This document shows, one piece after another, positions 1 through 64,000 of a stretch of 64,000 nucleotides of DNA (the first letter of the stretch is position 1; the number at the start of each line of letters is the position of its first letter). This DNA comes from Oscillospiraceae bacterium. Its GTDB lineage: Bacteria; Bacillota; Clostridia; Oscillospirales; Acutalibacteraceae. Under the pieces are notes generated by a model. That model saw only the letters and a list, made by a program, of their open reading frames with translations, searched no databases and was not told the DNA's origin. The stretch spans positions 1 to 64,000 of the forward strand of contig CACYHA010000005.1 in assembly GCA_902774035.1 (NCBI GenBank), read 5' to 3'. A program made the translations under genes and the position numbers.

Positions 1-412
1 CAAGCTCGTAATGCGGCTTGAAACCGTCGTACTTGCCCTCGTCTTCCACGCCGTACTCTTTGCAGAGCTTCTGCAGCTCGCATTCGCCGCTGCGCACGCA
101 GGACAGGCACTTGCGGTTATGGGTGGAAAGGATCAGTTCCAGCGTCTTGCGGCGGGAGGAGCGGATCTTTTCGGTGTTGGTGAAAATCTCGGTGCCGTCC
201 CGCTCGATCAGAAACAAGCAGGCGGCCACAAGGCTTCTTGCGCCCTTGACCTCGGCAACGCAGAAACGGCAGGCGCCGATCTCGTTGAGATCCTTCAGGA
301 AGCAAAGCGTCGGGATCTCGATGCCCACGGAGCGGGCGGCTTCGAGAATGGTCGTACCGTAAGGAACGGTACAAGGCATGTTGTTGATTTTAATGTTGAG
401 CATTTTTTCCAT
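1..412 (-). CDS. hydA: [FeFe] hydrogenase catalytic subunit, N-terminal part (runs off window)
   Basis: The first 137 codons are present; the rest lies beyond the left edge. The N-terminus is a NuoG/HydA-type ferredoxin fold: a plant-type 2Fe-2S ligand set (Cys at about 38, 49, 52 and 66, including ACRFC) followed by the His-Cys 4Fe-4S signature HNRKCLSCVRSGEC. The H-cluster domain is not visible, so the catalytic role is inferred from the operon. The ATG at 412 follows a GGGGAGG ribosome site, 15 bases after the hydB stop. In this family the subunit reduces protons with electrons from NADH and reduced ferredoxin in the cytoplasm. It could in principle be another NuoG-like protein, but the gene order is that of hydrogenase operons. 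Confidence 0.85.
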   Translation of the reverse strand, partial: MEKMLNIKINNMPCTVPYGTTILEAARSVGIEIPTLCFLKDLNEIGACRFCVAEVKGARSLVAACLFLIERDGTEIFTNTEKIRSSRRKTLELILSTHNRKCLSCVRSGECELQKLCKEYGVEDEGKYDGFKPHYEL

Positions 413-427
413 GATCTGTACCTCCCC

Positions 428-2215
428 TTATTCTTTGATGATCGCGCCGAACTTGCAGGTTTCGATGCAGGCGCCGCACTTGATGCACTTGCTCGTGTCG
501 ATCGTGTGCGGATTCTTGACCGTGCCGGAGATCGCGCCCACCGGGCACTTTCTCGCGCAGGCGGTGCAGCCCTTGCACTTGTCGGCGATGATTTTATACT
601 GCAGCAGGTCTTTGCAGACGCCGGCCGGACATTTCTTGTCGACCACGTGGGCGACATACTCGTCGCGGAAGAACTTCAGCGTGGCAAGCACCGGGTTGGG
701 CGCCGTCTGGCCGAGGCCGCAAAGGGAGTTCTCTTTGATGTAGTAGCACAGCTCTTCGAGCTTGTCGAGGTCTTCCAGCGTGCCGTTGCCGCTCGTGATC
801 TTGTCGAGGATCTCGAGCAGACGTCTGGTACCCACACGGCAGGGCGTGCACTTGCCGCAGGATTCGTCGACGGTGAAGTTCAGGAAGAACTTCGCGATGT
901 CGACCATGCAGTTGTCCTCGTCCATGACGATCAGACCGCCGGAACCCATCATGCAGCCGATGGCTGTCAGGTTGTCGTAGTCGATCGGGGTATCGATGAG
1001 GCTCATCGGGATGCAGCCGCCGGAGGGGCCGCCGGTCTGGGCAGCCTTGAACTTCTTGCCGTTCGGGATGCCGCCGCCAATCTCTTCGATGATCTCGCGC
1101 AGGGTGGTGCCCATCGGGATCTCCACAAGGCCGGTGTTCTTGATCTTTCCGCCGAGGGCGAAGACTTTCGTGCCCTTGCTCTTCTCGGTGCCCATGGAGG
1201 CGAAGTATTCCGCGCCTTCACGGATGATGGTCGGAATGTTGGCGAAGGTCTCCACGTTGTTTTCCGTGGTCGGCTTTGCGAACAGACCCTTGACTGCCGG
1301 ATACGGCGGACGCGGTCTGGGTTCGCCGCGGTTGCCTTCGATGGAGGTCATCAGCGCGGTCTCTTCGCCGCAGACGAACGCGCCTGCGCCGAGTTTGATG
1401 TGCAGATCGAAATCAAAGCCGCTGCCGAAAATGTCCTTGCCGAGCAGACCCATTTCCTTGGCCTGGGCAATCGCGATCTCCAGACGTTTGACGGCGATCG
1501 GGTATTCCGCGCGGACGTAGATGTAGCCTTCGGTCGCGCCGGTGGCGTAGCCGCAGATGGTCATGGCTTCGATGATGCAGTGCGGGTCGCCTTCCAGCAC
1601 GGAACGGTCCATGAACGCGCCCGGGTCGCCTTCGTCGGCGTTGCAGACCACATATTTCTGGTCGGCCTGGTTCGCCGCCGTGAAGCTCCACTTGAGACCC
1701 GTCGGGAAGCCGCCGCCGCCGCGGCCGCGCAGACCGGAATCCTTCACGATCTGGATGACCTGCTCCGGCGTCAGCTCTGTCAGGCACTTCGCCAGCGCCT
1801 GATAGCCGTCGTAAGCGATGTATTCGTTGATGTCTTCGGGATTGATGACGCCGCAGTTACGCAGGGCGACGCGCTTTTGCTTCTTATAGAAGTCGGTCTC
1901 CTTGAGGGGCTTGACCTCGTCCTTCGTCTTGGTCTCATCGTAGAGCAGACGCTGGACGATGCGGCCCTTGAGCAGATGCTCTTCCACGATCTCTGCCACG
2001 TCTTCGGGCTTCACTTCGCTGTAGAAGCAGCCTTCGGGATAAACGACCACGACCGGGCCGAGGGCGCAAAGGCCGAAGCAGCCGGTGCGGATGATCTTGA
2101 TCTCGTTTTCGAGACCTCTGGCTTTGATCTCCGCTTCAAAGTTTTCGATGATTTTCGGCGAATTTGAGGAGGTACAACCGGTACCGCCGCAAACGAGCAC
2201 ATGTGAACGATACAT
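428..2215 (-). CDS. hydB: NADH-binding (NuoF-like) subunit of the hydrogenase
   Basis: A 595-residue flavoprotein with the full HydB layout. A thioredoxin-like 2Fe-2S domain comes first (Cys 9, 14, 46, 50). The NuoF core follows with the FMN/NADH glycine-rich segment GLRGRGGGGFPTG near residue 165 and ADEGDPGAF near 195. A 4Fe-4S site SCGKCTPCRVGT lies near 450, and two C-terminal ferredoxin motifs (CKGCTACARKCP and CIKCGACIETC) complete the chain. It oxidises or reduces NAD(H) and passes electrons between FMN and the clusters. It lies between the small 2Fe-2S protein and hydA in one operon. The additional N-terminal and C-terminal cluster domains are normal for bifurcating HydB and absent from plain NuoF. 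Confidence 0.93.
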   Translation of the reverse strand: MYRSHVLVCGGTGCTSSNSPKIIENFEAEIKARGLENEIKIIRTGCFGLCALGPVVVVYPEGCFYSEVKPEDVAEIVEEHLLKGRIVQRLLYDETKTKDEVKPLKETDFYKKQKRVALRNCGVINPEDINEYIAYDGYQALAKCLTELTPEQVIQIVKDSGLRGRGGGGFPTGLKWSFTAANQADQKYVVCNADEGDPGAFMDRSVLEGDPHCIIEAMTICGYATGATEGYIYVRAEYPIAVKRLEIAIAQAKEMGLLGKDIFGSGFDFDLHIKLGAGAFVCGEETALMTSIEGNRGEPRPRPPYPAVKGLFAKPTTENNVETFANIPTIIREGAEYFASMGTEKSKGTKVFALGGKIKNTGLVEIPMGTTLREIIEEIGGGIPNGKKFKAAQTGGPSGGCIPMSLIDTPIDYDNLTAIGCMMGSGGLIVMDEDNCMVDIAKFFLNFTVDESCGKCTPCRVGTRRLLEILDKITSGNGTLEDLDKLEELCYYIKENSLCGLGQTAPNPVLATLKFFRDEYVAHVVDKKCPAGVCKDLLQYKIIADKCKGCTACARKCPVGAISGTVKNPHTIDTSKCIKCGACIETCKFGAIIKE

Positions 2216-2227
2216 TCCGTTTCCTCC

Positions 2228-2599
2228 TTATTTCTTGATCGCGCCGACGGTGTATTCCGCGACGGGGTTGCCGTTGACCAGATGATCGACCACGACCTTG
2301 ACGGCCTTTTCGGGGTTCATCAGCACGTAGGTCACCTTTTCCTTGCCGGGTTCCGTGACCTCAACGATCGGCTCATACTGGCACATGCCGATGCAGCCGG
2401 TCTGGGCGACTGTGACATTCGTCAGGCCGCGCTTTTCGATCTCTTCCGTGAATTTGTTCATCACGGGACGGGCGCCGGCGGCGATACCGCAGGTTGCCAT
2501 GCCGACCACAACGCGGGTGAGCGCGGTGGAATCGTCACGGGCCGTCATTTTTGCTTTGGCGGCGTCTCTGAGCGCCATCAATTCTTCCAAGCTTTTCAT
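2228..2599 (-). CDS. small thioredoxin-like [2Fe-2S] ferredoxin of the hydrogenase operon
   Basis: A 123-residue protein with a NuoE C-terminal-type fold. The 2Fe-2S ligands appear as MATCGIAAGA (one Cys of the first pair; Ala or Gly stands where a second Cys might be expected) and TGCIGMC. It lacks the helical N-terminal half of true NuoE. Such stand-alone ferredoxin-domain proteins lie between hydC and hydB in many Firmicutes hydrogenase operons and are assumed to carry electrons or assemble with HydB. The start at 2599 immediately follows the stop of the ATPase gene, implying coupled translation. The exact role is inferred from context. Confidence 0.85.
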   Translation of the reverse strand: MKSLEELMALRDAAKAKMTARDDSTALTRVVVGMATCGIAAGARPVMNKFTEEIEKRGLTNVTVAQTGCIGMCQYEPIVEVTEPGKEKVTYVLMNPEKAVKVVVDHLVNGNPVAEYTVGAIKK

Positions 2600-3151
2600 T
2601 TATTCTTGCACCTCCGTAAGATTTGCAGTGTTTTCAGTGATATAGTCTTTGATCCAGCGCGCAATGTCCGGATCGTTCAGCGGCACATCGCCGAGAATTT
2701 CCTTCAGTTCGCGGGTGTCGAGCGTAAACGCCGAACCGTCGACCTGCACACGGTATATGAAGTCGATCTGCAGGTTCATGGTGATGAGCATCACGACTGT
2801 GCTGCACATATCGCCCAGCGGCACAAAGTCCACATGGTCGGTATGGAAAAACGCTTCGACCCGCGTTCCGACGCCGACTTCGCTTTCGATCGAAAGCGAA
2901 CCGCCCGTCATCTCCGCCGCCATTTTGAACAGCGGCACGCCCATACCGACCTTGCGGGTCGTGCGGGTGGTAAAAAACGGGTCGCGCACCGCGGCCACCT
3001 GTTCGGCTGTCATGCCTTTGCCGTTGTCGTAGACGCCGAGCATCAGTTCATGGGCGCGGCGGTCTTCGCGAACGACAAGCTCGATCAGCGAGGCTTCGGC
3101 GGAAACGGAATTCTGCGCAATGTCCAGCACATTGAGAGACAGCTCACGCAT
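2600..3151 (-). CDS. histidine-kinase-like ATPase-domain protein in the hydrogenase operon
   Basis: A 183-residue GHKL-type ATP-binding domain without a dimerisation/phospho-acceptor domain. It shows an N-box with DIAQNSV (residues 10-16), a G1 box VYDNGKGM near 40, and a G2-like stretch KVGMGVPLF near 66. The remaining C-terminal part (about 120-183) is an unassigned helical tail. It overlaps hydC by one base (TGATG) and is followed without a gap by the 2Fe-2S gene, so it belongs to the operon. Similar ATPases recur in Clostridia hydrogenase operons; a serine-kinase/anti-sigma or regulatory role is possible but not shown. No cognate response regulator is adjacent. Confidence 0.8.
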   Translation of the reverse strand: MRELSLNVLDIAQNSVSAEASLIELVVREDRRAHELMLGVYDNGKGMTAEQVAAVRDPFFTTRTTRKVGMGVPLFKMAAEMTGGSLSIESEVGVGTRVEAFFHTDHVDFVPLGDMCSTVVMLITMNLQIDFIYRVQVDGSAFTLDTRELKEILGDVPLNDPDIARWIKDYITENTANLTEVQE

Positions 3152-3645
3152 CAGGCATATTTTTCAAGGATCCCCTTGACGTCCTTCGCCGAGATCTTGC
3201 CGTACACGTCGTCGTTGATCACCATGACCGGGGCAAGACCGCAGGCGCCGATGCAGCGGCAGGCGGAAAGCGAAAACTTGCCGTCTTCCGTGCATTCCTC
3301 GGCTTCGATGCCGAGCTGCGCGGTCAGTTCGTTCAGAACATCCTGGGAGCCCTTGACGTAGCAGGCTGTGCCGAGGCAGACCGAGATGGCGTATTTTCCC
3401 TTGGGCGACAGGGCAAACTGCGCATAGAACGTCGCCACGCCGTAGACCTTTTCAAGGTCGGTGCCCATTCCGTCGGCGATCTTTTTCTGGATCTCGAAAG
3501 GAAGGTAGCCGTAGATGTCCTGGGCGACCTGCATCACGTGCATGAGCTGGCTCTGGTCTCCGGCGCATTCCGCAATGACCGCGTCCAGCTTCGCCGCCTG
3601 TTCGGGTGTGTCGGTGAAGGGAATTTTGCTGATTTTTTTAAGCAT
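3151..3645 (-). CDS. hydC: NuoE-like [2Fe-2S] subunit of the hydrogenase
   Basis: A 164-residue NuoE/HydC protein: a helical N-terminal bundle (about 1-75) and a thioredoxin-like 2Fe-2S domain with ligands in SVCLGTACYVKG and SACRCIGACGLAPV. It feeds electrons between HydB and the rest of the bifurcating complex. The start at 3645 (MLKKISK) is preferred over an upstream in-frame ATG because an AAGGAGG site sits 7 bases before it and the ten extra residues look like translated leader. It is the first gene of the operon and has its own promoter. Confidence 0.92.
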   Translation of the reverse strand: MLKKISKIPFTDTPEQAAKLDAVIAECAGDQSQLMHVMQVAQDIYGYLPFEIQKKIADGMGTDLEKVYGVATFYAQFALSPKGKYAISVCLGTACYVKGSQDVLNELTAQLGIEAEECTEDGKFSLSACRCIGACGLAPVMVINDDVYGKISAKDVKGILEKYA

Positions 3646-3707
3646 AGAGTGGTCCTCCTTTTTAGGGTTCTTCACAAAACATTCATATCTTTATGACATG
3701 TCAATAT

Positions 3708-3737
3708 ATGATAACATAAAACCATTGAAAATGTCCA
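3708..3737 (-). promoter_or_regulatory. sigma-A-like promoter of the hydrogenase operon
   Basis: On the minus strand, TGGACA (3732-3737), an 18-base spacer and TATCAT (3708-3713) precede hydC by about 60 bases in an AT-rich stretch. The leader would be about 55 bases. Confidence 0.5.
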
Positions 3738-3840
3738 TAGTTTTTTTCTCCAAGTTTTCAAAAAACAGGCGTTTTCATAAAAAGTTAGCACGCGCTTACT
3801 CTTTTCCTTGCAGGAAAAATGCCCTCCTGCGGGGCCTTGA

Positions 3841-3927
3841 CATCAACTCGAGAGAACGAACGGGACACGGCGCGGGCGCGCCTGTGCGCGATTCGGTCGA
3901 TTCGTTCTCCCTCTTCTCAAGTTGATG
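3841..3927. repeat. imperfect long inverted repeat in the 281-base gap between hydC and the zinc-ribbon gene
   Basis: CATCAACTCGAGAGAACGAA at 3841-3860 pairs with the reverse complement at 3901-3927, which carries seven extra bases. The inner part holds a GC-rich palindrome, GGCGCG-GG-CGCGCC. There is no ORF that looks coding here. It lies 30 bases past the stop of the minus-strand gene ending at 3957, so it may act in 3' end formation, although no clear T-run follows. The remainder of 3676-3956 holds the hydrogenase promoter and nothing else recognised. Confidence 0.5.
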
Positions 3928-3956
3928 GCACCGCCTTTTTGGGGAGGGCAGAGATC

Positions 3957-5309
3957 TTACAGGGTTTGCTTCAGCTTCCATTTCGCGTTGCTGACCTTCA
4001 GGCTGTATCCGCAGAAGGCGCAGCAGCCGTGGGCATCCGGCATGAAATTGCCGCCGCAGGAGGGGCACTCCCGCTCCTCCACAACCGCGCCTTTGGATTT
4101 CAGGCGCTCCGGATAGCGTGCGCGGGTGAACACGCCCTTCCAGTTTGTTTTTTCAAAAACAACGCCGCCGTCTTTGACGGTCTGCGTAAACAGCGGGGCG
4201 CTGACCGTCAGCTCCGTCGTCTCCTCGGTGTTTTTCACCGCGCGGACCTTGATATCTCCGATGAAGAAATCCACAATGTCAAGGGTCTTGAACCGGTTCC
4301 AGAGCTCCTCGTACATGCATTGCCTGAACTGATGGATCGAAAAGCGGACGATCTGCTTTTTGCGCTTTTCCTCAGCGCGGCGCAAAACAAAGCGATAGCT
4401 CGCGGCGGCGGCAACGGTCAGCGCGACGACGAGCAGCGTCGGAAGGACCGAAACCTGCGTGTGCTTCAAAAGCAGGGAATCGACCAGATGCACAAGCAGA
4501 CTGGACACAAAGCCGAACCCGGCGCAGACGGCCGCCCGGGAAAGCGGCGCCTGCGTCACAGGCTCCACGGAAAAATGCTCGGTCTGCCAGTCGTGGAACT
4601 CCGAAAAAAGGCGGCTGCCGCAATAGGGACAGGTGACAAGCTGGGTGTTGATCTCCAGCGCGGCTCCACAGGAATCGCAGACGATGTTTTTATGCTCCCC
4701 GTAAAAGACGGTCTCCTGCGTTTTCTTTTTCATATAGCCGAATTTATCCTTGCGGCTCTGCGTTTCCTTTTTCGCGTCTTCATAGCGGATATGCCGGCTC
4801 TGCAGAACGGAGATCCTGACCTCGGGGTAATAATGATCCTGCACCGGTTCGCCGCTGCGCGCGTCGGAATAGCAATCGAGCAGCGCAGAGGTCAGCTCGC
4901 CCTCCCGCCATTCGCGGCCGCCCTCGTTCCATTTTCGAAAGCCCGCTTTGCCGTTGTCGCCGCGCACGCTGACCGTGCCGCGCAGCTTAAGCTCCCGGCG
5001 GATGCCGTATTTTTTGAGGACCTTGATGATCCGCTGCATCCGTTCCAGAAAGGTTTTGTCCATTCTGTCGGGGAGCGCCGTTTCATCCGCGTCACGCCAG
5101 GCGAGCAGGATCGGCTCCACGGCGTTTTTGACCCCCTCGTCCACAAAGAGGCCGTCGATCGGGGGTTCGGTTGTTCTTCCCCGCAGAAATTTGATATTTT
5201 TTTTGGAAAACAGATTTGCGATCCCGGTTTTGATGCGTTGGAACGAGCAGACGCAGAACACGGCGCCCGCATAGAGGATCGCCAGCAAAAGGACGGCAGA
5301 AAACCCCAC
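3957..5309 (-). CDS. membrane protein with two zinc ribbons, possibly Tim44-like
   Basis: 450 residues, GTG start at 5309 with a GAAAGGAAGGG ribosome site 8 bases upstream. Residues 3-22 are a hydrophobic anchor. A zinc ribbon CDSCG...CPYCG lies near 212-232, two membrane segments near 252-310, and a soluble C-terminal domain (about 325-425) follows. A second zinc ribbon ECPSCG...CAFCGYSL closes the chain. The C-terminal domain has the feel of a Tim44/TIM44-like fold (charged, alternating), as in other Firmicutes zinc-ribbon membrane proteins, but this is a low-confidence guess. It follows the DUF3592 gene by 16 bases and shares its promoter. No enzymatic motif is visible. Confidence 0.65.
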   Translation of the reverse strand: MGFSAVLLLAILYAGAVFCVCSFQRIKTGIANLFSKKNIKFLRGRTTEPPIDGLFVDEGVKNAVEPILLAWRDADETALPDRMDKTFLERMQRIIKVLKKYGIRRELKLRGTVSVRGDNGKAGFRKWNEGGREWREGELTSALLDCYSDARSGEPVQDHYYPEVRISVLQSRHIRYEDAKKETQSRKDKFGYMKKKTQETVFYGEHKNIVCDSCGAALEINTQLVTCPYCGSRLFSEFHDWQTEHFSVEPVTQAPLSRAAVCAGFGFVSSLLVHLVDSLLLKHTQVSVLPTLLVVALTVAAAASYRFVLRRAEEKRKKQIVRFSIHQFRQCMYEELWNRFKTLDIVDFFIGDIKVRAVKNTEETTELTVSAPLFTQTVKDGGVVFEKTNWKGVFTRARYPERLKSKGAVVEERECPSCGGNFMPDAHGCCAFCGYSLKVSNAKWKLKQTL

Positions 5310-5325
5310 AGCAGCACCCTTCCTT

Positions 5326-5757
5326 TCAGCAGACTTCGGCTTCCGCCTTGCGTGTGCGCACCAGCCGCAGCGTCATGCCGCCGCCGACAAACAGCAGCAG
5401 CGCACCGAGCCCGATGCCGATCACCGGCCCGACAAGGCTCGGCGAGAGGACCTCCTGCGGCTTTTCCGGATTGTAGTAGACGGTCAGCGTATCGCCCTCG
5501 CGGTAGCTGCTTTTGTAATCGTCCAGTCGGGATTCATAGGTCGTCCCCCGCACGGTGTATTTGACATAGACGTCGCAGGTGTCCGCGCTGTCCGGATCGG
5601 CGGATGTGACCCACTCCATGCGGGTGATGACCGCCGTCGTTGTCGGAAAGGTGTGGATCCTGACCAGCTTCATGACGCCCAGCGTCAAAAAAAGCACGGC
5701 GCCGAGCAGACAGACCAGCGGAATACAATAGGTGTCGAACCATTTTCTGAAATTCAT
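5326..5757 (-). CDS. DUF3592-family membrane protein
   Basis: 143 residues. A membrane segment (about 11-33), an extracytoplasmic beta domain (about 38-110; conserved features are a TAVITRMEWV start, VKYTVRGTTYES, and YREGDTLTVYYNPEKP) and a second membrane segment (about 112-135). This is the DUF3592 layout; function unknown. The start MNFRKWF at 5757 is chosen over the upstream in-frame ATG because of the AGAGGGC site and because the promoter -10 at 5786-5791 would lie inside the longer reading. First gene of a two-gene operon with the zinc-ribbon protein. Confidence 0.8.
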   Translation of the reverse strand: MNFRKWFDTYCIPLVCLLGAVLFLTLGVMKLVRIHTFPTTTAVITRMEWVTSADPDSADTCDVYVKYTVRGTTYESRLDDYKSSYREGDTLTVYYNPEKPQEVLSPSLVGPVIGIGLGALLLFVGGGMTLRLVRTRKAEAEVC

Positions 5758-5785
5758 AAAAAGCCCTCTTTTCCGCTTTTTCTTT

Positions 5786-5814
5786 AATATAACACAATTC
5801 TCCCGGTTTTTCAA
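5786..5814 (-). promoter_or_regulatory. sigma-A promoter of the DUF3592 operon
   Basis: Minus strand: TTGAAA (5809-5814), 17-base spacer, TATATT (5786-5791). It lies back to back with the plus-strand promoter at 5824-5852, leaving nine bases between the two -35 boxes. Confidence 0.65.
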
Positions 5815-5823
5815 GCGTCCGGC

Positions 5824-5852
5824 TTGACAACCGCCGCCGACCATGCTAAAAT
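5824..5852 (+). promoter_or_regulatory. sigma-A promoter of the glycerophosphodiesterase-MGMT-argH operon
   Basis: TTGACA (5824-5829), 17-base spacer, TAAAAT (5847-5852); about 30 bases before the start codon at 5884. Confidence 0.7.
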
Positions 5853-5883
5853 TTTGAAAGATTCCAAACGGGAGGCGCGTGCA

Positions 5884-6711
5884 ATGACAAATTCATCTCC
5901 TGCCCTGCTGCGCGATGGAAAACGTCCGCTGCTGGCGGCGCACCGCGGCGTCTGCGGCGGCAACATTCCCTGCAACACGGAAAAAGCCTTTCTTGCCGCG
6001 CTCAGTCAGGGCGCCGACATCATCGAGCTGGACGTGACCCGCGCGCGCGACGGTTCGCTCTGGGTCTTTCACCCCGGCATGGAATATTCCCACCTCGGCA
6101 TCCGCAGACCCCTCGCCGCGCTGAAAGCCAAAACAATCGCCGCGCTGCGCTTTGTCAACGCCGACCGCACCCGCACCGAGGATCCCGTTCTGTCGCTCGA
6201 CGACGCGTTTGAGCTGCTGAAAGGCAGGGCGCTGCTGAACATCGACAAATTCTGGATGCATCCGGCAGAGATCGCCGACTGTATCCGCCGCCATGGACTC
6301 AGCGAACAGGTGCTCACAAAGATCCCGAACAGCAGACACGCCGCCGACAAAGCGGCCGCCGCCGCACCGGAGCTGCCGCTGTTTGCGGTCATTCGCGACC
6401 GTGACAACCTCACGCCGTATCTCCAAAGCCTTGGGATCAACCTCGCCGGTGTGGAAGCGCTGTTCGACAGCGAAGACGCGCCGATCATCAGCGAGGCTTC
6501 CGTCGAAAGCTATCACAGGCAGGGACTCGCCCTTTGGGGCAACGCGATCGTCTACAACTACAAGGACGTGCTTTCCGCAGGACACACCGACGACAAAGCC
6601 GTTTGCGGCGGCCCGGACTTCGGCTGGGGCTGGTTCCGGGAAAAGGGCTTCGATATCGTACAGACCGATTTTCTGCTCGCCGCAAAGCAGTATTACGACA
6701 GCACGCCATGA
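5884..6711 (+). CDS. glycerophosphodiester phosphodiesterase-like protein
   Basis: 275 residues with a GDPD-type TIM-barrel. AAHRG opens strand 1, NTEKAF and ELDVTRARDG carry metal-ligand positions, and WVFHPG holds the second catalytic His (usually HD; here HP). The family hydrolyses glycerophosphodiesters to glycerol 3-phosphate and an alcohol. There is no signal peptide, so a cytoplasmic location is expected. The changed HD motif and several divergent segments mean the substrate may not be a classical glycerophosphodiester. The ATG at 5884 follows GGGAGG; upstream in-frame codons would place the start inside the promoter. Its stop overlaps the next gene (ATGA). Confidence 0.75.
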   Translation: MTNSSPALLRDGKRPLLAAHRGVCGGNIPCNTEKAFLAALSQGADIIELDVTRARDGSLWVFHPGMEYSHLGIRRPLAALKAKTIAALRFVNADRTRTEDPVLSLDDAFELLKGRALLNIDKFWMHPAEIADCIRRHGLSEQVLTKIPNSRHAADKAAAAAPELPLFAVIRDRDNLTPYLQSLGINLAGVEALFDSEDAPIISEASVESYHRQGLALWGNAIVYNYKDVLSAGHTDDKAVCGGPDFGWGWFREKGFDIVQTDFLLAAKQYYDSTP

Positions 6712-7013
6712 CCGCGTTTGAAAGGATCTATGAGGTCGTGCGCACCATTCCGGAAGGAAAGGTCGCGTCCTACGGCCAGATCGCAGCCCTCGCGGGAAAT
6801 CCGCGCTGGGCGCGAACGGTGGGCTATGCCCTGCACCGGAACCCGGAACCCGGCGTTATCCCCTGCCACCGCGTTGTCCACGCGGACGGCGCCGTTTCGT
6901 CCGCCTTTGCGTTCGGCGGACCGAACATCCAGATCGAACTGCTCCGGCAGGAGGGCGTCGCCTTTCTCGACGACACCCACGTCGATATGAAACAACACCA
7001 GATCAAGTTTTAG
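6708..7013 (+). CDS. single-domain MGMT-family protein (O6-alkylguanine DNA repair/recognition)
   Basis: 101 residues corresponding only to the DNA-binding/active-site domain of O6-methylguanine-DNA methyltransferase. The helix-turn-helix part (YGQIAALAG, residues 22-30) and the arginine finger region are followed by IPCHRVV, which keeps the methyl-acceptor Cys. Alkyltransferase-like proteins of the same length normally have Trp there, so this one may be able to accept an alkyl group. The N-terminal RNase-H-like domain of full-length Ogt is missing. It overlaps the preceding gene by four bases and lies 11 bases before argH; no functional link to either is evident. Confidence 0.85.
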   Translation: MTAFERIYEVVRTIPEGKVASYGQIAALAGNPRWARTVGYALHRNPEPGVIPCHRVVHADGAVSSAFAFGGPNIQIELLRQEGVAFLDDTHVDMKQHQIKF

Positions 7014-7024
7014 GAGGACTGATT

Positions 7025-8398
7025 ATGCCCCTTTGGACCGGCCGATTCAAAAAATCGCTCGACAAACAGACCAACGATTTCAACGCGTCCATCCCCTTCG
7101 ACTGCCGCATGGCCGCCGAGGACATTGCAGGCTCCGTCGCCCATGTGACCATGCTCGGAAAGCAGGGCATCCTCGACAAAGCGGAGAGCGAAAAAATTGC
7201 AAAAACGCTGAAAGAGATCGCCGCCGACCTGCAAAACGGAGCGCTGGAGATCGACATGACCGCCGAAGACATCCACACCTTTGTGGAAGCCGAGCTGACG
7301 CGGCGCATCGGCGACAGCGGCAAACGGCTTCACACCGCCCGCAGCCGCAACGACCAGGTCGCGCTCGACCTGCGGCTCTATCTGCTGAAGCAGGCCGACC
7401 TTATCGACGCGGCGATCCTGCGCTTTTTGCGCGTGATCGCGGACAAGGCGGAAGCGACAGCCGATTTTGTTATGCCGGGCTACACCCACATGCAGCGCGC
7501 CCAGCCCGTCACCTTCGGCCACCATCTGCTGGCCTACGCCGCCATGCTGGAACGCGACCGCGACCGGCTTGCCGACTGCAAAAAGCGCATGGCCGTCTCT
7601 CCGCTCGGCTCCGGCGCCCTTGCCGGAACGACCTATCCGCTGGACCGCGCATATGCCGCAGAGCTGCTCGGGCTTTCCGGTGTGAGCGACAACAGTCTGG
7701 ACGGCGTGAGCGACCGCGACTATGTGCTGGAGCTGCTCTCGTGCCTGTCCATTCTGATGGTGCACCTGTCGCGCTTTGCCGAAGAGGTCATTCTCTGGTG
7801 CTCGTGGGAGTTCAAATTCGTGGAGCTGGACGACGCGTTTTCCACCGGCAGCTCCATCATGCCGCAAAAGAAAAACCCCGACATTGCGGAGCTTGTGCGC
7901 GGAAAATCCGGCCGCGTGTTCGGCGATCTGGTGACGCTTCTGACCGTGATGAAGGGCATTCCCCTCGCCTACAACAAGGATATGCAGGAGGACAAGGAAG
8001 CCGTGTTCGACGCCGTGGACACCGTGCTGCTGTGTCTGGACACCTTCAGCCCGATGCTGGAAACCGCAACGGTGCTGCGCGAGAACCTGCGCAAGGCTGC
8101 CGCCGCCGGTTTCATCAACGCCACGGACTGCGCGGATTACCTTGTCGGCAAGGGTCTCCCCTTCCGCGACGCCTACAAATGCACGGGCGAGCTGGTCGCC
8201 CTGTGCATCGACCGCGGTCTGACGCTGGAAACCCTGCCGCTCGAAGATTACCGCAAGGTCTGCGAGCTGTTCGACGAAGGCGTGTTCGACGCGATCGATC
8301 TGGACGCCTGCGTGCAGCGCCGCACGGTCAAAGGCGGCCCCGCGCCGGAATGTGTGCGCAGGGAAATCGCAGCGCTGAGGAAGAGAATTGAGAATTGA
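7025..8398 (+). CDS. argH: argininosuccinate lyase
   Basis: 457 residues, full length for the family. It cleaves argininosuccinate to arginine and fumarate, the last step of arginine synthesis; active as a cytoplasmic homotetramer. Signature GSSIMPQKKNPD (about 277-288) contains the catalytic Ser loop; TARSRNDQ (about 104-111) and GYTHMQRAQP (about 150-159) are substrate-binding segments with the conserved His. The ATG at 7025 has TAGGAGGA 7 bases upstream. No argG or other arginine gene is nearby. The last codons (KRIEN and stop) are made of a 7-base tandem repeat that continues past the gene. Confidence 0.96.
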   Translation: MPLWTGRFKKSLDKQTNDFNASIPFDCRMAAEDIAGSVAHVTMLGKQGILDKAESEKIAKTLKEIAADLQNGALEIDMTAEDIHTFVEAELTRRIGDSGKRLHTARSRNDQVALDLRLYLLKQADLIDAAILRFLRVIADKAEATADFVMPGYTHMQRAQPVTFGHHLLAYAAMLERDRDRLADCKKRMAVSPLGSGALAGTTYPLDRAYAAELLGLSGVSDNSLDGVSDRDYVLELLSCLSILMVHLSRFAEEVILWCSWEFKFVELDDAFSTGSSIMPQKKNPDIAELVRGKSGRVFGDLVTLLTVMKGIPLAYNKDMQEDKEAVFDAVDTVLLCLDTFSPMLETATVLRENLRKAAAAGFINATDCADYLVGKGLPFRDAYKCTGELVALCIDRGLTLETLPLEDYRKVCELFDEGVFDAIDLDACVQRRTVKGGPAPECVRREIAALRKRIEN

Positions 8399-8411
8399 AA
8401 ATTGAAAATTG
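8383..8411. repeat. heptamer tandem repeat at the argH stop
   Basis: Four degenerate units on the pattern AATTGAA with a 7-base period, beginning in the last codons of argH and ending at the terminator stem. Confidence 0.7.
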
Positions 8412-8459
8412 CCCGCCGCGGACATTGCGATCCACGGCGGGCGTTGTTCTTTTTTTCTT
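8411..8459 (+). terminator. rho-independent terminator of argH
   Basis: GCCCGCCG (8411-8418) pairs with CGGCGGGC (8435-8442), then a T-rich run to 8459. Confidence 0.8.
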
Positions 8460-8524
8460 CTACACGCTTGGCTGCTCTGCGCATAGTCTTGATGAAGCAG
8501 ACGATCGCGCAAACGGTTTTTGCA

Positions 8525-9691
8525 TCATCCGTCCACGGCGATCCGGGCGTAGCGGTAGTTGTCGTAGCGGATGCCCTGCGACGAACGGTGCACGCTGAGC
8601 ACCAGACCGATGGCCATGTAGAGGCAGATCACCGAGGAGCCGCCCGCGCTGATGAAGGGCAGGGTGATGCCGATGACCGGCAGCAGGGAGGTGCACATGC
8701 CCACATTGACGATGACCTGGCTCATGACCATGAACATGACGCCGTAGCAGAGCATACAGGCCGCATAATTGCCGGAGCGTTTGCCGATCCGAACGATCCG
8801 GATCGCAAGCAGCACAAACAGCGCAAGCAGCAAAAACGCGCCGAGAAAGCCGAACTCTTCGCCGACAACGGAAAAGATCATGTCGTTTTCGCTGACCGGG
8901 ATGGAGCCGGACTGGGTGAACTCGCCCTTCAGATAGCCGGTTCCGAAAAAGCCGCCGTTGCGCATGGCGCTGAGCGCCTGCCGCTGCTGATACATCTCCG
9001 TCGGAAAATCGTCCGGATGAAAGAGGGCGAGGATACGGTTGCGCTGAATGTCGTCAAAGACCTTGTACCAGACGATGGGCGCAGCGGCGCCCACGGCGAG
9101 CAGACCCGCCGGGAAATACATCCAGTGCACGCCGGAGATAAACAGCATCCCGAGGAACATCATCGCAAAAATCAGCGCGGAGCCCATGTCGCCTGTGATC
9201 ACGACCAGACCAATGGGAATCGCCGCGTGCACGCACAGCAGCAGCACGTTCAGCAGGCCGGACAGATCGTTGCGGATCCGGCTCAGGTGATAGGAAAAGG
9301 TGATGATGAAAGCGATCTTGAGGATCTCCGAGGGCTGGAGATAAAGAGAGCCTGTGATCTTCAGCCAGGAACGGGCGTCGGAACGCGCGTCCGGCGCAAC
9401 GCCGAGGGGCGTGAACAGCAGCAGCATCAAAAAGATCGAGCCGAGGGCGATCAACGGCCAGAGCTTGAAAATCAGGTCGTAATCGACAAAGGAGATCACC
9501 AGCGCGATCGCAAGGCCGAGCACCAGCGCGCCGATCATAACGATGGCGTCGCGCGAAAGCAGCCGCCCTTCCTCCACCGTGCGGTGCGTGGCGGAAGCGA
9601 CCATCAGAACGCCGAACACGGACAGGCAAAGGCACAGCAGCAAAAAGAGCTTGTCGGTCTCCCTGAACGCTTTTTTGAAGGTCTGAAGCAA
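8525..9691 (-). CDS. rodA: SEDS peptidoglycan polymerase, RodA type
   Basis: 388 residues with about ten membrane segments. Family marks: QPSEILKIAF, ITGDMGSALIF, ENDMIFSVVGEEFGFLG and the C-terminal ITLPFISAGGSS. SEDS proteins polymerise lipid II into glycan strands with a partner class B penicillin-binding protein, in the cytoplasmic membrane. Length and the short termini suit RodA better than FtsW or SpoVE, but the three are hard to separate by eye; no mreBCD or PBP gene is adjacent. The start is a TTG at 9691, 9-10 bases after a GAAGGG site. It is transcribed away from tsaE from a good divergent promoter. Confidence 0.88.
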   Translation of the reverse strand: MLQTFKKAFRETDKLFLLLCLCLSVFGVLMVASATHRTVEEGRLLSRDAIVMIGALVLGLAIALVISFVDYDLIFKLWPLIALGSIFLMLLLFTPLGVAPDARSDARSWLKITGSLYLQPSEILKIAFIITFSYHLSRIRNDLSGLLNVLLLCVHAAIPIGLVVITGDMGSALIFAMMFLGMLFISGVHWMYFPAGLLAVGAAAPIVWYKVFDDIQRNRILALFHPDDFPTEMYQQRQALSAMRNGGFFGTGYLKGEFTQSGSIPVSENDMIFSVVGEEFGFLGAFLLLALFVLLAIRIVRIGKRSGNYAACMLCYGVMFMVMSQVIVNVGMCTSLLPVIGITLPFISAGGSSVICLYMAIGLVLSVHRSSQGIRYDNYRYARIAVDG

Positions 9692-9726
9692 GCGATCCCT
9701 TCTTTCGTTGCATAGAATCTGCTCCT

Positions 9727-9755
9727 ATCATACCGCATTTTCCGAAAGATTGCAA
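9727..9755 (-). promoter_or_regulatory. sigma-A promoter of rodA
   Basis: Minus strand: TTGCAA (9750-9755), 17-base spacer, TATGAT (9727-9732). Confidence 0.65.
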
Positions 9756-9785
9756 GTGATTGCGGGAGAAAGTTGCGTTTTGCGG

Positions 9786-9814
9786 TTGCTCTTTGCGCCG
9801 GATTGTGCTACAAT
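9786..9814 (+). promoter_or_regulatory. sigma-A promoter of the tsaE operon
   Basis: TTGCTC (9786-9791), 17-base spacer, TACAAT (9809-9814), 25 bases before the start codon. Confidence 0.6.
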
Positions 9815-9839
9815 AGGAAAAAAAGAGGGAGGTTCGCCG

Positions 9840-10265
9840 ATGAAGACGTTCGTGACAAACAGCGCCGCCGAAACCGAAGCGGTTGCCGCGCAGTTCGCGA
9901 AAACCCTGCGCGCGCCGGTTGTCGTTGCGTTCTTCGGCGGGCTGGGTATGGGCAAAACCGCCTTTACCCGCGGCCTTGCGCAGGGGCTCGGCATCGACGC
10001 CGAGGTCAGCAGCCCGACCTTTGCCCTCGTCCACCGCTATGAAGGAAACGGCGTCACCCTGTGCCACTACGACATGTACCGCGTGGAGACCTGGGAAGAC
10101 CTTTACACCACCGGTTTTTTTGACGACCTCGACAGCGGCTGCATCCTCGCCGTGGAATGGAGCGAAAACATTGAAAACGCGCTGCCGGATCACACGATCC
10201 GCGTGACGATCGCGCCGGGAAAAGCGGAGAACCAGAGAATCATTACCATTCGAAACGGAGAATGA
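9840..10265 (+). CDS. tsaE: tRNA threonylcarbamoyladenosine biosynthesis ATPase TsaE
   Basis: 141 residues, usual length. Walker A is GGLGMGKTAF (about 34-43), preceded by the hydrophobic strand VVVAFF; SSPTFALVH is the conserved threonine loop, and YDMYRVETWEDL and VEWSENIENALP are family segments. With TsaB and TsaD it forms the t6A37 complex for ANN-decoding tRNAs. The ATG at 9840 has a GAGGGAGG site 8 bases upstream; the longer reading would overlap the promoter. tsaB follows after three bases; tsaD is not in the window. Confidence 0.93.
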   Translation: MKTFVTNSAAETEAVAAQFAKTLRAPVVVAFFGGLGMGKTAFTRGLAQGLGIDAEVSSPTFALVHRYEGNGVTLCHYDMYRVETWEDLYTTGFFDDLDSGCILAVEWSENIENALPDHTIRVTIAPGKAENQRIITIRNGE

Positions 10266-10268
10266 CCC

Positions 10269-10961
10269 ATGAGACTGCTTGCCATTGACACCAGCGCCGT
10301 CAGCGCGAGCGTGGCAATTACGGAAGACGGCTGCATACGCTCGCTTTGCACGGTCAACGCCGGACTGACCCATTCGCGCACCCTGCTTCCGATGATCGAC
10401 GCGGCGCTGCAAAACAGCGAGACCGCCCTTTCGGACATCGACTGCTTCGCCTGCGCGGTCGGTCCCGGCTCCTTCACCGGCATCCGCATCGGCATCGCCG
10501 CGATCAAGGGCCTTTGCGACGGCACGGGTAAAAAAGCCTTTGCCGTGTCCACGCTGGAGGGTCTGGCATACAATCTGCTGGGGCAGGACGTGCTGGCCTG
10601 CGCCGTGATGGACGCCCGCTGCAAGCAGGTCTACTGCGCCCTGTTCGACGTGCGCGGCGAATCGGTCACCCGGCTCACGGAGGACGCCGCGCTGAAGATC
10701 GAGGATCTGGGCAGGCTTCTGGAGCTTTACAGGAACCGCAAGATCGTTTTCGTCGGCGACGGCGCAAAGCTCTGCGCGGACGCGCTCGGTTTTCCCGCAG
10801 CCGCGCCGCTCGTGTGCTTTCAGAACGCGGCCTCGGTCGCCTTTGCCGCTCTGCGCGGTGCGGACAAGCGTCCGCCGCTGGACGGGAAAGACCTTCTGCC
10901 GGTCTATCTGCGTTTGCCGCAGGCGGAGCGGGAGCTGCGCTCACGCAGAGAAAAAAGCTGA
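10269..10961 (+). CDS. tsaB: tRNA threonylcarbamoyladenosine biosynthesis protein TsaB
   Basis: 230 residues, an ASKHA-fold protein: MRLLAIDTSAVSASVAI opens the fold, and VGPGSFTGIRIG (about 68-79) is the family signature. It is the dimer partner and activator of TsaD in t6A synthesis. The order tsaE-tsaB is the standard Firmicutes one, but the usual next gene rimI is absent and rpiB follows instead. A ribosome site is weak because the genes are three bases apart, so coupling is likely. Confidence 0.93.
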   Translation: MRLLAIDTSAVSASVAITEDGCIRSLCTVNAGLTHSRTLLPMIDAALQNSETALSDIDCFACAVGPGSFTGIRIGIAAIKGLCDGTGKKAFAVSTLEGLAYNLLGQDVLACAVMDARCKQVYCALFDVRGESVTRLTEDAALKIEDLGRLLELYRNRKIVFVGDGAKLCADALGFPAAAPLVCFQNAASVAFAALRGADKRPPLDGKDLLPVYLRLPQAERELRSRREKS

Positions 10962-11043
10962 CTCGGAATTTGGAAATGAATTCGGAATTACACTTCACCG
11001 TTTCTTCTGCAAAAAATAAAACAATGATAAAGGAGACAGTATC

Positions 11044-11499
11044 ATGATCGCACTCGGCGCAGACCACGGGGGTTTTGCCCTCAAAGAAGAAATCAAAAAA
11101 CATCTGGACGACATCGGCGTTGCCTACAAGGATTTCGGCACCTACACGCCCGATTCCATCGACTACGCGAAGATCGCCTACAAGACCTGCCGGGCGGTGG
11201 TCAGCGGGGAATGCGAAAAGGCCATCCTCTGCTGCGGCACCGGCATCGGCATCTCCATGGCGGCCAACAAGGTCAAGGGCATCCGCGCGGCATGCTGCTC
11301 GGATTACTTCAGCGCGAAGTTCACCCGCCTGCACAACGACGCCAACGCCCTTTGCATGGGCGGCCGCGTGCTCGGCCCCGGCCTTGCCATTGAAATGGTG
11401 GACGTGTTTTTGAACACCGAATTCGAAGGCGGACGCCACCAGCGCCGTGTGGATCAGATTACGGCGATCGAGAATGGAACATTTGACAGCGAAGCGTGA
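11044..11499 (+). CDS. rpiB: ribose-5-phosphate isomerase B (LacAB_rpiB family)
   Basis: 151 residues. ALGADHGGFALK (about 3-14) and the anion-hole stretch ILCCGTGIGISMAANK (about 61-76), which holds the catalytic Cys, identify the RpiB/LacAB fold; HNDANALCMGGRVLG follows. It interconverts ribose 5-phosphate and ribulose 5-phosphate in the cytoplasm. AGGAG lies 9 bases before the ATG. Its stop codon overlaps the GTG start of the next gene. No lac or other sugar genes nearby point to an alternative substrate. Confidence 0.93.
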   Translation: MIALGADHGGFALKEEIKKHLDDIGVAYKDFGTYTPDSIDYAKIAYKTCRAVVSGECEKAILCCGTGIGISMAANKVKGIRAACCSDYFSAKFTRLHNDANALCMGGRVLGPGLAIEMVDVFLNTEFEGGRHQRRVDQITAIENGTFDSEA

Positions 11500-11744
11500 A
11501 CATTTGCTCAAACAGCAGGAAACAATGGAACGACATTCTGCGGGAGCTGCGCGAGGACCGCGATTTGAAGCAAAGCGATCTCGCGGCGGTTCTGCAGACG
11601 ACCCAGCAGGTCTATTCCCGCTACGAAAAAGGGATCAATGAGCTTCCGCTGCATCATATCATCACGATTTGCAGGTATTATCATGTCCCTGCGGATTATC
11701 TGCTCGGTCTGGAGCCGGATCTGCCGTTTCCGAAGGCAAAATAA
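11496..11744 (+). CDS. small XRE-family helix-turn-helix regulator
   Basis: 82 residues, almost wholly one HTH_XRE domain: ILRELREDRDLKQSDLAAVL, then TQQVYSRYEKGI and PLHHIITICRYYHVPADYLLGL. It should bind DNA as a dimer; there is no effector or peptidase domain. The GTG start at 11496 overlaps the rpiB stop (GTGA). No better start in frame is seen. The target is unknown; the closest intergenic sequence is the thrS promoter immediately downstream. Confidence 0.85.
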   Translation: MNICSNSRKQWNDILRELREDRDLKQSDLAAVLQTTQQVYSRYEKGINELPLHHIITICRYYHVPADYLLGLEPDLPFPKAK

Positions 11745-11753
11745 AACAACCGC

Positions 11754-11782
11754 TTGACAAACCGCATTTGCAGTGCTACAAT
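11754..11782 (+). promoter_or_regulatory. sigma-A promoter of the thrS leader
   Basis: TTGACA (11754-11759), 17-base spacer, TACAAT (11777-11782), ten bases after the XRE stop codon. Confidence 0.75.
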
Positions 11783-11788
11783 ATCACA

Positions 11789-12045
11789 CGAAAACCGAAT
11801 CCCAAAAGGCTTTGACAAAGAGCGCCCTTTCAAGCGCCGTTTTTCAGAGAGACGCACCTTCGGCTGCAAGTGCGTCAAACGGCAGAACCGGCGTACCGCT
11901 TTGGAGCCGCCCCCGAAAGGGTGTGCCGTGTGACCGCGTTAAGGTCGAATGAGTGCTGCGGGCAACCGCAGAATCCGGGTGGAACCGTGGAGCTTTTCGC
12001 TTCATCCCAGAACAGACAACTGTGCGGGATGAGGCGTTTCTATTT
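11789..12045 (+). promoter_or_regulatory. T-box leader controlling thrS
   Basis: The region has the AGAGAG bulge of Stem I, a possible ACC (Thr) specifier at the 3' side of Stem I (in CAGAACCGGCG), the T-box core GGGTGGAACCGTGG (11977-11990) and a terminator: CGCTTCATCCC (11998-12008) pairs with GGGATGAGGCG (12026-12036), followed by a T-rich stretch. Uncharged tRNA-Thr would pair with the T-box and favour the antiterminator. The specifier is an inference from the gene downstream. Confidence 0.88.
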
Positions 12046-12066
12046 TACCGAAAAGGAGCAAACATC

Positions 12067-13827
12067 ATGGACAAAGAATTCTTCCTCGCAAACTACCGCC
12101 ATTCCATGGCGCACATCCTCGCCAAGGCCGTCATCGAGCTTTGGGGCAAGGACGTGCAGTACGCCATCGGCCCCCAGGTGGACGACGGCTTCTACTACGA
12201 CTTCAAGCTCGATCACAACATCGGCAAGGACGACTATGCCGCGATCGAAAACAAGATGCGCGAGATCCTCAAGCGCAAGGAGGCCTGGACCCGCAAGGAG
12301 GTCTCCCGCGCCGAAGCCCTCGAACTGTTCAAGGGCCAGAAGTATAAGGAGGAGATCATCTCCGACCTGCCCGAGGACGCGACGATCTCGATCTACTGGA
12401 CCGGCGACGACTTTGTCGATCTTTGCCGCGGCCCGCACGTGGAGTCCTCGCAGGAGCTGCTCTCCGTGGCGTTCCAGATCAAGTTCGCCTCCGGCTCCTA
12501 CTGGCGCGGCGACGAGCACAACGACCAGCTCCAGCGCGTGTATGTCTACGCTTTCCCCGACAAAAAGCAGCTCAAGGATCACCTCGACATGATCCGCGAG
12601 GCCATGGAGCGCGACCACAAGAAGCTCGGTTCGGAGCTGGAACTTTTCATGTTCCACGAGACCGCGCCCGGAATGCCCTACTGGCTGCCGAAGGGCTGGA
12701 ACCTGTTCAACGCCCTGCTGAGCTACTGGCGCGGCGAGCATCTTCCCCACGGCTATCAGGAGATCTCCGCGCCCGTCCTCAACGAAAAACAGCTCTGGGT
12801 CACCAGCGGCCACTGGGCGCACTACCAGAACGGCATGTTCATCGCTCCCGTGGACGAGAACACGACCTTCGCCATCAAGCCGATGAACTGCCCGAACTCG
12901 ATCAACGTCTTCCGCAGCCGCGGCCGCAGCTACCGTGAACTGCCCCTGCGCTACTCCCAGGTGGACGTCATTCACCGCCGCGAGAAATCCGGCGAACTGA
13001 ACGGTCTGTTCCGCGTGCAGGAATTCCATCAGGACGACGCGCACATCTTCCTTGCCGAAGAGCAGATCGAGGAAGAGATCGCCGACATCATGGACATCGC
13101 GAAATCCATCTACGCCACCTTTGGCCTGACCTATACCGCCGAGCTTTCCACCCGCCCGGACGACTTCATGGGCGACATCGCGCTCTGGGACAAGGCGGAG
13201 GCCTCCCTCAAAAAGATCCTCGACAACAAGTTCGGCGAGGACGGCTACGAGATCAACGAGGGCGACGGCGCCTTCTACGGCCCGAAGATCGACCTCGGAA
13301 TGCGCGACTGCCTTGGCCGCCAGTGGCAGATGGGCACCATCCAGCTCGACTTCCAGCTTCCGCTGAACTTCGGATTGAAATATGTCGCGCCCGACGGCTC
13401 GCTGAAGCAGCCCGTCATGATCCACCGCGCGATCTTCGGCTCCTTTGAGCGCTTCATCGGCATTTTGATCGAGCACTTCAAGGGTCAGTTCCCGTTCTGG
13501 CTGTCGCCGGTGCAGGTCGGCATCGTCCCGATCCGCCCCGAGCACAACGCCTACGCGAAAAAGCTTGCCGATCTGCTGCTTGAAAACGGCATCCGCTTCG
13601 AGGCAGATTACAGCGACCAGAACATGAAGAACAAGATCAAGAAGTTCAAGACCGAGCGCATCCCCTATGTGCTGGTCGTCGGCGACAAGGAGGCCGAGAA
13701 CGAAACCGTCGCGGTCAACATCCGCGGCGTGAAGGACAACGCCTTCGGCGTGCCGGCTGCGAGCTTCCTCGCCGCCGCCCTCGCGCAGAACAAGGCCCAC
13801 ACGCTCGAATTGAAAACGGAGTTTTAA
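12067..13827 (+). CDS. thrS: threonyl-tRNA synthetase lacking the TGS domain
   Basis: 586 residues. It attaches Thr to tRNA-Thr. The chain opens directly with the N2/editing-type domain (YRHSMAHILAKAV, residues 10-22), whereas most bacterial ThrRS begin with a 60-residue TGS domain and are about 635-645 long. The catalytic core has MNCPNSINVFRSR with the zinc Cys, and the zinc His residues lie in VDVIHRR and MIHRAIFGSFERF. The anticodon domain is intact to RIPYVLVVGDKE near the end. AAAAGGAGC precedes the ATG at 12067; the upstream reading lies in the T-box terminator, so no TGS is lost by start choice. Controlled by the T-box. Confidence 0.95.
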   Translation: MDKEFFLANYRHSMAHILAKAVIELWGKDVQYAIGPQVDDGFYYDFKLDHNIGKDDYAAIENKMREILKRKEAWTRKEVSRAEALELFKGQKYKEEIISDLPEDATISIYWTGDDFVDLCRGPHVESSQELLSVAFQIKFASGSYWRGDEHNDQLQRVYVYAFPDKKQLKDHLDMIREAMERDHKKLGSELELFMFHETAPGMPYWLPKGWNLFNALLSYWRGEHLPHGYQEISAPVLNEKQLWVTSGHWAHYQNGMFIAPVDENTTFAIKPMNCPNSINVFRSRGRSYRELPLRYSQVDVIHRREKSGELNGLFRVQEFHQDDAHIFLAEEQIEEEIADIMDIAKSIYATFGLTYTAELSTRPDDFMGDIALWDKAEASLKKILDNKFGEDGYEINEGDGAFYGPKIDLGMRDCLGRQWQMGTIQLDFQLPLNFGLKYVAPDGSLKQPVMIHRAIFGSFERFIGILIEHFKGQFPFWLSPVQVGIVPIRPEHNAYAKKLADLLLENGIRFEADYSDQNMKNKIKKFKTERIPYVLVVGDKEAENETVAVNIRGVKDNAFGVPAASFLAAALAQNKAHTLELKTEF

Positions 13828-13932
13828 CCAATCACCGATTCACGCAGCGATCACTTAAGCTGCGGCAGCCATGAAAACGGGGTTTGCTGCAGAAGAGCCT
13901 GTGCCCGTTGTACAACCGAACAATCAACAGCG

Positions 13933-13985
13933 AAAAGGACGCTTTCACCGGGGATTCCCTCTGGAAGCGTCCTTTTCAGTCTTTT
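13933..13985 (+). terminator. terminator after thrS
   Basis: AAAAGGACGCTT (13933-13944) pairs with AAGCGTCCTTTT (13965-13976); a T-rich run follows to 13985. The 5' arm and flank are shared with the terminator at 55021. Confidence 0.8.
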
Positions 13986-13986
13986 C

Positions 13987-14129
13987 CGCGCAGCTTCGCT
14001 GCGCGAGGGGCGGCGGCGGGATGCCTCGTGCGGATGCACGAGGCGTCCCTGTGCGCGAAAGCGCACAGGGACGGCGCAGCCCGGGCTGCGCCGTCCCGCC
14101 GCCGCGGTTCGCACGGCGCAGCCGTGCGA
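13987..14129 (+). repeat. multi-hairpin intergenic element, copy A
   Basis: Five helices in a row. Entry hairpin CGCGCAGC-TTC-GCTGCGCG (13987-14005). Closing stem CGGCGGCGGG (14011-14020) with CCCGCCGCCG (14095-14104). Inside it are GCCTCGTGC-GGAT-GCACGAGGC (14023-14044), a 12-base-pair stem with a GAAA loop (14045-14072) and a perfect palindrome of GGCGCAGCCC type (14073-14092). Exit hairpin TCGCACGGC with GCCGTGCGA (14109-14129). It fills the 346-base gap between convergent thrS and the esterase gene, between their terminators. Confidence 0.85.
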
Positions 14130-14130
14130 G

Positions 14131-14163
14131 AAAAAAGGCGTGCTGTTTCTTTTCCAACACGCC
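14131..14163 (-). terminator. terminator of the carboxylesterase gene
   Basis: Minus strand: GGCGTG and CACGCC arms (14137-14163), then six T (14131-14136). Confidence 0.75.
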
Positions 14164-14174
14164 GTCGTTGTTTG

Positions 14175-15971
14175 TCAGGGGTCCTGTGCTTTTCTCTTTT
14201 TGCACCGAAATACCCGAACCGTCAGGCATACGAGCAGCACGGCGGCAAGCAGCGCCGCAAGGAACAGACCCGCAAGCTTGAACACATGGGGCACAAAGAG
14301 CGAAAGCTGGGAATAGCAGCCGTTGAAATAATGGCCGAGCAGCGGCGAGAGCAGTTCCCGCGCTTCTTTGCCGAGATCCTCCCGTGTTTCGACCGTTTCG
14401 CCGAGAACAAGGGTGCTGCGGGACCCTGCCGTGTAGGGCTTCCACACGAGGCTTTCGGTACGGGGATTGCCGGTGCGGGCGAACGCCACCCAAAGGGTCT
14501 GAACGGTCTCGGCGAGGGCGGGATCCACATGGCCGCCGGTGTAGATTGTCTCGTCTAGATTGTCAAATACATAGGCCAGCTCCATGGCGTGGCAGGCGCC
14601 CACGGTTTCATCCGCGCCGGGATAGGTGAAAAGATAGTTGTAGACCCGGCCGCCGTTCCGGGCGTGCAGCTCCGCCTGGCGCAAAGCCGGCAAGCGAAAC
14701 AGCAGCTCCGTGTAAAGCGCGCTCACGTTCCAGACGCGCCTGTCATTCTGCAGCGCCAAAAAGCGATCCACCGCGTTGCGCTCCGCTTCGGAAAGCCGCG
14801 ACATATTGTTTTCCAGCATGACCTCCATGCCGTGCCTGTAGATCGTCAGCCCGTCCAGAAGATCGGTATAGTAGCCCATCTCATAGATCCAGTAGCGCAC
14901 CTCGTCGGCATTGGTGCCGAGCATCAGATCCAGCCCGGCTGTTGCGCCGGCAGCATAGGCGGCGTAGGGATCCTCCGGCAGCACAACGCCGTCGCGCTCG
15001 GGAAAGTTGTTGTAATCGTTCAGCTTCTCGTTGACTTCCCGCAGCCGCTCCTCGCTGAGAGCCGTCAGCTCCGCCATAGTGGAACAGCCGGTCTCCTTCA
15101 GCAAAAGCTCCGTCAAAAGGCGGCACTCCTCTTTGCTGTAGGTCAGGTTCACACTGCCGCTTTCGGCGATCACGCGCCGGAACAGACCTTGCGTTCCCCG
15201 AACCAGCGGCAAAAGCGACACACTGCCGCCGCCCGCAGATTCGCCGAAGATGGTGACGTTCTCCGGGTCGCCGCCGAAGGCAGCGATGTTCCTTTGCACC
15301 CACTGCAGGGCGCAGACCTGGTCGAGCAGGCCGAGGTTGCCGCTTTCCCGGTAGTCTTCGCCGCCGGGCACCGCGGAAAAATCAATGAAGCCGAAGAGTC
15401 CGAGACGGTATTCCACGGTGACGAGGATCACGTCGCCGAACTTTTTGATCAGATTGTGTCCGTCGTAGAGCGGATCGCTGACCGCGCCCCAGCCGTAGGA
15501 GCCGCCGTGAAAGAAGACCATGACCGGCTTGTTTTCCGAATCGTCGCCGGGATTCGACCAGACGTTCAGCGTCAGGCAGTCCTCGCTTTGGGGATAATAG
15601 GAGCCGACCTCGGAGGGCCATTCCGACTGGATCGGCGAAGGGCCGAAGTAAAAGGCCTCGCGTACCGTGTCGCTGTCCGGCGCGGGCACCGGCGGTTTCC
15701 AGCGCAGCGAACCGGTCGGCGCTTTCGCGTAGGGAATCCCTTTGTGGGCGAGCACGCCGTCCTCCAGCCGGCCGACAAACACGCCGCTCCTGCAATCGAC
15801 CGCGAGAGCGGCGTCATAGCCTTCCGTAATGACGCGGTTTTCGCCGTACTGCGCCCGAAGCCGTTCCTTCACCGAATCTTCGCCGCCCGCCGCGCAGGCC
15901 GAAAACGAAAAAAGGCAGAGCAAAAAAGCAAAAGACAGCGCCAGGATCCGGGTCGGTCGGCGTTTCATCAT
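14175..15971 (-). CDS. membrane-anchored type B carboxylesterase
   Basis: 598 residues. An N-terminal hydrophobic stretch ends in FSFSAC, a plausible lipobox (Cys about 23), and a C-terminal membrane segment (about 565-588, then RCKKRK) gives a second anchor; the catalytic domain would be outside. Type B esterase marks: GIPYAKAPTGSLRWKPP, EDCLTLNVW, FFHGGSYGWG (oxyanion hole) and FGESAGGGSV with nucleophile Ser about 245. It should hydrolyse carboxylic esters; the substrate is unknown. The start at 15971 (MMKRRPT) has AAAGGGGG upstream; the longer reading adds 30 unlikely residues. A relative with different anchors is at 56083. Confidence 0.88.
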   Translation of the reverse strand: MMKRRPTRILALSFAFLLCLFSFSACAAGGEDSVKERLRAQYGENRVITEGYDAALAVDCRSGVFVGRLEDGVLAHKGIPYAKAPTGSLRWKPPVPAPDSDTVREAFYFGPSPIQSEWPSEVGSYYPQSEDCLTLNVWSNPGDDSENKPVMVFFHGGSYGWGAVSDPLYDGHNLIKKFGDVILVTVEYRLGLFGFIDFSAVPGGEDYRESGNLGLLDQVCALQWVQRNIAAFGGDPENVTIFGESAGGGSVSLLPLVRGTQGLFRRVIAESGSVNLTYSKEECRLLTELLLKETGCSTMAELTALSEERLREVNEKLNDYNNFPERDGVVLPEDPYAAYAAGATAGLDLMLGTNADEVRYWIYEMGYYTDLLDGLTIYRHGMEVMLENNMSRLSEAERNAVDRFLALQNDRRVWNVSALYTELLFRLPALRQAELHARNGGRVYNYLFTYPGADETVGACHAMELAYVFDNLDETIYTGGHVDPALAETVQTLWVAFARTGNPRTESLVWKPYTAGSRSTLVLGETVETREDLGKEARELLSPLLGHYFNGCYSQLSLFVPHVFKLAGLFLAALLAAVLLVCLTVRVFRCKKRKAQDP

Positions 15972-16035
15972 CTTGAAACCCCCTTTCGTTTTACTCCCGA
16001 ATGGTGTCGCTGCCATTATGCTTTCTCCGCTTTGT

Positions 16036-17163
16036 TTACTGTTCGCTGCCCTGCAGTGCATCCAGCGATTGCTTTTTGAGATAGGCGTTGATGAAGCCGT
16101 CCAGGTCGCCGTCCATCACGGCGTTGATGTTGCCGACCTCAAAGCCCGTGCGGTGATCCTTTGCAAGGGTGTAGGGCATGAAGACGTAGGAACGGATCTG
16201 GCTGCCCCAGCCGATCTCCTTCTGGTCGCCCTTGATGTCTTCGATCTTGTCGAGGTGCTCGCGCTCCTTGATCTCGATCAGCTTGGATTTGAGCATTCGC
16301 ATACAGACCTCGCGGTTCTGATGCTGGCTGCGCTCCACCTGACAGGACACGACGATGCCCGTGGGGATGTGGATCAGACGCACTGCGGACGAGGTCTTGT
16401 TGACTTTCTGGCCGCCGGCACCGGACGCACGGTAGACCTCCATTTTGATGTCTTCGGGCTTGATCTCGACCTCGATGGTGTCGTCGATCTCGGGCATGAC
16501 CTCCAGCGAAGCGAAGGAGGTGTGGCGGCGGCCCGAGGAATCGAAGGGCGACACACGCACCAGACGGTGGACGCCCATTTCGCTCTTGAGGTAGCCGTAA
16601 GCGTTTTCGCCCTCGATCACCACGACCGCAGATTTCAAGCCGGCTTCGTCGCCGTCCAGAAAGTCCACCGTCGTGAACTTGTAGCCGTGCTTGGTTGCCC
16701 ACTGGTTATACATGCGGTAGAGCATCTGACACCAGTCCTGCGCCTCGGTTCCGCCCGCGCCGGCATGGAAGGTCAAAATCGCGTTCAGATTGTCGTATTC
16801 GCCCGAAAGCAAAGTGGCAAGCGTCTGCTTTTCCAGCTCGCGCTCCACAGCCTCCACGCTTTCGCGGCAATCGTCGAGCAAGTCGAGATCGCCCTCCTCG
16901 TCGGAGAGTTCGATCATCACCAGCGCGTCGTCAAAAGCGGTCTTCAGGTCGTTATAGGATTTGATTTTGTTTTTGAGCATGGAGATGCGCTGCAGCACCT
17001 TTTGCGACGCGGCAAGGTCTCCCCAAAAGGCCTCGTCGGTCGTTTTTGCTTCCAGCGTTTCCACTTCCTGTTGCATCTCGGTCAGGCCGACGGCAGAGGC
17101 AAGCTCCTGCAGCGGCTTTTCGCTTTCCAGTAAACGCAAACGTAATTCTTCAAATTGGATCAT
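16036..17163 (-). CDS. prfB: peptide chain release factor 2
   Basis: 375 residues. It recognises UGA/UAA stop codons: the SPF tripeptide is in RVSPFDSSGR, and GGQ, which reaches the peptidyl transferase centre, is in ASGAGGQKVNK. One continuous frame starts at the ATG at 17163 (MIQFEELRL); the in-frame stop and +1 programmed frameshift found near codon 25 in many bacteria are absent, so RF2 autoregulation by frameshifting is not expected. A GAAAGGAAC ribosome site precedes the start, and the longer reading would overlap the promoter. Monocistronic. Confidence 0.95.
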   Translation of the reverse strand: MIQFEELRLRLLESEKPLQELASAVGLTEMQQEVETLEAKTTDEAFWGDLAASQKVLQRISMLKNKIKSYNDLKTAFDDALVMIELSDEEGDLDLLDDCRESVEAVERELEKQTLATLLSGEYDNLNAILTFHAGAGGTEAQDWCQMLYRMYNQWATKHGYKFTTVDFLDGDEAGLKSAVVVIEGENAYGYLKSEMGVHRLVRVSPFDSSGRRHTSFASLEVMPEIDDTIEVEIKPEDIKMEVYRASGAGGQKVNKTSSAVRLIHIPTGIVVSCQVERSQHQNREVCMRMLKSKLIEIKEREHLDKIEDIKGDQKEIGWGSQIRSYVFMPYTLAKDHRTGFEVGNINAVMDGDLDGFINAYLKKQSLDALQGSEQ

Positions 17164-17205
17164 GGCAACGGGTTCCTTTCTGCCAAACATAAATATACAG
17201 GTTAT

Positions 17206-17233
17206 ATTATACACGATTATTTTGAATGTGCAA
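17206..17233 (-). promoter_or_regulatory. sigma-A promoter of prfB
   Basis: Minus strand: TTGCAC (17228-17233), 16-base spacer, TATAAT (17206-17211). Confidence 0.65.
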
Positions 17234-17283
17234 CATTTTTAAAATTATTTTCGCAAGAAATTACATAAAATAAAGAAAACGGA

Positions 17284-17311
17284 TTGCTTTTTTTCAGAAA
17301 AACGCTACAAT
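17284..17311 (+). promoter_or_regulatory. sigma-A promoter of the zinc-ribbon/DUF2628-galU operon
   Basis: TTGCTT (17284-17289), 16-base spacer, TACAAT (17306-17311), 29 bases before the start codon. Confidence 0.6.
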
Positions 17312-17340
17312 AGAAGAAAAGTGATCTGAAAGGATTTTTT

Positions 17341-18384
17341 ATGAAGTATCAAAACCAACTCTGCGGCGGCTGCGGCCTTCCGATGCGGGAAGGCGAAGAC
17401 ATCGTCGTTTGCCCCGACTGCGGCGCACCGCAGCACCGCGCCTGTTATGAAAAAGAAAACCGCTGCGTGTTTGCCGAACGGCACGCCGAAGGCTTTGTCT
17501 GGACGGCAAGCGGCGCACCCGCCGCGAAAAGCGAAACCTTCCCCTGCCCCGTCTGCGGCCACAAGAACGTCCCCGGCGCCGCCGAATGCGCGCGCTGCGG
17601 CCAGCCCTTCGCCCCGGAAGCGACGCAAGAGCCGATTCTGCCGCGCACGGAGATCCGCACGGAGCAACTGATCGACGAGCTGTTCTTTGACGCGCCGAAC
17701 GGCGAAGCGGAGCTCGAGCTCGACGAGAACGAACGCGAACAGGTGGAATTTGTGATCACACAGCGGTTGCTGCAGGCCACGCCCGGCATGACGGAAGAGC
17801 AGGCGCACGAACGCCTTTGCGGCCACCCGCTGCGCCAGGTCATGACCTTCCTTTCCGCCCGTGCGCTCACCTTTGTCAACAAATTCCGCAAGCTGGAAAA
17901 CGGCAGCGCTTTCACCTGGAACTGGGCGGCGTTCCTCTTCACACCCTACTGGTTCTTTTACCGCAAGCTCTACAAGCCCGGCATCGTGGTCATGACCGTG
18001 CGTATCTGCCTTGCGATCGCCGTATATCAGCCGATGAGCCGGATCAGCGAGCTGATGCTGACGCTCAACGAGGCCGTGCGCGCCGGCACGCTCACCGACG
18101 CGATGTATGCCGAAACGATGGAGCAGATCGGCGCCTTCGCCCCGATCATGGCGATCTCCATAGGCGTGCTGGTGCTTTTGGCCGTGCTGTCCGGCCTGCT
18201 GGCCGACCGGCTCTATCACCGCTATGTGCAGCAGACGCTTGACCGGCTCAAGCAGGAGGAGAGCCGCGACGCCTTTTTGGTGCATTTCCTGCGCAAAAGC
18301 GCCGTCAGTCCCCTGCTCGCCGCCCTGTCTTACGCTGCGGTCTCCGTCATTCCGAACCTGATCATGTCTTTCATTGCGCAATAG
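17341..18384 (+). CDS. RING-like/zinc-ribbon membrane protein with DUF2628
   Basis: 347 residues. Residues 8-40 form a RING-finger-like set of ligands (CGGCG...CPDCGAPQHRACY), and 63-83 are a zinc ribbon (CPVCG...CARCGQPF). The second half has the DUF2628 pattern: FTWNWAAFLFTPYWFFYRKLY (membrane-entry Trp/Phe-rich hairpin, about 193-213) and membrane segments near 218-236, 263-285 and 318-345. The family is of unknown role; the N-terminal fingers suggest protein binding at the membrane. It is followed by galU after 12 bases, with one promoter, so the two are co-transcribed. Confidence 0.75.
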   Translation: MKYQNQLCGGCGLPMREGEDIVVCPDCGAPQHRACYEKENRCVFAERHAEGFVWTASGAPAAKSETFPCPVCGHKNVPGAAECARCGQPFAPEATQEPILPRTEIRTEQLIDELFFDAPNGEAELELDENEREQVEFVITQRLLQATPGMTEEQAHERLCGHPLRQVMTFLSARALTFVNKFRKLENGSAFTWNWAAFLFTPYWFFYRKLYKPGIVVMTVRICLAIAVYQPMSRISELMLTLNEAVRAGTLTDAMYAETMEQIGAFAPIMAISIGVLVLLAVLSGLLADRLYHRYVQQTLDRLKQEESRDAFLVHFLRKSAVSPLLAALSYAAVSVIPNLIMSFIAQ

Positions 18385-18396
18385 GAGGGGTTTTCC

Positions 18397-19278
18397 GTGA
18401 AAGTCAAAAAAGCGATCATTCCCGCCGCCGGCCTCGGCACCCGCGTTTTGCCGGCATCCAAATCCATCCCGAAGGAGATGCTCAACATCGTGGATCGCCC
18501 CGCGATCCAGTACATTGTCGAGGAGGCTGTCGCCGCCGGGATCGAGGATATCCTCATCATCACGAACCGCGGCAAGGGCGCCATTGAGGACCACTTTGAC
18601 CACGCCTTTGAGCTGGAGGCCAATCTCAAAAACGCCCCCGGCAAGGAAAAAATCTATGAAGACGTGGTCGCCCCGGCCAACATGGCAAACATCTACTTCC
18701 TGCGCCAGAAGGTAACAAAGGGCCTCGCCCACGCCATCCTCTGCGCCAAGAGCTTCATCGGGGACGAACCCTTCGCCATTCTTTACGGCGACGACGTGAC
18801 GGTCAACCCCGGGGGCAAGCCCGTGATCGGTCAGCTCTGCGACTGCTTCGAACAGTACGGCAAGGGCATCGTCGGCGTGAAGGAAGTGCCGCGCAAGGAT
18901 GTCAGCAAATACTGCTCGCTGGATATCACACCGGTAAAGGACAAGCTGATGGACGTCCACAACATCATTGAAAAGCCGACGGAGGATCAGATCATCTCCT
19001 GCTATTCCATTCTCGGCCGCGTGGTCATGCCGCCGGAGATCTTCGAGATCATCGCCCGCACGCCGGAGGACCCGAAGGCACGCGAGGTCTACTTCACCGA
19101 TTCCATGACGATCCTCGCAAAGGAACGCGGCTTGCAGGCGCTCGACTTTGAAGGCACCCGCTTCGACATGGGCAACAAGTTCGGCATCATGCAGGCAAAC
19201 TGCGAAGTGGCCCTGCGCCACGACGAGATCGGCGAACAGTTCCGCGCGTACATCAAAGAATTGGCAAAGACGCTGTAA
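18397..19278 (+). CDS. galU: UTP-glucose-1-phosphate uridylyltransferase
   Basis: 293 residues, full length. It makes UDP-glucose from UTP and glucose 1-phosphate for cell-surface glycans. The nucleotide loop is IPAAGLGTRVLPASKSIPKE (residues 8-27); VEEAVAAGIEDILIIT, ILYGDDV with the metal Asp, and FEGTRFDMGNKFG are family segments. The start is a GTG at 18397 with TAGGAGGGG 6-7 bases upstream. Second gene of the operon with the DUF2628 protein. Confidence 0.95.
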   Translation: MKVKKAIIPAAGLGTRVLPASKSIPKEMLNIVDRPAIQYIVEEAVAAGIEDILIITNRGKGAIEDHFDHAFELEANLKNAPGKEKIYEDVVAPANMANIYFLRQKVTKGLAHAILCAKSFIGDEPFAILYGDDVTVNPGGKPVIGQLCDCFEQYGKGIVGVKEVPRKDVSKYCSLDITPVKDKLMDVHNIIEKPTEDQIISCYSILGRVVMPPEIFEIIARTPEDPKAREVYFTDSMTILAKERGLQALDFEGTRFDMGNKFGIMQANCEVALRHDEIGEQFRAYIKELAKTL

Positions 19279-19292
19279 ATAGATATAGCATA

Positions 19293-19335
19293 AGCACCCT
19301 GCCGAAGAACCGGCGGGGTGCTGTTCGTTTTCAGG
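19293..19335 (+). terminator. terminator of galU
   Basis: AGCACCCTGCCG (19293-19304) pairs with CGGCGGGGTGCT (19311-19322), then GTTCGTTTTC. Confidence 0.7.
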
Positions 19336-19343
19336 GCTTATTT

Positions 19344-20342
19344 TTATGCGTTCTTTTCTTTGATCCACTGCACGGTGTCGCGCAGGGATTCATACGCCAT
19401 CATCGGTTGGTAATCCAGATCGGCAGCGGCCTTTTCAAAGCTGAAATTGCAGTTTTCGCACAGCTTGTTCATGGAAAACGGCGTGACCACGGGCGGCAGC
19501 TTCATGAGCTTGAAAAACACGCCGATGGCGGGACAAAGGCGCAGGATCGTCTTTTTGTTCATCGCGATCTTCGGCGGTTTTTTGCCGTTGATCTTCGCCA
19601 GCGTTGCAATGAACTCCTCCACCGTCAAACGCTCGCCGCACAGATAGTAGCATTCGCCGCCGTGTCCGCGCTCCGCCGCGGCGATCATGCCCTTGGCAAC
19701 GTCGCGCACATCAACGAAATTATAGGCGCCGAAGGACAGCGTGACCGGAAACAGCCCCTTCAGATACATCTCGATCATGGTGCAGACGGGGTTCGTGCCG
19801 TAAATATCGTTGGGGCCGATGCAGCAGCTCGGCTGAACCACCACGGTCTTCAGCGTTTCGTCGTTGGAATCCATCACATACTGGCTCGCCGCGGCCTTGC
19901 TTTTTCCGTAGGCGCCCTCGATGGGGTCGGGGTCAAAAGCGGTCAGCTCGGTAATCTTTTCCATATCGTCCGTCACGGGCACACAGTCCACGGAGGAGAC
20001 ATAGACGAGGTTCTTCACGCCGCACTTTTTGCAGGCGGCAACCACGTTTTTCGTGCCATCATAGTTCACGCTCCACACCAACTGATCGCGCTCGCCGGTG
20101 ATGTCCACGATGCCGGCCACATGATAGACCGTTTCCGCGCCGGCAAAGGTTTTTTCAAGATAGTCGGTATCCGTGATGTTGCCGATGCATTTTTCAAAGC
20201 CGAGGTGATCGAATTCGGTGCAGTCGAAGAGCATTGCAAGACGCACGTCTTCTCCGCGTTCAGCCAGCGCGTGCACGAGCGCATAGCCGAGATAGCCGTT
20301 TGCGCCGGTGACGACGCTCAGTTTTTTGCCCAATGGGATCAT
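19344..20342 (-). CDS. NAD(P)-dependent epimerase/dehydratase (extended SDR)
   Basis: 332 residues, extended short-chain dehydrogenase fold. VTGANGYLGYAL (residues 10-21) is the GxxGxxG nucleotide loop, VYHVAGIVD follows, SSVD holds the catalytic Ser and YGKSKAAASQ (about 143-152) is the YxxxK pair. The closest known types are dihydroflavonol-4-reductase-like or 3-beta-HSD-like proteins; the substrate cannot be read. The listed ATG at 20342 lies directly against its GAAAGGG site; an in-frame TTG three codons later has a better 9-base spacing and may be the true start. Convergent with galU. Confidence 0.82.
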   Translation of the reverse strand: MIPLGKKLSVVTGANGYLGYALVHALAERGEDVRLAMLFDCTEFDHLGFEKCIGNITDTDYLEKTFAGAETVYHVAGIVDITGERDQLVWSVNYDGTKNVVAACKKCGVKNLVYVSSVDCVPVTDDMEKITELTAFDPDPIEGAYGKSKAAASQYVMDSNDETLKTVVVQPSCCIGPNDIYGTNPVCTMIEMYLKGLFPVTLSFGAYNFVDVRDVAKGMIAAAERGHGGECYYLCGERLTVEEFIATLAKINGKKPPKIAMNKKTILRLCPAIGVFFKLMKLPPVVTPFSMNKLCENCNFSFEKAAADLDYQPMMAYESLRDTVQWIKEKNA

Positions 20343-20359
20343 CCCTTTCGTTTTTTTCT

Positions 20360-20388
20360 ATCATACCACAGCTTGCCGCATTTGGCAA
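20360..20388 (-). promoter_or_regulatory. sigma-A promoter of the epimerase gene
   Basis: Minus strand: TTGCCA (20383-20388), 17-base spacer, TATGAT (20360-20365). Confidence 0.65.
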
Positions 20389-20414
20389 CAGCTCAAAGAT
20401 TTTTTAATAAAAGC

Positions 20415-20444
20415 GCACAAAAACGCCGCGGAAAACCGCGGCGT
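20415..20444 (-). terminator. terminator of gap
   Basis: Minus strand: ACGCCGCGG and CCGCGGCGT arms around TTTT (20423-20444), then TTTTGTG. Confidence 0.8.
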
Positions 20445-20462
20445 GCTACGTTTGTCTGGTTC

Positions 20463-21497
20463 TTACAGCTCTGCGAAGTATTTGATGGTGCGGACCATCT
20501 GAGAGGTGTAGGAGTTCTCGTTGTCATACCAGGAGACGACCTGAACTTCATAGAGACCATTACCGAGGTCGATGACCATGGTCTGGGTCGCATCGAACAG
20601 GGAACCGTACTTCATGCCGATGACGTCGGAAGAGACGATGGGATCTTCGTTGTAGCCGAAGGATTCGCTCGCGGCAGCCTTCATGGCGGCGTTGATGCCT
20701 TCCTTGGTCACGTTTTCACCCTTGACAACAGCGGTCAGGATCGTGGTGGAGCCGGTGGGCACGGGCACGCGCTGAGCGGAGCCGATGAGTTTGCCGTTCA
20801 GCTCGGGAATGACAAGGCCGATCGCCTTGGCAGCGCCGGTGGAGTTGGGAACGATGTTCGCAGCGCCGGCACGGGCTCTTCTAAGGTCGCCCTTTCTGTG
20901 CGGGCCGTCCAGGATCATCTGATCGCCGGTGTAGGCATGGATGGTGCTCATGATGCCGCTCTGGATGGCAGCGTAATCGTTGAGGGCCTTCGCCATGGGC
21001 GCCAGGCAGTTCGTGGTGCAGGAAGCAGCGGAGATGATCTGATCGTCAGCGGTCAGAGTGTCGTTATTCACGCTGTAAACGATGGTCTTGAGGTCGTTGC
21101 CTGCCGGCGCGGAAATGACAACTTTCTTTGCGCCCGCGTTGATGTGCGCCATGCTCTTTTCCTTGGAGCAATAGAAACCGGTGCACTCCAGAACAACGTC
21201 CACGCCGATCTCGCCCCAGGGCAGCTCGGCAGCGTTGGCCTTCGCATAGATGGTGAGCACTTTGCCGTCCACGGTGATGGTGCCGTTTTCGTCGTCTGCG
21301 GTCACGGTGTGCAGATCTTCGCCGATCTTGCCGCAGTAGCCGCCCTGTGCGGTGTCATACTTGAGCAGGTGGGCAAGCATGGAAGGTTTGGTAAGATCGT
21401 TGATGGCAACGACTTCGTAACCTTCTGCGCCGAACATCTGACGGAACGCAAGACGACCGATACGGCCAAAACCGTTGATTGCAACTTTCACTGACAT
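20463..21497 (-). CDS. gap: glyceraldehyde-3-phosphate dehydrogenase, type I
   Basis: 344 residues. It oxidises glyceraldehyde 3-phosphate to 1,3-bisphosphoglycerate with NAD in glycolysis. [13 protein letters not shown] (residues 8-20) is the NAD loop, [12 protein letters not shown] (about 155-166) carries the catalytic Cys, and VPVPTGSTT and [15 protein letters not shown] are family signatures. GGAGGTATC lies 8 bases before the ATG. Monocistronic with its own promoter and terminator; no pgk or cggR is adjacent, unlike in many Firmicutes. Confidence 0.97.
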
Positions 21498-21543
21498 AAG
21501 AGATACCTCCGAAAAATGTTTTTTGAAAATAAATTTCGTGTAT

Positions 21544-21572
21544 ATATTAGCCTAAAATCTCTTTTTTTTCAA
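21544..21572 (-). promoter_or_regulatory. sigma-A promoter of gap
   Basis: Minus strand: TTGAAA (21567-21572), 17-base spacer, TAATAT (21544-21549); leader of about 40 bases. Confidence 0.6.
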
Positions 21573-21637
21573 CTGAAAAATGAAAAAAGGCGGCGGTTTT
21601 GCAAAAGTTTGTGAATCTCAACCAAAAAGGACAGTTT

Positions 21638-22996
21638 TTACTGCAGATTTTTTGCTGGACTGCTGCCGGAAACAAAGGAAACGCGGAAGACGGTTCCGGT
21701 TTTTTCGCCGCTTTCGGCAGTGATCGTCGCGCCGATGAGGGTCGTGATCTGCTTGAGGATCGGCAGGCCGAGGCCGTGGCCGCCGGCAGAAGCCCGCGCC
21801 TTGTCGCTGCGGTAAAAGCGTTCAAAAACATGGGACAGGTTCTCTTCGGAGATCACGGCGCCGAAATTCTGGATCGTGAGGATCGCCTGCTTTTTTGTCG
21901 TTTGCAGCGTCACGCGTACCCGGCCGCCGTCGGGCTCATATTTGAGCGCGTTTTCCAGCAGACTGTTGCAGATGCGCTCGGCAAATTCCGTTGTCGCCAT
22001 AGCGCTGACATTTTCCGCGATCTCGTCTTCGACCGTGATGTCGCGATCAAAGGCCACGGATTCCATCTGCAGCACGGCTTTCTGCGCCGCGCCGGTCAAA
22101 TCTACGGGAACGCTCTGCACATGCAGCAACGGCGATTCCAGCGCGGAGAGCGAGAGCATTTCGTTGATCATGCCCATCATGCCCTTTGCCGCGTCATCGG
22201 TGGAATCCAGCCATTGCCGCTGGGAAGCGACCGTTTCCTCCGGGTTGCTCTTCATGATGCTGTTGTTGGCAAGGATCACCGTGATCGGCGTTTTGAGATC
22301 GTGGGAAACATCGTCCACGAACTGCCGCTGCATCTGCATGGCGCGCTCCATGGGCTTTGCCGCCAGCTTGGCCAGCCAGTTGCTCACCACCAGCAGCAGC
22401 CCCATGGCAAGCACGAAGCCCAGCGCGAACAGGGAGAACATGCGCAGAAGCTGGAGCGCAAAATCCGACTCGTTCGCCAGCGCGATCTTCCAGCCGCCGT
22501 CGGCAGCTTCCTTGCAATAATACAAACCTGCACTGAGCTTTCCGAAGGGCTCGCGCAGCGTCAGGATCTCCCGAACCGCAGCGTCAATGATCGAATCGTC
22601 GGTTGTTTTGACGCTTTTGGCAATGGACACCTTCCGGGTGTCGTCGTCATAGAACACCGTGACGATTTTGTTGCGGTCCACGGAAAGGGGAGATTTTTTC
22701 GCACCGGGCCGCACCGGAGAGGCCTTCGGCTTCCTGCGGCTGGAAACATCGGTTATTTCGGAATAGACCGGCTGGCTTCCCGCCGCCGGATCCGCGGCGT
22801 CTGCCGCATCCAGCGAGCGAAACATTTCGTTCGGGGCGTTCACCTGCTCGAGCACCTGGAACATGGTGATGCGCAGCTCCCGGTAGGCACTGTTCACCTG
22901 CATGACGCCGAGCACGATCAGCACAGCCAGCAGCACGGCGCCGACCAGCACCATGTTGGACAGCACAAACCGCTTGTGATAGCTTTCCCGCATCAT
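21638..22996 (-). CDS. membrane sensor histidine kinase
   Basis: 452 residues. Membrane segments at about 12-34 and 189-211 enclose an extracytoplasmic domain of about 155 residues with no recognised fold. The H-box DVSHDLKTPIT has the phospho-acceptor His at 232; N-box NSLLENALKYEPDGG, FERFYRSDKA and G2 box GGHGLGLPILK complete the HATPase domain. No separate HAMP domain is obvious. The start overlaps the response-regulator stop (ATGA). The stimulus is unknown. Confidence 0.92.
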   Translation of the reverse strand: MMRESYHKRFVLSNMVLVGAVLLAVLIVLGVMQVNSAYRELRITMFQVLEQVNAPNEMFRSLDAADAADPAAGSQPVYSEITDVSSRRKPKASPVRPGAKKSPLSVDRNKIVTVFYDDDTRKVSIAKSVKTTDDSIIDAAVREILTLREPFGKLSAGLYYCKEAADGGWKIALANESDFALQLLRMFSLFALGFVLAMGLLLVVSNWLAKLAAKPMERAMQMQRQFVDDVSHDLKTPITVILANNSIMKSNPEETVASQRQWLDSTDDAAKGMMGMINEMLSLSALESPLLHVQSVPVDLTGAAQKAVLQMESVAFDRDITVEDEIAENVSAMATTEFAERICNSLLENALKYEPDGGRVRVTLQTTKKQAILTIQNFGAVISEENLSHVFERFYRSDKARASAGGHGLGLPILKQITTLIGATITAESGEKTGTVFRVSFVSGSSPAKNLQ

Positions 22997-23664
22997 ACCA
23001 CCTCCAGCCGGTAGCCCAAACGCTGAATGTTCCGGATCACAACCTTTGATTTGAGAAACTTCAGCTTTTTGCGCAAAAAGGAGATATAGACCTCCACGTT
23101 GTTGTCTGTCACTTCCGATTCCACGCCCCAGACCTTCACGATCATCATCTCTTTCGTAATCGTTGCCGTGGGGTTATAGAAAAACAGCTTGAACACCTCG
23201 AACTCCTTGCGGCTGAGCTGCACCCGTTCGGAGCCGCAAACAAGCTCGGCGGAGCGCAGATCCAGCGTCAGATCACCGAACCGCATCTGATCCACCACGA
23301 CCTGCCCCATGCGCCGCGTCAGGGCGTTCACCCGCGCGAGCAGCTCCTCCGTGTCAAAGGGCTTGGTCATATAATCGTCGGCGCCGCTGTTCAGCCCGAT
23401 CACCTTGTCGTGCACCGCCGTACGCGCCGTGAGCATCAGCACCGGCGTGGCGATCCCCTTTTGCCGCAGCCGCTGCACAACGCCGAACCCGTCCAGCCCG
23501 GGCAGCATGACGTCGAGGATGATCAGCTCATATGAAAAGCCCTCCGCATAATCCAGCGCAGACGGACCGTCATGCACGGCGTCCACCAGGAACCCGTGCT
23601 GCTGCAAGATTTTTTGGATCGCGTTTGCAAGCGAGATCTCGTCTTCCACAACGAGTATATTCAT
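22993..23664 (-). CDS. OmpR/PhoB-family response regulator
   Basis: 223 residues. Receiver domain with acidic pocket VVEDE (residues 5-9), phospho-acceptor Asp 51 in IILDVMLPG, and MLTARTA plus TKPF later in the domain. A winged helix follows (about 128-223) with LSRKEFEVFKLFF and VYISFLRKKL. It pairs with the histidine kinase downstream. The start MNILVVE at 23664 has GAAAGGA 8 bases upstream; an in-frame ATG three codons earlier and the longer reading are less likely. The promoter carries an 11-base-spaced direct repeat, which suggests autoregulation. Confidence 0.93.
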   Translation of the reverse strand: MNILVVEDEISLANAIQKILQQHGFLVDAVHDGPSALDYAEGFSYELIILDVMLPGLDGFGVVQRLRQKGIATPVLMLTARTAVHDKVIGLNSGADDYMTKPFDTEELLARVNALTRRMGQVVVDQMRFGDLTLDLRSAELVCGSERVQLSRKEFEVFKLFFYNPTATITKEMMIVKVWGVESEVTDNNVEVYISFLRKKLKFLKSKVVIRNIQRLGYRLEVV

Positions 23665-23695
23665 TGCAACCATCCTTTCCCCTTTGTCTTCTGCC

Positions 23696-23732
23696 ATTAT
23701 ACTACAAACGAAAGCTGAAAAAAAGCTAAAAA
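23696..23732 (-). promoter_or_regulatory. promoter of the two-component operon with 11-base direct repeats
   Basis: TATAAT on the minus strand at 23696-23701. The -35 region is poor but is covered by two copies of an AGCTTT core exactly 11 bases apart (23713-23716 and 23724-23727 mark the AGCT of each), the usual spacing of OmpR/PhoB half-sites. Confidence 0.45.
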
Positions 23733-23770
23733 AGAAAAACCGTCTTTGTTTTTCACCGTGCGCACGAGAA

Positions 23771-23888
23771 GCGCGGCGAAACGCGGCGGCGGAAGGCTGT
23801 GCGCTGCGCGCACAGCCGAAAAGGGCGGGCCCGCCCTTTTCGCGCGCGGCCTTCGGCCGCGCGCTTCCGCCGCCGCGTTTTGCCGCGC
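23771..23888. repeat. multi-hairpin intergenic element, copy B
   Basis: Outer stem GCGCGGC (23771-23777) with GCCGCGC (23882-23888). Closing stem of 14 pairs, CGCGGCGGCGGAAG (23782-23795) with 23864-23877. Inside are three hairpins: GGCTGTGCGC-TGC-GCGCACAGCC (23795-23817), a 24-base palindrome with a GGGCCC centre (23818-23841), and GCGCGCGGCC-TTC-GGCCGCGCGC (23842-23864). It occupies the 310-base gap between the two-component promoter and the tsf terminator. It lacks the entry hairpin seen in copies A, C and D. Confidence 0.8.
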
Positions 23889-23920
23889 AGAAAGGAGACA
23901 TGTTTCTAAGGCCGCGCGAT

Positions 23921-23950
23921 AAAAAAACAGGGCGGCAAAACACCGCCCTG
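23921..23950 (-). terminator. terminator of rpsB-tsf
   Basis: Minus strand: CAGGGCGG and CCGCCCTG arms (23928-23950), then seven T (23921-23927). Confidence 0.85.
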
Positions 23951-23974
23951 CTGACTGCTAACAGCTAACTGCTC
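23950..23974. repeat. heptamer tandem repeat at the tsf stop
   Basis: Three to four degenerate units of CTAACTG type, 7-base period, lying between the tsf stop codon and its terminator. Confidence 0.6.
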
Positions 23975-25081
23975 TTATTTCACCATGCTCGCGATCTCGG
24001 CCGCAAAGTTGTCGGCCTTCTTCTCGATGCCTTCGCCGCGCTGGAAGCGGGTGAAGCCGGTGACTTTGATTTCCGCGCCGAGCTGCTTGGCAACAGAAGC
24101 CACATAGCCGGCGACGTTGCCATCAAAGAGATCGGTGCGCACGAACGGCTGGTTCAGCAGGCAGATCTCCTTGATCTGCTTGGAGATGCGGCCATCCACG
24201 GCTTTGCCGAAGATCACGTCGGAAACGAACTGATCCTTGAGCGAAACCGCAACCTCGGCAAGCTTCGCGATGCCTTCCTTGGAAAGGAAGTTGAACAGGA
24301 ACTTGTTGTTCTTCTGCTCTTCATAAGCGGCAACGTCCTCGGCGCTCCAAAGCTGTTCGGCAAGCACCTTGTCGAAGACCTTCTTCAGGATGGGCTTCGG
24401 CAGGGAGTCGGGCTTGTTGAGTGCGCTCTCGATGGTGATGAGCTTCATCTTTGCGCGTTCCTCGTCGGAAATGTCGCTCTCGCTGAGATATTCGGGGCTC
24501 ATGGCCGCGATCTGCATGGCGATGTTCTTGCCCATGGCAACGAATTCATCCTTCGCTGCGGTGGCGTCGTCGGTCTCAAACTGCACCATCACGCCAACGC
24601 TGCCGCCGGCATGGATGTAGGTTTCCACGATGCCGTCCACGCGCGCAAAGCGGCGGACCTTCATGTTTTCGCGGATGGCAAGGAAGAGCTCCTGCACGGC
24701 GGCCTCAACGGTCATGTCTTCGCCGCTCAGGGTTTCGGCAAGCAGAGCGTCGACGTCTGCCGGGTTCTTTTCGGCAACGGTCTTCGCGATCTTGCCGGCA
24801 AGCTCCACAAACTGCGGGTTTTTGGCCACAAAGTCGGTCTCGCAGTTGACTTCCACAAGCACGCCGACCTTATTCGCCTTATCGTTATAAGCGACAACAA
24901 CGCCTTCGGCTGCCACGCGGGAGGATTTCTTCTGCTGGGTAGCAAGTCCTCTTTCCTTGAGGATCTCATTGGCCTTTTCCATGTCGCCTTCGGCTTCCAC
25001 GAGGGCCTTTTTGCATTCCATCATGCCGACGCCGGTCTTTTCGCGCAGCGCCTGGACATCTTTTGCGGTAAATGCTGCCAT
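23975..25081 (-). CDS. tsf: translation elongation factor Ts
   Basis: 368 residues. It exchanges GDP for GTP on EF-Tu. N-terminal UBA-like domain (KDVQALREKTGVGMMECKKA, residues 7-26) and the EF-Tu contact VEVNCETDFVAKNPQF (about 76-91) are typical. Most bacterial EF-Ts are 200-300 long; an extra 70-80 residues lie between about 210 and 285 (rich in Lys/Glu, with DEERAKMKL and AYEEQKNNKFLFNF). Related Clostridia may share this insertion. It follows rpsB by 12 bases in the standard rpsB-tsf order; GGAGGAAG precedes the ATG. Confidence 0.95.
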   Translation of the reverse strand: MAAFTAKDVQALREKTGVGMMECKKALVEAEGDMEKANEILKERGLATQQKKSSRVAAEGVVVAYNDKANKVGVLVEVNCETDFVAKNPQFVELAGKIAKTVAEKNPADVDALLAETLSGEDMTVEAAVQELFLAIRENMKVRRFARVDGIVETYIHAGGSVGVMVQFETDDATAAKDEFVAMGKNIAMQIAAMSPEYLSESDISDEERAKMKLITIESALNKPDSLPKPILKKVFDKVLAEQLWSAEDVAAYEEQKNNKFLFNFLSKEGIAKLAEVAVSLKDQFVSDVIFGKAVDGRISKQIKEICLLNQPFVRTDLFDGNVAGYVASVAKQLGAEIKVTGFTRFQRGEGIEKKADNFAAEIASMVK

Positions 25082-25093
25082 AATTCTTCCTCC

Positions 25094-25831
25094 TTATTCA
25101 GCGGCGGCTTCTTCTGCCGGCGCTTCTTCCACGGCGGGAGCGTTGGATTCGCCCTGTCTGCCTTCGATGATCGCATCGGCCATTGCGCCGGAGATCAGGC
25201 GAACTGCACGGATGGCGTCGTCGTTGCCGGGGATGACATAATCCACTTCGTCCGGGTCACAGTTGGTGTCCACAATGGCGATGATGGGGATGCCGAGCTT
25301 ATGGGCTTCCGCAACGGCGATGCGCTCTTTGCGCGGGTCAACGATGAACAGCGCGTCCGGCTGCTTCTTCATGCCGGTGATGCCGCCCATGAATTTTTCG
25401 AGCTTTTCGATCTCAAGCTGCAGCTTGATGACTTCCTTCTTCGGAAGCATGGCAAAGGTGCCGTCGGTCTCCATCTGCTTGAGCTGGGCCAGGCGGCGGA
25501 TACGCTTCTGGATGGTGCCGAAGTTGGTCAGCATACCGCCGAGCCAACGGGCGTTGACATAGGGCATGTCGCAGCGGGCGGCTTCTTCGCGGATGGAATC
25601 CATCGCCTGCTTTTTCGTGCCGACAAACAGCAGCGTGCCGCCGTTTTCGGAGAGCTCGCGCACGAAATGATACGCCTCGTCGAGTTTGCGAACGGTCTTC
25701 TGCAGGTCGATGATGTAGATACCGTTGCGTTCTGTGAAAATGTACTCCGCCATTTTCGGGTTCCAGCGTCTTGTCTGGTGGCCGAAATGCACACCGGCTT
25801 CAAGAAGCTGCTTCATTGATACAACTGCCAT
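25094..25831 (-). CDS. rpsB: 30S ribosomal protein S2
   Basis: 245 residues. [20 protein letters not shown] (about 7-26) and the [16 protein letters not shown] and [19 protein letters not shown] segments are family signatures. The C-terminus is an Ala/Glu-rich tail. The ATG at 25831 is 8 bases after AAGGAGG; another ATG two codons upstream is too close to the site. Co-transcribed with tsf. Confidence 0.96.
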
Positions 25832-25934
25832 GGTCATATCCTCCTTAAAAAATGTTTGTAACCTCCGAAAGGGCAAGGGCCCGCCGCGCGGACTGGCCGC
25901 GAACAGGGCAGACTGACCCCTTTCGTGCGTTATC
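25832..25934 (-). promoter_or_regulatory. rpsB leader
   Basis: About 100 bases of untranslated leader. It is GC-rich in its 5' half, with complementary AAAGGGG and CCCTTT segments at its ends and two internal short hairpins. Autoregulation by S2 is plausible by analogy; no known leader consensus was recognised. Confidence 0.4.
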
Positions 25935-25940
25935 CGTTGC

Positions 25941-25969
25941 ATTATAGCACAAGCGATTTTAAATTGCAA
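25941..25969 (-). promoter_or_regulatory. sigma-A promoter of rpsB-tsf
   Basis: Minus strand: TTGCAA (25964-25969), 17-base spacer, TATAAT (25941-25946). Confidence 0.75.
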
Positions 25970-26016
25970 GGTTTTTTTGAAAAAAGTTTTCGCCATGTAC
26001 CAGGGAAAAAATCATT

Positions 26017-26288
26017 TGTGCCGAAGCACTCGCCCCGGCACTATTTTTCATACGGCTCGCGCCGTATTTTTGAGGAAGGTCTCCCCTCCTCTGTTCGGCG
26101 GAGAAGCTGCAAACGCTCGGCTGCGGCGGATTCGCTTCAAGGTGCGGGATCCTGCCGCCGCCACGGCAAAGAACAGAAGGGGAACAGAAGAATTCTGCGT
26201 TTGCAGCTTCTTCCGCCGCTTTGCACTTTGCGCGGAACTTCTCCGCTGAAGATAGTATCACCATGCATCCGTAAAAAATGCATGGTGA
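26017..26288. other. highly structured non-coding segment between murC and rpsB
   Basis: No coding sequence. CGGCGGAGAAGCTGCAAACG (26096-26115) pairs with 26198-26218 (one bulge). A second long pairing crosses it: 26082-26096 with GAACAGAAGGGGA (26171-26183). Smaller hairpins are GTGCC/GGCAC (26017-26041), ATACGGC-TCGC-GCCGTAT followed by five T on the plus strand (26050-26072), and TCACCATGCAT/ATGCATGGTGA around a short A-rich loop (26258-26288), just past the murC stop. The last is a hairpin without a downstream T-run. Confidence 0.6.
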
Positions 26289-26302
26289 CAGGTGGAAGAT
26301 TT

Positions 26303-27679
26303 TTACTTTTTTTCGAGCTTTGCCTTCATCAGCTTTGCGGCCTTGTAAATGTCGCCGCAGCCCAGGGTGATGATCAGGTCGCCCGCCTGCGCGTGTTCGA
26401 GCGTGTAGTCCGCGACCTCCTCAAAGGTGTTGAACCAGACGGAGCCGGGGATCTTTTCCGCGAGGTCCTTTGTGCAGATGCCGTAGGTGTTCACCTCGCG
26501 CGAGCCCATGATCTCTGTCATGACGCAGCGGTCGGGGATCTGCAGCACACGGACGAAATCGTCGAACAGGATCTTCGTGCGCGAATAGGTGAAAGGCTGG
26601 AACACCGCCCAGACCGTGCGGTAGCCCATCTGCATCACGGCGCTCAGCGTCGCTTCCAGCTCGTTCGGGTGGTGGGCGTAGTCGTCCGCGATGGTGATGC
26701 CGCCGATCTCGGCAAGAATCTCAAACCGCCGCCCCGCGCCGGTAAAGGTTGCGATGCCCGTTTCGCAGTCCGCAAAGGACACGCCGGCGTTCACAGCCGC
26801 CGCAAAAGCGGCCAGCGCGTTGTATATGTGGTGTTTACCGGGGATCCTGAGCTGCAGGTGCGCCACGGTTTCGCCGCGAAAGACAACGTCGAACCCGGCG
26901 AACGCGCCGCGCTCAAAGGTGATGTTCGCCGCGCTGTAGTCGTTTTTGCTGTCAAGACCGAAGGTGAGCTTTTCCTTGTCGAGCCCTTCCACTGCCCGGA
27001 CCGTGTTGGCGTCGTCGCCGTTATAGATCAGGGTGCGGCTCGTCAGCGCGGAAAACTTGCGGAAGGACGCGATGATGTTGTCGAGGTTCTTGAAGTATTC
27101 CAGATGATCCTCGTCCACATTCAGGATCACGGCAACCGAGGGCGAAAGATCCAGATAGTGATCCTTGTATTCGCAGGCCTCGCAGACCAGCGTGTCGGCG
27201 CTCCCCGCGCGGCCGTGGGAGCCGATCATAGGCAGCACGCCGCCGATCACTGCGCCCGGGTCCTTCCCGGCGGTCAGCAGGATCTGCGTGAGCATGGAGG
27301 TGGTGGTCGTTTTGCCGTGGGTGCCGCAAACGCCGATGCAGTTTTTGTAGCGCCGGGTGATGGCGCCGAAGAGCTTTGCGCGTTCAAAGGCGGGGATTTC
27401 GCCGTTCTTTGCGGCAAGAAGCTCCGGGTTGTCGGGCAGGATCGCCGCCGTATAGACGATCAGATCCGCACCGGCAAGGTTTTCCGCCTTCTGGCCGAGA
27501 ATGACCTTGACGCCAAGCGAACGCAGATGGTCGATGTTGTCGCCCGGGTTGTTGTCGGAGCCTTGAACCGTATAGCCCCAGGAGAGCAAAATCTCCGCAA
27601 GCGGGCACATACCGGAACCGCCGATGCCGATGAAATGCACCGTTTTGACCTGTGCGAGCAATTGATCGATCGTTTGCAT
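26303..27679 (-). CDS. murC: UDP-N-acetylmuramate-L-alanine ligase
   Basis: 458 residues. It adds L-Ala to UDP-MurNAc with ATP, the first peptide step of peptidoglycan synthesis, in the cytoplasm. HFIGIGGSGMCPLAEILL (residues 15-32) is the UDP-binding loop, CGTHGKTTTTSM (about 113-124) the ATP P-loop, and DDYAHHPNEL the C-terminal domain signature. The ATG at 27679 has AAGGAATCC upstream. Monocistronic, divergent from the dipicolinate genes; the two promoters overlap within 70 bases. Confidence 0.96.
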   Translation of the reverse strand: MQTIDQLLAQVKTVHFIGIGGSGMCPLAEILLSWGYTVQGSDNNPGDNIDHLRSLGVKVILGQKAENLAGADLIVYTAAILPDNPELLAAKNGEIPAFERAKLFGAITRRYKNCIGVCGTHGKTTTTSMLTQILLTAGKDPGAVIGGVLPMIGSHGRAGSADTLVCEACEYKDHYLDLSPSVAVILNVDEDHLEYFKNLDNIIASFRKFSALTSRTLIYNGDDANTVRAVEGLDKEKLTFGLDSKNDYSAANITFERGAFAGFDVVFRGETVAHLQLRIPGKHHIYNALAAFAAAVNAGVSFADCETGIATFTGAGRRFEILAEIGGITIADDYAHHPNELEATLSAVMQMGYRTVWAVFQPFTYSRTKILFDDFVRVLQIPDRCVMTEIMGSREVNTYGICTKDLAEKIPGSVWFNTFEEVADYTLEHAQAGDLIITLGCGDIYKAAKLMKAKLEKK

Positions 27680-27711
27680 AAGGATTCCTTCTTTACTGAG
27701 TTTGTCAGTTT

Positions 27712-27740
27712 ATTATATCGCATTTTTTTGATTCTGTAAA
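27712..27740 (-). promoter_or_regulatory. sigma-A promoter of murC
   Basis: Minus strand: TTTACA (27735-27740), 17-base spacer, TATAAT (27712-27717). Confidence 0.65.
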
Positions 27741-27755
27741 CACCTTTTTGCAAAT

Positions 27756-27784
27756 GCACCAAAACTTCGCCGCCGTCATACAAT
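27756..27784 (+). promoter_or_regulatory. mother-cell sigma (SigK/SigE-type) promoter of dpaA-dpaB
   Basis: GCACC (27756-27760), 16-base spacer, CATACAAT (27777-27784), ending 26 bases before the start codon. CATAnnnT at -10 and AC at -35 fit the mother-cell sigma pattern; no sigma-A promoter is seen for the gene. Confidence 0.5.
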
Positions 27785-27810
27785 GGCGTATGAATGAAGG
27801 AGGGGTCCGA

Positions 27811-28665
27811 ATGGAACACAGCTTTGTGCTTCTGGCCGGGGACGCGCGTCTGCGCGCGCTGCTGCATTTGCTGGAGGAAAAGGGAATATCCGCCCTGCAT
27901 TTGACCGCCTGCCGCTCCCCTGCCGCGCTGGAAGCGGCGGTCGCGATCGCGAAGACGCTGGTGCTGCCCGTTCCGATGAGCCGCGACGGCGTTCATCTTT
28001 GCAGCAGCGGCGAGGAATGCATCCTGCTGGAGGATGTGCTCGGTGCGCTGCGGCCGGGGCAGGAAGTGTTCGGCGGCGCCATTTCCGCAGACCAAAAGGC
28101 GAAGATCGAAGCCCGGGGCGCAAAGGCGGTCGATTTTTTACGGGATGCGCCTTTCGTTTTGAAAAACGCCGCGTTCACGGCGCAGGGTGCGCTGCGTCTG
28201 CTGCTGGAGCATCTGAATGTGCCGCTGCAGGGGCTGCCGGTGCTCGTTACGGGCTACGGCCGCGTCGGAAAAGCGGCGGGAACGCTGCTGCGTTCGGTCG
28301 GCTGCCGCGTGAGCGTTGCCGCACGCAGCGAGGTTCAGCGCACCGAAGCGGCGCTCTCCGGCTGCGCGGCGATCACGCTCGACGCGATGCCCGCGATTTT
28401 GCCGCGGACGGCAGCCATCCTCAACACGGCGCCCGCGCCCCTCTTCGACGCGGGGACACTGCGGCGCTGCCAAAAGGACGCGCTCTATCTGGAGCTTGCC
28501 TCCGCCCCCTTCGGCGCGCAGGAAACCGAGGTTCGCGCCGCCGGGCTGCACTACGTTTTCGGCGGAGGGCTGCCCGGAAGGTTTTGCGCGGCCGGGTGCG
28601 CAGACGCGATGCTGCAGGTGATGAAGGGGAAGTGCCCGCTGCTTTCCCCGATGTGTGAAACCTGA
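27811..28665 (+). CDS. dpaA: dipicolinate synthase subunit A
   Basis: 284 residues. With DpaB it makes dipicolinic acid from the lysine-pathway dihydrodipicolinate in the mother cell for storage in the spore core. The N-terminal DpaA domain (1-130) is followed by a Rossmann fold with VTGYGRVGKAAGTLL (about 146-160) and the pattern AAFTAQGALRLLLEH. GAAGGAGGGG precedes the ATG at 27811; the longer reading overlaps the promoter. Followed by dpaB after 123 bases without a visible gene. Confidence 0.9.
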   Translation: MEHSFVLLAGDARLRALLHLLEEKGISALHLTACRSPAALEAAVAIAKTLVLPVPMSRDGVHLCSSGEECILLEDVLGALRPGQEVFGGAISADQKAKIEARGAKAVDFLRDAPFVLKNAAFTAQGALRLLLEHLNVPLQGLPVLVTGYGRVGKAAGTLLRSVGCRVSVAARSEVQRTEAALSGCAAITLDAMPAILPRTAAILNTAPAPLFDAGTLRRCQKDALYLELASAPFGAQETEVRAAGLHYVFGGGLPGRFCAAGCADAMLQVMKGKCPLLSPMCET

Positions 28666-28788
28666 CGGCTTTCAAGAGATTTCTGTGCAAAATGGCGGAA
28701 AACTGCCGACAGGATTTGCGCATCCGAGTGAATCGGCGGGTACACAACGGCTGAAAAAGCCGGCACCGCAGCAAAAGGAGGTGATCTC

Positions 28789-29361
28789 ATGCACAAAGCT
28801 TCTCTCGGTTATGCCATGACCGGCTCGTTCTGCACCTTTGAAAAAAGCCTTGCCGAACTGCAAAAGCTGCTGGATTCCGGCTACGCCGTGCTGCCGATCC
28901 TGTCGTTCCACGCGGCGCAGACCGACACGCGCTTCGGCAAAGCGGCCGATTTCATCGCGCGTATGGAAACGATGACCGGCCGCCCTGTCTGGCGCACGCT
29001 GACCGCCGTGGAGCCCATCGGCCCGAAAAAGCTCTGCGATCTGCTGATCGTTTCGCCCTGCACCGGCAACACGCTCGGCAAGCTGGCCGCCGGCATCTAT
29101 GACACGCCGGTCACGCTCGCCGTGAAATCCCAGCTTCGCGCCGGACGGCCCGTGCTGCTCGGCGTTTCCACCAACGACGCGCTGGAAGGCTCCGCCAACA
29201 GCATCGGCACCCTGCTTGCGCGAAAGAACGTCTTCTTTTTGCCGATGGCGCAGGATGCGCCGGAGCACAAGCCGCGTTCCGTGGTCTGCGATTTTTCGAA
29301 GACCGGCGCAGCCGCCGAAGCAGCCCTGCGCGGGGAACAACTGCAGCCCCTGTTTTTTTGA
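28789..29361 (+). CDS. dpaB: dipicolinate synthase subunit B
   Basis: 190 residues, flavoprotein (Dfp/UbiX-like) fold. GYAMTGSFCTF (about 7-17), SPCTGNTLGKLAAGIYDTP (about 89-107) and VSTNDALEGSANSIG identify SpoVFB. It works with DpaA; its presence marks the organism as an endospore former. AAAAGGAGGTGATCTC precedes the ATG. No dapA or asd gene follows, unlike the Bacillus subtilis operon. The 123 bases upstream contain no promoter that I can support. Confidence 0.93.
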   Translation: MHKASLGYAMTGSFCTFEKSLAELQKLLDSGYAVLPILSFHAAQTDTRFGKAADFIARMETMTGRPVWRTLTAVEPIGPKKLCDLLIVSPCTGNTLGKLAAGIYDTPVTLAVKSQLRAGRPVLLGVSTNDALEGSANSIGTLLARKNVFFLPMAQDAPEHKPRSVVCDFSKTGAAAEAALRGEQLQPLFF

Positions 29362-29379
29362 ATCAGTGATGCTTACCTC

Positions 29380-29408
29380 TTGCCAACCGCGCATGATTCC
29401 GCTATAAT
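29380..29408 (+). promoter_or_regulatory. sigma-A promoter of the TPR-DUF4037 operon
   Basis: TTGCCA (29380-29385), 17-base spacer, TATAAT (29403-29408). Confidence 0.65.
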
Positions 29409-29428
29409 GGGGGCAGGAGGCGAAGCAT

Positions 29429-30259
29429 ATGCCATTGAACAAAGAAGACTACGCGGAACCCCGCTGCCTGCTGTGCGACATGGATCCGAACAGCGAACAG
29501 GCGAAGGTCCAGTCCGTCCCCGTGGGTCGAATTCTGGAAAAGTTCGATCAGTTCCTTGATAAAAACGACACGGACGGCGCAAAGCGTCACCTGCTGTACT
29601 GGATCGAAGAAGCCCGCGCCGGGCATGACAAGCGCGGCCTCTTCACCCTCAGCAACGAATGGATGGGCCTTGCACGCAAGCTGGGGCTCAGGGACGAAGC
29701 GCTCAAAGCCGCGGAAGACACCCTCGCGCTGGCGGAACAGCTCGGCATGACGGAAAACGTCACCGGCGCGACGGCGCTGCTCAACGCCGGCACCGTCTGC
29801 AAGGCGTTCGGAGAAGCCGAAAAAGGGCTACCTCTCTTTGAAAAAGCAAAAGAGATCTATGAAGCGCAGCTTGCGCCGGACGACGAACGGCTGCCGGGGC
29901 TTTACAACAACATGGGGCTGGCCCTTTGCGACCTCGGCCGCTTTGACGAAGCGAAGGCCGCCTACGAAAAGGCGTTTTCGCTGACCGCAGCCGTTCCGCA
30001 GCGCGCCGGCGACGCCGCCATCACCCTGCTGAACCTCGCGAACCTCATCGAGGCGCAGCGCGGACTGATGGAGGGCAACGACGAGATCCTCGCCTGCCTT
30101 GACCGGGCGCAGGCACTGCTGGACAGCGAAGGACTGCCCCGCGACGGCTATTACGCCTTTGTCTGCGAAAAATGTGCCCCGACCTTCGGCTACTACGGCT
30201 ATTTTGATTATCAGAACGCGCTGCTTTCACGCGCAAGGAGCATTTATGAAGGGGCTTGA
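29429..30259 (+). CDS. tetratricopeptide-repeat protein
   Basis: 276 residues, cytoplasmic. A short N-terminal segment with CLLCD is followed by TPR-like helical pairs from about 35 to 240; ALKAAEDTLALAEQLG, GLPLFEKAKEIYEAQ and GLYNNMGLALCDLGRFDEAK are the clearest repeats. It should bind a protein partner. Its end overlaps the DUF4037 gene by 14 bases, so the two are translated as a pair and probably work together. GCAGGAGGC precedes the ATG. Confidence 0.8.
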   Translation: MPLNKEDYAEPRCLLCDMDPNSEQAKVQSVPVGRILEKFDQFLDKNDTDGAKRHLLYWIEEARAGHDKRGLFTLSNEWMGLARKLGLRDEALKAAEDTLALAEQLGMTENVTGATALLNAGTVCKAFGEAEKGLPLFEKAKEIYEAQLAPDDERLPGLYNNMGLALCDLGRFDEAKAAYEKAFSLTAAVPQRAGDAAITLLNLANLIEAQRGLMEGNDEILACLDRAQALLDSEGLPRDGYYAFVCEKCAPTFGYYGYFDYQNALLSRARSIYEGA

Positions 30260-31172
30260 ACTTTGCGAAAGATTCTATGAAACCTATGGCGCGCCGATGC
30301 TGCACGCGCAGTTTGCGCCGTTCGAAGAGATCATTGCCGTCGGCCTTTGCGGCAGCGGTTCGGAATGCTTCGGCTTTGATGACGAGGTCTCCCGCGACCA
30401 CGATTTTGAGCCGGGGTTCTGCCTGTTCCTGCCCGGCGAAGACGTGATCGACCGGCGCACCGCCTTTCTGCTGGAACGCGCCTACGCCAAGCTGCCGAAA
30501 ACCTTTCTCGGCTTTGAGCGCGCGTCCCTTTCCCCTGTTGGCGGCAACCGTCACGGCGTTTTGCGCATGGACGACTTTTTCCGCGCGAAGGTCGGCGCGG
30601 CGGACGGAAGACTGACGGCGGAGCAATGGCTGCGCGTACCGGAGTTTTATCTTGCCGAGGCGACAAACGGCAAGGTCTTTCGCGACGACTGCGGCGCGTT
30701 CACTGCGGTGCGCGAGCATCTGGCGCACATGCCGGAGGACATCCGTCTGAAAAAGCTGGCGGGCGCGTTGCTGCTGATGGCGCAGAGCGGACAATACAAC
30801 TACGCGCGCTGTCTCGCCCACGGCGAACCCGGCGCGGCGCAGCTCGCGCTGAACGAATTCGTCGGCGCGGCGCTGCACACGGTCTTTTTGCTGAACCGCG
30901 CCTACCTGCCGTTTTACAAATGGCAGTTCCGCGCTCTGCGGGCGCTGCCGCACATGAATTCACTGGAACCCGGGCTGCTCGCCCTGCTCATCGGCAAAGC
31001 GAAGGCTCCGGCAGAGGAAGTCGATGCGATCTGCGCCGCCGTGATCTCCGCGCTGCAATCGCAGGAACTCACGACCCAAACCTGCGGCGACCTTGAGCGG
31101 CACGCCTATTCCGTCAACGACCGCATCGGCGATCCGCAGATCCGCAACCTGCATATTCTCGCAGGGGTTTGA
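30246..31172 (+). CDS. DUF4037 nucleotidyltransferase-fold protein
   Basis: 308 residues. VGLCGSGSECFGFDDEVSRD (about 32-51) and HDFEPG give the GS...DxD pattern of the nucleotidyltransferase superfamily, followed by the DUF4037 helical domain (about 150-300). Members are thought to transfer nucleotides to a small molecule or protein; no substrate is known. GGAG lies 6 bases before the ATG at 30246, inside the end of the TPR gene. The partner TPR protein may present the target. Ends at the reversed multi-hairpin element. Confidence 0.75.
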   Translation: MKGLELCERFYETYGAPMLHAQFAPFEEIIAVGLCGSGSECFGFDDEVSRDHDFEPGFCLFLPGEDVIDRRTAFLLERAYAKLPKTFLGFERASLSPVGGNRHGVLRMDDFFRAKVGAADGRLTAEQWLRVPEFYLAEATNGKVFRDDCGAFTAVREHLAHMPEDIRLKKLAGALLLMAQSGQYNYARCLAHGEPGAAQLALNEFVGAALHTVFLLNRAYLPFYKWQFRALRALPHMNSLEPGLLALLIGKAKAPAEEVDAICAAVISALQSQELTTQTCGDLERHAYSVNDRIGDPQIRNLHILAGV

Positions 31173-31182
31173 CCGAAGAACC

Positions 31183-31320
31183 GCGCACGGCAGAGCCGCG
31201 CGCAAGGCGGCGGCGGAACGAACCGTGCGAACGCACGGTTCAAAAACGAAGCACGCTTCGTTTTTCGCGCGGCCCGGGCCGCGCGGTTCCGCCGCCGCCC
31301 CTCGCGCAGCGAAGCTGCGC
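31183..31320 (-). repeat. multi-hairpin intergenic element, copy C (reverse orientation)
   Basis: Read on the minus strand: entry hairpin GCGCAGC-TTC-GCTGCGC (31304-31320), closing stem of 14 pairs GGCGGCGGCGGAAC type (31206-31219 with 31286-31299), three inner hairpins (31266-31285 perfect 20-base palindrome; 31242-31265; 31220-31241) and exit hairpin (31183-31203, one mismatch). It fills the gap between convergent genes and touches the T-run of the lysozyme-gene terminator. Confidence 0.85.
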
Positions 31321-31355
31321 AAAAAAGCCCGCCGGGATTTAAAATCCCTGCGGGC
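31321..31355 (-). terminator. terminator of the secreted lysozyme-like gene
   Basis: Minus strand: a GCCCGC-GGGATT stem (31327-31355) and then six T (31321-31326), directly next to element copy C. Confidence 0.85.
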
Positions 31356-31370
31356 TTGCCTGTTTCTGTG

Positions 31371-32927
31371 TTATTTTGCCACGGCATACATCAAGTTAGA
31401 TGGATCGGAATAGATCCTGTTGCCCTTGGCGTTCGTTATGTAGGTGCACACATAGAAATAATAGCGCACCCCTGCGTCCAGGTCGTCGATCCCGGTCTGC
31501 GTAGTTCCCGCTTTCACGGAACGCACCTCTTCAAAGGCGCCGTCGGGATCCTTCGAAGCGAAGACCGAATAGCCCTCCGCCTTTTTGGAAGCATTCCACT
31601 GCAGCCAGATCTTCCCCCGGCCGTTGTCAATGTCGGTCAGCTTCACACCGGTGGGACGGGTATAGACCGATAGCTCGCCGCCGTCGCTGTAGATAGCGTC
31701 GTCACCCATTTTTGCAAAAGCGGCAACCATGAAGGTGTAGTGCGTGCCGGGCTTGAGGTTCTTGATCGTGCAGCGCAGCTCATCCGCCTCCATGCGGCGC
31801 AGCTTGACCCATTCGTCGTTCACGAGCTGATAGATGCGGTAGCCCTGGGCCGCCGGATAAGCGTTCCAGACCACGGTCACGGTGTCGGCGGTTTTTTCCG
31901 TCACGTCAAAGCCCTCGACCTTTCCGTTTTCAAAGGCGGATTGGGAAAGCTTGCGCAGTGTGGTGACCTGCTTTTCGCCGCATTTTTCGCAGACGAGGAT
32001 CTTCTTGCCGTTGGAGGTGAAGGTCGGCTCCACGCGCTTGGCAACGCTGAACCGGTGCTCCAGACAATCCACGTTGAATTTGATGGTGTTCTCGCACGGG
32101 CCGAGGAAGCCGTTGTTTGCGTTATAAGCATAAACCCGCACGGCAAACCGGCCGAGGCCGAGCTTGGAAAGATCCAGCGTGATGCGGCGCTCGTTTGCGC
32201 CGACGGGGATACCGATGGCGTTCTCCCAGTCGAAATCGTCGCCGGTCTTTTTCGCGATATACACGGCGTAGCCGGTGAAATTGCCGGTGGCGCGGTTCCA
32301 ATTGATGTTGATCAGGCGGTCGGCGTCCAGCGTTTTGTCGTCCGCTTTGGAAGTGGGCTTCACCGCGGAAATGTTGTTGACGCAGTAGACCGGCCAGTAG
32401 CTGTTCACAGCGGCAGCCGCACGCGCGGAAGATCTTGCGGCGCGGTTGGAGGGAACCTCAAAATAATAGCACCAGTAGTAACCCGCGTTGTAGGCGCCTT
32501 CCTGCGTGTTGGGCACCTTGCTCATATAGTTGTAGATGTGTTTGAACTCGTTTTTCTGCAGCTCGTGCTTCAGGTATTCCAACTGACCGGCAATGCTCAG
32601 ATAATCGTAGCCGTTGTTGTTGCAGAAATTCATGAGATTTCTGAATCTGCCGCCGTTCCACTGACACAGACCGCCGGAGGGACGGCCGTTGCAGTCGATG
32701 ATCACGAGCGCGGGATCGAAATCGGATTCGTGTTCAATGTTGGACATGATACCGCAGGCAGCGGCAGGATTGAAACCGATATTCTGGGTCAGATAGGAAA
32801 ACACCTGGGTCTCTTTGGAAGAACCGCCCGCCGCCGACACGCGGGGCGCGGAACCGACCAATGTCAGGACCAGAGTAAAGAACAATGTGAGCGCCAAGAA
32901 CGCTGTTGTCTTCTTTGCCTTTTTCAT
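31371..32927 (-). CDS. secreted phage-tail-lysozyme-domain protein with fibronectin type III repeats
   Basis: 518 residues with a signal peptide (about 1-32, ending PRVSAAGG). Residues 38-165 match the phage tail lysozyme fold: NPAAACGIMSNIEHESDF with the catalytic Glu, and GGLCQWNGGRF. Three FN3-like domains follow (about 190-285, 340-425 and 430-515). Between the first two is a Cys-knuckle (LEHRFSVAK...CEKCGEK) that resembles the repeats of the next secreted protein. It probably cuts or binds peptidoglycan outside the cell. GAGGTGAT lies before the ATG. Its promoter is 130 bases upstream. Confidence 0.8.
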   Translation of the reverse strand: MKKAKKTTAFLALTLFFTLVLTLVGSAPRVSAAGGSSKETQVFSYLTQNIGFNPAAACGIMSNIEHESDFDPALVIIDCNGRPSGGLCQWNGGRFRNLMNFCNNNGYDYLSIAGQLEYLKHELQKNEFKHIYNYMSKVPNTQEGAYNAGYYWCYYFEVPSNRAARSSARAAAAVNSYWPVYCVNNISAVKPTSKADDKTLDADRLININWNRATGNFTGYAVYIAKKTGDDFDWENAIGIPVGANERRITLDLSKLGLGRFAVRVYAYNANNGFLGPCENTIKFNVDCLEHRFSVAKRVEPTFTSNGKKILVCEKCGEKQVTTLRKLSQSAFENGKVEGFDVTEKTADTVTVVWNAYPAAQGYRIYQLVNDEWVKLRRMEADELRCTIKNLKPGTHYTFMVAAFAKMGDDAIYSDGGELSVYTRPTGVKLTDIDNGRGKIWLQWNASKKAEGYSVFASKDPDGAFEEVRSVKAGTTQTGIDDLDAGVRYYFYVCTYITNAKGNRIYSDPSNLMYAVAK

Positions 32928-33065
32928 GTCATCACCTCGCTTTGAGATTGCAGCCGCAAACGGCCGCTTTCGAGAAAGGACTCGATGGATGGAAAGTCAA
33001 TTTCGTTCGTCTTTTTGCCCAGTTGAATGGGAGCGTTTTTGTGCATGTTGAACACAACGTTGGTT

Positions 33066-33094
33066 ATTATAGCAGAAGATCCGTTTTTTGTCAA
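33066..33094 (-). promoter_or_regulatory. sigma-A promoter of the lysozyme-like gene
   Basis: Minus strand: TTGACA (33089-33094), 17-base spacer, TATAAT (33066-33071); leader of about 130 bases. Confidence 0.75.
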
Positions 33095-33571
33095 CCCCCA
33101 ATTTTTCGCGAGCCGCTTTTCAAGGGTTTTTCGCCTCGATTTGCCCTTTTCTGCGTTTGCGGAATCGTTTTCCCCTCCCGCTTTTCCGGTTCGTTTTCGT
33201 GTCAAAATTCGCCCGTTTTCGCCCTTGGTTTTCTTGCCCGTTTTTCGGCGCGGCAGCGTCCGGTTCAGCCGCAAAAAAAGCATTGACCGCCCCGGGGGCG
33301 GTTTATTCCGTTTGCGCTGCATTTTTTGAAATTTTTTTGCCGCAGTGCCGATTTTTCCTTTGGGCGCAAAGCGGCTGATCTTTGGTCAGCTTTGTCCATT
33401 ATTCAATAAATTTGTTTTATTTAAAACATTTTGAAAGATCATTTTGAGAATCTTTCACAAAAAATCACCGTTCGGCATTTGTTGTGTTTTTGCAAGTCGT
33501 TTTTGCGGACGCACGCGTGTGTCCGCTTCCTTTTTCCGTCGAAACGCCCCGAGCTTTTTCCTCTTTCCGCT

Positions 33572-33657
33572 ATACTATTATATATAGCGTTTCTGTGCAT
33601 TGTTTGCCGAATTCGGAAGAACGGACGCGGACTTTGTCATACTATTATATATAGCGT
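33572..33657. repeat. 19-base direct repeat, two copies 67 bases apart
   Basis: ATACTATTATATATAGCGT at 33572-33590 and again at 33639-33657. On the minus strand each contains TATAAT, with AAACAA 17 bases upstream in both. The first copy also has flanking CGCTATA/TATAGCG arms. Confidence 0.75.
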
Positions 33658-33761
33658 CTTTTGCGTTTGTTTCTTCGGCCGCGCACGGAAGCGACAATTT
33701 TCTCTTTTTTGTTTCCGGCTGCGTTTTTTCAAAAAAAGCTTCAACCGGACGCCGTCAAGAG

Positions 33762-33800
33762 GCAAAAAAGTGCCGACCCCAGAGGGCCGGCGCTCTTTGA
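33762..33800 (-). terminator. terminator of the CxxC-repeat protein gene
   Basis: Minus strand: GCGCCGGCCC pairs with GGGGTCGGCAC (two wobbles), then six T. Confidence 0.65.
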
Positions 33801-33812
33801 ATTTCGGTTCGG

Positions 33813-35618
33813 TCAGGTCACACTCGGAACAACGGAGCCTGCGTTTTTGTCGTAATGTCTCACGCCGCAGTCGCAATACTCTTTGATGCCGAAATACTGC
33901 CACCAGATTTTGACGAAGAAGTAAAGGATCTTTCCGTACCAAGTCTGGTTGTGGCAAATGCACTTGCACAGCACAAAGGCGCAAACGTCGCACTTGCCGT
34001 CGCTGTCGGCGTCGACATGGCTGTCTTTCTTATCGGTCTTCTGGGTCTCTTTTGCGCCGCAGAGCTCACACTTGAACTCGCCGAGGATGCCCTGGGTGCA
34101 GTCGCCGGCGGCGTCTCTGATCCACTTGTGCTGACCCTTCGGGATATCCGCACTGTCGCCGTTTTCGCCGCAGACCTTGCAATGCTGGTGCATCTTGCCG
34201 TCTTCCTTGCAGGTCGGTTCCTTGTCACGGATCCATTCCCAATCGTGGTGGCCGATCTGGGGTTCTTTCTTGTTGATCTTTTCGCCGCAGGTCATGCAGT
34301 AGCCGATGATCTCGCCGTCGGTGAAGCAGCTTCTCGGCTGATTCTTCGTGTACTTCCACTGATGCTCGTGGTTGATCGCGGGGATCATCACTTCCGCTTC
34401 GGTGACCTGCTGATAGACATAAGTGCCATCGTTCAATGTGTAGTTCTTTGCTTCTTCATCCCAAACGGTGATCCATCTTTCGATCTCTGAGCCGTCGTCC
34501 AGCTTCTGCTTTTTCGTCGGACGGATGAAGTATTCCGTCTCGCCTTCCGTCTGCGTGCAGAACTGCGAGCATTCCCAGTGACGGGTTTTCACGCCTTTTT
34601 CCGTCTGTGTTGCAGCCTTGGGGTCATACGGTCCGGTGTAGTCATGTTTGCCGGGCGCTTTGATAATAACATCCTCTGTTGATTTTCCTGCGGGCGCATA
34701 GACGTGGCCGCAGAATTTGCAGATCGTGGCGTCCATTTTATAGCCGTCTTCGAAACAGGTCACAGGTCTCTTTTTCACATCGACGATGCCGCCCTTGTGC
34801 TGCAGCGCGGGAACCTTGACAGCCTTTTCTTCCTTGGTAAGGCAGGTTTCGCAGCCCTTTGCCGCAGTCCAGCCGTCAGTCGTGCAGGTCGCCGGAATCG
34901 CAGGCGCTTTTTCAATGATATTATGCGGCTTCTTGGAAATCTCCGCGCCGCCTTCAATGTAGCGCAGGCAGTTCAGGCAGTAGTTGCCCAACTCATGGCC
35001 GACTTTCAGGCAGGTCGGTTCGATCTTGCCTCTTGCCTCAATGGCGTGGGATTCCTGCTTTGTAACGGAACCGATTTCTTCCGTTTTGTTGCAGACATCA
35101 CACTTGTGATAGATTTTGAATCCTGCCACTGTGCAGTTTGAACCGGCAGGAGCATATGCATCGCCCCAGGTGTGGGGAGTTCTGACACTGTCTTCAAAGG
35201 TTTCCGTTGTGCTGAAAACATTACAGAATTTGCACTTCTTGTAAAAAACGTTGCCGTTTTTGCAAGTAGCATCGCTCTTCTGGTGGTCGGGATCCAAAAA
35301 TGCCGGGTCGTTCTTCGGATAGTCCGTATTCGCGGGGAAGAAATGGATCACGGTTTCTTCCTGCGTGTACTCCTTGGAAAAATTCGGGCCGGAAGAAGTC
35401 ATCTGGAAATATTTGCCGCAATTGCTGCAGTGCGCATATGCCAGATTTCCGTGGCCGTCTTTACTTGCCGCTTTTGCACCTTTCGTTGTCAGATAATCCC
35501 AGTGTGTGCAGTTGGCAGTCGTTTCTTCTCCTGTCGCGAACACGCCCAAGGGAACCGCGGTCATGAGCATGAGCACGGCCAGCAGAAGCGAGAGCGATTT
35601 GATGAAAGTCTTTTTCAT
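33813..35618 (-). CDS. secreted CxxC-repeat protein
   Basis: 601 residues with a signal peptide (about 1-29, VPLGVFA). Around ten units follow on the pattern TCxxxGxxxxxCxxC (for example PTCLKVGHELGNYCLNC and RSCFTDGEIIGYCMTCG), each about 45-60 residues and rich in His, Lys and Asp; they look like small metal or disulphide knuckles. The C-terminus has CKCICHNQTWYGK, an aromatic helix (FFVKIWWQYFG) and CDCGVRHYD, a pattern I know from other Clostridia secreted proteins as a recurrent uncharacterised tail. AAGGAGAATG precedes the ATG at 35618; the longer reading overlaps the promoter. Function unknown; a surface or adhesion role is a guess. Confidence 0.75.
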   Translation of the reverse strand: MKKTFIKSLSLLLAVLMLMTAVPLGVFATGEETTANCTHWDYLTTKGAKAASKDGHGNLAYAHCSNCGKYFQMTSSGPNFSKEYTQEETVIHFFPANTDYPKNDPAFLDPDHQKSDATCKNGNVFYKKCKFCNVFSTTETFEDSVRTPHTWGDAYAPAGSNCTVAGFKIYHKCDVCNKTEEIGSVTKQESHAIEARGKIEPTCLKVGHELGNYCLNCLRYIEGGAEISKKPHNIIEKAPAIPATCTTDGWTAAKGCETCLTKEEKAVKVPALQHKGGIVDVKKRPVTCFEDGYKMDATICKFCGHVYAPAGKSTEDVIIKAPGKHDYTGPYDPKAATQTEKGVKTRHWECSQFCTQTEGETEYFIRPTKKQKLDDGSEIERWITVWDEEAKNYTLNDGTYVYQQVTEAEVMIPAINHEHQWKYTKNQPRSCFTDGEIIGYCMTCGEKINKKEPQIGHHDWEWIRDKEPTCKEDGKMHQHCKVCGENGDSADIPKGQHKWIRDAAGDCTQGILGEFKCELCGAKETQKTDKKDSHVDADSDGKCDVCAFVLCKCICHNQTWYGKILYFFVKIWWQYFGIKEYCDCGVRHYDKNAGSVVPSVT

Positions 35619-35671
35619 AAAACATTCTCCTTTTTTTGTGGCAATGAGCCAGTTTATTATTTTGCTACTAT

Positions 35672-35700
35672 AGCATAGCATTTTTTTCAGGAAAAATCAA
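35672..35700 (-). promoter_or_regulatory. sigma-A promoter of the CxxC-repeat protein gene
   Basis: Minus strand: TTGATT (35695-35700), 17-base spacer, TATGCT (35672-35677). Confidence 0.5.
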
Positions 35701-35712
35701 GTCCGTTCAAGG

Positions 35713-35745
35713 AAAAAACGCGCCTTAAATTCCGAAAGACGCGTT
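35713..35745 (-). terminator. terminator of alr
   Basis: Minus strand: AACGCG and CGCGTT arms (35717-35745) followed by a T-run; the hairpin lies between alr and the promoter at 35672. Confidence 0.6.
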
Positions 35746-35792
35746 AAGTTTTTATGAAGGGCGTAAACTTGTTGCGTGAATCTTAAAAAGAA

Positions 35793-36923
35793 TTAGGTCT
35801 CGCCGACGTAAACGCGGTGGACGCGGGGCATGAAATTGCAGATCACTTCGTAGCCGAAGGAGCCGATTTTTGCGCCGATGCCGTCCGCCGTGAGGGTGTG
35901 TACGCCGTCTGTGCCGAGGATGACGACCTCGTCGCCGGGCTTCACGTCCCCCGCCCCGGTCACATCGACCATGATCTGATCCATGCAGACCTTGCCGACC
36001 ACAGGCGCTTCGATCCCGCCGACCAGAACGCTGCCGCAGCCGGTGAAAGCGCGGTTGAAGCCGTCGGCATAGCCGATGCTGACCGTGGCGATCCTGCGGC
36101 GGTCGGGAGCGATGTAGGCGCGGCCGTAGCCGATGGCGGTTCCGGGTTCCACGGTCTTGACGTGGATCACATGGCTGAAAACCTGCATTGCCGGGCGCAG
36201 ATGAACCTTCGATTTGTTGACCTCGTCCGAGGGATAGAGGCCGTAGAGCGCGATGCCCAGCCGCACCATGTCGTAGCGGCGGTCGAACTCCATGGCGCCG
36301 GCGCTGTTGCAGATGTGGCGAATGGGAATGCTGACGCCCCGGCGCTCCAGCATGGAAAGAAAAGCGTCGAAACAGGCGGTCTGCTTTTCGGCTTCGGTCT
36401 TGTCGGCGCAGTCTGCGGTGGCGTAGTGGCTGAAAACGCCCTCCACGCAAAGATTCGGCAGGGCGGCGATCTCCGCCGCGGCATCGGCAGCGTCCTCTGT
36501 CACGGGGAAGCCGATCCGGCCCATGCCGGTATCCACGGCGATGTGGACCACAGCGGTTTTGCCGTGCTCCTTCGCTTTGGCGGAAAGCAGCTTCGCCTCG
36601 TCGATGTTATAGAGCGCCGCGCGGATGTCATGCTCCAGCAGCGCGTCGTATTCCTGCGGGTCGGTATAGGAGAGGATCAGGATCGGCTTTTGAATGCCGG
36701 CCTGCCGCAGCTCCACGCCCTCATCCACCGCCGAAACGGCAAAGAAATCCGTGCGGCTTTCCAACTGACGCGCCACGGCGACCGCCCCGTGGCCGTAGGC
36801 GTCGGCTTTCACGATGGAAAGCACCTTGACCCCCGCCGGCAACAGGGCGCGCAGCGAATCAAAGTTTTGCGCGATCGCGCCGAGGTCGATCTGCGCGTAG
36901 GTTCTGTAATAACGGTTGTTCAA
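35793..36923 (-). CDS. alr: alanine racemase
   Basis: 376 residues. It makes D-Ala for peptidoglycan with PLP. The PLP Lys is residue 39 in VKADAYGHG; the second catalytic base Tyr is in SIGYADGF, and NSAGAMEF and RLGIALYGLYP are family segments. The TTG at 36923 (LNNRYYRTYAQIDL) is chosen because GGAAGGGG lies upstream and the homologous N-terminus begins there; an ATG 18 codons earlier is possible. It stands alone between the CxxC protein and the ABC exporter. ddl and murF, which use its product, are at 48.7-51.6 kb. Confidence 0.94.
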   Translation of the reverse strand: MNNRYYRTYAQIDLGAIAQNFDSLRALLPAGVKVLSIVKADAYGHGAVAVARQLESRTDFFAVSAVDEGVELRQAGIQKPILILSYTDPQEYDALLEHDIRAALYNIDEAKLLSAKAKEHGKTAVVHIAVDTGMGRIGFPVTEDAADAAAEIAALPNLCVEGVFSHYATADCADKTEAEKQTACFDAFLSMLERRGVSIPIRHICNSAGAMEFDRRYDMVRLGIALYGLYPSDEVNKSKVHLRPAMQVFSHVIHVKTVEPGTAIGYGRAYIAPDRRRIATVSIGYADGFNRAFTGCGSVLVGGIEAPVVGKVCMDQIMVDVTGAGDVKPGDEVVILGTDGVHTLTADGIGAKIGSFGYEVICNFMPRVHRVYVGET

Positions 36924-37014
36924 GCCTGAACAGCCCCTTCCGAGAGAATATCCGTATTCCAAACAATGCGGAAACATAGCGTTTGATGCACCGATCCGGG
37001 GATCGATGAAAAAC

Positions 37015-39144
37015 TCAGGTCATTTCGAACATGCCGGTGTAAAGCTGGTAATACTTTCCGCCGTAGTCGATCAAGCTCTGGTGGTCGCCGTGTTCGATGA
37101 TCTCGCCGTCCTCCAGCACAACGATGTTCTGGCTGTTGCGCACGGTGGAAAGGCGGTGGGCGATGACCAGCACGGTCTTGCCGTCCATGAGCTGATCCAT
37201 GCCCTTTTCGATCTGGCGCTCGGTGCGCGTGTCCACGGAGCTGGTGGCTTCGTCAAGCACCAGCAGCGGACGGTCGGAGACCGCGGCGCGGGCGATGTTC
37301 AAAAGCTGGCCCTGGCCCTGGCTGATGTTCACGCCGTCGGCGCGCAGGCTCGTTTCGTAGCCCTCCGGCAGCTTTTCGATGAAGGAGTGGGCGTTGGCGA
37401 GCTTGGCCGCGGCAACGATCTCCTCGTCGGTGGCGTCGAGCTTGCCGTAGCGGATGTTTTCGGCGATCGTTCCGGCAAACAGGCGGGCGTCCTGGAGCAC
37501 AAAGGCCATGGACGAGCGCAGATCGGCTTTTTTGATGTCCTTGATGTTGATGCCGTCGATGGTGATCTCGCCCTCTTCGACTTCATAGAAGCGGTTGATG
37601 AGGTTCGTGATCGTGGTCTTGCCCGCGCCCGTGGAGCCGACAAAGGCCAGCTTCTGGCCGCTGTTGGCGTGGGTCGTGACATGCTTGATCACGTTGCGGC
37701 CCTCTTCGTAGGCGAAGGTCAGATCCTTGATATCCACTTCGCAGTGCACGGGAACATACTGCGCCGTTCCGTCTTCCTGCGGCACCTTCCAGGCGAGGGA
37801 GCCGTTTTCGGCGTCTTCCTCATAGCCCATGATGCCCTCCACGACCTTGGCGAGGGTCACGTTGCCGTTGTCCTCTTCAAAGGGCGTGTCGAGCACTTCG
37901 AAGATACGCTCCGCGCCGGCGAGCGCCGAGATCAGCGAGCTGTAGCAGCCGGCGATGGAGATCACCGGGCCGCCGTAGCCGGAGGCATAGTTCAGATAAA
38001 CGATCAGGTTGGCCACGCTCATCTTGCCCTTGAGCACCATGCCGACGCCCAGCGTGACGGAGATCGCGTAGTTCACGCGGGCGATCATGGAAACGATGGG
38101 ACCCATGAAGCCGCCGATGATGTTCGCCTTGACGCCGATCTTCCGGTAGTTCTCGTTCAGCTCGTTGAAGCGCGCCTTGCTGCGCTCTTCAAAGCAGAAG
38201 ACCTTGACGGCCTTGATGCCGCGGATGTATTCCTCCATGTAGCCGTTGCATTCGCCCATGGCCTTCTGGTGCTTTTTGAACAACGGCGAGCAAAGGTTCG
38301 TGATGCCGATCACAACGAGCACCATCAGCACCACGGCGAAGGTCAGCGTCAGCGTGATCTTCCAACTGTAGTAGATCATGATGGAAAGGGTCATGACCGC
38401 CTGGATGGTGGAGGAAATGATGGTCGGAAAGCTGTCGTTGACCAGGTCGTTGATGCGGGCAACGTCGCTGGTGAAGCGGCTCATGATCTCGCCGGTCTTG
38501 TGCCGGTCGAAATAGCCGACGGGGAGATACTGCAGATGGTTGAACAGGTCGCGCCGCAGGGTCTTCACGGTGTCCACCGTGATATGCAGCATGAGCTTGG
38601 TATAGATGATCGCCATGGTGGAGGAAAGCAGGTTGGCGATCGCCATCATCACGATATAGCGGATGATGACCGCCATGGCGGAATGATGATCCATGTTGCC
38701 TTTGACGACCACCTGTTCGAGCGTGTCGTAGATCGGCTGCATCAGCAGGGCGGCAACCGTGCCGATGCCGGTGGAGAGCATGACGCAGATCGCAACGATG
38801 ATGAGTCTGCGCTTATGCACCGTGATATAGGAGATCAGACGCTTGGCCGCCTTTTTGATATCCTTCGGTTTGTTCTTTTCTTTCTTTTTCTGTTCTTCGA
38901 GTTCTTCTTCCGTCAGCTCTTTTTTCCGGCGTTTATGGCCGGGTTTCGCAGCTCTGTCCTTCCGGCCTGCCTCTTTGGCGGGCGCGTCCGTCACGGTTTC
39001 GTCTTTCACGGGAGATTCGGCGACGGTTTCGTCGATGACGGGAGATTCGGCGACGGTTTCGTCTTTCACGGGAGATTCGGCGACGGTTTCGTCGATGACG
39101 GAGGGCGTGTTCTTTTCTTCGATGGGCGGGTTCTTTTCACTCAT
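37015..39144 (-). CDS. ABC exporter half-transporter with extended repeat N-terminus
   Basis: 709 residues. The first 75 residues are a hydrophilic tail with 10-residue repeats DETVAESPV(K/I) followed by a basic stretch. Six membrane segments lie between about 90 and 390, and the ATPase domain from about 460 has Walker A GSTGAGKTT, signature ISQGQGQLL (SQGQ in place of SGGQ) and Walker B LLVLDEATSSVD with the catalytic Glu. It overlaps its partner by four bases and should form a heterodimer with it. The substrate (drug, lipid or peptide) is not readable. Confidence 0.9.
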   Translation of the reverse strand: MSEKNPPIEEKNTPSVIDETVAESPVKDETVAESPVIDETVAESPVKDETVTDAPAKEAGRKDRAAKPGHKRRKKELTEEELEEQKKKEKNKPKDIKKAAKRLISYITVHKRRLIIVAICVMLSTGIGTVAALLMQPIYDTLEQVVVKGNMDHHSAMAVIIRYIVMMAIANLLSSTMAIIYTKLMLHITVDTVKTLRRDLFNHLQYLPVGYFDRHKTGEIMSRFTSDVARINDLVNDSFPTIISSTIQAVMTLSIMIYYSWKITLTLTFAVVLMVLVVIGITNLCSPLFKKHQKAMGECNGYMEEYIRGIKAVKVFCFEERSKARFNELNENYRKIGVKANIIGGFMGPIVSMIARVNYAISVTLGVGMVLKGKMSVANLIVYLNYASGYGGPVISIAGCYSSLISALAGAERIFEVLDTPFEEDNGNVTLAKVVEGIMGYEEDAENGSLAWKVPQEDGTAQYVPVHCEVDIKDLTFAYEEGRNVIKHVTTHANSGQKLAFVGSTGAGKTTITNLINRFYEVEEGEITIDGINIKDIKKADLRSSMAFVLQDARLFAGTIAENIRYGKLDATDEEIVAAAKLANAHSFIEKLPEGYETSLRADGVNISQGQGQLLNIARAAVSDRPLLVLDEATSSVDTRTERQIEKGMDQLMDGKTVLVIAHRLSTVRNSQNIVVLEDGEIIEHGDHQSLIDYGGKYYQLYTGMFEMT
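38992..39100. repeat. 30-base in-frame tandem repeat in the exporter N-terminus
   Basis: About three and a half units of 30 bases; alternate units differ in the same positions, giving a 60-base higher-order period. It encodes DETVAESPV(K/I). Confidence 0.9.
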
Positions 39145-40964
39145 TGCGCCAACACTCCTTCCTGCTGAGATACGAAGATCTCCTGATAGATCTTGTTGTT
39201 TTTGACAAGCTCGTCATGCGTGCCCATGCCGCAGATCCTGCCGTCGTCAAGAACGACGATGCGGTCGGCGTCCATGATGGACGTGATGCGCTGGGCGATG
39301 ATGATCTTGGTGATGTCCTTGAACGCATCCGTGCGAAGCTGGGCGCGCACCTGCGCGTCCGTTGCGGTATCCACCGCGCTGGTGGAATCGTCAAGAATGA
39401 GCACCTTCGGCTTTTTGATGAAGGCGCGGGCCATGCAAAGGCGCTGGCGCTGGCCGCCGGAGACGGTGTTGCCGCCGTGGCCGAGCTCGGTCTCGTAGCC
39501 CTTTTCCTTTTCCATGATAAAGTCATGCGCCTGGGCGGCCTTTGCCGCTTCGATCACTTCCTCGTCCGTGGCGTCCAGCTTGCCCCAGCGGATGTTTTCG
39601 GCGATCGTGCCGGAGAAGAGCATCGTTTGCTGCAGCACCACGGAAACGCCCTCGCGCAGGTTTGTGAACTTATAGTCCTTTACATTTTCGCCGCCGACCA
39701 GGACCTCGCCCTCGGTCGCGTCATACAGGCGCGGGATCAGGTTGACCAGCGTGGACTTTGCGCTGCCCGTGGCGCCGATGATGCCGAGCATCTCGCCCGA
39801 CCGCACGGAAAGATTGATGTTTTCGAGAATGTTCTTTTCCGCCTCTTCGCTGTATTTGAAGCTGACGTTCCGGAACTCCACGGCGCCGTTTTTCACCTGC
39901 AGCATGGGGTCGCCGTCGTTGTCGTTGATCGCCGGTTCTTCGTTGAAAACCTCGTTGACGCGGGAGATGGAAGCGCGGGCAACGATCATGGACACGAAGA
40001 CCATCAGGATCACCATCAGCGAAGAAAGCACCTGGGCGATATAGCTGACGAAGGCGGTGAGCTGGCCGATGGTCAGGCCGTCCGTCACGCCGGCGAATTT
40101 ATCCTTGATGATGGTGTTGCTGCCGTAGAGCATCGTGAAGATCGAGCAGGCATACATCACGATCATGATGAAGGGCGAAATGAAGATGATCAGCGTCTGG
40201 GCGCGGATATTGGCGTCCGCCACCGCCTCGATGATCTTCTGGAAGCGGCTCTTTTCATATTCTTCACGCACAAAGGTTTTCACCACGCGGATGCCGTTGA
40301 TGTTGCCGCGCAGCGTACCGTTGAAATCGTCGGTGCGCTTGAGCATTTCCTTGAACAGCGGCACGGCCTTTTTGCCAAGAACGATCAGGATCAGGGCGAT
40401 GGCCGGGATCGCGGCATAGAAGATGCGCGACATCTTGGTGCTGATGTTCAGCGCGTACTGCAGCGCCATGATGAGCGTGAACGGGCCTTTGATGAAGATC
40501 ACGATGATGTTGGAAAACAGCGACTGGATGCGGGAGGTGTCGGAGATCATGCGGGTGATCAGCGAACCGACCTTCAGCTTATCGATGTTTTCAAAGGAAA
40601 GGTCCTGGATCTTGTTGAACAGCGCCGAGCGCATGTTGGCGCCGAAGCCCATGGTCGCGATGGAAGAACAGCGCGACGAGATATAGCCCACGATGAGCGT
40701 GAGCAGGCAGAAGCCCAGCATTTCCAGCAGCTTCATGTGCAGGGTATGCATGGAAAACTCCGGCGTGTCGGCAAGATAGATGTAGTCCACCAGGTCGCCC
40801 ATGATCTTCACGAGCTGCAGACCGATGATGACGTCGACGAACACCATCACCGGCGTCATCAGCGTCAGGATCCAATAGCCCTTGATGAAACCGAGATAGC
40901 GTTTCACATTGCCTTTTTGTTTTGGTTCTTTTGTTTTTTCTGCGGTTGGTTTTTGTTTGGCCAA
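39141..40964 (-). CDS. ABC exporter half-transporter (degenerate-site partner)
   Basis: 607 residues. Six membrane segments (about 30-330) and an ATPase domain with Walker A GATGSAKST, canonical signature TVSGGQRQRL and Walker B VLILDDSTSAVD, in which Asp stands where the catalytic Glu should be. Together with the SQGQ signature of the partner this gives one impaired and one competent nucleotide site, as in heterodimeric exporters such as TM287/288 or BmrCD. The start is TTG at 40964 with a TGGGGGTC site. The ATGA overlap couples it to the second gene. No promoter is recognised in the repeat-filled upstream region. Confidence 0.9.
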   Translation of the reverse strand: MAKQKPTAEKTKEPKQKGNVKRYLGFIKGYWILTLMTPVMVFVDVIIGLQLVKIMGDLVDYIYLADTPEFSMHTLHMKLLEMLGFCLLTLIVGYISSRCSSIATMGFGANMRSALFNKIQDLSFENIDKLKVGSLITRMISDTSRIQSLFSNIIVIFIKGPFTLIMALQYALNISTKMSRIFYAAIPAIALILIVLGKKAVPLFKEMLKRTDDFNGTLRGNINGIRVVKTFVREEYEKSRFQKIIEAVADANIRAQTLIIFISPFIMIVMYACSIFTMLYGSNTIIKDKFAGVTDGLTIGQLTAFVSYIAQVLSSLMVILMVFVSMIVARASISRVNEVFNEEPAINDNDGDPMLQVKNGAVEFRNVSFKYSEEAEKNILENINLSVRSGEMLGIIGATGSAKSTLVNLIPRLYDATEGEVLVGGENVKDYKFTNLREGVSVVLQQTMLFSGTIAENIRWGKLDATDEEVIEAAKAAQAHDFIMEKEKGYETELGHGGNTVSGGQRQRLCMARAFIKKPKVLILDDSTSAVDTATDAQVRAQLRTDAFKDITKIIIAQRITSIMDADRIVVLDDGRICGMGTHDELVKNNKIYQEIFVSQQEGVLAQ

Positions 40965-40990
40965 TCGAGAGACCCCCAGTCCTAGATGTT

Positions 40991-41025
40991 ATTAGAAATT
41001 AGATGTTAGATATTAGATATTAGAT
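40991..41025. repeat. heptamer tandem repeat (ATTAGAT type)
   Basis: Five units with an exact 7-base period, four of them differing at most in one base; it lies at the start of the 110-base repeat array. Confidence 0.8.
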
Positions 41026-41353
41026 CAGAAGGGCGCCGCGCTGCGCGTGATGCGCCGATCTGTGTGGATGTCGAGAAAATAGATTACCACACGAAGGGGA
41101 GCAGACGGTACTTTCCCTTTTTGCAAGATGTTAGATCAGAAGGGCGCCGCGCTGCGCGTGATGCGCCGATCTGTGTGGATGTCGAGAAAATAGATTACCA
41201 CACGAAGGGGAGCAAACGGTACTTTCCCTTTTGCAAGATGTTAGATCAGAAGGGCGCCGCGCTGCGCGTGATGCGCCGTTCTGTGTGGATGTCGATAATC
41301 ATCAGCTATATTACCACACGAAAGGGAGCAGACGGTACGTTACCTTTTTGCAA
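41016..41353. repeat. three tandem copies of a 110-111 base repeat including a gene 3' end
   Basis: Copies at 41016-41126, 41127-41236 and 41237-41353. The first two are nearly identical. The third (closest to the gene) includes the last codons and stop of the ICMT-family gene and has a 10-base replacement by 15 bases. Each copy keeps a YRLLPFVW-stop coding stretch on the minus strand. Confidence 0.9.
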
Positions 41354-41982
41354 TAGGCGTCGTAGCCTTCCAGCCCCTGCAGCAGCACCGCCTCTTCGTT
41401 TTTGATGCGAAGAACGATGATCGGGATATAAAAAAGCAGGATGGCAAAGGAGATCGGCGAGCCGAGCACAATCCCCATGGAGAGAAAGAGAAGCACCGTT
41501 GCGCTGTACATCGGGTGGCGGATCACGCCGTAAAGCCCGGTGTCGATCACGGCCTGCTGCGCCTGAATCTCAACGGTTCGGGAAAGGAACGTGTTTTCGC
41601 GCAGAACCTCGCCATACATCGCATAGGCCGCCAGAAACACCGCCGCCGCGATCCAAACCGCCCAAGGCGGAAGTACGAGCCACGAAAAGCGGAAATTCAG
41701 CCCCGCAACGGCAAACGCGGCAAGGAACATCACACCGCTCAGCACAACAACAATTTTTTGTTCCCGCTCGTCCTCTTTCGCGTTCAAACGCTTTTTCAAC
41801 AGCTCCGGATCGCGGAACATCAGAAGGATACCGGCGATCAGCATCGGAACAAACAGCAGCGCCATCAGCAGCCAGCCGTTCCAAAAGCGCAGCGTTCCGG
41901 CAGGCAGGAACAGCAGCAGTCCGACGACCGCAAGTCCGGCAAAGAACTTGCCGAATGCCCGAATGATCAGGGATTTATCCAT
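41311..41982 (-). CDS. isoprenylcysteine carboxyl methyltransferase (ICMT)-family membrane protein
   Basis: 223 residues. Five membrane segments (about 10-30, 38-58, 80-100, 106-125 and 168-190) and the SAM-binding C-terminal pattern GVIRHPMYSATVLLFLSMG (about 144-162), then YDAYCKKVTYRLLPFVW at the end. Bacterial members are called methyltransferases by homology; the substrate in Firmicutes is unknown. The start MDKSLII at 41982 has CCGGAGGGC 5-6 bases upstream; the longer reading lacks one. The end of the gene is copied twice downstream in a tandem repeat. Confidence 0.85.
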   Translation of the reverse strand: MDKSLIIRAFGKFFAGLAVVGLLLFLPAGTLRFWNGWLLMALLFVPMLIAGILLMFRDPELLKKRLNAKEDEREQKIVVVLSGVMFLAAFAVAGLNFRFSWLVLPPWAVWIAAAVFLAAYAMYGEVLRENTFLSRTVEIQAQQAVIDTGLYGVIRHPMYSATVLLFLSMGIVLGSPISFAILLFYIPIIVLRIKNEEAVLLQGLEGYDAYCKKVTYRLLPFVW

Positions 41983-42025
41983 AGAAGCCCTCCGGTGAAA
42001 TGCAGAATTCCGCATTCCGAATTGT

Positions 42026-43390
42026 TCATATCAGCGCGTTTGCGATGGAGAAGTAGATCAGCAGCGAAATGGCGTCCACCATCGTTGTGATCATGGGACC
42101 GGCCATAAGCGCCGGGTCAAAGCGCAGGAGCTTTGCGATGATCGGCAAGGTGCAGCCGATGATCTTTGCCACCATGACGGCCGCCACAATGGCAAGGCAG
42201 ACCACAAGGATCACATCGTTGGAGGTGTCGCTGCCAATGATGAAGCGCAGCAGGAACATGCGCGCGGCGTTGGCAAGCGAGAGCGTGACGCCGACCATGA
42301 CCGACACGCGGATCTCCTTCCACAGCACGCGGAAGTAATCCTTAATCTGGATCTCGCCCAGAGCAAGACCGCGGATGATCAGCGTGGAAACCTGGTTGCC
42401 GGCGTTGCCGCCCGTGTCCATAAGCATCGGGATGCAGGCCGTCAGTCCGGCGATGGTTGCGAGCTTGGCCTCAAAGCTTTCGATGATCTGACCGGTAAAG
42501 GTGGCGGAAACCATCAGCACCAGCAGCCAGACGATGCGGTTTTTGGCCAGCACAAAGACGTTGGTTTTCAGATACTCATCTTCGGAAGGGCGCAGAAGGG
42601 CCATCTTTTCAAAGTCCTCCGTGGCCTCTTCGTCGATGATGTCCACGATGTCGTCGATCGTGATGATGCCGACCAGGCGCTGTTCCTTATCCACTACAGG
42701 AACGCTCAAAAGGTCGTATTTCTTTGCGATGGCGGCAACCTGCTCCTGGTCGTCCATGGTGGAAACGGAAATGAGCTGTTCGTCGTCGGACATGATGTCG
42801 CGCAGCGGCACGTCCTCGTCGTTGAGAATCAGCCGCCGCAGCGGGATCGTTCCGACCAGATGGCGGCCCCGGTCGATACAGTAGCAGGTGTAGATCGTCT
42901 CCTTATCCACACCGGTCCGGCGAATGTTTTTGATCGCCTCGCCGACCGTCCAGTCGTCGTGCAGCTCCACCATTTCGATGGTCATGGCGGAGCCGGCGGA
43001 ATTGTCGGGATATTCTAAAAAGCGATTGATGATCTCCCGCGTTTCCTTATCCGTGTTGGCAAGCACCTTGCGCACCACGTTGGCGGGAACCTCTTCCAGA
43101 AAATCCACCGCGTCATCCACGTAAAGATCGTCGATCAGGCGCTCCACTTCCTTGTCCGTGATCTTTTCCACGATCGTCTGCTGCGCGTCGGAATCGAGGT
43201 AGGCAAACACGTCGGCGGAGCTGTCCTTGGGGAGAATGCGGAAGGCTGTGACCAGCCGTTGGTCGTCATCCAGACTCATGATGAATTCGGCAATGTCCGG
43301 ATAAGCCATGTCGCGCATCCGCGCACGCAAGGCGGGATAATCCTTGCTCTCCAAAAGCGCGGTCAATTCTTCATACAGGGTTTCGTTCAT
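42026..43390 (-). CDS. mgtE: magnesium transporter MgtE
   Basis: 454 residues. Mg2+ channel of the inner membrane. N-terminal superhelical domain (about 1-125), two CBS domains (about 130-255, with GTIPLRRLIL and VGIITIDDIVDII) and five membrane segments (about 285-454), including the pore sequence PMLMDTGGNAGNQ and LMAGPMITTMVD. The cytoplasmic domains gate the pore according to internal Mg2+. The start at 43390 (MNETLYE) matches the family; an in-frame TTG 11 codons earlier is possible, and neither has a strong ribosome site, which fits control through leader structure. Confidence 0.94.
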   Translation of the reverse strand: MNETLYEELTALLESKDYPALRARMRDMAYPDIAEFIMSLDDDQRLVTAFRILPKDSSADVFAYLDSDAQQTIVEKITDKEVERLIDDLYVDDAVDFLEEVPANVVRKVLANTDKETREIINRFLEYPDNSAGSAMTIEMVELHDDWTVGEAIKNIRRTGVDKETIYTCYCIDRGRHLVGTIPLRRLILNDEDVPLRDIMSDDEQLISVSTMDDQEQVAAIAKKYDLLSVPVVDKEQRLVGIITIDDIVDIIDEEATEDFEKMALLRPSEDEYLKTNVFVLAKNRIVWLLVLMVSATFTGQIIESFEAKLATIAGLTACIPMLMDTGGNAGNQVSTLIIRGLALGEIQIKDYFRVLWKEIRVSVMVGVTLSLANAARMFLLRFIIGSDTSNDVILVVCLAIVAAVMVAKIIGCTLPIIAKLLRFDPALMAGPMITTMVDAISLLIYFSIANALI

Positions 43391-43593
43391 TGACACACCG
43401 GCTTTCTTTGACGCAGACGCCAAAGCCGCCGCACGGACCTCTTACCCCCTGATCCGTTTCAAAAGCACGGCGTCTGCTTGATGATAAATGATGCTTCGTC
43501 GCCCTCGCGGGAAACTGTCCGTGTCCACAGCAGACGCACCTCCTTTTGTGTGGATATCATGAAATACTGCAAACCGCGACAAAAATCACGGTA
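43391..43593 (-). promoter_or_regulatory. switch-like structured leader of mgtE
   Basis: About 200 bases. On the minus strand, segment 1 GCGTCTGCT (43529-43537), segment 2 AAGCAGACGCC (43469-43479) and segment 3 TGGCGTCTGCGT (43411-43422) allow 2 to pair with either 1 or 3, nine pairs each time. CACGGAC (43517-43523) and GTCCGTG (43432-43438) give a further pairing that crosses both. Segment 3 ends 21 bases before the ATG. It does not look like the classical M-box. Confidence 0.55.
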
Positions 43594-43599
43594 CAGAAT

Positions 43600-43629
43600 A
43601 TTGTACTACATCCGGATAGAGAAAGTCAA
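43600..43629 (-). promoter_or_regulatory. sigma-A promoter of mgtE
   Basis: Minus strand: TTGACT (43624-43629), 18-base spacer, TACAAT (43600-43605). Confidence 0.6.
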
Positions 43630-43663
43630 TAAAAAAAGCAAAATTGCCGTCCGGGACGGCAAT
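43628..43663 (-). terminator. terminator of the oxidoreductase gene
   Basis: Minus strand: ATTGCCGTC-CCG-GACGGCAAT (43643-43663) then TTTGCTTTTTTT; its T-run touches the -35 box of mgtE. A second hairpin, GCCGCGC-TCT-GCGCGGC, lies at 43685-43701. Confidence 0.8.
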
Positions 43664-43722
43664 AAAAACCGAGAAAGCGTTCCGCCGCGCTCTGCGCGGC
43701 AGCTTCCGTAACGCGCCGCGGG

Positions 43723-44709
43723 TCATTGTGCCGCGGCGTACATGCGCAAAAAGTCCTCCGTCGCTTTGCCGCCTTCAAAAAAGTCGATCGCAAAGGGACG
43801 GCCTTCCCGCACACAGGCATAGAAATCGCCAAGCAGCGCCGGGTGTCCCCCGCCCCAGTAATCCTTGCCGACCGTGGAGTTCCGAACGGCGCCGGTCAGC
43901 TTTTCGATCTGCCCGTCCGGGGCGAGAAAATACAGCTCCGCGCCCTCCAGACGCAGCGTTCCCTTTTCGCAGAACAAATCGAGCTGCACCTTCGCGTTGC
44001 GGGTAAAAGCCACCGTCGCGTCGAGCTGGGCGGTGACGCCGTTTTGATAGCGCATCCGCGCGAGCGCGGTGTCCTCCACTTCGATCACGCCCTGCAGATG
44101 GTCGTTGGCGATGTGGGCCGTGCAGTCCTCCATGTCCGCGCCGATGAGCCAGCGCAGCAGGTCGATGGTATGCACCGCCTGATTGACCAGCACGCCGCCG
44201 CCTTCTGTGGCCTTTTTGCCGTGCCAGCCGTCGCTGTAATACTGCGCGTCGCGGCTCCACAGCACATGGGCCGCCGCAGCGAGGAGCTTTCCGTAGGTTC
44301 CCTCCGCCAGCAAACGCTTTGCCAGGACGGCGCCCGCGTTATAGCGGTTCTGGAAACAGACGCCGCAGACAAGGCCGCTTTCGCGCTGGGCTTCGCGCAA
44401 GCGCCGCAGGCTTTCCGCCGTGATGGCGCAGGGCTTTTCGCAGAGCACGCTGACGCCGCGTTTCAGCGCTTCGCAGGCCATTTCCACATGCAGAAAATGC
44501 GGTGTGCAGATATGCACCACGTCGGGATGCTCGGTGTCGAGCAGTTCAAGATAATCGGTATAAGCGCGGCAGCCATGCGCTTCGGCGGCCGCCTTTGCGC
44601 GCGCCGGCACACAGTCCGCGACCGCGGCAAGCGTCACATCCGCCATGGCGTCCAGCGCCGCGAGATGCACCCGCGAGATTTTGCCGCAGCCGATCAACGC
44701 CGCCTTCAT
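43723..44709 (-). CDS. Gfo/Idh/MocA-family oxidoreductase
   Basis: 328 residues. The N-terminal Rossmann fold starts MKAALIGCGKISRVH (GxGxxG), CEKPCAI (about 91-97) is the family EKP motif, and the C-terminal alpha/beta domain has GGGVLVNQAVHTIDLLRWL with the usual catalytic His. These enzymes oxidise or epimerise sugars or cyclitols with NAD(P). It overlaps the isomerase gene by four bases (ATGA), a frequent pair in inositol and amino-sugar catabolism. The substrate is not known. Confidence 0.88.
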   Translation of the reverse strand: MKAALIGCGKISRVHLAALDAMADVTLAAVADCVPARAKAAAEAHGCRAYTDYLELLDTEHPDVVHICTPHFLHVEMACEALKRGVSVLCEKPCAITAESLRRLREAQRESGLVCGVCFQNRYNAGAVLAKRLLAEGTYGKLLAAAAHVLWSRDAQYYSDGWHGKKATEGGGVLVNQAVHTIDLLRWLIGADMEDCTAHIANDHLQGVIEVEDTALARMRYQNGVTAQLDATVAFTRNAKVQLDLFCEKGTLRLEGAELYFLAPDGQIEKLTGAVRNSTVGKDYWGGGHPALLGDFYACVREGRPFAIDFFEGGKATEDFLRMYAAAQ

Positions 44710-45575
44710 GCACAGATCTCCACAAGCAGCGCGTGCAGGGCGTCGGACGCCGCTTTGAAAGACGCGGCGTGGCTTTCATAGGCGCCCTTTGGCATAGCGC
44801 GGCGGGTTTCGCCGCCGGTCTCCAGATTCTGCAGTCCGTCGAACACCTGCAGGTGCGGCTCGAGGGTCAGCATCACGTCGCCCGTGCGCTTTGCGGCGGC
44901 GGAAAGGATCGCTTTCACGTTGCCGTCGCCCTTTCCGACAGGCACAACGCTGGAATCGGCAAACAACGCGTCCTTCATGTGCAGATACTCCGTATAGGGT
45001 TCCAGCAGCTCGAAGGCGCGCAGGGTGTCCTCGCCGCACTGGACGAAGTTCGCCGGGTCGAACACGCCGCGCAGATGGCTGCAGTTCCGCAGCAGATCCA
45101 GGCAGCGGTCGGCCGTGTCGCCATAGATCCCCTTTTCGTTTTCATGGCAGGCCAGCACGCCGTTCGCGTGGGCATAATCCGCCATCGTCTGCACCTGTTC
45201 CAGCACGCGGCCGCGCTGCAGGGCGTAGTCGTCGTCCGCTTCAAAATAGAAACTGAACAAACGGATGTACGGGGCGGCAAGGATGTTTGCCACTTCGACC
45301 GTGCGCTTGAACGCCTCGAAATGGGAGGCAAAATCGTCTTTGATGTTGATCTTGCCGTAGCCGGAGCCGATGGAGCCGACAAGCATCCCGCTGTCGTCCA
45401 GTTCACGTTTCATTTCCTTGGCCTGCGAAGCGGAAAGCGTGTTGATGTTCAACGCCTTGCCGAAGCCGCGCAGCTCCATGTGGGTGATGCCGTTCGCCTT
45501 GCAGGCAGCGATCTGGCCGGAAAGGGACGCTTCGCCGCACTCGTCGCTGAACGCGGAAAGAATAAAGTTCGCCAT
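44706..45575 (-). CDS. sugar phosphate isomerase/epimerase (xylose isomerase-like TIM barrel)
   Basis: 289 residues. AP endonuclease family 2-type barrel: LSAFSDECG at the start, HMELRG (about 33-38), GSIGSGYGKI, ACHENEKGIYGD with metal ligands, GVFDPANFVQ, YLHMKDAL and LTLEPHL near the end with the last ligand Glu. It probably isomerises or epimerises a keto sugar and feeds or drains the oxidoreductase. The ATG at 45575 has TTCGGAGGTTC 6 bases upstream; the longer frame overlaps the promoter. Confidence 0.88.
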   Translation of the reverse strand: MANFILSAFSDECGEASLSGQIAACKANGITHMELRGFGKALNINTLSASQAKEMKRELDDSGMLVGSIGSGYGKINIKDDFASHFEAFKRTVEVANILAAPYIRLFSFYFEADDDYALQRGRVLEQVQTMADYAHANGVLACHENEKGIYGDTADRCLDLLRNCSHLRGVFDPANFVQCGEDTLRAFELLEPYTEYLHMKDALFADSSVVPVGKGDGNVKAILSAAAKRTGDVMLTLEPHLQVFDGLQNLETGGETRRAMPKGAYESHAASFKAASDALHALLVEICA

Positions 45576-45608
45576 AACAGAACCTCCGAATCCATAGAAT
45601 ACAAAGAG

Positions 45609-45637
45609 AGTATAGCACTGTTTTTCGCCGCGCGCAA
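45609..45637 (-). promoter_or_regulatory. sigma-A promoter of the isomerase-oxidoreductase operon
   Basis: Minus strand: TTGCGC (45632-45637), 17-base spacer, TATACT (45609-45614). Confidence 0.6.
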
Positions 45638-45694
45638 GCTGTTTGCAAAGGAATTTCCGTTTTTCACAAAAAAAGAATAAAATCCAAAAAAAGG

Positions 45695-45723
45695 CTTGAC
45701 ATTTCAAAAGAAATAAGATATTA
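45695..45723 (+). promoter_or_regulatory. sigma-A promoter of tRNA-Lys
   Basis: TTGACA (45695-45700), 17-base spacer, TATTAT (45718-45723), 18 bases before the tRNA. Confidence 0.75.
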
Positions 45724-45741
45724 TATTTGAGCTGTTGAAAT

Positions 45742-45817
45742 GATCCATTAGCTCAGCCGGCAGAGCACTTGACTTTTAATCAAGGTGTCCGGAGTTCGAA
45801 TCTCCGATGGATCACCA
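45742..45817 (+). tRNA. tRNA-Lys(TTT)
   Basis: A 76-base cloverleaf. Acceptor arms GATCCAT (45742-45748) and ATGGATC (45807-45813), discriminator A and encoded CCA; D arm GCTC/GAGC; anticodon stem CTTGA/TCAAG around CTTTTAA, anticodon TTT; T arm CGGAG-TTCGAAT-CTCCG. It stands alone with its own promoter and terminator. Confidence 0.97.
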
Positions 45818-45820
45818 GTA

Positions 45821-45857
45821 AAAACGCGTGATTTGGAAAACAAATCACGCGTTTTTT
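45821..45857 (+). terminator. terminator of tRNA-Lys
   Basis: AAAACGCGTGATTTG (45821-45835) pairs with CAAATCACGCGTTTT (45841-45855), then T. From here to 46073 (216 bases) no gene is seen. Confidence 0.9.
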
Positions 45858-46073
45858 GTATGCTGTTTGCCCTGTCGGGCAGATGATGCTGCCTGCGGCA
45901 CATGAAGTGCAAACATCGCATTCTTGCCCCAAAAGAGAGCCGCCGCAGACAACGACGTTTGCTCTTTTTTTCAATGCTCTTGGATTCGGGAAGCATTTTT
46001 GAAGCGTAGTCAGGACGAAAAGCTCATTTTAAACGGCAAGATTTCCACATCTGCGGAAGCCGTCGGCCGCGGC

Positions 46074-46907
46074 TTATCCGAGCAGACCCTTTTCCGCCAG
46101 CCAGCCGTGCGCGAGCGTCCAGGCTTTTTTGCCGTTTTGCGAAACATAGGAGCTGTGGGTTTCGCCTTTGAGAACCGCAAAGTCGCTGTCGGGAATGTTT
46201 TCGGCGATGAAAAGCGTATCGGACGGCCAGAGGATGTCAAACTGACCGCTGACGATGAAGGCCGGACAGGTGATCCGGGAAAGAAATTCCGGGGTGAAAT
46301 CGGGAAGGGTCAGCATCAGGTCGTTGCGCTTGTCTTTTTTGAACAGGTTTTTCAGCGCCACACCGAGGGGAAAGTAGGGCTTGAAGGTCTTCGGGTGGGA
46401 ATTCGCGCCGCAGGAGATGATCGCACCCGGCGTCTCTGGAAACTCCGACGCAAGGGTGATGACGTCGATCCCGCCGTCGGAATGCCCCATCAACACAGGT
46501 TTCTTGAGTCCCAGCGCGGCGATAAACGCGTTCAGATCCTGCGCCATCAGGTGATAGGAGATCTCGCCCGGGTCGCTGCTGTCGCCGTGGCAGCGGCTTT
46601 CCGGCAGATAGACGGTGAACGAATCGGCAAGATAGCTCGCCGCCTCGCGCAGAGAATCGGCGTTTCCGCCGTTGCCGTGCACAAGGATCAGCGGCGGCTT
46701 TTTGCTGCCGTAGACCAGGTAGTGCATCTTCACCTGCGGAAGCTGAATGTATGCGTCCGCGGACGGTTCCGTCACAGGCGCGGGCAGATCGGCCGCGCGC
46801 AGCGTCTGCGCGTGGTATTTTTGCGGCCGGATCAGATATTCCGCCTGAGAAGCGATACCGCTGAACATCAGAGCGAACGAAAGCAGAATGTTGAGAAAAG
46901 CCGTCAT
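46074..46907 (-). CDS. alpha/beta hydrolase with N-terminal membrane signal
   Basis: 277 residues. Residues 3-21 are a signal peptide or anchor. ILVHGNGGNADS (about 73-84) is the oxyanion loop, LPESRCHGDSS the next strand, and MGHSDGG (nucleophile Ser 143) the elbow; an acid Asp in SGQFDILWPSD and His in ETHSSYV complete the triad. It is likely exported or membrane-bound; the substrate is unknown. CGGAGGAG precedes the ATG. It diverges from the metallophosphoesterase gene. Confidence 0.87.
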   Translation of the reverse strand: MTAFLNILLSFALMFSGIASQAEYLIRPQKYHAQTLRAADLPAPVTEPSADAYIQLPQVKMHYLVYGSKKPPLILVHGNGGNADSLREAASYLADSFTVYLPESRCHGDSSDPGEISYHLMAQDLNAFIAALGLKKPVLMGHSDGGIDVITLASEFPETPGAIISCGANSHPKTFKPYFPLGVALKNLFKKDKRNDLMLTLPDFTPEFLSRITCPAFIVSGQFDILWPSDTLFIAENIPDSDFAVLKGETHSSYVSQNGKKAWTLAHGWLAEKGLLG

Positions 46908-47022
46908 GGAATCTCCTCCGATTTGTTGCGTTGTTTATGAAAATTGTAGCACAAAACCGACGCGATGGGAAGAGGAACGGCATATTTTTCTCGCTGTCTC
47001 CGAGAAAAAACGGCCCCGGGTA

Positions 47023-47051
47023 TGGACAGCGCAAAGGTTTGGCTCTATAAT
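47023..47051 (+). promoter_or_regulatory. sigma-A promoter of the metallophosphoesterase gene
   Basis: TGGACA (47023-47028), 17-base spacer, TATAAT (47046-47051). Confidence 0.65.
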
Positions 47052-47103
47052 AGCAGTAGAAACGTACCGCGCAGTACGTCTTTTCCAGAAAGGAGCATAC
47101 ATC

Positions 47104-48687
47104 ATGAAACGCAAGTCTTCCTTTTTCACACGTCTGCCCGCGCTGTGGGCTGCGTCGGCATTGCTGGCCGCAGACGCCGCCGTGTTCCGTGCGCTGCGGA
47201 TGGTCTGGGTGTTCTATGACCCGGCGCTGCGCTTCCTCGGCGGAGCGCTCGGGCTTTTTGTATTCATGCTTTGCCTGTGCGCGGTTTCGTTCGCGCTGCT
47301 GCTTCTGCGGCTTTCGGGGCGGGAGCGCGGCGGCAAACCGCTTTGGCAAAGCAAACGCTGCACCGTTGCAAGCGGCGTCTGCTTCGTTTTTTCCGTCCTA
47401 TTTGCGGCGGCGATCGCGGCGATTTTGAGCTTCAGCGGCGGCGAAACGTCCAAAACGATGCTGTTCTATCTGCAAAACGACCTGCCCGTCCTGCTCGGCT
47501 TTGCGGCGGCTGCGGGGACGGTGCTCGTTTTGCCGCGCCTCGGCGCCCGGGGCAGAACGGTTTGCGCCGTTTGCTTTTTCGTCTGCGCCGCGGCGGCGGT
47601 GCTTTGGCTGTTCGGCGTACGTCTCCCCTACCGCCTTGTTTCGGCTCCGGTCGTGATGGACACCGGCAAAGATTACGCCGTGCTGTTTGCCACAAGCGAA
47701 CCTGGCACGGGCTATGTCACCTGCAGCGTTGACGGCACGGCGCAAACGATCTTTGACCGGAAGAACGGAAGGCGCGTCGGCGACCGGCGGCTCCACACCG
47801 TCCACGTGCCCTACGACGCGCTCAAAAACAGCAGCTACACCGTCGGCAGCACCCGCGTGATCGAGGAATTCAGCTACGGCAGCCGGCTGGGCGCAACCGT
47901 CACCGGCGGCCCCTATACCCTGCATGTCAACGAGGGCGAAACACAGACCTATCTTTTGATCTCCGACTGGCATACCTACCTGAAGGACGCAAAGGCCGCC
48001 ATCTCCCATCTCGGAGACTACGACGCGGTGCTGATGCTGGGCGACCCGGCGCCGGGAATGGACTTTGAAGCGCAGGCCGTGCGCTATCTGGTGCAGTTCG
48101 GCGGCGAGCTCACCGGCGGGGAAAAGCCGGTGCTCTATGTGCGCGGCAACCACGAGACCCGCGGCCCCTTTGCCGCCGCGTTTCCCGAACGAATCGGCTA
48201 TGCGCAGCTCTATTACACGGCGGACCGCGGCCCCTACTCCTTCCTTGTCCTCGACAGCGGCGAGGACAAGCCCGACAGTCACATCGAATACGGCGGAATG
48301 GACGATTACGCCCGGAACCGCCGGGAAGAACTGCAATGGCTGCAAAGCGTCGAGCCGAAAAACGAGAAGCTGATCGTGCTCACCCACGCCTGGCAGTTCG
48401 ACGAAACGGACGAAACAACCTCCCGCGCAGCCTGGGACGCGTTTTCCGCCCTCGGCGCGCGTTTTGTGCTCAGCGGCCACAAACACACCTGCGAATTTTT
48501 GAGTGCGAAAGATGAAGACTACCGCCCTTACGCCGAAGCCTATCCGAACATCACGGCCTACATCGACGGCGGACATTCCGGCAAAACCTATATTGCCTCC
48601 AAGCTGACGCTGACGCCGAAGGAGGTTCAAATCGAGGCCGTCAACAACCGCGGAGCAGAAGTGGAAAACCGCGTCCTGCCCTGGTAA
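47104..48687 (+). CDS. membrane metallophosphoesterase
   Basis: 527 residues. Four membrane segments in the first 180 residues (about 10-30, 38-63, 82-104 and 117-170 in pieces), then a purple-acid-phosphatase-like beta domain and a calcineurin-type core: LISDWH (about 287-292), LMLGDPAPG, YVRGNHETRG, VLTHAW and VLSGHKH. The second block reads GDPA where GDxxD/N is usual, so one metal ligand may be altered. The catalytic part would be outside the membrane. AAAGGAGC precedes the ATG at 47104; the long upstream reading overlaps the promoter. Confidence 0.85.
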   Translation: MKRKSSFFTRLPALWAASALLAADAAVFRALRMVWVFYDPALRFLGGALGLFVFMLCLCAVSFALLLLRLSGRERGGKPLWQSKRCTVASGVCFVFSVLFAAAIAAILSFSGGETSKTMLFYLQNDLPVLLGFAAAAGTVLVLPRLGARGRTVCAVCFFVCAAAAVLWLFGVRLPYRLVSAPVVMDTGKDYAVLFATSEPGTGYVTCSVDGTAQTIFDRKNGRRVGDRRLHTVHVPYDALKNSSYTVGSTRVIEEFSYGSRLGATVTGGPYTLHVNEGETQTYLLISDWHTYLKDAKAAISHLGDYDAVLMLGDPAPGMDFEAQAVRYLVQFGGELTGGEKPVLYVRGNHETRGPFAAAFPERIGYAQLYYTADRGPYSFLVLDSGEDKPDSHIEYGGMDDYARNRREELQWLQSVEPKNEKLIVLTHAWQFDETDETTSRAAWDAFSALGARFVLSGHKHTCEFLSAKDEDYRPYAEAYPNITAYIDGGHSGKTYIASKLTLTPKEVQIEAVNNRGAEVENRVLPW

Positions 48688-48690
48688 AAA

Positions 48691-48744
48691 GAAAAGAATC
48701 ACCGTCTTGCAGGCGTTTCTGCGAGACGGTGATTTTTCTTTTCT
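48691..48744. terminator. bidirectional terminator between the phosphoesterase gene and ddl
   Basis: AATCACCGTCT (48697-48707) pairs with AGACGGTGATT (48724-48734), with A-rich sequence before and a T-rich run after, so it serves both convergent genes. Confidence 0.85.
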
Positions 48745-48745
48745 T

Positions 48746-49990
48746 TTATCTCTTTGCGCCCTTCGCACCCTTTGCGCCGCCGAAGGACACGCCCTGCAGC
48801 ACGTTGGAATCGAAGGCGTAGGTGATGTCTTCGTTTTCGCGCTCGCGTTTGAGCGCAAGGGCAAGCATCTCGTTGATGAGCTTTTCATACGGCAGGCCGA
48901 TCGGCTCCCAGAGATAGAACGAGAGCGAACCGGGAATGGTGTTGATCTCGTTGAGCCAGATCTCGCCGGATTTTGTATCCATCATGAAGTCGATGCGCGA
49001 CACGCCGGAGCAGCCCAGACACCGGAAGGCGTCCACCGCCATGGTCCGGATCTTCTGCTTCTGTTCGGGCGTGATGTCGGCAGGGATCTTGCGCTTGAGC
49101 GAGGCCATGCCCTTGCTGCCGCCGCCCTTTGCGCCCTTCGCGCCGCCTTTGGCTCCTTTGGCGCCCTTTGCGCCGCCGCTGCCGTCGCCGATGTATTTGT
49201 CCTTGAAGGACAAAATCTCGTCGGCGTTGACCGGCTCCTCGCATTCCGAGGCGCGGGCGCTCTCGTAATCGCCGAGGACAGCGCAGTTGATCTCCTTGAG
49301 GTTCTGCACCGCCATCTCCACAAGCACCTTCTGCGCGTAGCAAAACGCGGTGTCGAGGGCTTCAAAGAGCTTTGCGCGGTCGCCTGCCTTGCTGATACCG
49401 ATGGACGAGCCGAGATTCACGGGCTTCACGATCACCGGGTAGCCGATGCGCTGCTCGATCTCGTTCACCACAGCCTCGCTGTCGCGGTCATAGTCCTTTG
49501 CCGTGTAGCACTTGCAGTCGAGCACGGGGATGCCGTTGTCCTTGAGCACGGTCTTCATCACATATTTGTCCATCCCGACGGCGGACGAAAGCACGTCGCA
49601 GCCGACATAGGGGATGTTCAGCATCTTCAGGTAGCCCTGCAGCGTGCCGTCCTCCACATTTGTGCCGTGAACGATCGGAAATGCGATGTCGATGTAATCC
49701 ATATAGCTCTTGCGCATGGACTTGAACGGGAATTTGAAGATCTTGACGCGCTTTTCGTCGTTGATGAGAAAGACGCGCTGGCTGATCTTCAGCAGCCGGT
49801 CGAGGTCTGTATAGTTTTCGATCTGGCCGATCTCATAGCCGGTATAGAACTTGTTGTCCTTGGTGACATAGATGGGGATGACGTCGTATTTTTTTGCGTC
49901 GATGCTCTGGATTGCCTGAATGGCGGAGATGATGGAGATCTCGTGCTCCACGCTTTGGCCGCCGAAAATGACGCCGACTTTGATCTTCAT
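48746..49990 (-). CDS. ddl: D-alanine-D-alanine ligase with Gly-Ala-Lys inserts
   Basis: 414 residues; usual length is 300-380. It joins two D-Ala with ATP. GVIFGGQSVEHEISIISA (residues 6-23), HGTNVEDGTLQGYL (about 109-122), KPVNLGSSIGISKA and the C-terminal EINTIPGSLSFYLWE are conserved. In the omega-loop region, after FKDKYIGDGS, there is a low-complexity insert of repeated GAK/GGAK units before KGMASLKRKIPADI, and the C-terminus ends in a similar GGAKGAKGAKR. A D-Ala-D-Ser or D-Lac specificity cannot be excluded. Gene order hydrolase-murF-ddl suggests one operon; 15 bases separate it from murF. Confidence 0.92.
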   Translation of the reverse strand: MKIKVGVIFGGQSVEHEISIISAIQAIQSIDAKKYDVIPIYVTKDNKFYTGYEIGQIENYTDLDRLLKISQRVFLINDEKRVKIFKFPFKSMRKSYMDYIDIAFPIVHGTNVEDGTLQGYLKMLNIPYVGCDVLSSAVGMDKYVMKTVLKDNGIPVLDCKCYTAKDYDRDSEAVVNEIEQRIGYPVIVKPVNLGSSIGISKAGDRAKLFEALDTAFCYAQKVLVEMAVQNLKEINCAVLGDYESARASECEEPVNADEILSFKDKYIGDGSGGAKGAKGAKGGAKGAKGGGSKGMASLKRKIPADITPEQKQKIRTMAVDAFRCLGCSGVSRIDFMMDTKSGEIWLNEINTIPGSLSFYLWEPIGLPYEKLINEMLALALKRERENEDITYAFDSNVLQGVSFGGAKGAKGAKR

Positions 49991-50005
49991 TGCAGTCCCC
50001 TCCTC

Positions 50006-51577
50006 TTAATAGTTGTCGGGCAGGTCGTTTTCCAGAAGAATGACCTTCTTTTTGTCGCCCGTGTTCAGCGCATAGACGCGCGTGAGCGCTTCCTCGATGG
50101 AATCCGCAACGAAGATCTTCGCCTCGTCGAAGCCCGCGTCCAGCAGACCCGCCTTGATCGGCACGGCCTGCCGCTGGCCGACCAGCGCAACGAAGTCGCA
50201 GACCGCGGCGGCGTTCGCGCCGAACTCACGGTTCAGCGTCTCCTGCTGCTCGCCGAGCTCGACCATGCCGGGCGTGACAAGGATCCGGTAGCCGTCAAAC
50301 AGGGCGAAGGTCTCCAGCGCGGCCTTTGTGCCGCTGGGGTTGGAGTTGTAGGCGTCGTCGATGATCGTCGCGCCGTTCTTTTCGCTGAGCTCCAGGCGGT
50401 GCGGCACGCCCTCCAGCTTGCGCACCTGCCCCTTCAGGTCGCGCAGCGGGATGCCGAGCTTGTTGCTGACGGCGATGGCGCCGGTGATGTTCAGCACATT
50501 GTGGCGGCCGAGCAGCCGGGTGGAAAAGCGTTCGCTTTCGCCGTTCGGCGCGGTCACGGTGAACGCCGTGCCCCGGTCGGAGACCGAAACGTCGGTTGCG
50601 ACATAGTCGCCCTCGCCGCTGAGAGAATAGGCGATGAAGGGACGTTCGCAGCCGTGCTCGCGGATGTTTTCGTCGTCGCCGTTGAGAAAGAGCATCCCGT
50701 CCGCCGGCAGAGCGTCCGCCAGCTCAAACTTTGTTTTTTTCACCGCATCCAGCGTTTTGAAGGACTCCAGATGCTGGGGGCCGATGGAGGTGATGACGCC
50801 GTGCTGCGGATGTACGATGTTGCACAGCTCCTTGATGTCGCCGACCCACTTTGCGCCCATTTCGCAGATGAAGATCTCGTGGGTGGCGCGCAGCGAGCCG
50901 CGGATGGTTTTGACCACGCCCATCGGGGTATTGTAGCTTTCCGGCGTCATGAGTACATTGAATTTTGCGCGCAAAAGGGTGTTCAGAAAGTATTTTACGC
51001 TCGTTTTGCCGTAGCTGCCGGTGATGCCGATGATTGTCAGATTGTCGCAGGCGGCAAGCAGGCGTTTCGCGTCGCGGGTATAGTAGGCGTTGACGGAAAG
51101 CTCCACGGGCTTGTTGATGAGATTCGCCAGCAGCACCATGAACTCGCTGATGAAATAGAGACCCAGCAGGAAGATCAGAGCGATCGTCTCGTGGTGGTCC
51201 GGAATGAAGACCGCGGCGGAGACGATGATGACAGCCGCCGTGAGCACGGCGATCGTGACGAACATACGCTTGACGCGCGGCGTATAGACCAGCGGCTTTT
51301 TGCCCTTGCGCGGCCACTCAAACGGAATGGCAATGAGCAGCAGCAAAAAGCAGAGGAACAGTTTGATGTTCACATTGAACGGGATCAGCGCGATGACGAG
51401 CATCAGAACCGCCATCATATTGTGCGGCAAAAAGCGGCCGAAATTCTGGCGCAGCCATTTGAAGTGCGTGTCAAAGCGATAGGAGTTGAGCTGGAAAAAG
51501 TGCATGGAGTCCAGAATGGATAGCATATAGACCACGCCGAAGGTGATGACACACAGCAGATAAAGCGAAAACGTCAT
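50006..51577 (-). CDS. murF: membrane-tethered MurF-type UDP-MurNAc-tripeptide D-Ala-D-Ala ligase
   Basis: 523 residues. About 165 N-terminal residues hold four to five membrane segments (about 2-21, 54-72, 72-88, 107-128 and 134-154), absent from classical MurF. The Mur ligase core follows: GITGSYGKTSVKYFL (P-loop, about 184-198), EMGAKWVGDIKEL, LLGRHNVLNITGAIAV and DDAYNSNPSGTKAAL. The MGA and DAYNSNP motifs point to MurF, and ddl next door makes its dipeptide substrate. The anchor would place the step at the membrane, close to MraY. It starts 13 bases after the hydrolase stop. Confidence 0.9.
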   Translation of the reverse strand: MTFSLYLLCVITFGVVYMLSILDSMHFFQLNSYRFDTHFKWLRQNFGRFLPHNMMAVLMLVIALIPFNVNIKLFLCFLLLLIAIPFEWPRKGKKPLVYTPRVKRMFVTIAVLTAAVIIVSAAVFIPDHHETIALIFLLGLYFISEFMVLLANLINKPVELSVNAYYTRDAKRLLAACDNLTIIGITGSYGKTSVKYFLNTLLRAKFNVLMTPESYNTPMGVVKTIRGSLRATHEIFICEMGAKWVGDIKELCNIVHPQHGVITSIGPQHLESFKTLDAVKKTKFELADALPADGMLFLNGDDENIREHGCERPFIAYSLSGEGDYVATDVSVSDRGTAFTVTAPNGESERFSTRLLGRHNVLNITGAIAVSNKLGIPLRDLKGQVRKLEGVPHRLELSEKNGATIIDDAYNSNPSGTKAALETFALFDGYRILVTPGMVELGEQQETLNREFGANAAAVCDFVALVGQRQAVPIKAGLLDAGFDEAKIFVADSIEEALTRVYALNTGDKKKVILLENDLPDNY

Positions 51578-51590
51578 AAAGCTTTCCCCC

Positions 51591-52358
51591 TCACGAAATG
51601 TTCATGAACGAAGCGATCACGCGCAAAAAGCGCTGCGGCTGTTCCAAAAACGAAAAGTGACCGGCGCCCTCAAAGGTGACAAGCGCGCTTTCCGGCATCA
51701 GCTTTTCCATCGTCTGTCCGTCGGAGAGCGGCGTGGCGGTGTCGGCTGTGCCCCAGATCAGCAGCGCGGGACATTTCACGCACGGCATCAGGTCGCACAG
51801 ATCCTCGTTGACCACCTTGACCAGCGTTTCACGCATCACCGGCGAGGCGGCGTTGTAATCCGCCGAACCGTTGCGGCGGCGCATGGACTCCATCAGATGC
51901 GGAAAGACCTTTTCCATTTTATCCTTGGAGACCACGTGCTTGACGGCGCTGTAGACGCCCTCCTTGGCGCGGCGCAGCGCCGTTTTTTCGGGCTTGACCC
52001 CGGCGGAATCCACAAGGATGACCTTTTCCACCGTGAACGGCAGCGCGCGCGCACACAGCTTGATGATGACGCGGCCGCCGAAGGAATGGCCCAGCAGGGT
52101 GATGCTGTCAAATTCGTAGTCCTTCAAAAAGTCCAGGACAAAATCCACATAGGCGTCCACGTCCCAGGCCTCGGGCGGCTCCTGACTCTGTCCGTGGCCG
52201 GGCAGGTCGAGCGCGAGGACCCTGTATTTTTGAGAGAGCAGCGCGATCGTATCGGCAAACAGGTCGATGTTTGCGCCCCAGCCGTGCAGCAGCAGAACAA
52301 GCTCACCCTCACCCTCGCAGATATAATTGATTCTCAGACCGTTGAGTTCTTTTGTCAA
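51591..52358 (-). CDS. alpha/beta hydrolase upstream of murF-ddl
   Basis: 255 residues, cytoplasmic. LLLHGWGANIDLF (about 21-33) is the oxyanion loop, LDLPGHGQS follows, GHSFGGRV (nucleophile Ser 92) is the elbow, and the acid and base lie in WGTADTATP and GAGHFSFLEQP. It resembles general haloperoxidase/esterase-type hydrolases. The start is TTG at 52358 with CAGGGGGAA upstream. As first gene of an operon with murF and ddl it may act on a wall-related ester or amide, which is inference from context only. Confidence 0.87.
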   Translation of the reverse strand: MTKELNGLRINYICEGEGELVLLLHGWGANIDLFADTIALLSQKYRVLALDLPGHGQSQEPPEAWDVDAYVDFVLDFLKDYEFDSITLLGHSFGGRVIIKLCARALPFTVEKVILVDSAGVKPEKTALRRAKEGVYSAVKHVVSKDKMEKVFPHLMESMRRRNGSADYNAASPVMRETLVKVVNEDLCDLMPCVKCPALLIWGTADTATPLSDGQTMEKLMPESALVTFEGAGHFSFLEQPQRFLRVIASFMNIS

Positions 52359-52412
52359 GAAAGGTTCCCCCTGAAATTAGATTTTCACTGATATTTACGC
52401 ATAACTATGTGT

Positions 52413-52441
52413 AGTATAGCACATACTGAAAATAATTTCCA
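52413..52441 (-). promoter_or_regulatory. promoter of the hydrolase-murF-ddl operon and adjacent inverted repeat
   Basis: Minus strand: TGGAAA (52436-52441), 17-base spacer, TATACT (52413-52418). TATGTG/CACATA arms spaced by 8 bases overlap the -10 and could be an operator. Confidence 0.5.
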
Positions 52442-52495
52442 CCACATTGGAACAATTTTTCAAAAAACAACCTATTTTTTTCAGGAGGTACCCCT

Positions 52496-53032
52496 ATGGA
52501 ACTCAGAGGAAGCAAAACCGAACTTCATCTGCTCGCCGCCTTTGCCGGAGAATGTCAGGCCAGAAGCAAGTATGATTTTTTTGCGGAAAAGGCGAAGCAG
52601 GACGGCTATGAGGAGATTTCCGGCATTTTCAAAAAGACGGCCGACAACGAAAAAGAGCACGCCGCGCTCTGGTGGCGGCTGCTTTCCGGCGGCGCGGGCG
52701 AAACGAAGGACAATTTGCAGAACGCCTGCGGCGGCGAACACCACGAATGGACCAAAATGTATCCCGAATTCGCCGGTGACGCCCGGGACGAGGGCTTTGA
52801 GAGCATCGCGGTGCTGTTTGAGGAGGCCGCGCGGGTGGAGCAGAGCCACGAGGCGCGGTTCCAGGCGCTGTTCGACGCCCTGGAAGCGCAGCAGGTGTTT
52901 TCCAGGCCGCAGGCCGAAACCTGGGTCTGCACGAGCTGCGGCCACGAGCACTACGGCAACGAGGCGCCGTCCGTCTGCCCGCTTTGCGGAAAAGCGCAGG
53001 CGTATTTTGCGATCAAAGTCGTGAATCAGTAG
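52496..53032 (+). CDS. rubrerythrin
   Basis: 178 residues. The ferritin-like di-iron domain (1-140) has the ligands in AAFAGECQARSKYDFFA, DNEKEHA, and EEAARVEQSHEARF. A rubredoxin-like domain closes the chain (CTSCGHEHYG...CPLCGKAQAYF). It reduces hydrogen peroxide with electrons from NAD(P)H in anaerobes. TCAGGAGG lies before the ATG. The order of domains is normal. The upstream region is shared with the divergent hydrolase operon; no strong plus-strand promoter could be fixed. No PerR box was recognised. Confidence 0.95.
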   Translation: MELRGSKTELHLLAAFAGECQARSKYDFFAEKAKQDGYEEISGIFKKTADNEKEHAALWWRLLSGGAGETKDNLQNACGGEHHEWTKMYPEFAGDARDEGFESIAVLFEEAARVEQSHEARFQALFDALEAQQVFSRPQAETWVCTSCGHEHYGNEAPSVCPLCGKAQAYFAIKVVNQ

Positions 53033-53142
53033 TCGGCGGCCGGCATTCATTTTCCCCCACCTCATCCACCGCAAGCGGTCCCCCTTCTCCGCCGGCGGGG
53101 AAAGCTCCGGCGGTTTCCATTCATTTTTATAAAAAAGCGAAC

Positions 53143-53185
53143 GTGCAAAGCCCTCTCCGGCGCCAACGGGCGGCTGAGGAGGGCT
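53143..53185 (+). terminator. hairpin after rubrerythrin
   Basis: AAGCCCTC and GAGGGCTT arms enclose a GGCGCC-rich loop, followed by a pyrimidine run. Another GC hairpin-rich stretch (CCGC-AAGC-GGTC and CGCCGGCGGGG) lies at 53065-53110. Both resemble the dispersed intergenic hairpins common in Ruminococcaceae-type genomes. Confidence 0.5.
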
Positions 53186-53244
53186 TCCTTCTTTCGTGCG
53201 AACGGTTGTTGCACTTTTCACAAAAAACAGGAAGAGAATTGTAC

Positions 53245-53273
53245 TTGCAAAGCGGCGAAAAACGTAGTATAAT
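53245..53273 (+). promoter_or_regulatory. sigma-A promoter of the secreted hydrolase-like gene
   Basis: TTGCAA (53245-53250), 17-base spacer, TATAAT (53268-53273). Confidence 0.7.
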
Positions 53274-53326
53274 AATTATATTAAAATGTATTAATGTTTC
53301 ATGAAACCGAAAAGGAGTACATAATC

Positions 53327-54916
53327 ATGAAGAAACTGTCAAAAGTCCTGGCGCTGCTGCTGAGCGCGCTGGTGCTGCTTTCCCTTGTGACACCGACGTT
53401 TGCCGAAGAACGCTCCGGCCGCAATGTCCCGAATATCCACATCCGCGGCATGGCGGGTGACATCGTCAACGCTGAAGGCGAAGAGATCGACAACCGCGCC
53501 TTCCCCGAAGGCGGCCTCGCGGGCATGGTCAAAGACTGTATGCCCTCGTTTTTGAACGCGCTGAAGGAGGACACCGACGAAGCGTGGGACGCTTACCGCG
53601 CAAAGCTGTTCCCGGCAGTGAAAGGCTGCTTCGGCCCCATGTGGCTCGACAAGAACGGCGAAGCCTCCGACGGCTCCTATCAGCGTTTCAACTGGCGGCG
53701 CGAACCCGTGACCGACAACCGCGGCCCGGACGGCTACGGCTTTGACAGCTATCCGATGGTCTGCGACTGGCGGCTCGATCCCTTTGTCAACGCCGACGAA
53801 CTGAACGACTACATTCAGGAGATCAAGCGCGTGACCGGCAGCGACAAGGTCAACATCGACGCCCGCTGCGAGGGCGCGAACATTCTTGCGGCCTATCTTG
53901 CGAAATACGGCTATGAAGATCTGCACTGCATCCAGTTCTATTCCCCCACCCTTTACGGCGCCGAGCTTGCGGACGGCCTGTTCAGCGGCAACATCCACAT
54001 TGACGGCGACGCGCTGGCGCGCTACAAGGACGTCAAATTCAAAATCGAAGACGAGTTGACGAATGAACTGGTGAACGCCATTCTGGAGTTCGCAGGCGAC
54101 ACCCTGCTGCTGGACGTCACGGCCTTTTCTCTGGATCTTCTGTTCATGAAGCTCTATGGCGAAGTCATCGCGCCGCTGGTGCGCGAGACCTACGGCACAT
54201 TTCCGGGCTTCTGGGCCATGGTGTCGAAAAAGAACTACTCCGCCGCGCGCAAAGGCATCTTCAAGGGCTGTGAGGACGAATATGCCGGTCTGATCGAAAA
54301 AGTCGAACACTACAACAAAGACGTGCGCCAGCATCTGGACGAACTGCTTCTCGGCGCAAAGAAAGCGGGCGTTCCGGTCGCCGTGTTCTGCTATTACGGC
54401 GACTATCAGGTTCCGCCGATCACCGAAAACGCCAATGAGCTCAGCGACAACACCATCATTCTCAAGAACACCTCTCTCGGCGCGACCACGGCGAAATACG
54501 GAAAAACGCTTTCTGCCAAACAACTCAAAAAAGCAGCGGAAAACGGCACAGACAAATATATCTCCCCGGACAAGATGGTGGACGCCTCCACCTGTCTGTT
54601 CCCCGACACGACATGGTTCATCTGGGATTGCCCGCACGAGCTCTTCCCGGATTACATCTTTGACCGGCTGGCGGAATTCTATTATGCCGACGGAGACATG
54701 ACCGTGTTCAGCAATCCCGATTTCCCGCAATACCTGATCGCGCATACCGATCCGGAGGATTCCGACGTCGGCTATCTGGAACCGATGACGGACGAAAACG
54801 CCCCGACGATCAACGCGCCGTCGCGCAACATCCGCACCGTGGACTGGAAGGATATGATCTTCCGTCTGCTGAAAGCGATCTGGGCGTTCTTCACAAACTG
54901 GCTGAAAAACCGGTAA
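53327..54916 (+). CDS. secreted LCAT/PGAP1-like alpha/beta-hydrolase-fold protein with Cys at the nucleophile elbow
   Basis: 529 residues with a signal peptide (about 1-25, TPTFAEE). YDWRLDP-type sequence (VCDWRLDPFVNADELNDYI, about 143-161) then KVNIDARCEGANILAAYLAKYG look like the strand-elbow-helix of LCAT/PGAP1-type lipases. The GxSxG Ser is replaced by Cys 181 (RCEG). A late His 437 in DCPHELFPDYIF fits the base of a triad. The C-terminus has an amphipathic aromatic helix (MIFRLLKAIWAFFTNWL). Fold assignment is by pattern and moderately sure; activity is not. GGAG lies before the ATG at 53327. Monocistronic. Confidence 0.65.
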   Translation: MKKLSKVLALLLSALVLLSLVTPTFAEERSGRNVPNIHIRGMAGDIVNAEGEEIDNRAFPEGGLAGMVKDCMPSFLNALKEDTDEAWDAYRAKLFPAVKGCFGPMWLDKNGEASDGSYQRFNWRREPVTDNRGPDGYGFDSYPMVCDWRLDPFVNADELNDYIQEIKRVTGSDKVNIDARCEGANILAAYLAKYGYEDLHCIQFYSPTLYGAELADGLFSGNIHIDGDALARYKDVKFKIEDELTNELVNAILEFAGDTLLLDVTAFSLDLLFMKLYGEVIAPLVRETYGTFPGFWAMVSKKNYSAARKGIFKGCEDEYAGLIEKVEHYNKDVRQHLDELLLGAKKAGVPVAVFCYYGDYQVPPITENANELSDNTIILKNTSLGATTAKYGKTLSAKQLKKAAENGTDKYISPDKMVDASTCLFPDTTWFIWDCPHELFPDYIFDRLAEFYYADGDMTVFSNPDFPQYLIAHTDPEDSDVGYLEPMTDENAPTINAPSRNIRTVDWKDMIFRLLKAIWAFFTNWLKNR

Positions 54917-55020
54917 ACCATTCGCGGGCAGATCCGTCAAGCGCAGCAAGGGCCGGAGAACCGGCTCGCTTGCGGAGCTGAAAGTCCCAGCATTTCAAGC
55001 AACCAAAACAACAGCGAAAA

Positions 55021-55066
55021 GGACGCTTTCCGGGGGATCTCTCGGAAAGTGTCCCTTTTTGTTTTT
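55021..55066 (+). terminator. terminator of the secreted hydrolase-like gene
   Basis: GGACGCTTTCC (55021-55031) pairs with GGAAAGTGTCC (55044-55054), then a T-run. A second hairpin, TTTTTGAAA/TTTCAAAAA, follows at 55062-55085. Confidence 0.8.
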
Positions 55067-55094
55067 GAAAGACACTTTTCAAAAAGCTCTTTTC

Positions 55095-55234
55095 GCGCAG
55101 CCTTCGCTGCGCCGAGGGCGGCGGCGGGCTCCCTCGTGCAGCCGCACGAGGGAGCTGTGCGCGAAAGCGCACAGCGCCGCGCGGCCGGGGCTGCGCGGGC
55201 CCGCCGCCGCGTTTCGCACGGCGCAGCCGTGCGA
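55095..55234 (+). repeat. multi-hairpin intergenic element, copy D
   Basis: Entry hairpin GCGCAGC-CTTC-GCTGCGC (55095-55112). Closing stem of 12 pairs, GCGGCGGCGGGC (55118-55129) with 55199-55210. Inside: CTCCCTCGTGC-AGCC-GCACGAGGGAG (55129-55154), GCTGTGCGC-GAAA-GCGCACAGC (55154-55175) and CCGCGCGGCC with GGCTGCGCGG (55177-55198, one G-U). Exit hairpin TCGCACGGC with GCCGTGCGA (55214-55234). It fills most of the 478-base gap between tandem genes, after a terminator. Confidence 0.85.
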
Positions 55235-55331
55235 GAAAACAAGCTGCGCTGCCGCTTTGTTTTGCAGCTCGCTCCGTTACACGCCGCATCCCGGAAAATC
55301 GCGACGACGTGCAGTTTTTTCCGAACCCGGC

Positions 55332-55360
55332 TTGACGGTTCGCGGGAAATATTGTAAAAT
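55332..55360 (+). promoter_or_regulatory. sigma-A promoter of the propeller-like protein and esterase operon
   Basis: TTGACG (55332-55337), 17-base spacer, TAAAAT (55355-55360). Confidence 0.65.
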
Positions 55361-55394
55361 AGAGATGCAATCACACAAAGAGGAGTTTTAGAAC

Positions 55395-56069
55395 ATGGAG
55401 AATGTGTTTTCCGGTGAGATCCTGAACATCACACCGTTCAAAAAAGGCTTTGTTTTCGCGGCGAAGAAGCCGACGTCCGACGGCAGGCTCGTTGCGCAGT
55501 TTTACGGTTATGACGCGGTGAACGACAAATTCGTCCATATCAAAAAGAGCGTCTATCTCAAGGTCAAGTTCGGTTTTGAGTTTGAGGACATCGCCGCCCA
55601 GCTCGGCGACTATGTCTCCTGCGACGTGGGCGTGCTCGGCGACGGAAAGATCATGGCGATCTTCCCGAACGGCGAATACAACATCTTCAACACCGACGGT
55701 TCGCTGAATGTCTCGTCGCTTTTGACCTACCACGGCTCCCCCGTCTGCGACATCGCCGCGGATGGCGCCTACATCTGGTGCGTGGTGCCGAACGAAAACT
55801 GCGTGGTGAAATACGCTCCGCGTGAAGGCCGCATTCTGCTGCGCGTCGGCGGCGGAGAAACCACGGCGTTTGAGCACCCCTGCGCCCTGACGCTGATCGG
55901 CAACACGCTGTACATCTGCAACCAGGGTTCCTACAAGGTGCGCACACTGAACATTCAGACCAACACCGTGCGCGATTACCGCGTGTTTGACGAAAAGGTC
56001 TATAAATATCTCAACATCGGCGCAAAAGAATTCGTCTGGCTCAAGTCCGGTCTCTATGAATTAGACTGA
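55395..56069 (+). CDS. uncharacterised protein, beta-propeller-like
   Basis: 224 residues, no signal peptide or membrane segment. The sequence is almost all short beta strands with turns and repeats a loose pattern (GKIMAIFPNGEYNIFNTDG, DGAYIWCVVPNENCVVKYAP and GNTLYICNQGSYKVRTLNIQ), as in NHL/YVTN-type propellers, but only about four blades would fit. I do not recognise the family. GAGGAG lies 8 bases before the ATG. The esterase gene follows after 13 bases, so the two share a message. Confidence 0.7.
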   Translation: MENVFSGEILNITPFKKGFVFAAKKPTSDGRLVAQFYGYDAVNDKFVHIKKSVYLKVKFGFEFEDIAAQLGDYVSCDVGVLGDGKIMAIFPNGEYNIFNTDGSLNVSSLLTYHGSPVCDIAADGAYIWCVVPNENCVVKYAPREGRILLRVGGGETTAFEHPCALTLIGNTLYICNQGSYKVRTLNIQTNTVRDYRVFDEKVYKYLNIGAKEFVWLKSGLYELD

Positions 56070-56082
56070 GGAGGTCGTTCCC

Positions 56083-57942
56083 ATGAAGTTTAAAAAAGCG
56101 TTTCTTGTGTTTTTCGTGCTGTTCGCCGTGTTCTTTGCCGTGCTGCTGGAGCTCGGCAAAAACACCCTGTTCGGCTGGTTCCTCGGGCTTTTGCTGTTCG
56201 CGCTGTTTCTTGTGCTGCACGGCAAATCACTTGTGCAAAAGAAATGGCCGCTGCGTCTGCTGAGCTGGGTGCTGTTCACTGTGCTGCTCGCCTGCGCGTT
56301 CAAGCTCAGCGCACCGCCGGAAAAACAGGTCCCGGCCGTTGATGTGAGGCATCCCGCGCAGACTGAGATCGTTTCCGTTGCGCAGGGACAGGTGCGCGGT
56401 GTGAAAACCAGAGACGAAAGCGTGGAGGTCTTTGCCGGCATCCCCTATGCGAAGCCTCCGGTGGGCGAGCTGCGCTGGAAAGCGCCCCAGCCCGCAGAAG
56501 CCTGGAGCGACGTACGCGAATGCGACACCTTCGCCCCCATGAGTATGCAGACGCGCAACCACCCGATCTATGACACCCTCATGCAGCTTGTGGGCTTCCA
56601 TCGCTTTGCGATCACGCCCAAAGACAATTACGTCGGCGCCATGAGCGAAGATTCCCTGTATCTGAACATCTGGCGGCCTGCAAAAACTGACGAAAAAACG
56701 CCGGTGCTGTTCTTCATTCACGGCGGCTCCCTGACCAGCGGCCAGACCGATTATTCCGAATACAACGGCGAAGCCCTCGCCCAAAAGGGGATCATCGTCG
56801 TCAACTGCGCCTACCGTCTGGGCGTGTTCGGTTATTACGCCAACGAGGAGCTCCAGTTGGAGGACGAGCACGGCACCACCGGCAACTACGGCCTGCTGGA
56901 TCAGATCGCAGCCCTGCAGTGGGTGCATGACAACATTGCGGCCTTCGGCGGCGACCCGGACAACATCACCGTGGCCGGGGAATCCGCAGGCTCTTCCAGC
57001 GTGAACGCCGTTTGCGTTTCTCCGCTGGCGAAGGGACTGTTCAAACGCGCCATTGCCGAAAGCAGCGGCATTTCCGGCCGGGCGCCGTACCACACCTTCC
57101 GCAGCCTGCCCGAAGCTTTGAAAACGGGCAAAAGCATTCAGGAGGAGTTCGGCGCCGCAAACATCGACGAGCTGCGCAAGGTGCCTGCGGAAGAGCTTGT
57201 GAAGACCAAATTCAACAACAGCGCCATGTGCGCGGACGGTTACGCGATCGTCGAGCAGCCCTACTACACCTATCTGAAAAAGGAAAACAACGAGGAAGCG
57301 CTGCTGAACGGCTTCAACGCCCACGAGTGCGATGTGTTCACCTTTATGCAGAAGGTCGGCGCCGACAATTATGAGGAGGCGATCTCCGAGGTTTGCGGCT
57401 CCCACGCCGCAGAGGTCGCAAAGCTCTATCCGCCCGAAGCGCAGCCGAAAGCCTATTCTCTCGCCCTTGTGGAAGCCGGCGGCGACGCCAAGGGCAGCTT
57501 CAACAAGGTCGTTTCCGCCGCCTGGTTCAGCTACAGCCACTATGTCTGGTCCAACGCCGTCGCGGACGAATCAAAGCCCGTGTATCTCTACTATTTCACA
57601 AAGGACAACGGCAGCCTCGGCAGCAACCATGCCGGCGAACTGCCTTACGCCTACGGCAACCTGCGCTTCCACAGCAGGCTCTATGACGACACGGACTTTG
57701 CCCTTTCCGAAACGATGCAGAACTACTGGGTGAACTTTGTGAAGACCGGCGACCCCAACGGCGAAGGACTGCCGGAATGGCCGCGGTTCAACGAAGACCG
57801 CACCAAGGCGATGGAACTCGGCGCAGACGTCGCCGTCACCGATCTGCCCGACCGGGCGCTGTTCGGGATCCTGGATCTCTATCAGGAGGAGGAACTGGAA
57901 AAGCGCATAAAAACCGCAGCAGAGGTAATCCCTGAAAACTGA
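56083..57942 (+). CDS. type B carboxylesterase with N-terminal membrane anchor
   Basis: 619 residues. Three membrane segments in the first 80 residues (about 5-22, 28-46 and 56-74) place the catalytic domain outside. FAGIPYAKPPVGELRWKAPQ, SEDSLYLNIWRP, FFIHGGSLTSGQ (oxyanion hole) and AGESAGSSSVNA (nucleophile Ser 301) are type B esterase marks, and the His is probably in GSNHAGELPYAYG. Substrate unknown. GAGGAGG precedes the ATG. It differs in anchoring from the relative at 14175, which is a lipoprotein with a C-terminal segment. Confidence 0.9.
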   Translation: MKFKKAFLVFFVLFAVFFAVLLELGKNTLFGWFLGLLLFALFLVLHGKSLVQKKWPLRLLSWVLFTVLLACAFKLSAPPEKQVPAVDVRHPAQTEIVSVAQGQVRGVKTRDESVEVFAGIPYAKPPVGELRWKAPQPAEAWSDVRECDTFAPMSMQTRNHPIYDTLMQLVGFHRFAITPKDNYVGAMSEDSLYLNIWRPAKTDEKTPVLFFIHGGSLTSGQTDYSEYNGEALAQKGIIVVNCAYRLGVFGYYANEELQLEDEHGTTGNYGLLDQIAALQWVHDNIAAFGGDPDNITVAGESAGSSSVNAVCVSPLAKGLFKRAIAESSGISGRAPYHTFRSLPEALKTGKSIQEEFGAANIDELRKVPAEELVKTKFNNSAMCADGYAIVEQPYYTYLKKENNEEALLNGFNAHECDVFTFMQKVGADNYEEAISEVCGSHAAEVAKLYPPEAQPKAYSLALVEAGGDAKGSFNKVVSAAWFSYSHYVWSNAVADESKPVYLYYFTKDNGSLGSNHAGELPYAYGNLRFHSRLYDDTDFALSETMQNYWVNFVKTGDPNGEGLPEWPRFNEDRTKAMELGADVAVTDLPDRALFGILDLYQEEELEKRIKTAAEVIPEN

Positions 57943-57964
57943 AAAACGGAATCTGACAACACAA

Positions 57965-57993
57965 AACCGGAAGGAGCCCCTTCCGGTTGTTTT
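57965..57993 (+). terminator. terminator of the esterase operon
   Basis: AACCGGAAGG (57965-57974) pairs with CCTTCCGGTT (57979-57988), then GTTTTT. Confidence 0.9.
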
Positions 57994-58049
57994 TATTGAC
58001 GGATGTTAAATGATTGCTGTCTATCTTCACAGCGCGGGCTTTTTACCTT

Positions 58050-58079
58050 TCCACTGTCCACTGTTCACTGCCCACTGTC
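58050..58079. repeat. heptamer tandem repeat at the kinase stop
   Basis: Four units of CACTGTC type with an exact 7-base period, ending at the stop codon of the minus-strand gene. Confidence 0.8.
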
Positions 58080-59202
58080 ATTCTTTATTCGTCTTCGCTT
58101 TTTCCGCTTCCTCTTTCACGATCTGTTCGAGCTCCGGCATCATGCGTTCCATTTCGGAAACGAGCTTGAACTGGTTGCGGGCGCGCACGAGGTTGTGGTC
58201 GGGCGTGTCGATCTTGAAATAGGTGTCGCCGCACAGATAGTCTGTCAAAAAGCGCACACCGCATTCATAGGTCATGAGCTTTGCGGAAAAGGCAAGATGG
58301 TCGATCTCGTCCGGGGTCAGGGCGTTCACACAGGCGGAAAGAAAGCCCGCCGTATAGGCGCGGAACATTTCCGGCGAGACCGAAACTTTGGAAAGGTCGC
58401 GTTCATCCTCCATGGCGGTCGACGCGCCGGAACGGATGGCGTCGCCGAAATCATAGAAGGAAAGGCCGGGCATGATCGTATCCAAATCAATGACGCAAAT
58501 GCCCTCCTTCGTTTCCTCGTCGAAGAGGATATTGTTCAGCTTGGTGTCGTTGTGGGTCACGCGCAGCGGCACCTTGCCCTCCTTCAGCAACCGCAGAGCG
58601 ATTTCGGCGTCGTCTTTTCGCGCAAGCGCGAAGGACAGCTCCTTCTGCACCTTGTGGGCGCGTCCCACGGCATCCGCTTCGGCCGCCTCTTCCAGCGCGG
58701 CCACACGTTTCGGTGTGTTGTGAAAATCCGGAATCGTCTCATACAGGCTTTCGATCGGATATTCCGAAAGCAGACGCTGAAAATGGCCGAACCGTTCTCC
58801 CGCCGAGCGGAAGGAGCCGGCGTCGTTTGAAAGATCATAGGTGAAGGAGTGGTCGATAAAGCGGTAAATGCGCCAGCAGGTCTCGCCCCGGCGAAGGCAG
58901 AGGCCGCCGTCGACCGTTTTGAGAAAATGCAGCGTCTCGCGCTCCGGATCGCCGCCCTGTTCGCGGATGCGCTTGCGCAGATAATGCGTCACGCGCACAA
59001 TGTTTTCCATCAGCGCGTCCGGATCCCGGAACACCGCGGTGTTGATTTTCTGCACCAGATATTTCTGCGTCTGCCCGTCCGTTTCAAAGGCAACGAGAAA
59101 TGTGGAGTTGATGTGGCCGCTGGTAAAGGCGCGGTAATCCGCCGGTTCGCCCGCAATGCCGAAGGCACGGCAAACGTCGATGATCGTTTTCAGTGATTCC
59201 AT
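58078..59202 (-). CDS. aminoglycoside-phosphotransferase-family sugar kinase (NahK-like)
   Basis: 374 residues. Kinase fold of the APH type: KYLVQKIN (ATP Lys, about 47-54), RVTHNDTKLNNILFD with the catalytic Asp about 219 (HxDxxxxN) and CVIDLDTI with the metal Asp. Members in glycan operons include N-acetylhexosamine 1-kinase, which phosphorylates GlcNAc or GalNAc at C1; this is the most likely role, given the galactosidase next door, but it is inference. The ATG at 59202 has AGAGGAACC just upstream and overlaps the end of the CBM9-like gene. Last gene of the operon. Confidence 0.78.
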   Translation of the reverse strand: MESLKTIIDVCRAFGIAGEPADYRAFTSGHINSTFLVAFETDGQTQKYLVQKINTAVFRDPDALMENIVRVTHYLRKRIREQGGDPERETLHFLKTVDGGLCLRRGETCWRIYRFIDHSFTYDLSNDAGSFRSAGERFGHFQRLLSEYPIESLYETIPDFHNTPKRVAALEEAAEADAVGRAHKVQKELSFALARKDDAEIALRLLKEGKVPLRVTHNDTKLNNILFDEETKEGICVIDLDTIMPGLSFYDFGDAIRSGASTAMEDERDLSKVSVSPEMFRAYTAGFLSACVNALTPDEIDHLAFSAKLMTYECGVRFLTDYLCGDTYFKIDTPDHNLVRARNQFKLVSEMERMMPELEQIVKEEAEKAKTNKE

Positions 59203-59816
59203 GGTTCCTCTTCCCTTATTCGAATTGTCGCAAAATGCTCCGGCGCGTGAAAGCCCGGCGGCATCGCGCCCACAGGAGCAAAGGCCGCATAGTGCGGCAC
59301 GGCGGTTTTGTCGCCGCATTTATAGAAGTTTCCGCGGTAAGTCCCCCTGGCCGCGGAAAACGGTCTGCCGCAGACGCGCTCGATCAGCGCACAGGGCAAG
59401 GCGCACTCCACGCCCCAGCCGGTCTGCACCGACAGCGGCGTCACGCGCGGCGAAAGGTCGGTCAGCGATTTGAGAAGCACGCGGTCTTCCCTTGCAAAGC
59501 CGTACTGTGCCAAAAACACGCCGCCGCTGTTCATTTCGACGTTGAAATAACCTTTGTCCGCAAAGGGAGCAAAGAAAAATTCGAGACAACTGTCCTCGTA
59601 GACCGGATCGTCGCGCTCCCTGCACACGCAGCGCGGCGAAAGCTCGTTCGTCCAAAGGTGCGCGAAAACCCCCTGCCCTTTCACGAAGCAGAGCCGGAAG
59701 CGGCTCTCGGGGCGAAAGGGGGCTTCGGCTTCCCAATGAAAGCTGTCGATCGCCCCAACCGGCACACGCGCCCAGTCGGGCGCGTGCGAAAAGCAAAGAC
59801 TTTGATAGGTTTTCAT
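59190..59816 (-). CDS. carbohydrate-binding family 9-like protein
   Basis: 208 residues, no signal peptide seen. A beta-sandwich of the CBM9-like type: FRLCFVKGQGVFAHLWTNE, VYEDSCLEFFFAP and GYFNVEMNSGGVFLAQYG, then YRGNFYKCGD and HYAAFAP near the end. Such small proteins occur next to glycosidases and are expected to bind sugar or glycoside. It overlaps the alpha-galactosidase gene by four bases and the kinase start by 13. No enzymatic motif. Confidence 0.8.
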   Translation of the reverse strand: MKTYQSLCFSHAPDWARVPVGAIDSFHWEAEAPFRPESRFRLCFVKGQGVFAHLWTNELSPRCVCRERDDPVYEDSCLEFFFAPFADKGYFNVEMNSGGVFLAQYGFAREDRVLLKSLTDLSPRVTPLSVQTGWGVECALPCALIERVCGRPFSAARGTYRGNFYKCGDKTAVPHYAAFAPVGAMPPGFHAPEHFATIRIREEEPWNH

Positions 59817-62170
59817 TTTGCGGCGGTTTGTGTTTCCTTCAGATAATACATCCGGGAATCGGCGTCCAGCAAAATGCGGGTCTTGAAGGGGTTGTAGCCG
59901 CTCATGACGAAGGGCTGATGCGGTTTGAAGCCGGCAAACATCAGCGCGTCGCCGCCGAGCACATAGTGCTCCTTCTCAGTGCGCAGCTTCACCGTCTCGC
60001 TCAGGAACTCAAAGAGCTTGCCCTCCTCCACGTCGATCTTCTTGGGCAGCGGCGTGTTGATGATCTCGCCGATGTTCTTGAGGTTGAACAGCTCGGTGCG
60101 AACCGTGAGGTCATAGGTCTTTTCCGGATCGAGGCCGTCGAAGCGGATCACATCGTTGCCCCAGTTGGCGCTTGTGCGGTTGAGGAAGTAGCCGAGGATG
60201 CTCTCGCTCTTGTCAGGAGACGTGATCTGCCATTTTGCGAAGTTTTCCTTGAAGAAATCGCCGATGCGGGTGAACTCGCCGAACTGCAGCAGACGGCGGT
60301 GCGCCTTGTAGTATTCGATCTGCTTTTTGACGGCAGCCTTGTCGAATTTGGAAAGCATGGTCACGTCCAGCTCGTAGCCCAGCAGACCGAAAGCGGAAAC
60401 ATTGAAGCGCTGCTCGATGCCGTGCTGACGCAGGCAGGCGAAGGACGGCGTGCAGGCCACGTGCATGGTCATCACGGACTGGGGATAGCCGTAGGATGTG
60501 CCGGACTGGATGTAGATACGCTCAAGGGCGTCGGTGTCGTCGCTCGTCCAGCACTGGGGCATGAAGCAGAACGTGCCGAGGTCGAAGCGATTGCCGCCGG
60601 AGGAGCAGGCCTCAAAGAGAATGTGCGGGAAGCGCTCGGTCAGCGCTGTCCAGAGCTCATACAGGCCGAGCATATAGCGATGGAAGAATTCGCCGCTTCT
60701 CGCGTCCTTGCGGTGGGAGAACACGTCGGAAAGCTGACGGTTGTTGTCCCACTTGATGTATTCGATGTTGCCGTAGCGGAACACATCGGTCATGGTGTTG
60801 ATGAGATACTCCACCACATCGGGATTCGAAAGGTCAAGCACGAGCTGGTTTCTGCCCTGCGACGGCTCATAGACGTCGGTCTTGATCGCCCAGTCGGGAT
60901 GGGCGCGGTAAAGGTCGCTGTCGGGCGAGACCATTTCCGGTTCCACCCAAAGGCCGAATTTCAGGCCCATGGCGTTGATCTTCTGCGCAAGGCCCTCGAT
61001 TCCGGAGGGCAGCTTTTTGCTGTTGACCGTCCAATCGCCGAGGGAGCATTTGTCGTTGTTGCGCTTGCCGAACCAGCCGTCGTCGAGCACGAACATCTCG
61101 GCGCCGATGTCCTTGGCCGCCTGCGCGATGCCGAGGATCTTCTTTTCGTTGAAGAAGAAGTAGGTCGCTTCCCAGTTGTTGACCAGGATCGGACGCTCTC
61201 TGTCCTTCCAGTAGCCGCGTACGATGTGCTCTTTGACGAATTTGTGCATGTTTTGGCTCATGCCGTTCAGACCATCGGCGCTGAAGGTCAGCACGCTCTC
61301 CGGCGTGTCAAAGTTTTTGCCCGGCTCAAGCAGCCAGTCGAACTCAAAGGGGTTGATGCCGTTCTGGATACGCAGCAGGCCGTGGGTCGAGATCTCCGCC
61401 CGGGCAATGTGGTTGCCGGAATAGACGAGGTTGAAGCCGTAGCATTCGCCCATGTTCTCGGTGCAGTCGCTGCGCTTGATCGCGAAGAACGGGTTGTGGC
61501 GGTTGGAGCTGTAGCCCGCGATGGAGCCGATGGAAAATGTTCCGGCTGTGAGCGGGGTCTCGTGCTTGAACCGCTCGCGCAGCCAGGCGCCGTCAAAGGA
61601 CAGGAAGGTATAATCGCCGCGCTGCAGATCGAGCTGCATACTCATGAGATTCTTGATATGGAAGGGTTCGTCGCCGGTGTTGCAAAGGCGGGCGGAACGG
61701 GTGATGACGTTGCAGTCCTCAAACACCGTGTAGAACAGATGCAGTTCCGCGCCGAGGACTTTATCGGCGAGAACGAGGGTCAGGGTCTGGGAATCGCCGT
61801 AGCTCGACGGCAGGCCGTGCAGCTCTGGCTTATGGTCGCTGACAAAGTAGCTCTTGAACAGAAAATCCGTGGTGAAATTGTCGATGGCGCTGGTCACCTG
61901 AATGGCTGGCTGGCGGTAGTCGCCCTTGCCGTAGCCGGAATACTCCAGCGCAATGTGGTCGAGCGACAGGGAGGTGTCGTCCTGCGAGCGGGGCGTGGCG
62001 TTGCCATAGCCGCATTCGTGCTTATCGAACAGGAAGCTCAGATCCTCCTGATGGCGGATCTTTTTGCCGAAATACATGCTTTCGATCTGGCCGCCGGGAA
62101 GGGCGCGTAGAATGTAGCTGGTGTTTGCGGTCTGCAGATGGAAGACTTTGTCCTGGGTTGTGTAGATCAT
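59813..62170 (-). CDS. alpha-galactosidase, GH36
   Basis: 785 residues, full length. It removes terminal alpha-galactose (or GalNAc). N-terminal beta-supersandwich (1-320), then a TIM barrel: FVLDDGWFGKRNND, GLKFGLWVEPEMV, YIKWDNNR with nucleophile Asp about 475, CSSGGNRFDLG and CWTSDDTDALERI with the acid/base Asp about 543. No signal peptide, so it acts on imported oligosaccharides. The ATG at 62170 has AAGGAGAGC upstream; 58 bases separate it from the GH2 gene. It overlaps the CBM9-like gene (ATGA). Confidence 0.95.
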   Translation of the reverse strand: MIYTTQDKVFHLQTANTSYILRALPGGQIESMYFGKKIRHQEDLSFLFDKHECGYGNATPRSQDDTSLSLDHIALEYSGYGKGDYRQPAIQVTSAIDNFTTDFLFKSYFVSDHKPELHGLPSSYGDSQTLTLVLADKVLGAELHLFYTVFEDCNVITRSARLCNTGDEPFHIKNLMSMQLDLQRGDYTFLSFDGAWLRERFKHETPLTAGTFSIGSIAGYSSNRHNPFFAIKRSDCTENMGECYGFNLVYSGNHIARAEISTHGLLRIQNGINPFEFDWLLEPGKNFDTPESVLTFSADGLNGMSQNMHKFVKEHIVRGYWKDRERPILVNNWEATYFFFNEKKILGIAQAAKDIGAEMFVLDDGWFGKRNNDKCSLGDWTVNSKKLPSGIEGLAQKINAMGLKFGLWVEPEMVSPDSDLYRAHPDWAIKTDVYEPSQGRNQLVLDLSNPDVVEYLINTMTDVFRYGNIEYIKWDNNRQLSDVFSHRKDARSGEFFHRYMLGLYELWTALTERFPHILFEACSSGGNRFDLGTFCFMPQCWTSDDTDALERIYIQSGTSYGYPQSVMTMHVACTPSFACLRQHGIEQRFNVSAFGLLGYELDVTMLSKFDKAAVKKQIEYYKAHRRLLQFGEFTRIGDFFKENFAKWQITSPDKSESILGYFLNRTSANWGNDVIRFDGLDPEKTYDLTVRTELFNLKNIGEIINTPLPKKIDVEEGKLFEFLSETVKLRTEKEHYVLGGDALMFAGFKPHQPFVMSGYNPFKTRILLDADSRMYYLKETQTAAK

Positions 62171-62228
62171 CGTATGCTCTCCTTATTATTTTGTATGTTT
62201 GGCTGCGCCAAGGGTGTGAAAGGAATGA

Positions 62229-63986
62229 TCAAATGTCGTAACGCAGTTTCTCGTTGACGGCCTTTACGGCGTCCTCGTCCAGCTTGACAAGCGCGCGATC
62301 ATAGGTCAGAAGGCCGTTGACCTCGAATTCCACGTCGGAGACCTGGGTATAGACTGTGGCGGAAAGGCCCTTTTTGATCGCCGGGATCACCTGATGCTCA
62401 TGGAGCTTGACATAGGCTTTCGTCAGGCTCTCCCTGCTCTTGTACATCTGATAGCCGAAGCTCTTCTTCAGGTTCCAGACATGGTCGGGATAGATCTGGC
62501 TGTAGCCGCCGTATTCGCTGAGCACAAAGGGGCGGCCGTCGTATTTCGGCGCGGTGACCGGCCAGATGTAGCGGTGGATCGAGCGAAGCTCCGGCCCCAT
62601 CTGATCGTACCAGCCGCTGGCGTGGTCAACGATACGGGAGGGATCCCTGGTCTTGACCATTTCGCCGATGCGTTTTGCGTCGAACTGGCCCCAGCCCTCA
62701 TTGAAGGGCACCCACGTGCCGATGGAAGGCACGTTGTACAGAGCGTCCATCATCTCGTTCAGCTCTTCGATGAACTGGGTGCGCCATTCGATGCGGTCGC
62801 GGTGGAAGAGCTTGTATTTGTCGTCTTTCATCGAAAGATAGACCAGCGGGCTGACAAAGCTGATCGCGTTGGGCACCACGCCGGCGTGGAAGGGGTTCAG
62901 CGCCTTGCCGCCGGAGACCATGTCCTGCCAGACGATCATGCCCAGACGGTCGCAATGGTAATACCAGCGGGCAGGTTCGACTTTGATGTGCTTGCGCAGC
63001 ATGTTGAAGCCCAGCTCTTTCATCTTGGAAATGTCATAGATCATGGCCTCGTCGGTCGGGGGCGTCAGACCGCCGTCGCTCCAATAGCCCTGATCCAGCA
63101 ATCCGCGCTGGAAATAAGGTTTGTTGTTGAGGAAAAGACGGTTGTAGCCGTCATATTCGCCGATGGAAAACTTGCGCATACCGAAATAGCCTCTGACGCT
63201 GTCTTCGCCGTAGGTGAGAACAAATTCATAGAGGAAGGGATCTTCCGGCGACCAGAGTCTGCAGCCCGGCAGAGCGATCTCGTCGGCAGGGGCAAGATCT
63301 TTTTCCGCGACCTGAGTTTCGCCGGCGAACACCTGCACGTGCAGCGCGCTTTCGCCGACACAGTCGGTTTCGATCTTCAGCGTTTCGGCGTCGATGTCCG
63401 GCGTAAGGCGGTAGCCGCCGATGTAGGCCTGCGGCACGGCTTCGAGCCAGACGGTCTGCCAGATGCCGCTTGTTCCGGTGTACCAGAAGCCGTGGGAATG
63501 GCTCGCCTGCTTGCCGCGGTTCTGCCAGCCGTCGTCCGTCGGGTCATAGACCCAAACGACCAGCTCGTTTTCGCCCTCCTTGAGCGTGCCGGTGATATCG
63601 GCAAAAAACGGGCAGTAGCCGCCGGTATGTTCTTTCACAAGCTTGCGGTTCACATAGACCTTGCACTGCCAGTCCACGGCGCCGAAATGCAGCAGCACCC
63701 GCTTGCCGGTGAAGGACACGGGCAGGGTGAAGACCTTGCGGTACCAGAGCCGCTCGTCGCTGCGCAGCTTTTTGCAAACGCCGCTCAGGCAGCTTTCCGG
63801 CGCAAAGGGCACCCGGATCTCGCCGTCAAACGAGGCGGGCCATTCGGTCTTTTCGTCCGTGATCGCGTAATCGAACATGCCGTTGAGATTCAGCCAGGGA
63901 TCGCGCACCATCTGCGGGCGCGGGTATTCGGGCAGCGGGCAGTCGCACATGGCCTCGTCTGCCCAACGGGTCTTCAAGGTGATCAT
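62229..63986 (-). CDS. glycoside hydrolase family 2 protein
   Basis: 585 residues. Sugar-binding domain (about 25-190, with WYRKVFTLP and [14 protein letters not shown]), immunoglobulin-like domain (about 190-280) and a TIM barrel from about 285. [11 protein letters not shown] carries the acid/base Glu about 430, and [10 protein letters not shown] the nucleophile Glu about 491. It is shorter than LacZ (about 1,000) and close in size to beta-glucuronidase or beta-galactosidase-like GH2 enzymes; the substrate is not readable. No signal peptide. An AAGGAGG site lies at the window edge before the ATG at 63986. Any genes upstream lie beyond the window. Confidence 0.93.
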
Positions 63987-64000
63987 CGTACATCCTCCTT

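What the first reader, a model, noticed from the sequence alone, without database searches (positions are those of the whole stretch)
13987..55234. Four copies of a multi-hairpin junction element with changing stem sequence but kept pairing
Copies at 13987-14129, 23771-23888, 31183-31320 (reversed) and 55095-55234. Each has a 10-14 pair closing stem of GGCGGCGG/CCGCCGCC type around three hairpins; A, C and D add an entry hairpin GCGCAGC/GCTGCGC and an exit hairpin. Inner hairpins share little sequence between copies, yet nearly every base pairs, including a G-U in copy D and GAAA loops in A and D. That is the signature of selection or copying for structure. All lie between genes and next to terminators. 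Possible roles: RNA stability or processing element, small RNA, site for a nucleoid or transposase-like protein, or a selfish palindrome family spread by an unseen IS200-like/RAYT enzyme. I know of no named family with this layout.
Basis: partly seen in the sequence, partly recalled or inferred. Interest (0 to 1): 0.75.

Follow-up and report, generated by a model that had tools for sequence, protein, structure and literature searches.

The report
Shape-conserved four-way-junction DNA repeats
A rumen gut bacterium carries at least 75 copies of a small non-coding DNA repeat that would fold into a near-perfect four-armed cloverleaf, and related species carry elements of the same shape with unrelated letters, which looks like a spreading DNA element kept by its shape rather than by its sequence.

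Summary
The four copies are real. They belong to a family with at least 75 places in this genome: 74 from a covariance model and one from a sequence-free scanner. The core is a GC-rich stem enclosing three hairpins; 60 of 89 scanned cores have no unpaired base at the junction.

Covariation is extreme: 98.0% of 5066 cells pair, all 40 core pairs vary on both sides, with 1527 two-sided against 25 one-sided cells. A generalised model found same-shaped elements of unrelated sequence elsewhere in the genus (9 of 34 genomes score). No other genus scored, under strict filters. Between close relatives some sites are empty and others hold a differently spelled element. Copies favour gene 3' ends beside terminators.

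G-U pairs are rare in the scanned set, changes come two-sided, hairpins differ as whole modules, and the inner block can be inverted. I favour a small selfish DNA repeat whose pairing is renewed by template switching over a selected RNA. No RAYT link was found; the mobilising enzyme is unknown.

The parts
13987..14005 (+). copy A, 5' outer hairpin (GCGCAGC type)
   Evidence: perfect 8-bp hairpin
14010..14105 (+). copy A, four-way-junction core
   Evidence: scanner, no unpaired base at the junction; R1 match 13983-14130
14109..14129 (+). copy A, 3' outer hairpin (GCACGGC type)
   Evidence: perfect 9-bp hairpin
23771..23888 (+). copy B, core with 24-pair closing stem, no outer hairpins
   Evidence: scanner; R1 match 23750-23920
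31185..31201 (-). copy C, outer hairpin (GCACGGC type, one mismatch to the pattern)
31206..31299 (-). copy C, core
   Evidence: scanner, no unpaired base at the junction; R1 match 31180-31323
31304..31320 (-). copy C, outer hairpin (GCGCAGC type)
55095..55112 (+). copy D, 5' outer hairpin
   Evidence: read from sequence
55118..55210 (+). copy D, core (one unpaired base at the junction)
   Evidence: scanner; R1 match 55090-55235
55214..55234 (+). copy D, 3' outer hairpin
   Evidence: perfect 9-bp hairpin
20343..20463 (.). empty site: the matching gap in relative G018 holds an element just after the terminator and is 145 nt longer

Best explanation
A non-coding interspersed DNA repeat of about 90-150 nt defined by shape: a closing stem of mostly 11-14 bp encloses three hairpins (about 9, 10-12 and 8 bp, loops of 3-4 nt), usually with one hairpin on each side. 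SHOWN: many copies, patchy spread among relatives, empty and filled versions of matching sites, enrichment at gene 3' ends beside terminators, near-perfect pairing with mostly two-sided changes, differently spelled elements at matching sites, copies with the inner block inverted relative to the outer hairpins, and same-shaped elements of unrelated sequence in other species of the genus. INFERRED: it spreads as selfish DNA by an unidentified route and is tolerated in 3' gaps. The single strand folds at replication; template switching between arms makes them perfect again in one step (hence two-sided changes and few G-U) and can flip the spacer, while exchange between copies swaps hairpin modules. 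The shape persists while the letters drift.
For: At least 75 places in G000. Patchy among relatives: R1 in G018 and at 4 weak places of G002, none in the 36 other genomes, plus G041. Empty against filled sites with flanks 85-95% identical; copy C's site is empty in G041. 98.0% of 5066 cells paired; 1527 two-sided, 25 one-sided (the second my sum). In four registered pairs of copies at matching sites, 38 two-sided and 2 one-sided changes. G-U 23 of 3700 MFE pairs, 13 of 3694 on the other strand. Inner block inverted in 10 of 47 classifiable G000 copies; counting only copies with both outer hairpins typed, 5 against 24. Loops of 3-4 nt in 258 of 267 hairpins; inverted-loop excess in H1 and H2 of G000 (P 0.0075 and 0.039, uncorrected). 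A copy truncated in G018 (C60) whose counterpart is intact in G041. Unrelated-sequence junctions in G002, G040, G046, G008 and G004. Template switching is reported to homogenise inverted-repeat arms and invert spacers (passages of PMC8604942 and PMC8794818).
Against: No target-site duplication, excision product or mobilising enzyme was found. Loop inversion was not significant in the other seven of nine hairpin sets, and outer loops strongly prefer one orientation. 17 of 74 R1 places fall outside the scanner set; their folds have 61 G-U of 997 pairs (6.1%), by eye mostly in long irregular H2 tips and flanks. The scanner allows few mismatches, so its low mismatch rate is partly built in. Two-sided changes are also what selection on structure leaves, and some were whole-hairpin replacements. 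Three matching sites hold intact but differently spelled elements (copy A in G041, copy C and G000:C2:17817 in G018), and genes beside far elements have homologues beside G000/G018/G041 elements more often than control genes (5 of 27 against 26 of 573, P 0.009): both could mean a kept function.
Confidence: 0.5

Rival explanations
1. A structured RNA (3'-UTR stabiliser, processing element or small RNA) selected for a four-way-junction fold.
For: Strong covariation; 88 of 116 flanking gene ends in G000 are 3' ends (my count); very stable folds on both strands; intact elements with other letters at three matching sites.
Against: G-U 0.4-0.6% in the scanned set against 4 of 104 pairs in four RNAs of G000 and G002 (a small yardstick, P 0.006); loops vary between copies; sites empty in close relatives; no Rfam match.
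Confidence: 0.2
2. A cruciform or Holliday-junction-like DNA site bound by a host protein (HU, RuvA, resolvase; names recalled) for nucleoid order or insulation of convergent genes.
For: 60 of 89 cores are linker-free four-way junctions; 33 of 58 G000 copies lie between convergent genes.
Against: Patchy presence among close relatives and a truncated copy argue against an essential host site; no binding data.
Confidence: 0.14
3. A REP/REPIN-like family moved by a RAYT/IS200-type Y1 transposase.
For: Palindromic, intergenic, multicopy; a Y1 gene that looks RAYT-like to the eye is in G000.
Against: Tag at 2 of 149 outer hairpins; no junction in the fetched loci of the two G000 Y1 matches (L029, L030, 2-3 kb each); Y1 genes spread over carriers and non-carriers.
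Confidence: 0.08
4. A MITE of a conventional DNA transposon whose autonomous copy is in the unassembled part; the junction is its interior.
For: G018/G041 copies have repeated outer inverted flanks; a 616-nt length difference at G041:C41:78008 against G018.
Against: No target duplication seen; flanks differ between copies and species while the junction stays; no partner identified (only Y1_Tnp was searched).
Confidence: 0.08

Closest known systems
REP / BIME / REPIN (GTAG-tagged, RAYT-associated)
   Same: short palindromes, many copies, intergenic, mostly after gene 3' ends
   Different: REPs are 20-40 bp palindromes with a GTAG tag and often G-T pairs in stems (PMC3733652, abstract and passages); here a junction of four helices, no tag, few G-U
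Mitochondrial double-hairpin and repetitive hairpin-forming elements
   Same: hairpin elements whose counts differ between close species; for Allomyces mobility was inferred without flanking duplications (passages of PMC2800124)
   Different: organelles against a bacterium; two hairpins against three hairpins in a closing stem; Paquin et al. 2000 itself was not read
MITEs and BOX/RUP-type bacterial small repeats
   Same: non-coding interspersed units, some with inverted flanks
   Different: no target duplication or partner transposase shown; between species the shape is kept, not the sequence (BOX/RUP seen only in the listing)
attC sites of integrons (recalled, not looked up)
   Same: folded single strands recognised by shape with variable sequence
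   Different: no cassette array or IntI was looked for

Membership tests
REP/REPIN | GTAG (or CGTC) tetranucleotide at the hairpin foot | tested here: not met
   2 of 149 outer hairpins within 6 nt of a foot
REP/REPIN | RAYT gene flanked by the repeat | tested here: not met
   loci L029 and L030 of the two G000 Y1_Tnp matches were scanned and gave no junction; Y1 matches in 21 of 34 genomes, no link with carriage; genomes incomplete
REP/REPIN | high copy number, extragenic | tested here: met
   at least 75 places; 6 of 58 overlap an ORF called by a simple gene finder
MITE | terminal inverted repeats | tested here: inconclusive
   repeated inverted flanks in G018/G041, short T/A tracts in G000
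MITE | target-site duplication | tested here: inconclusive
   filled/empty pairs found, but gaps too diverged to read a duplication
MITE | autonomous transposase with the same ends | not tested
   only Y1_Tnp was searched genome-wide
Structured RNA family | covariation above controls | tested here: met
   0 of 500 shuffles reach any measure; slid structures 34-49% paired against 98.0%; rows are related and both strands are counted
Structured RNA family | G-U pairs tolerated on the functional strand | tested here: not met
   23 of 3700 and 13 of 3694 MFE pairs on the two strands; scanner set G-U 10, A-C 4, other 15 of 3719; but 61 of 997 in the 17 places outside it
Structured RNA family | match to a curated Rfam family | tested here: not met
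   no element matched at gathering threshold in the window and 14 loci
Structured RNA family | expressed transcript | not testable with these tools
   no RNA-seq held
Intrinsic terminator | hairpin followed by a U tract | tested here: not met
   T runs face the element from outside (53 of 116 sides in G000 against 79 of 558 at control points), so by position they belong to neighbouring terminators

The most novel reading that the evidence does not exclude
A shape-only genetic element: across one bacterial genus the same four-way junction persists and multiplies while its sequence is replaced completely, even at matching sites, because what copies, repairs or recognises it reads the folded strand and not the letters; template switching supplies instant perfect stems.
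Probability: 0.33. Interest if true: 0.85.

Novelty: new variant of a known kind. Interest (0 to 1): 0.62.

Why it matters
Covariation is usually read as evidence of RNA function. Here a bacterial repeat shows very strong covariation with few of the G-U intermediates expected from RNA selection, so it is a natural test case for how far DNA template switching alone can create and keep 'conserved structure'. If shape alone lets an element spread, that would be an unusual rule of recognition for a bacterial mobile repeat.

Tried and rejected
Rejected: chance palindromes (0 junctions in 5 resamplings); solitary outer hairpins as an independent REP family (in the window they occur only beside cores); phage or plasmid carriage (no match for copy A in plasmids or phages; 0 in viral contigs by pattern); a small coding gene in the repeated flanks of G018/G041 (open frames exist in several frames, none stood out); a Y1 transposase link. 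Ten-pair comparison: three pairs in register gave 28 two-sided and 1 one-sided change (in C23:23387/G041:C9:13849 only one flank matched; in C6:130602/G018:C3:124126 eight are one replaced hairpin); three were unchanged (for one of these the site match rests on repeats only); four were out of register and left out, one of which shows a T-A to T-G difference. A fourth registered pair (C2:17817) gave 10 and 1. One weak scanner hit (G000:C2:36030) was dropped before counting; a stricter rescan gave the 89 elements. Wider searches with R3 (295 order genomes; 41 family genomes) found only G000, but stricter filters apply there and missed G008, which had scored, so absence outside the genus is not proven. 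A further 69 kb of G002 gave no junction. Literature: eight full-text searches listed no description of this architecture that I recognised; I saw listings and passages only, and subscription papers are not held.

Full report
CHECK OF THE OBSERVATION. A scanner that knows no sequence, only 'stem enclosing three adjacent hairpins', returned exactly these four from 64 kb and nothing from five resamplings. blastn with copy A and flanks gave 60 matching pieces in the genome. A covariance model from 12 copies (R1) gave 117 matches on both strands (150 of 4919 candidates scored), which merge into 74 distinct places; the scanner set has 58 elements, 57 of them among these and one more.

ANATOMY. In the scanner set of 89 elements (58 in the window's genome G000, 13 in G041, 12 in G018, 6 in G002) 60 junctions have no unpaired base. 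In G000 the closing stem is mostly GGCGGCGG(CGG)RAC; H1 is often GCCTCGTGC or GAACCGTGC; H2 varies most and has long tips in many of the 17 places that the scanner missed; H3 is often CGCGCAGC or CGCGCGGC. Loops are 3 or 4 nt in 258 of 267 hairpins. An outer hairpin is found on 92 of 116 sides in G000. In 10 of 47 classifiable G000 copies the inner block is inverted relative to the outer hairpins; with both outer hairpins typed, 5 against 24. G046 shows the same kind of inversion in a family of unrelated sequence (loci L194, L203, by eye).

COVARIATION AND WHAT KIND. In alignment A6 (130 rows, both strands of most elements, rows related) 98.0% of 5066 cells pair against 63.5% when shuffled and 34-49% when slid; all 40 pairs change on both sides; two-sided cells 1527, one-sided 25, unpaired 103 (the last two are my sums over its table). 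Cells are not events, and the alignment was fitted to the structure. Independent of it, the scanner set has 29 mismatched cells of 3719: G-U 10, A-C 4, other 15. MFE folds with RNA energies, which allow G-U freely, have 23 G-U of 3700 pairs on one strand and 13 of 3694 on the other; four RNAs of G000 and G002 have 4 of 104. Against this, the 17 R1 places outside the scanner set have 61 of 997. Copies at matching sites differ by whole-pair changes: 38 two-sided and 2 one-sided in four registered pairs; three pairs were unchanged and four were not in register. Eight of the 38 are one replaced hairpin, so part of this is module exchange between copies.

RELATIVES. Besides G000, R1 finds the family in G018 and, weakly, in G002, out of 39 genomes searched including G000; G041 was added by a genus search with flanking DNA. 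A scan of 91 kb of G002, partly chosen around R1 hits, gave 6 junctions, with stems of other sequence; 100 kb each of G019, G016 and G008 gave none. Model R3 then scored 9 of 34 genus genomes. Scanner-confirmed junctions of unrelated sequence were seen in G040, G046, G008, G004 and G002; the G023 match (L196) shows a junction only in its MFE fold. Further samples gave one more in 80 kb of G046 and none in G040 (35 kb), G004 (43 kb), G039 (61 kb) and G002 (69 kb). Genes next to 15 far elements have homologues next to elements of G000, G018 or G041 in 5 of 27 cases against 26 of 573 control genes (P 0.009): suggestive of old shared sites, but one of the five is weak (48% identity) and one lies on the other side of its element.

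SITES. Filled and empty versions exist at matching sites: an element in G018 (C16:4306) right after a terminator where the window (20343-20463) has only a terminator and, by eye, a promoter, 145 nt shorter; an element-bearing stretch in G041 (C41:78008) 616 nt longer than the G018 site. The site of copy A is empty in G018 and holds a differently spelled element in G041; the site of copy C is empty in G041 and holds a differently spelled element in G018; the G018 site of G000:C2:17817 holds one with a 29-pair closing stem. A copy at G018:C60 has lost its right closing arm while the G041 counterpart is whole. In G000, 33 of 58 elements lie between convergent genes, 22 between tandem, 3 between divergent; all gaps: 56 of 323 convergent, 218 tandem, 49 divergent; gaps of at least 150 nt: 37 of 112 convergent. 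G018: 5 convergent, 6 tandem, 1 at an edge; G041: 6, 5, and 2 divergent; G002: 5 and 1 (own simple gene finder; background gaps include element-bearing ones). T runs face the element on 53 of 116 sides in G000 against 79 of 558 at control points, terminator-like hairpins on 31 of 116 against 37 of 558; in the relatives T runs are on 7 of 24, 8 of 26 and 1 of 12 sides (G018, G041, G002).

MECHANISM. Template switching between inverted-repeat arms is reported to homogenise arms and invert spacers (PMC8604942, abstract and passages) and to make multi-base compensatory changes in one step (PMC8794818, passages). That predicts what is seen: perfect stems, two-sided changes, rare G-U, inverted inner blocks. 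The loop-inversion test was positive in two of nine sets only. How copies reach new places is not shown, and a Y1 transposase is not linked. Spread as selfish DNA, with loss from promoters, is my inference from patchiness and location.

VERDICT. A real, unusually clean, shape-conserved repeat family; most likely selfish DNA kept at DNA level; RNA or cruciform function remains open. That weakens the argument from neutrality, so I lowered the best explanation from 0.55 to 0.50, raised the RNA rival from 0.17 to 0.20, the cruciform rival from 0.12 to 0.14 and the novel case from 0.30 to 0.33.

Noticed in passing
window 28659-28743: An 85-nt repeat with dozens of further matches in relatives G018 and G041; one lies by the right edge of the 616-nt difference at G041:C41:78008.
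   Followed up: no
flanks of G000 elements at C7:27016, C9:41660, C27:1099, C21:2379, C10:11929; G002 locus L062: A second palindromic intergenic repeat (GGGGCTGTTGCATTTCGCGAAAAACGTCAAAGC...GAAAGCGCTTTC) adjoins several junction elements; a related end (GGGGCTGTTGCATTAAGCGC) is in G002.
   Followed up: partly
L029:241-573 (G000:C16): Y1 transposase ORF, RAYT-like by eye, beside its own palindrome (GGGGGACGGTTCTCTGTC...) and an IS110-like transposase (also by eye).
   Followed up: partly
L100:563-632: Gut-1 RNA (RF01706) next to a tRNA in G002.
   Followed up: no
window 53058-53106 and 54545-54622: Short stretches that hit many places in relatives; the second lies inside a called gene and may be a protein repeat.
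   Followed up: no
G002:C33:189720-190147: Two near-identical junction elements 340 nt apart with duplicated flanks: a local duplication.
   Followed up: no
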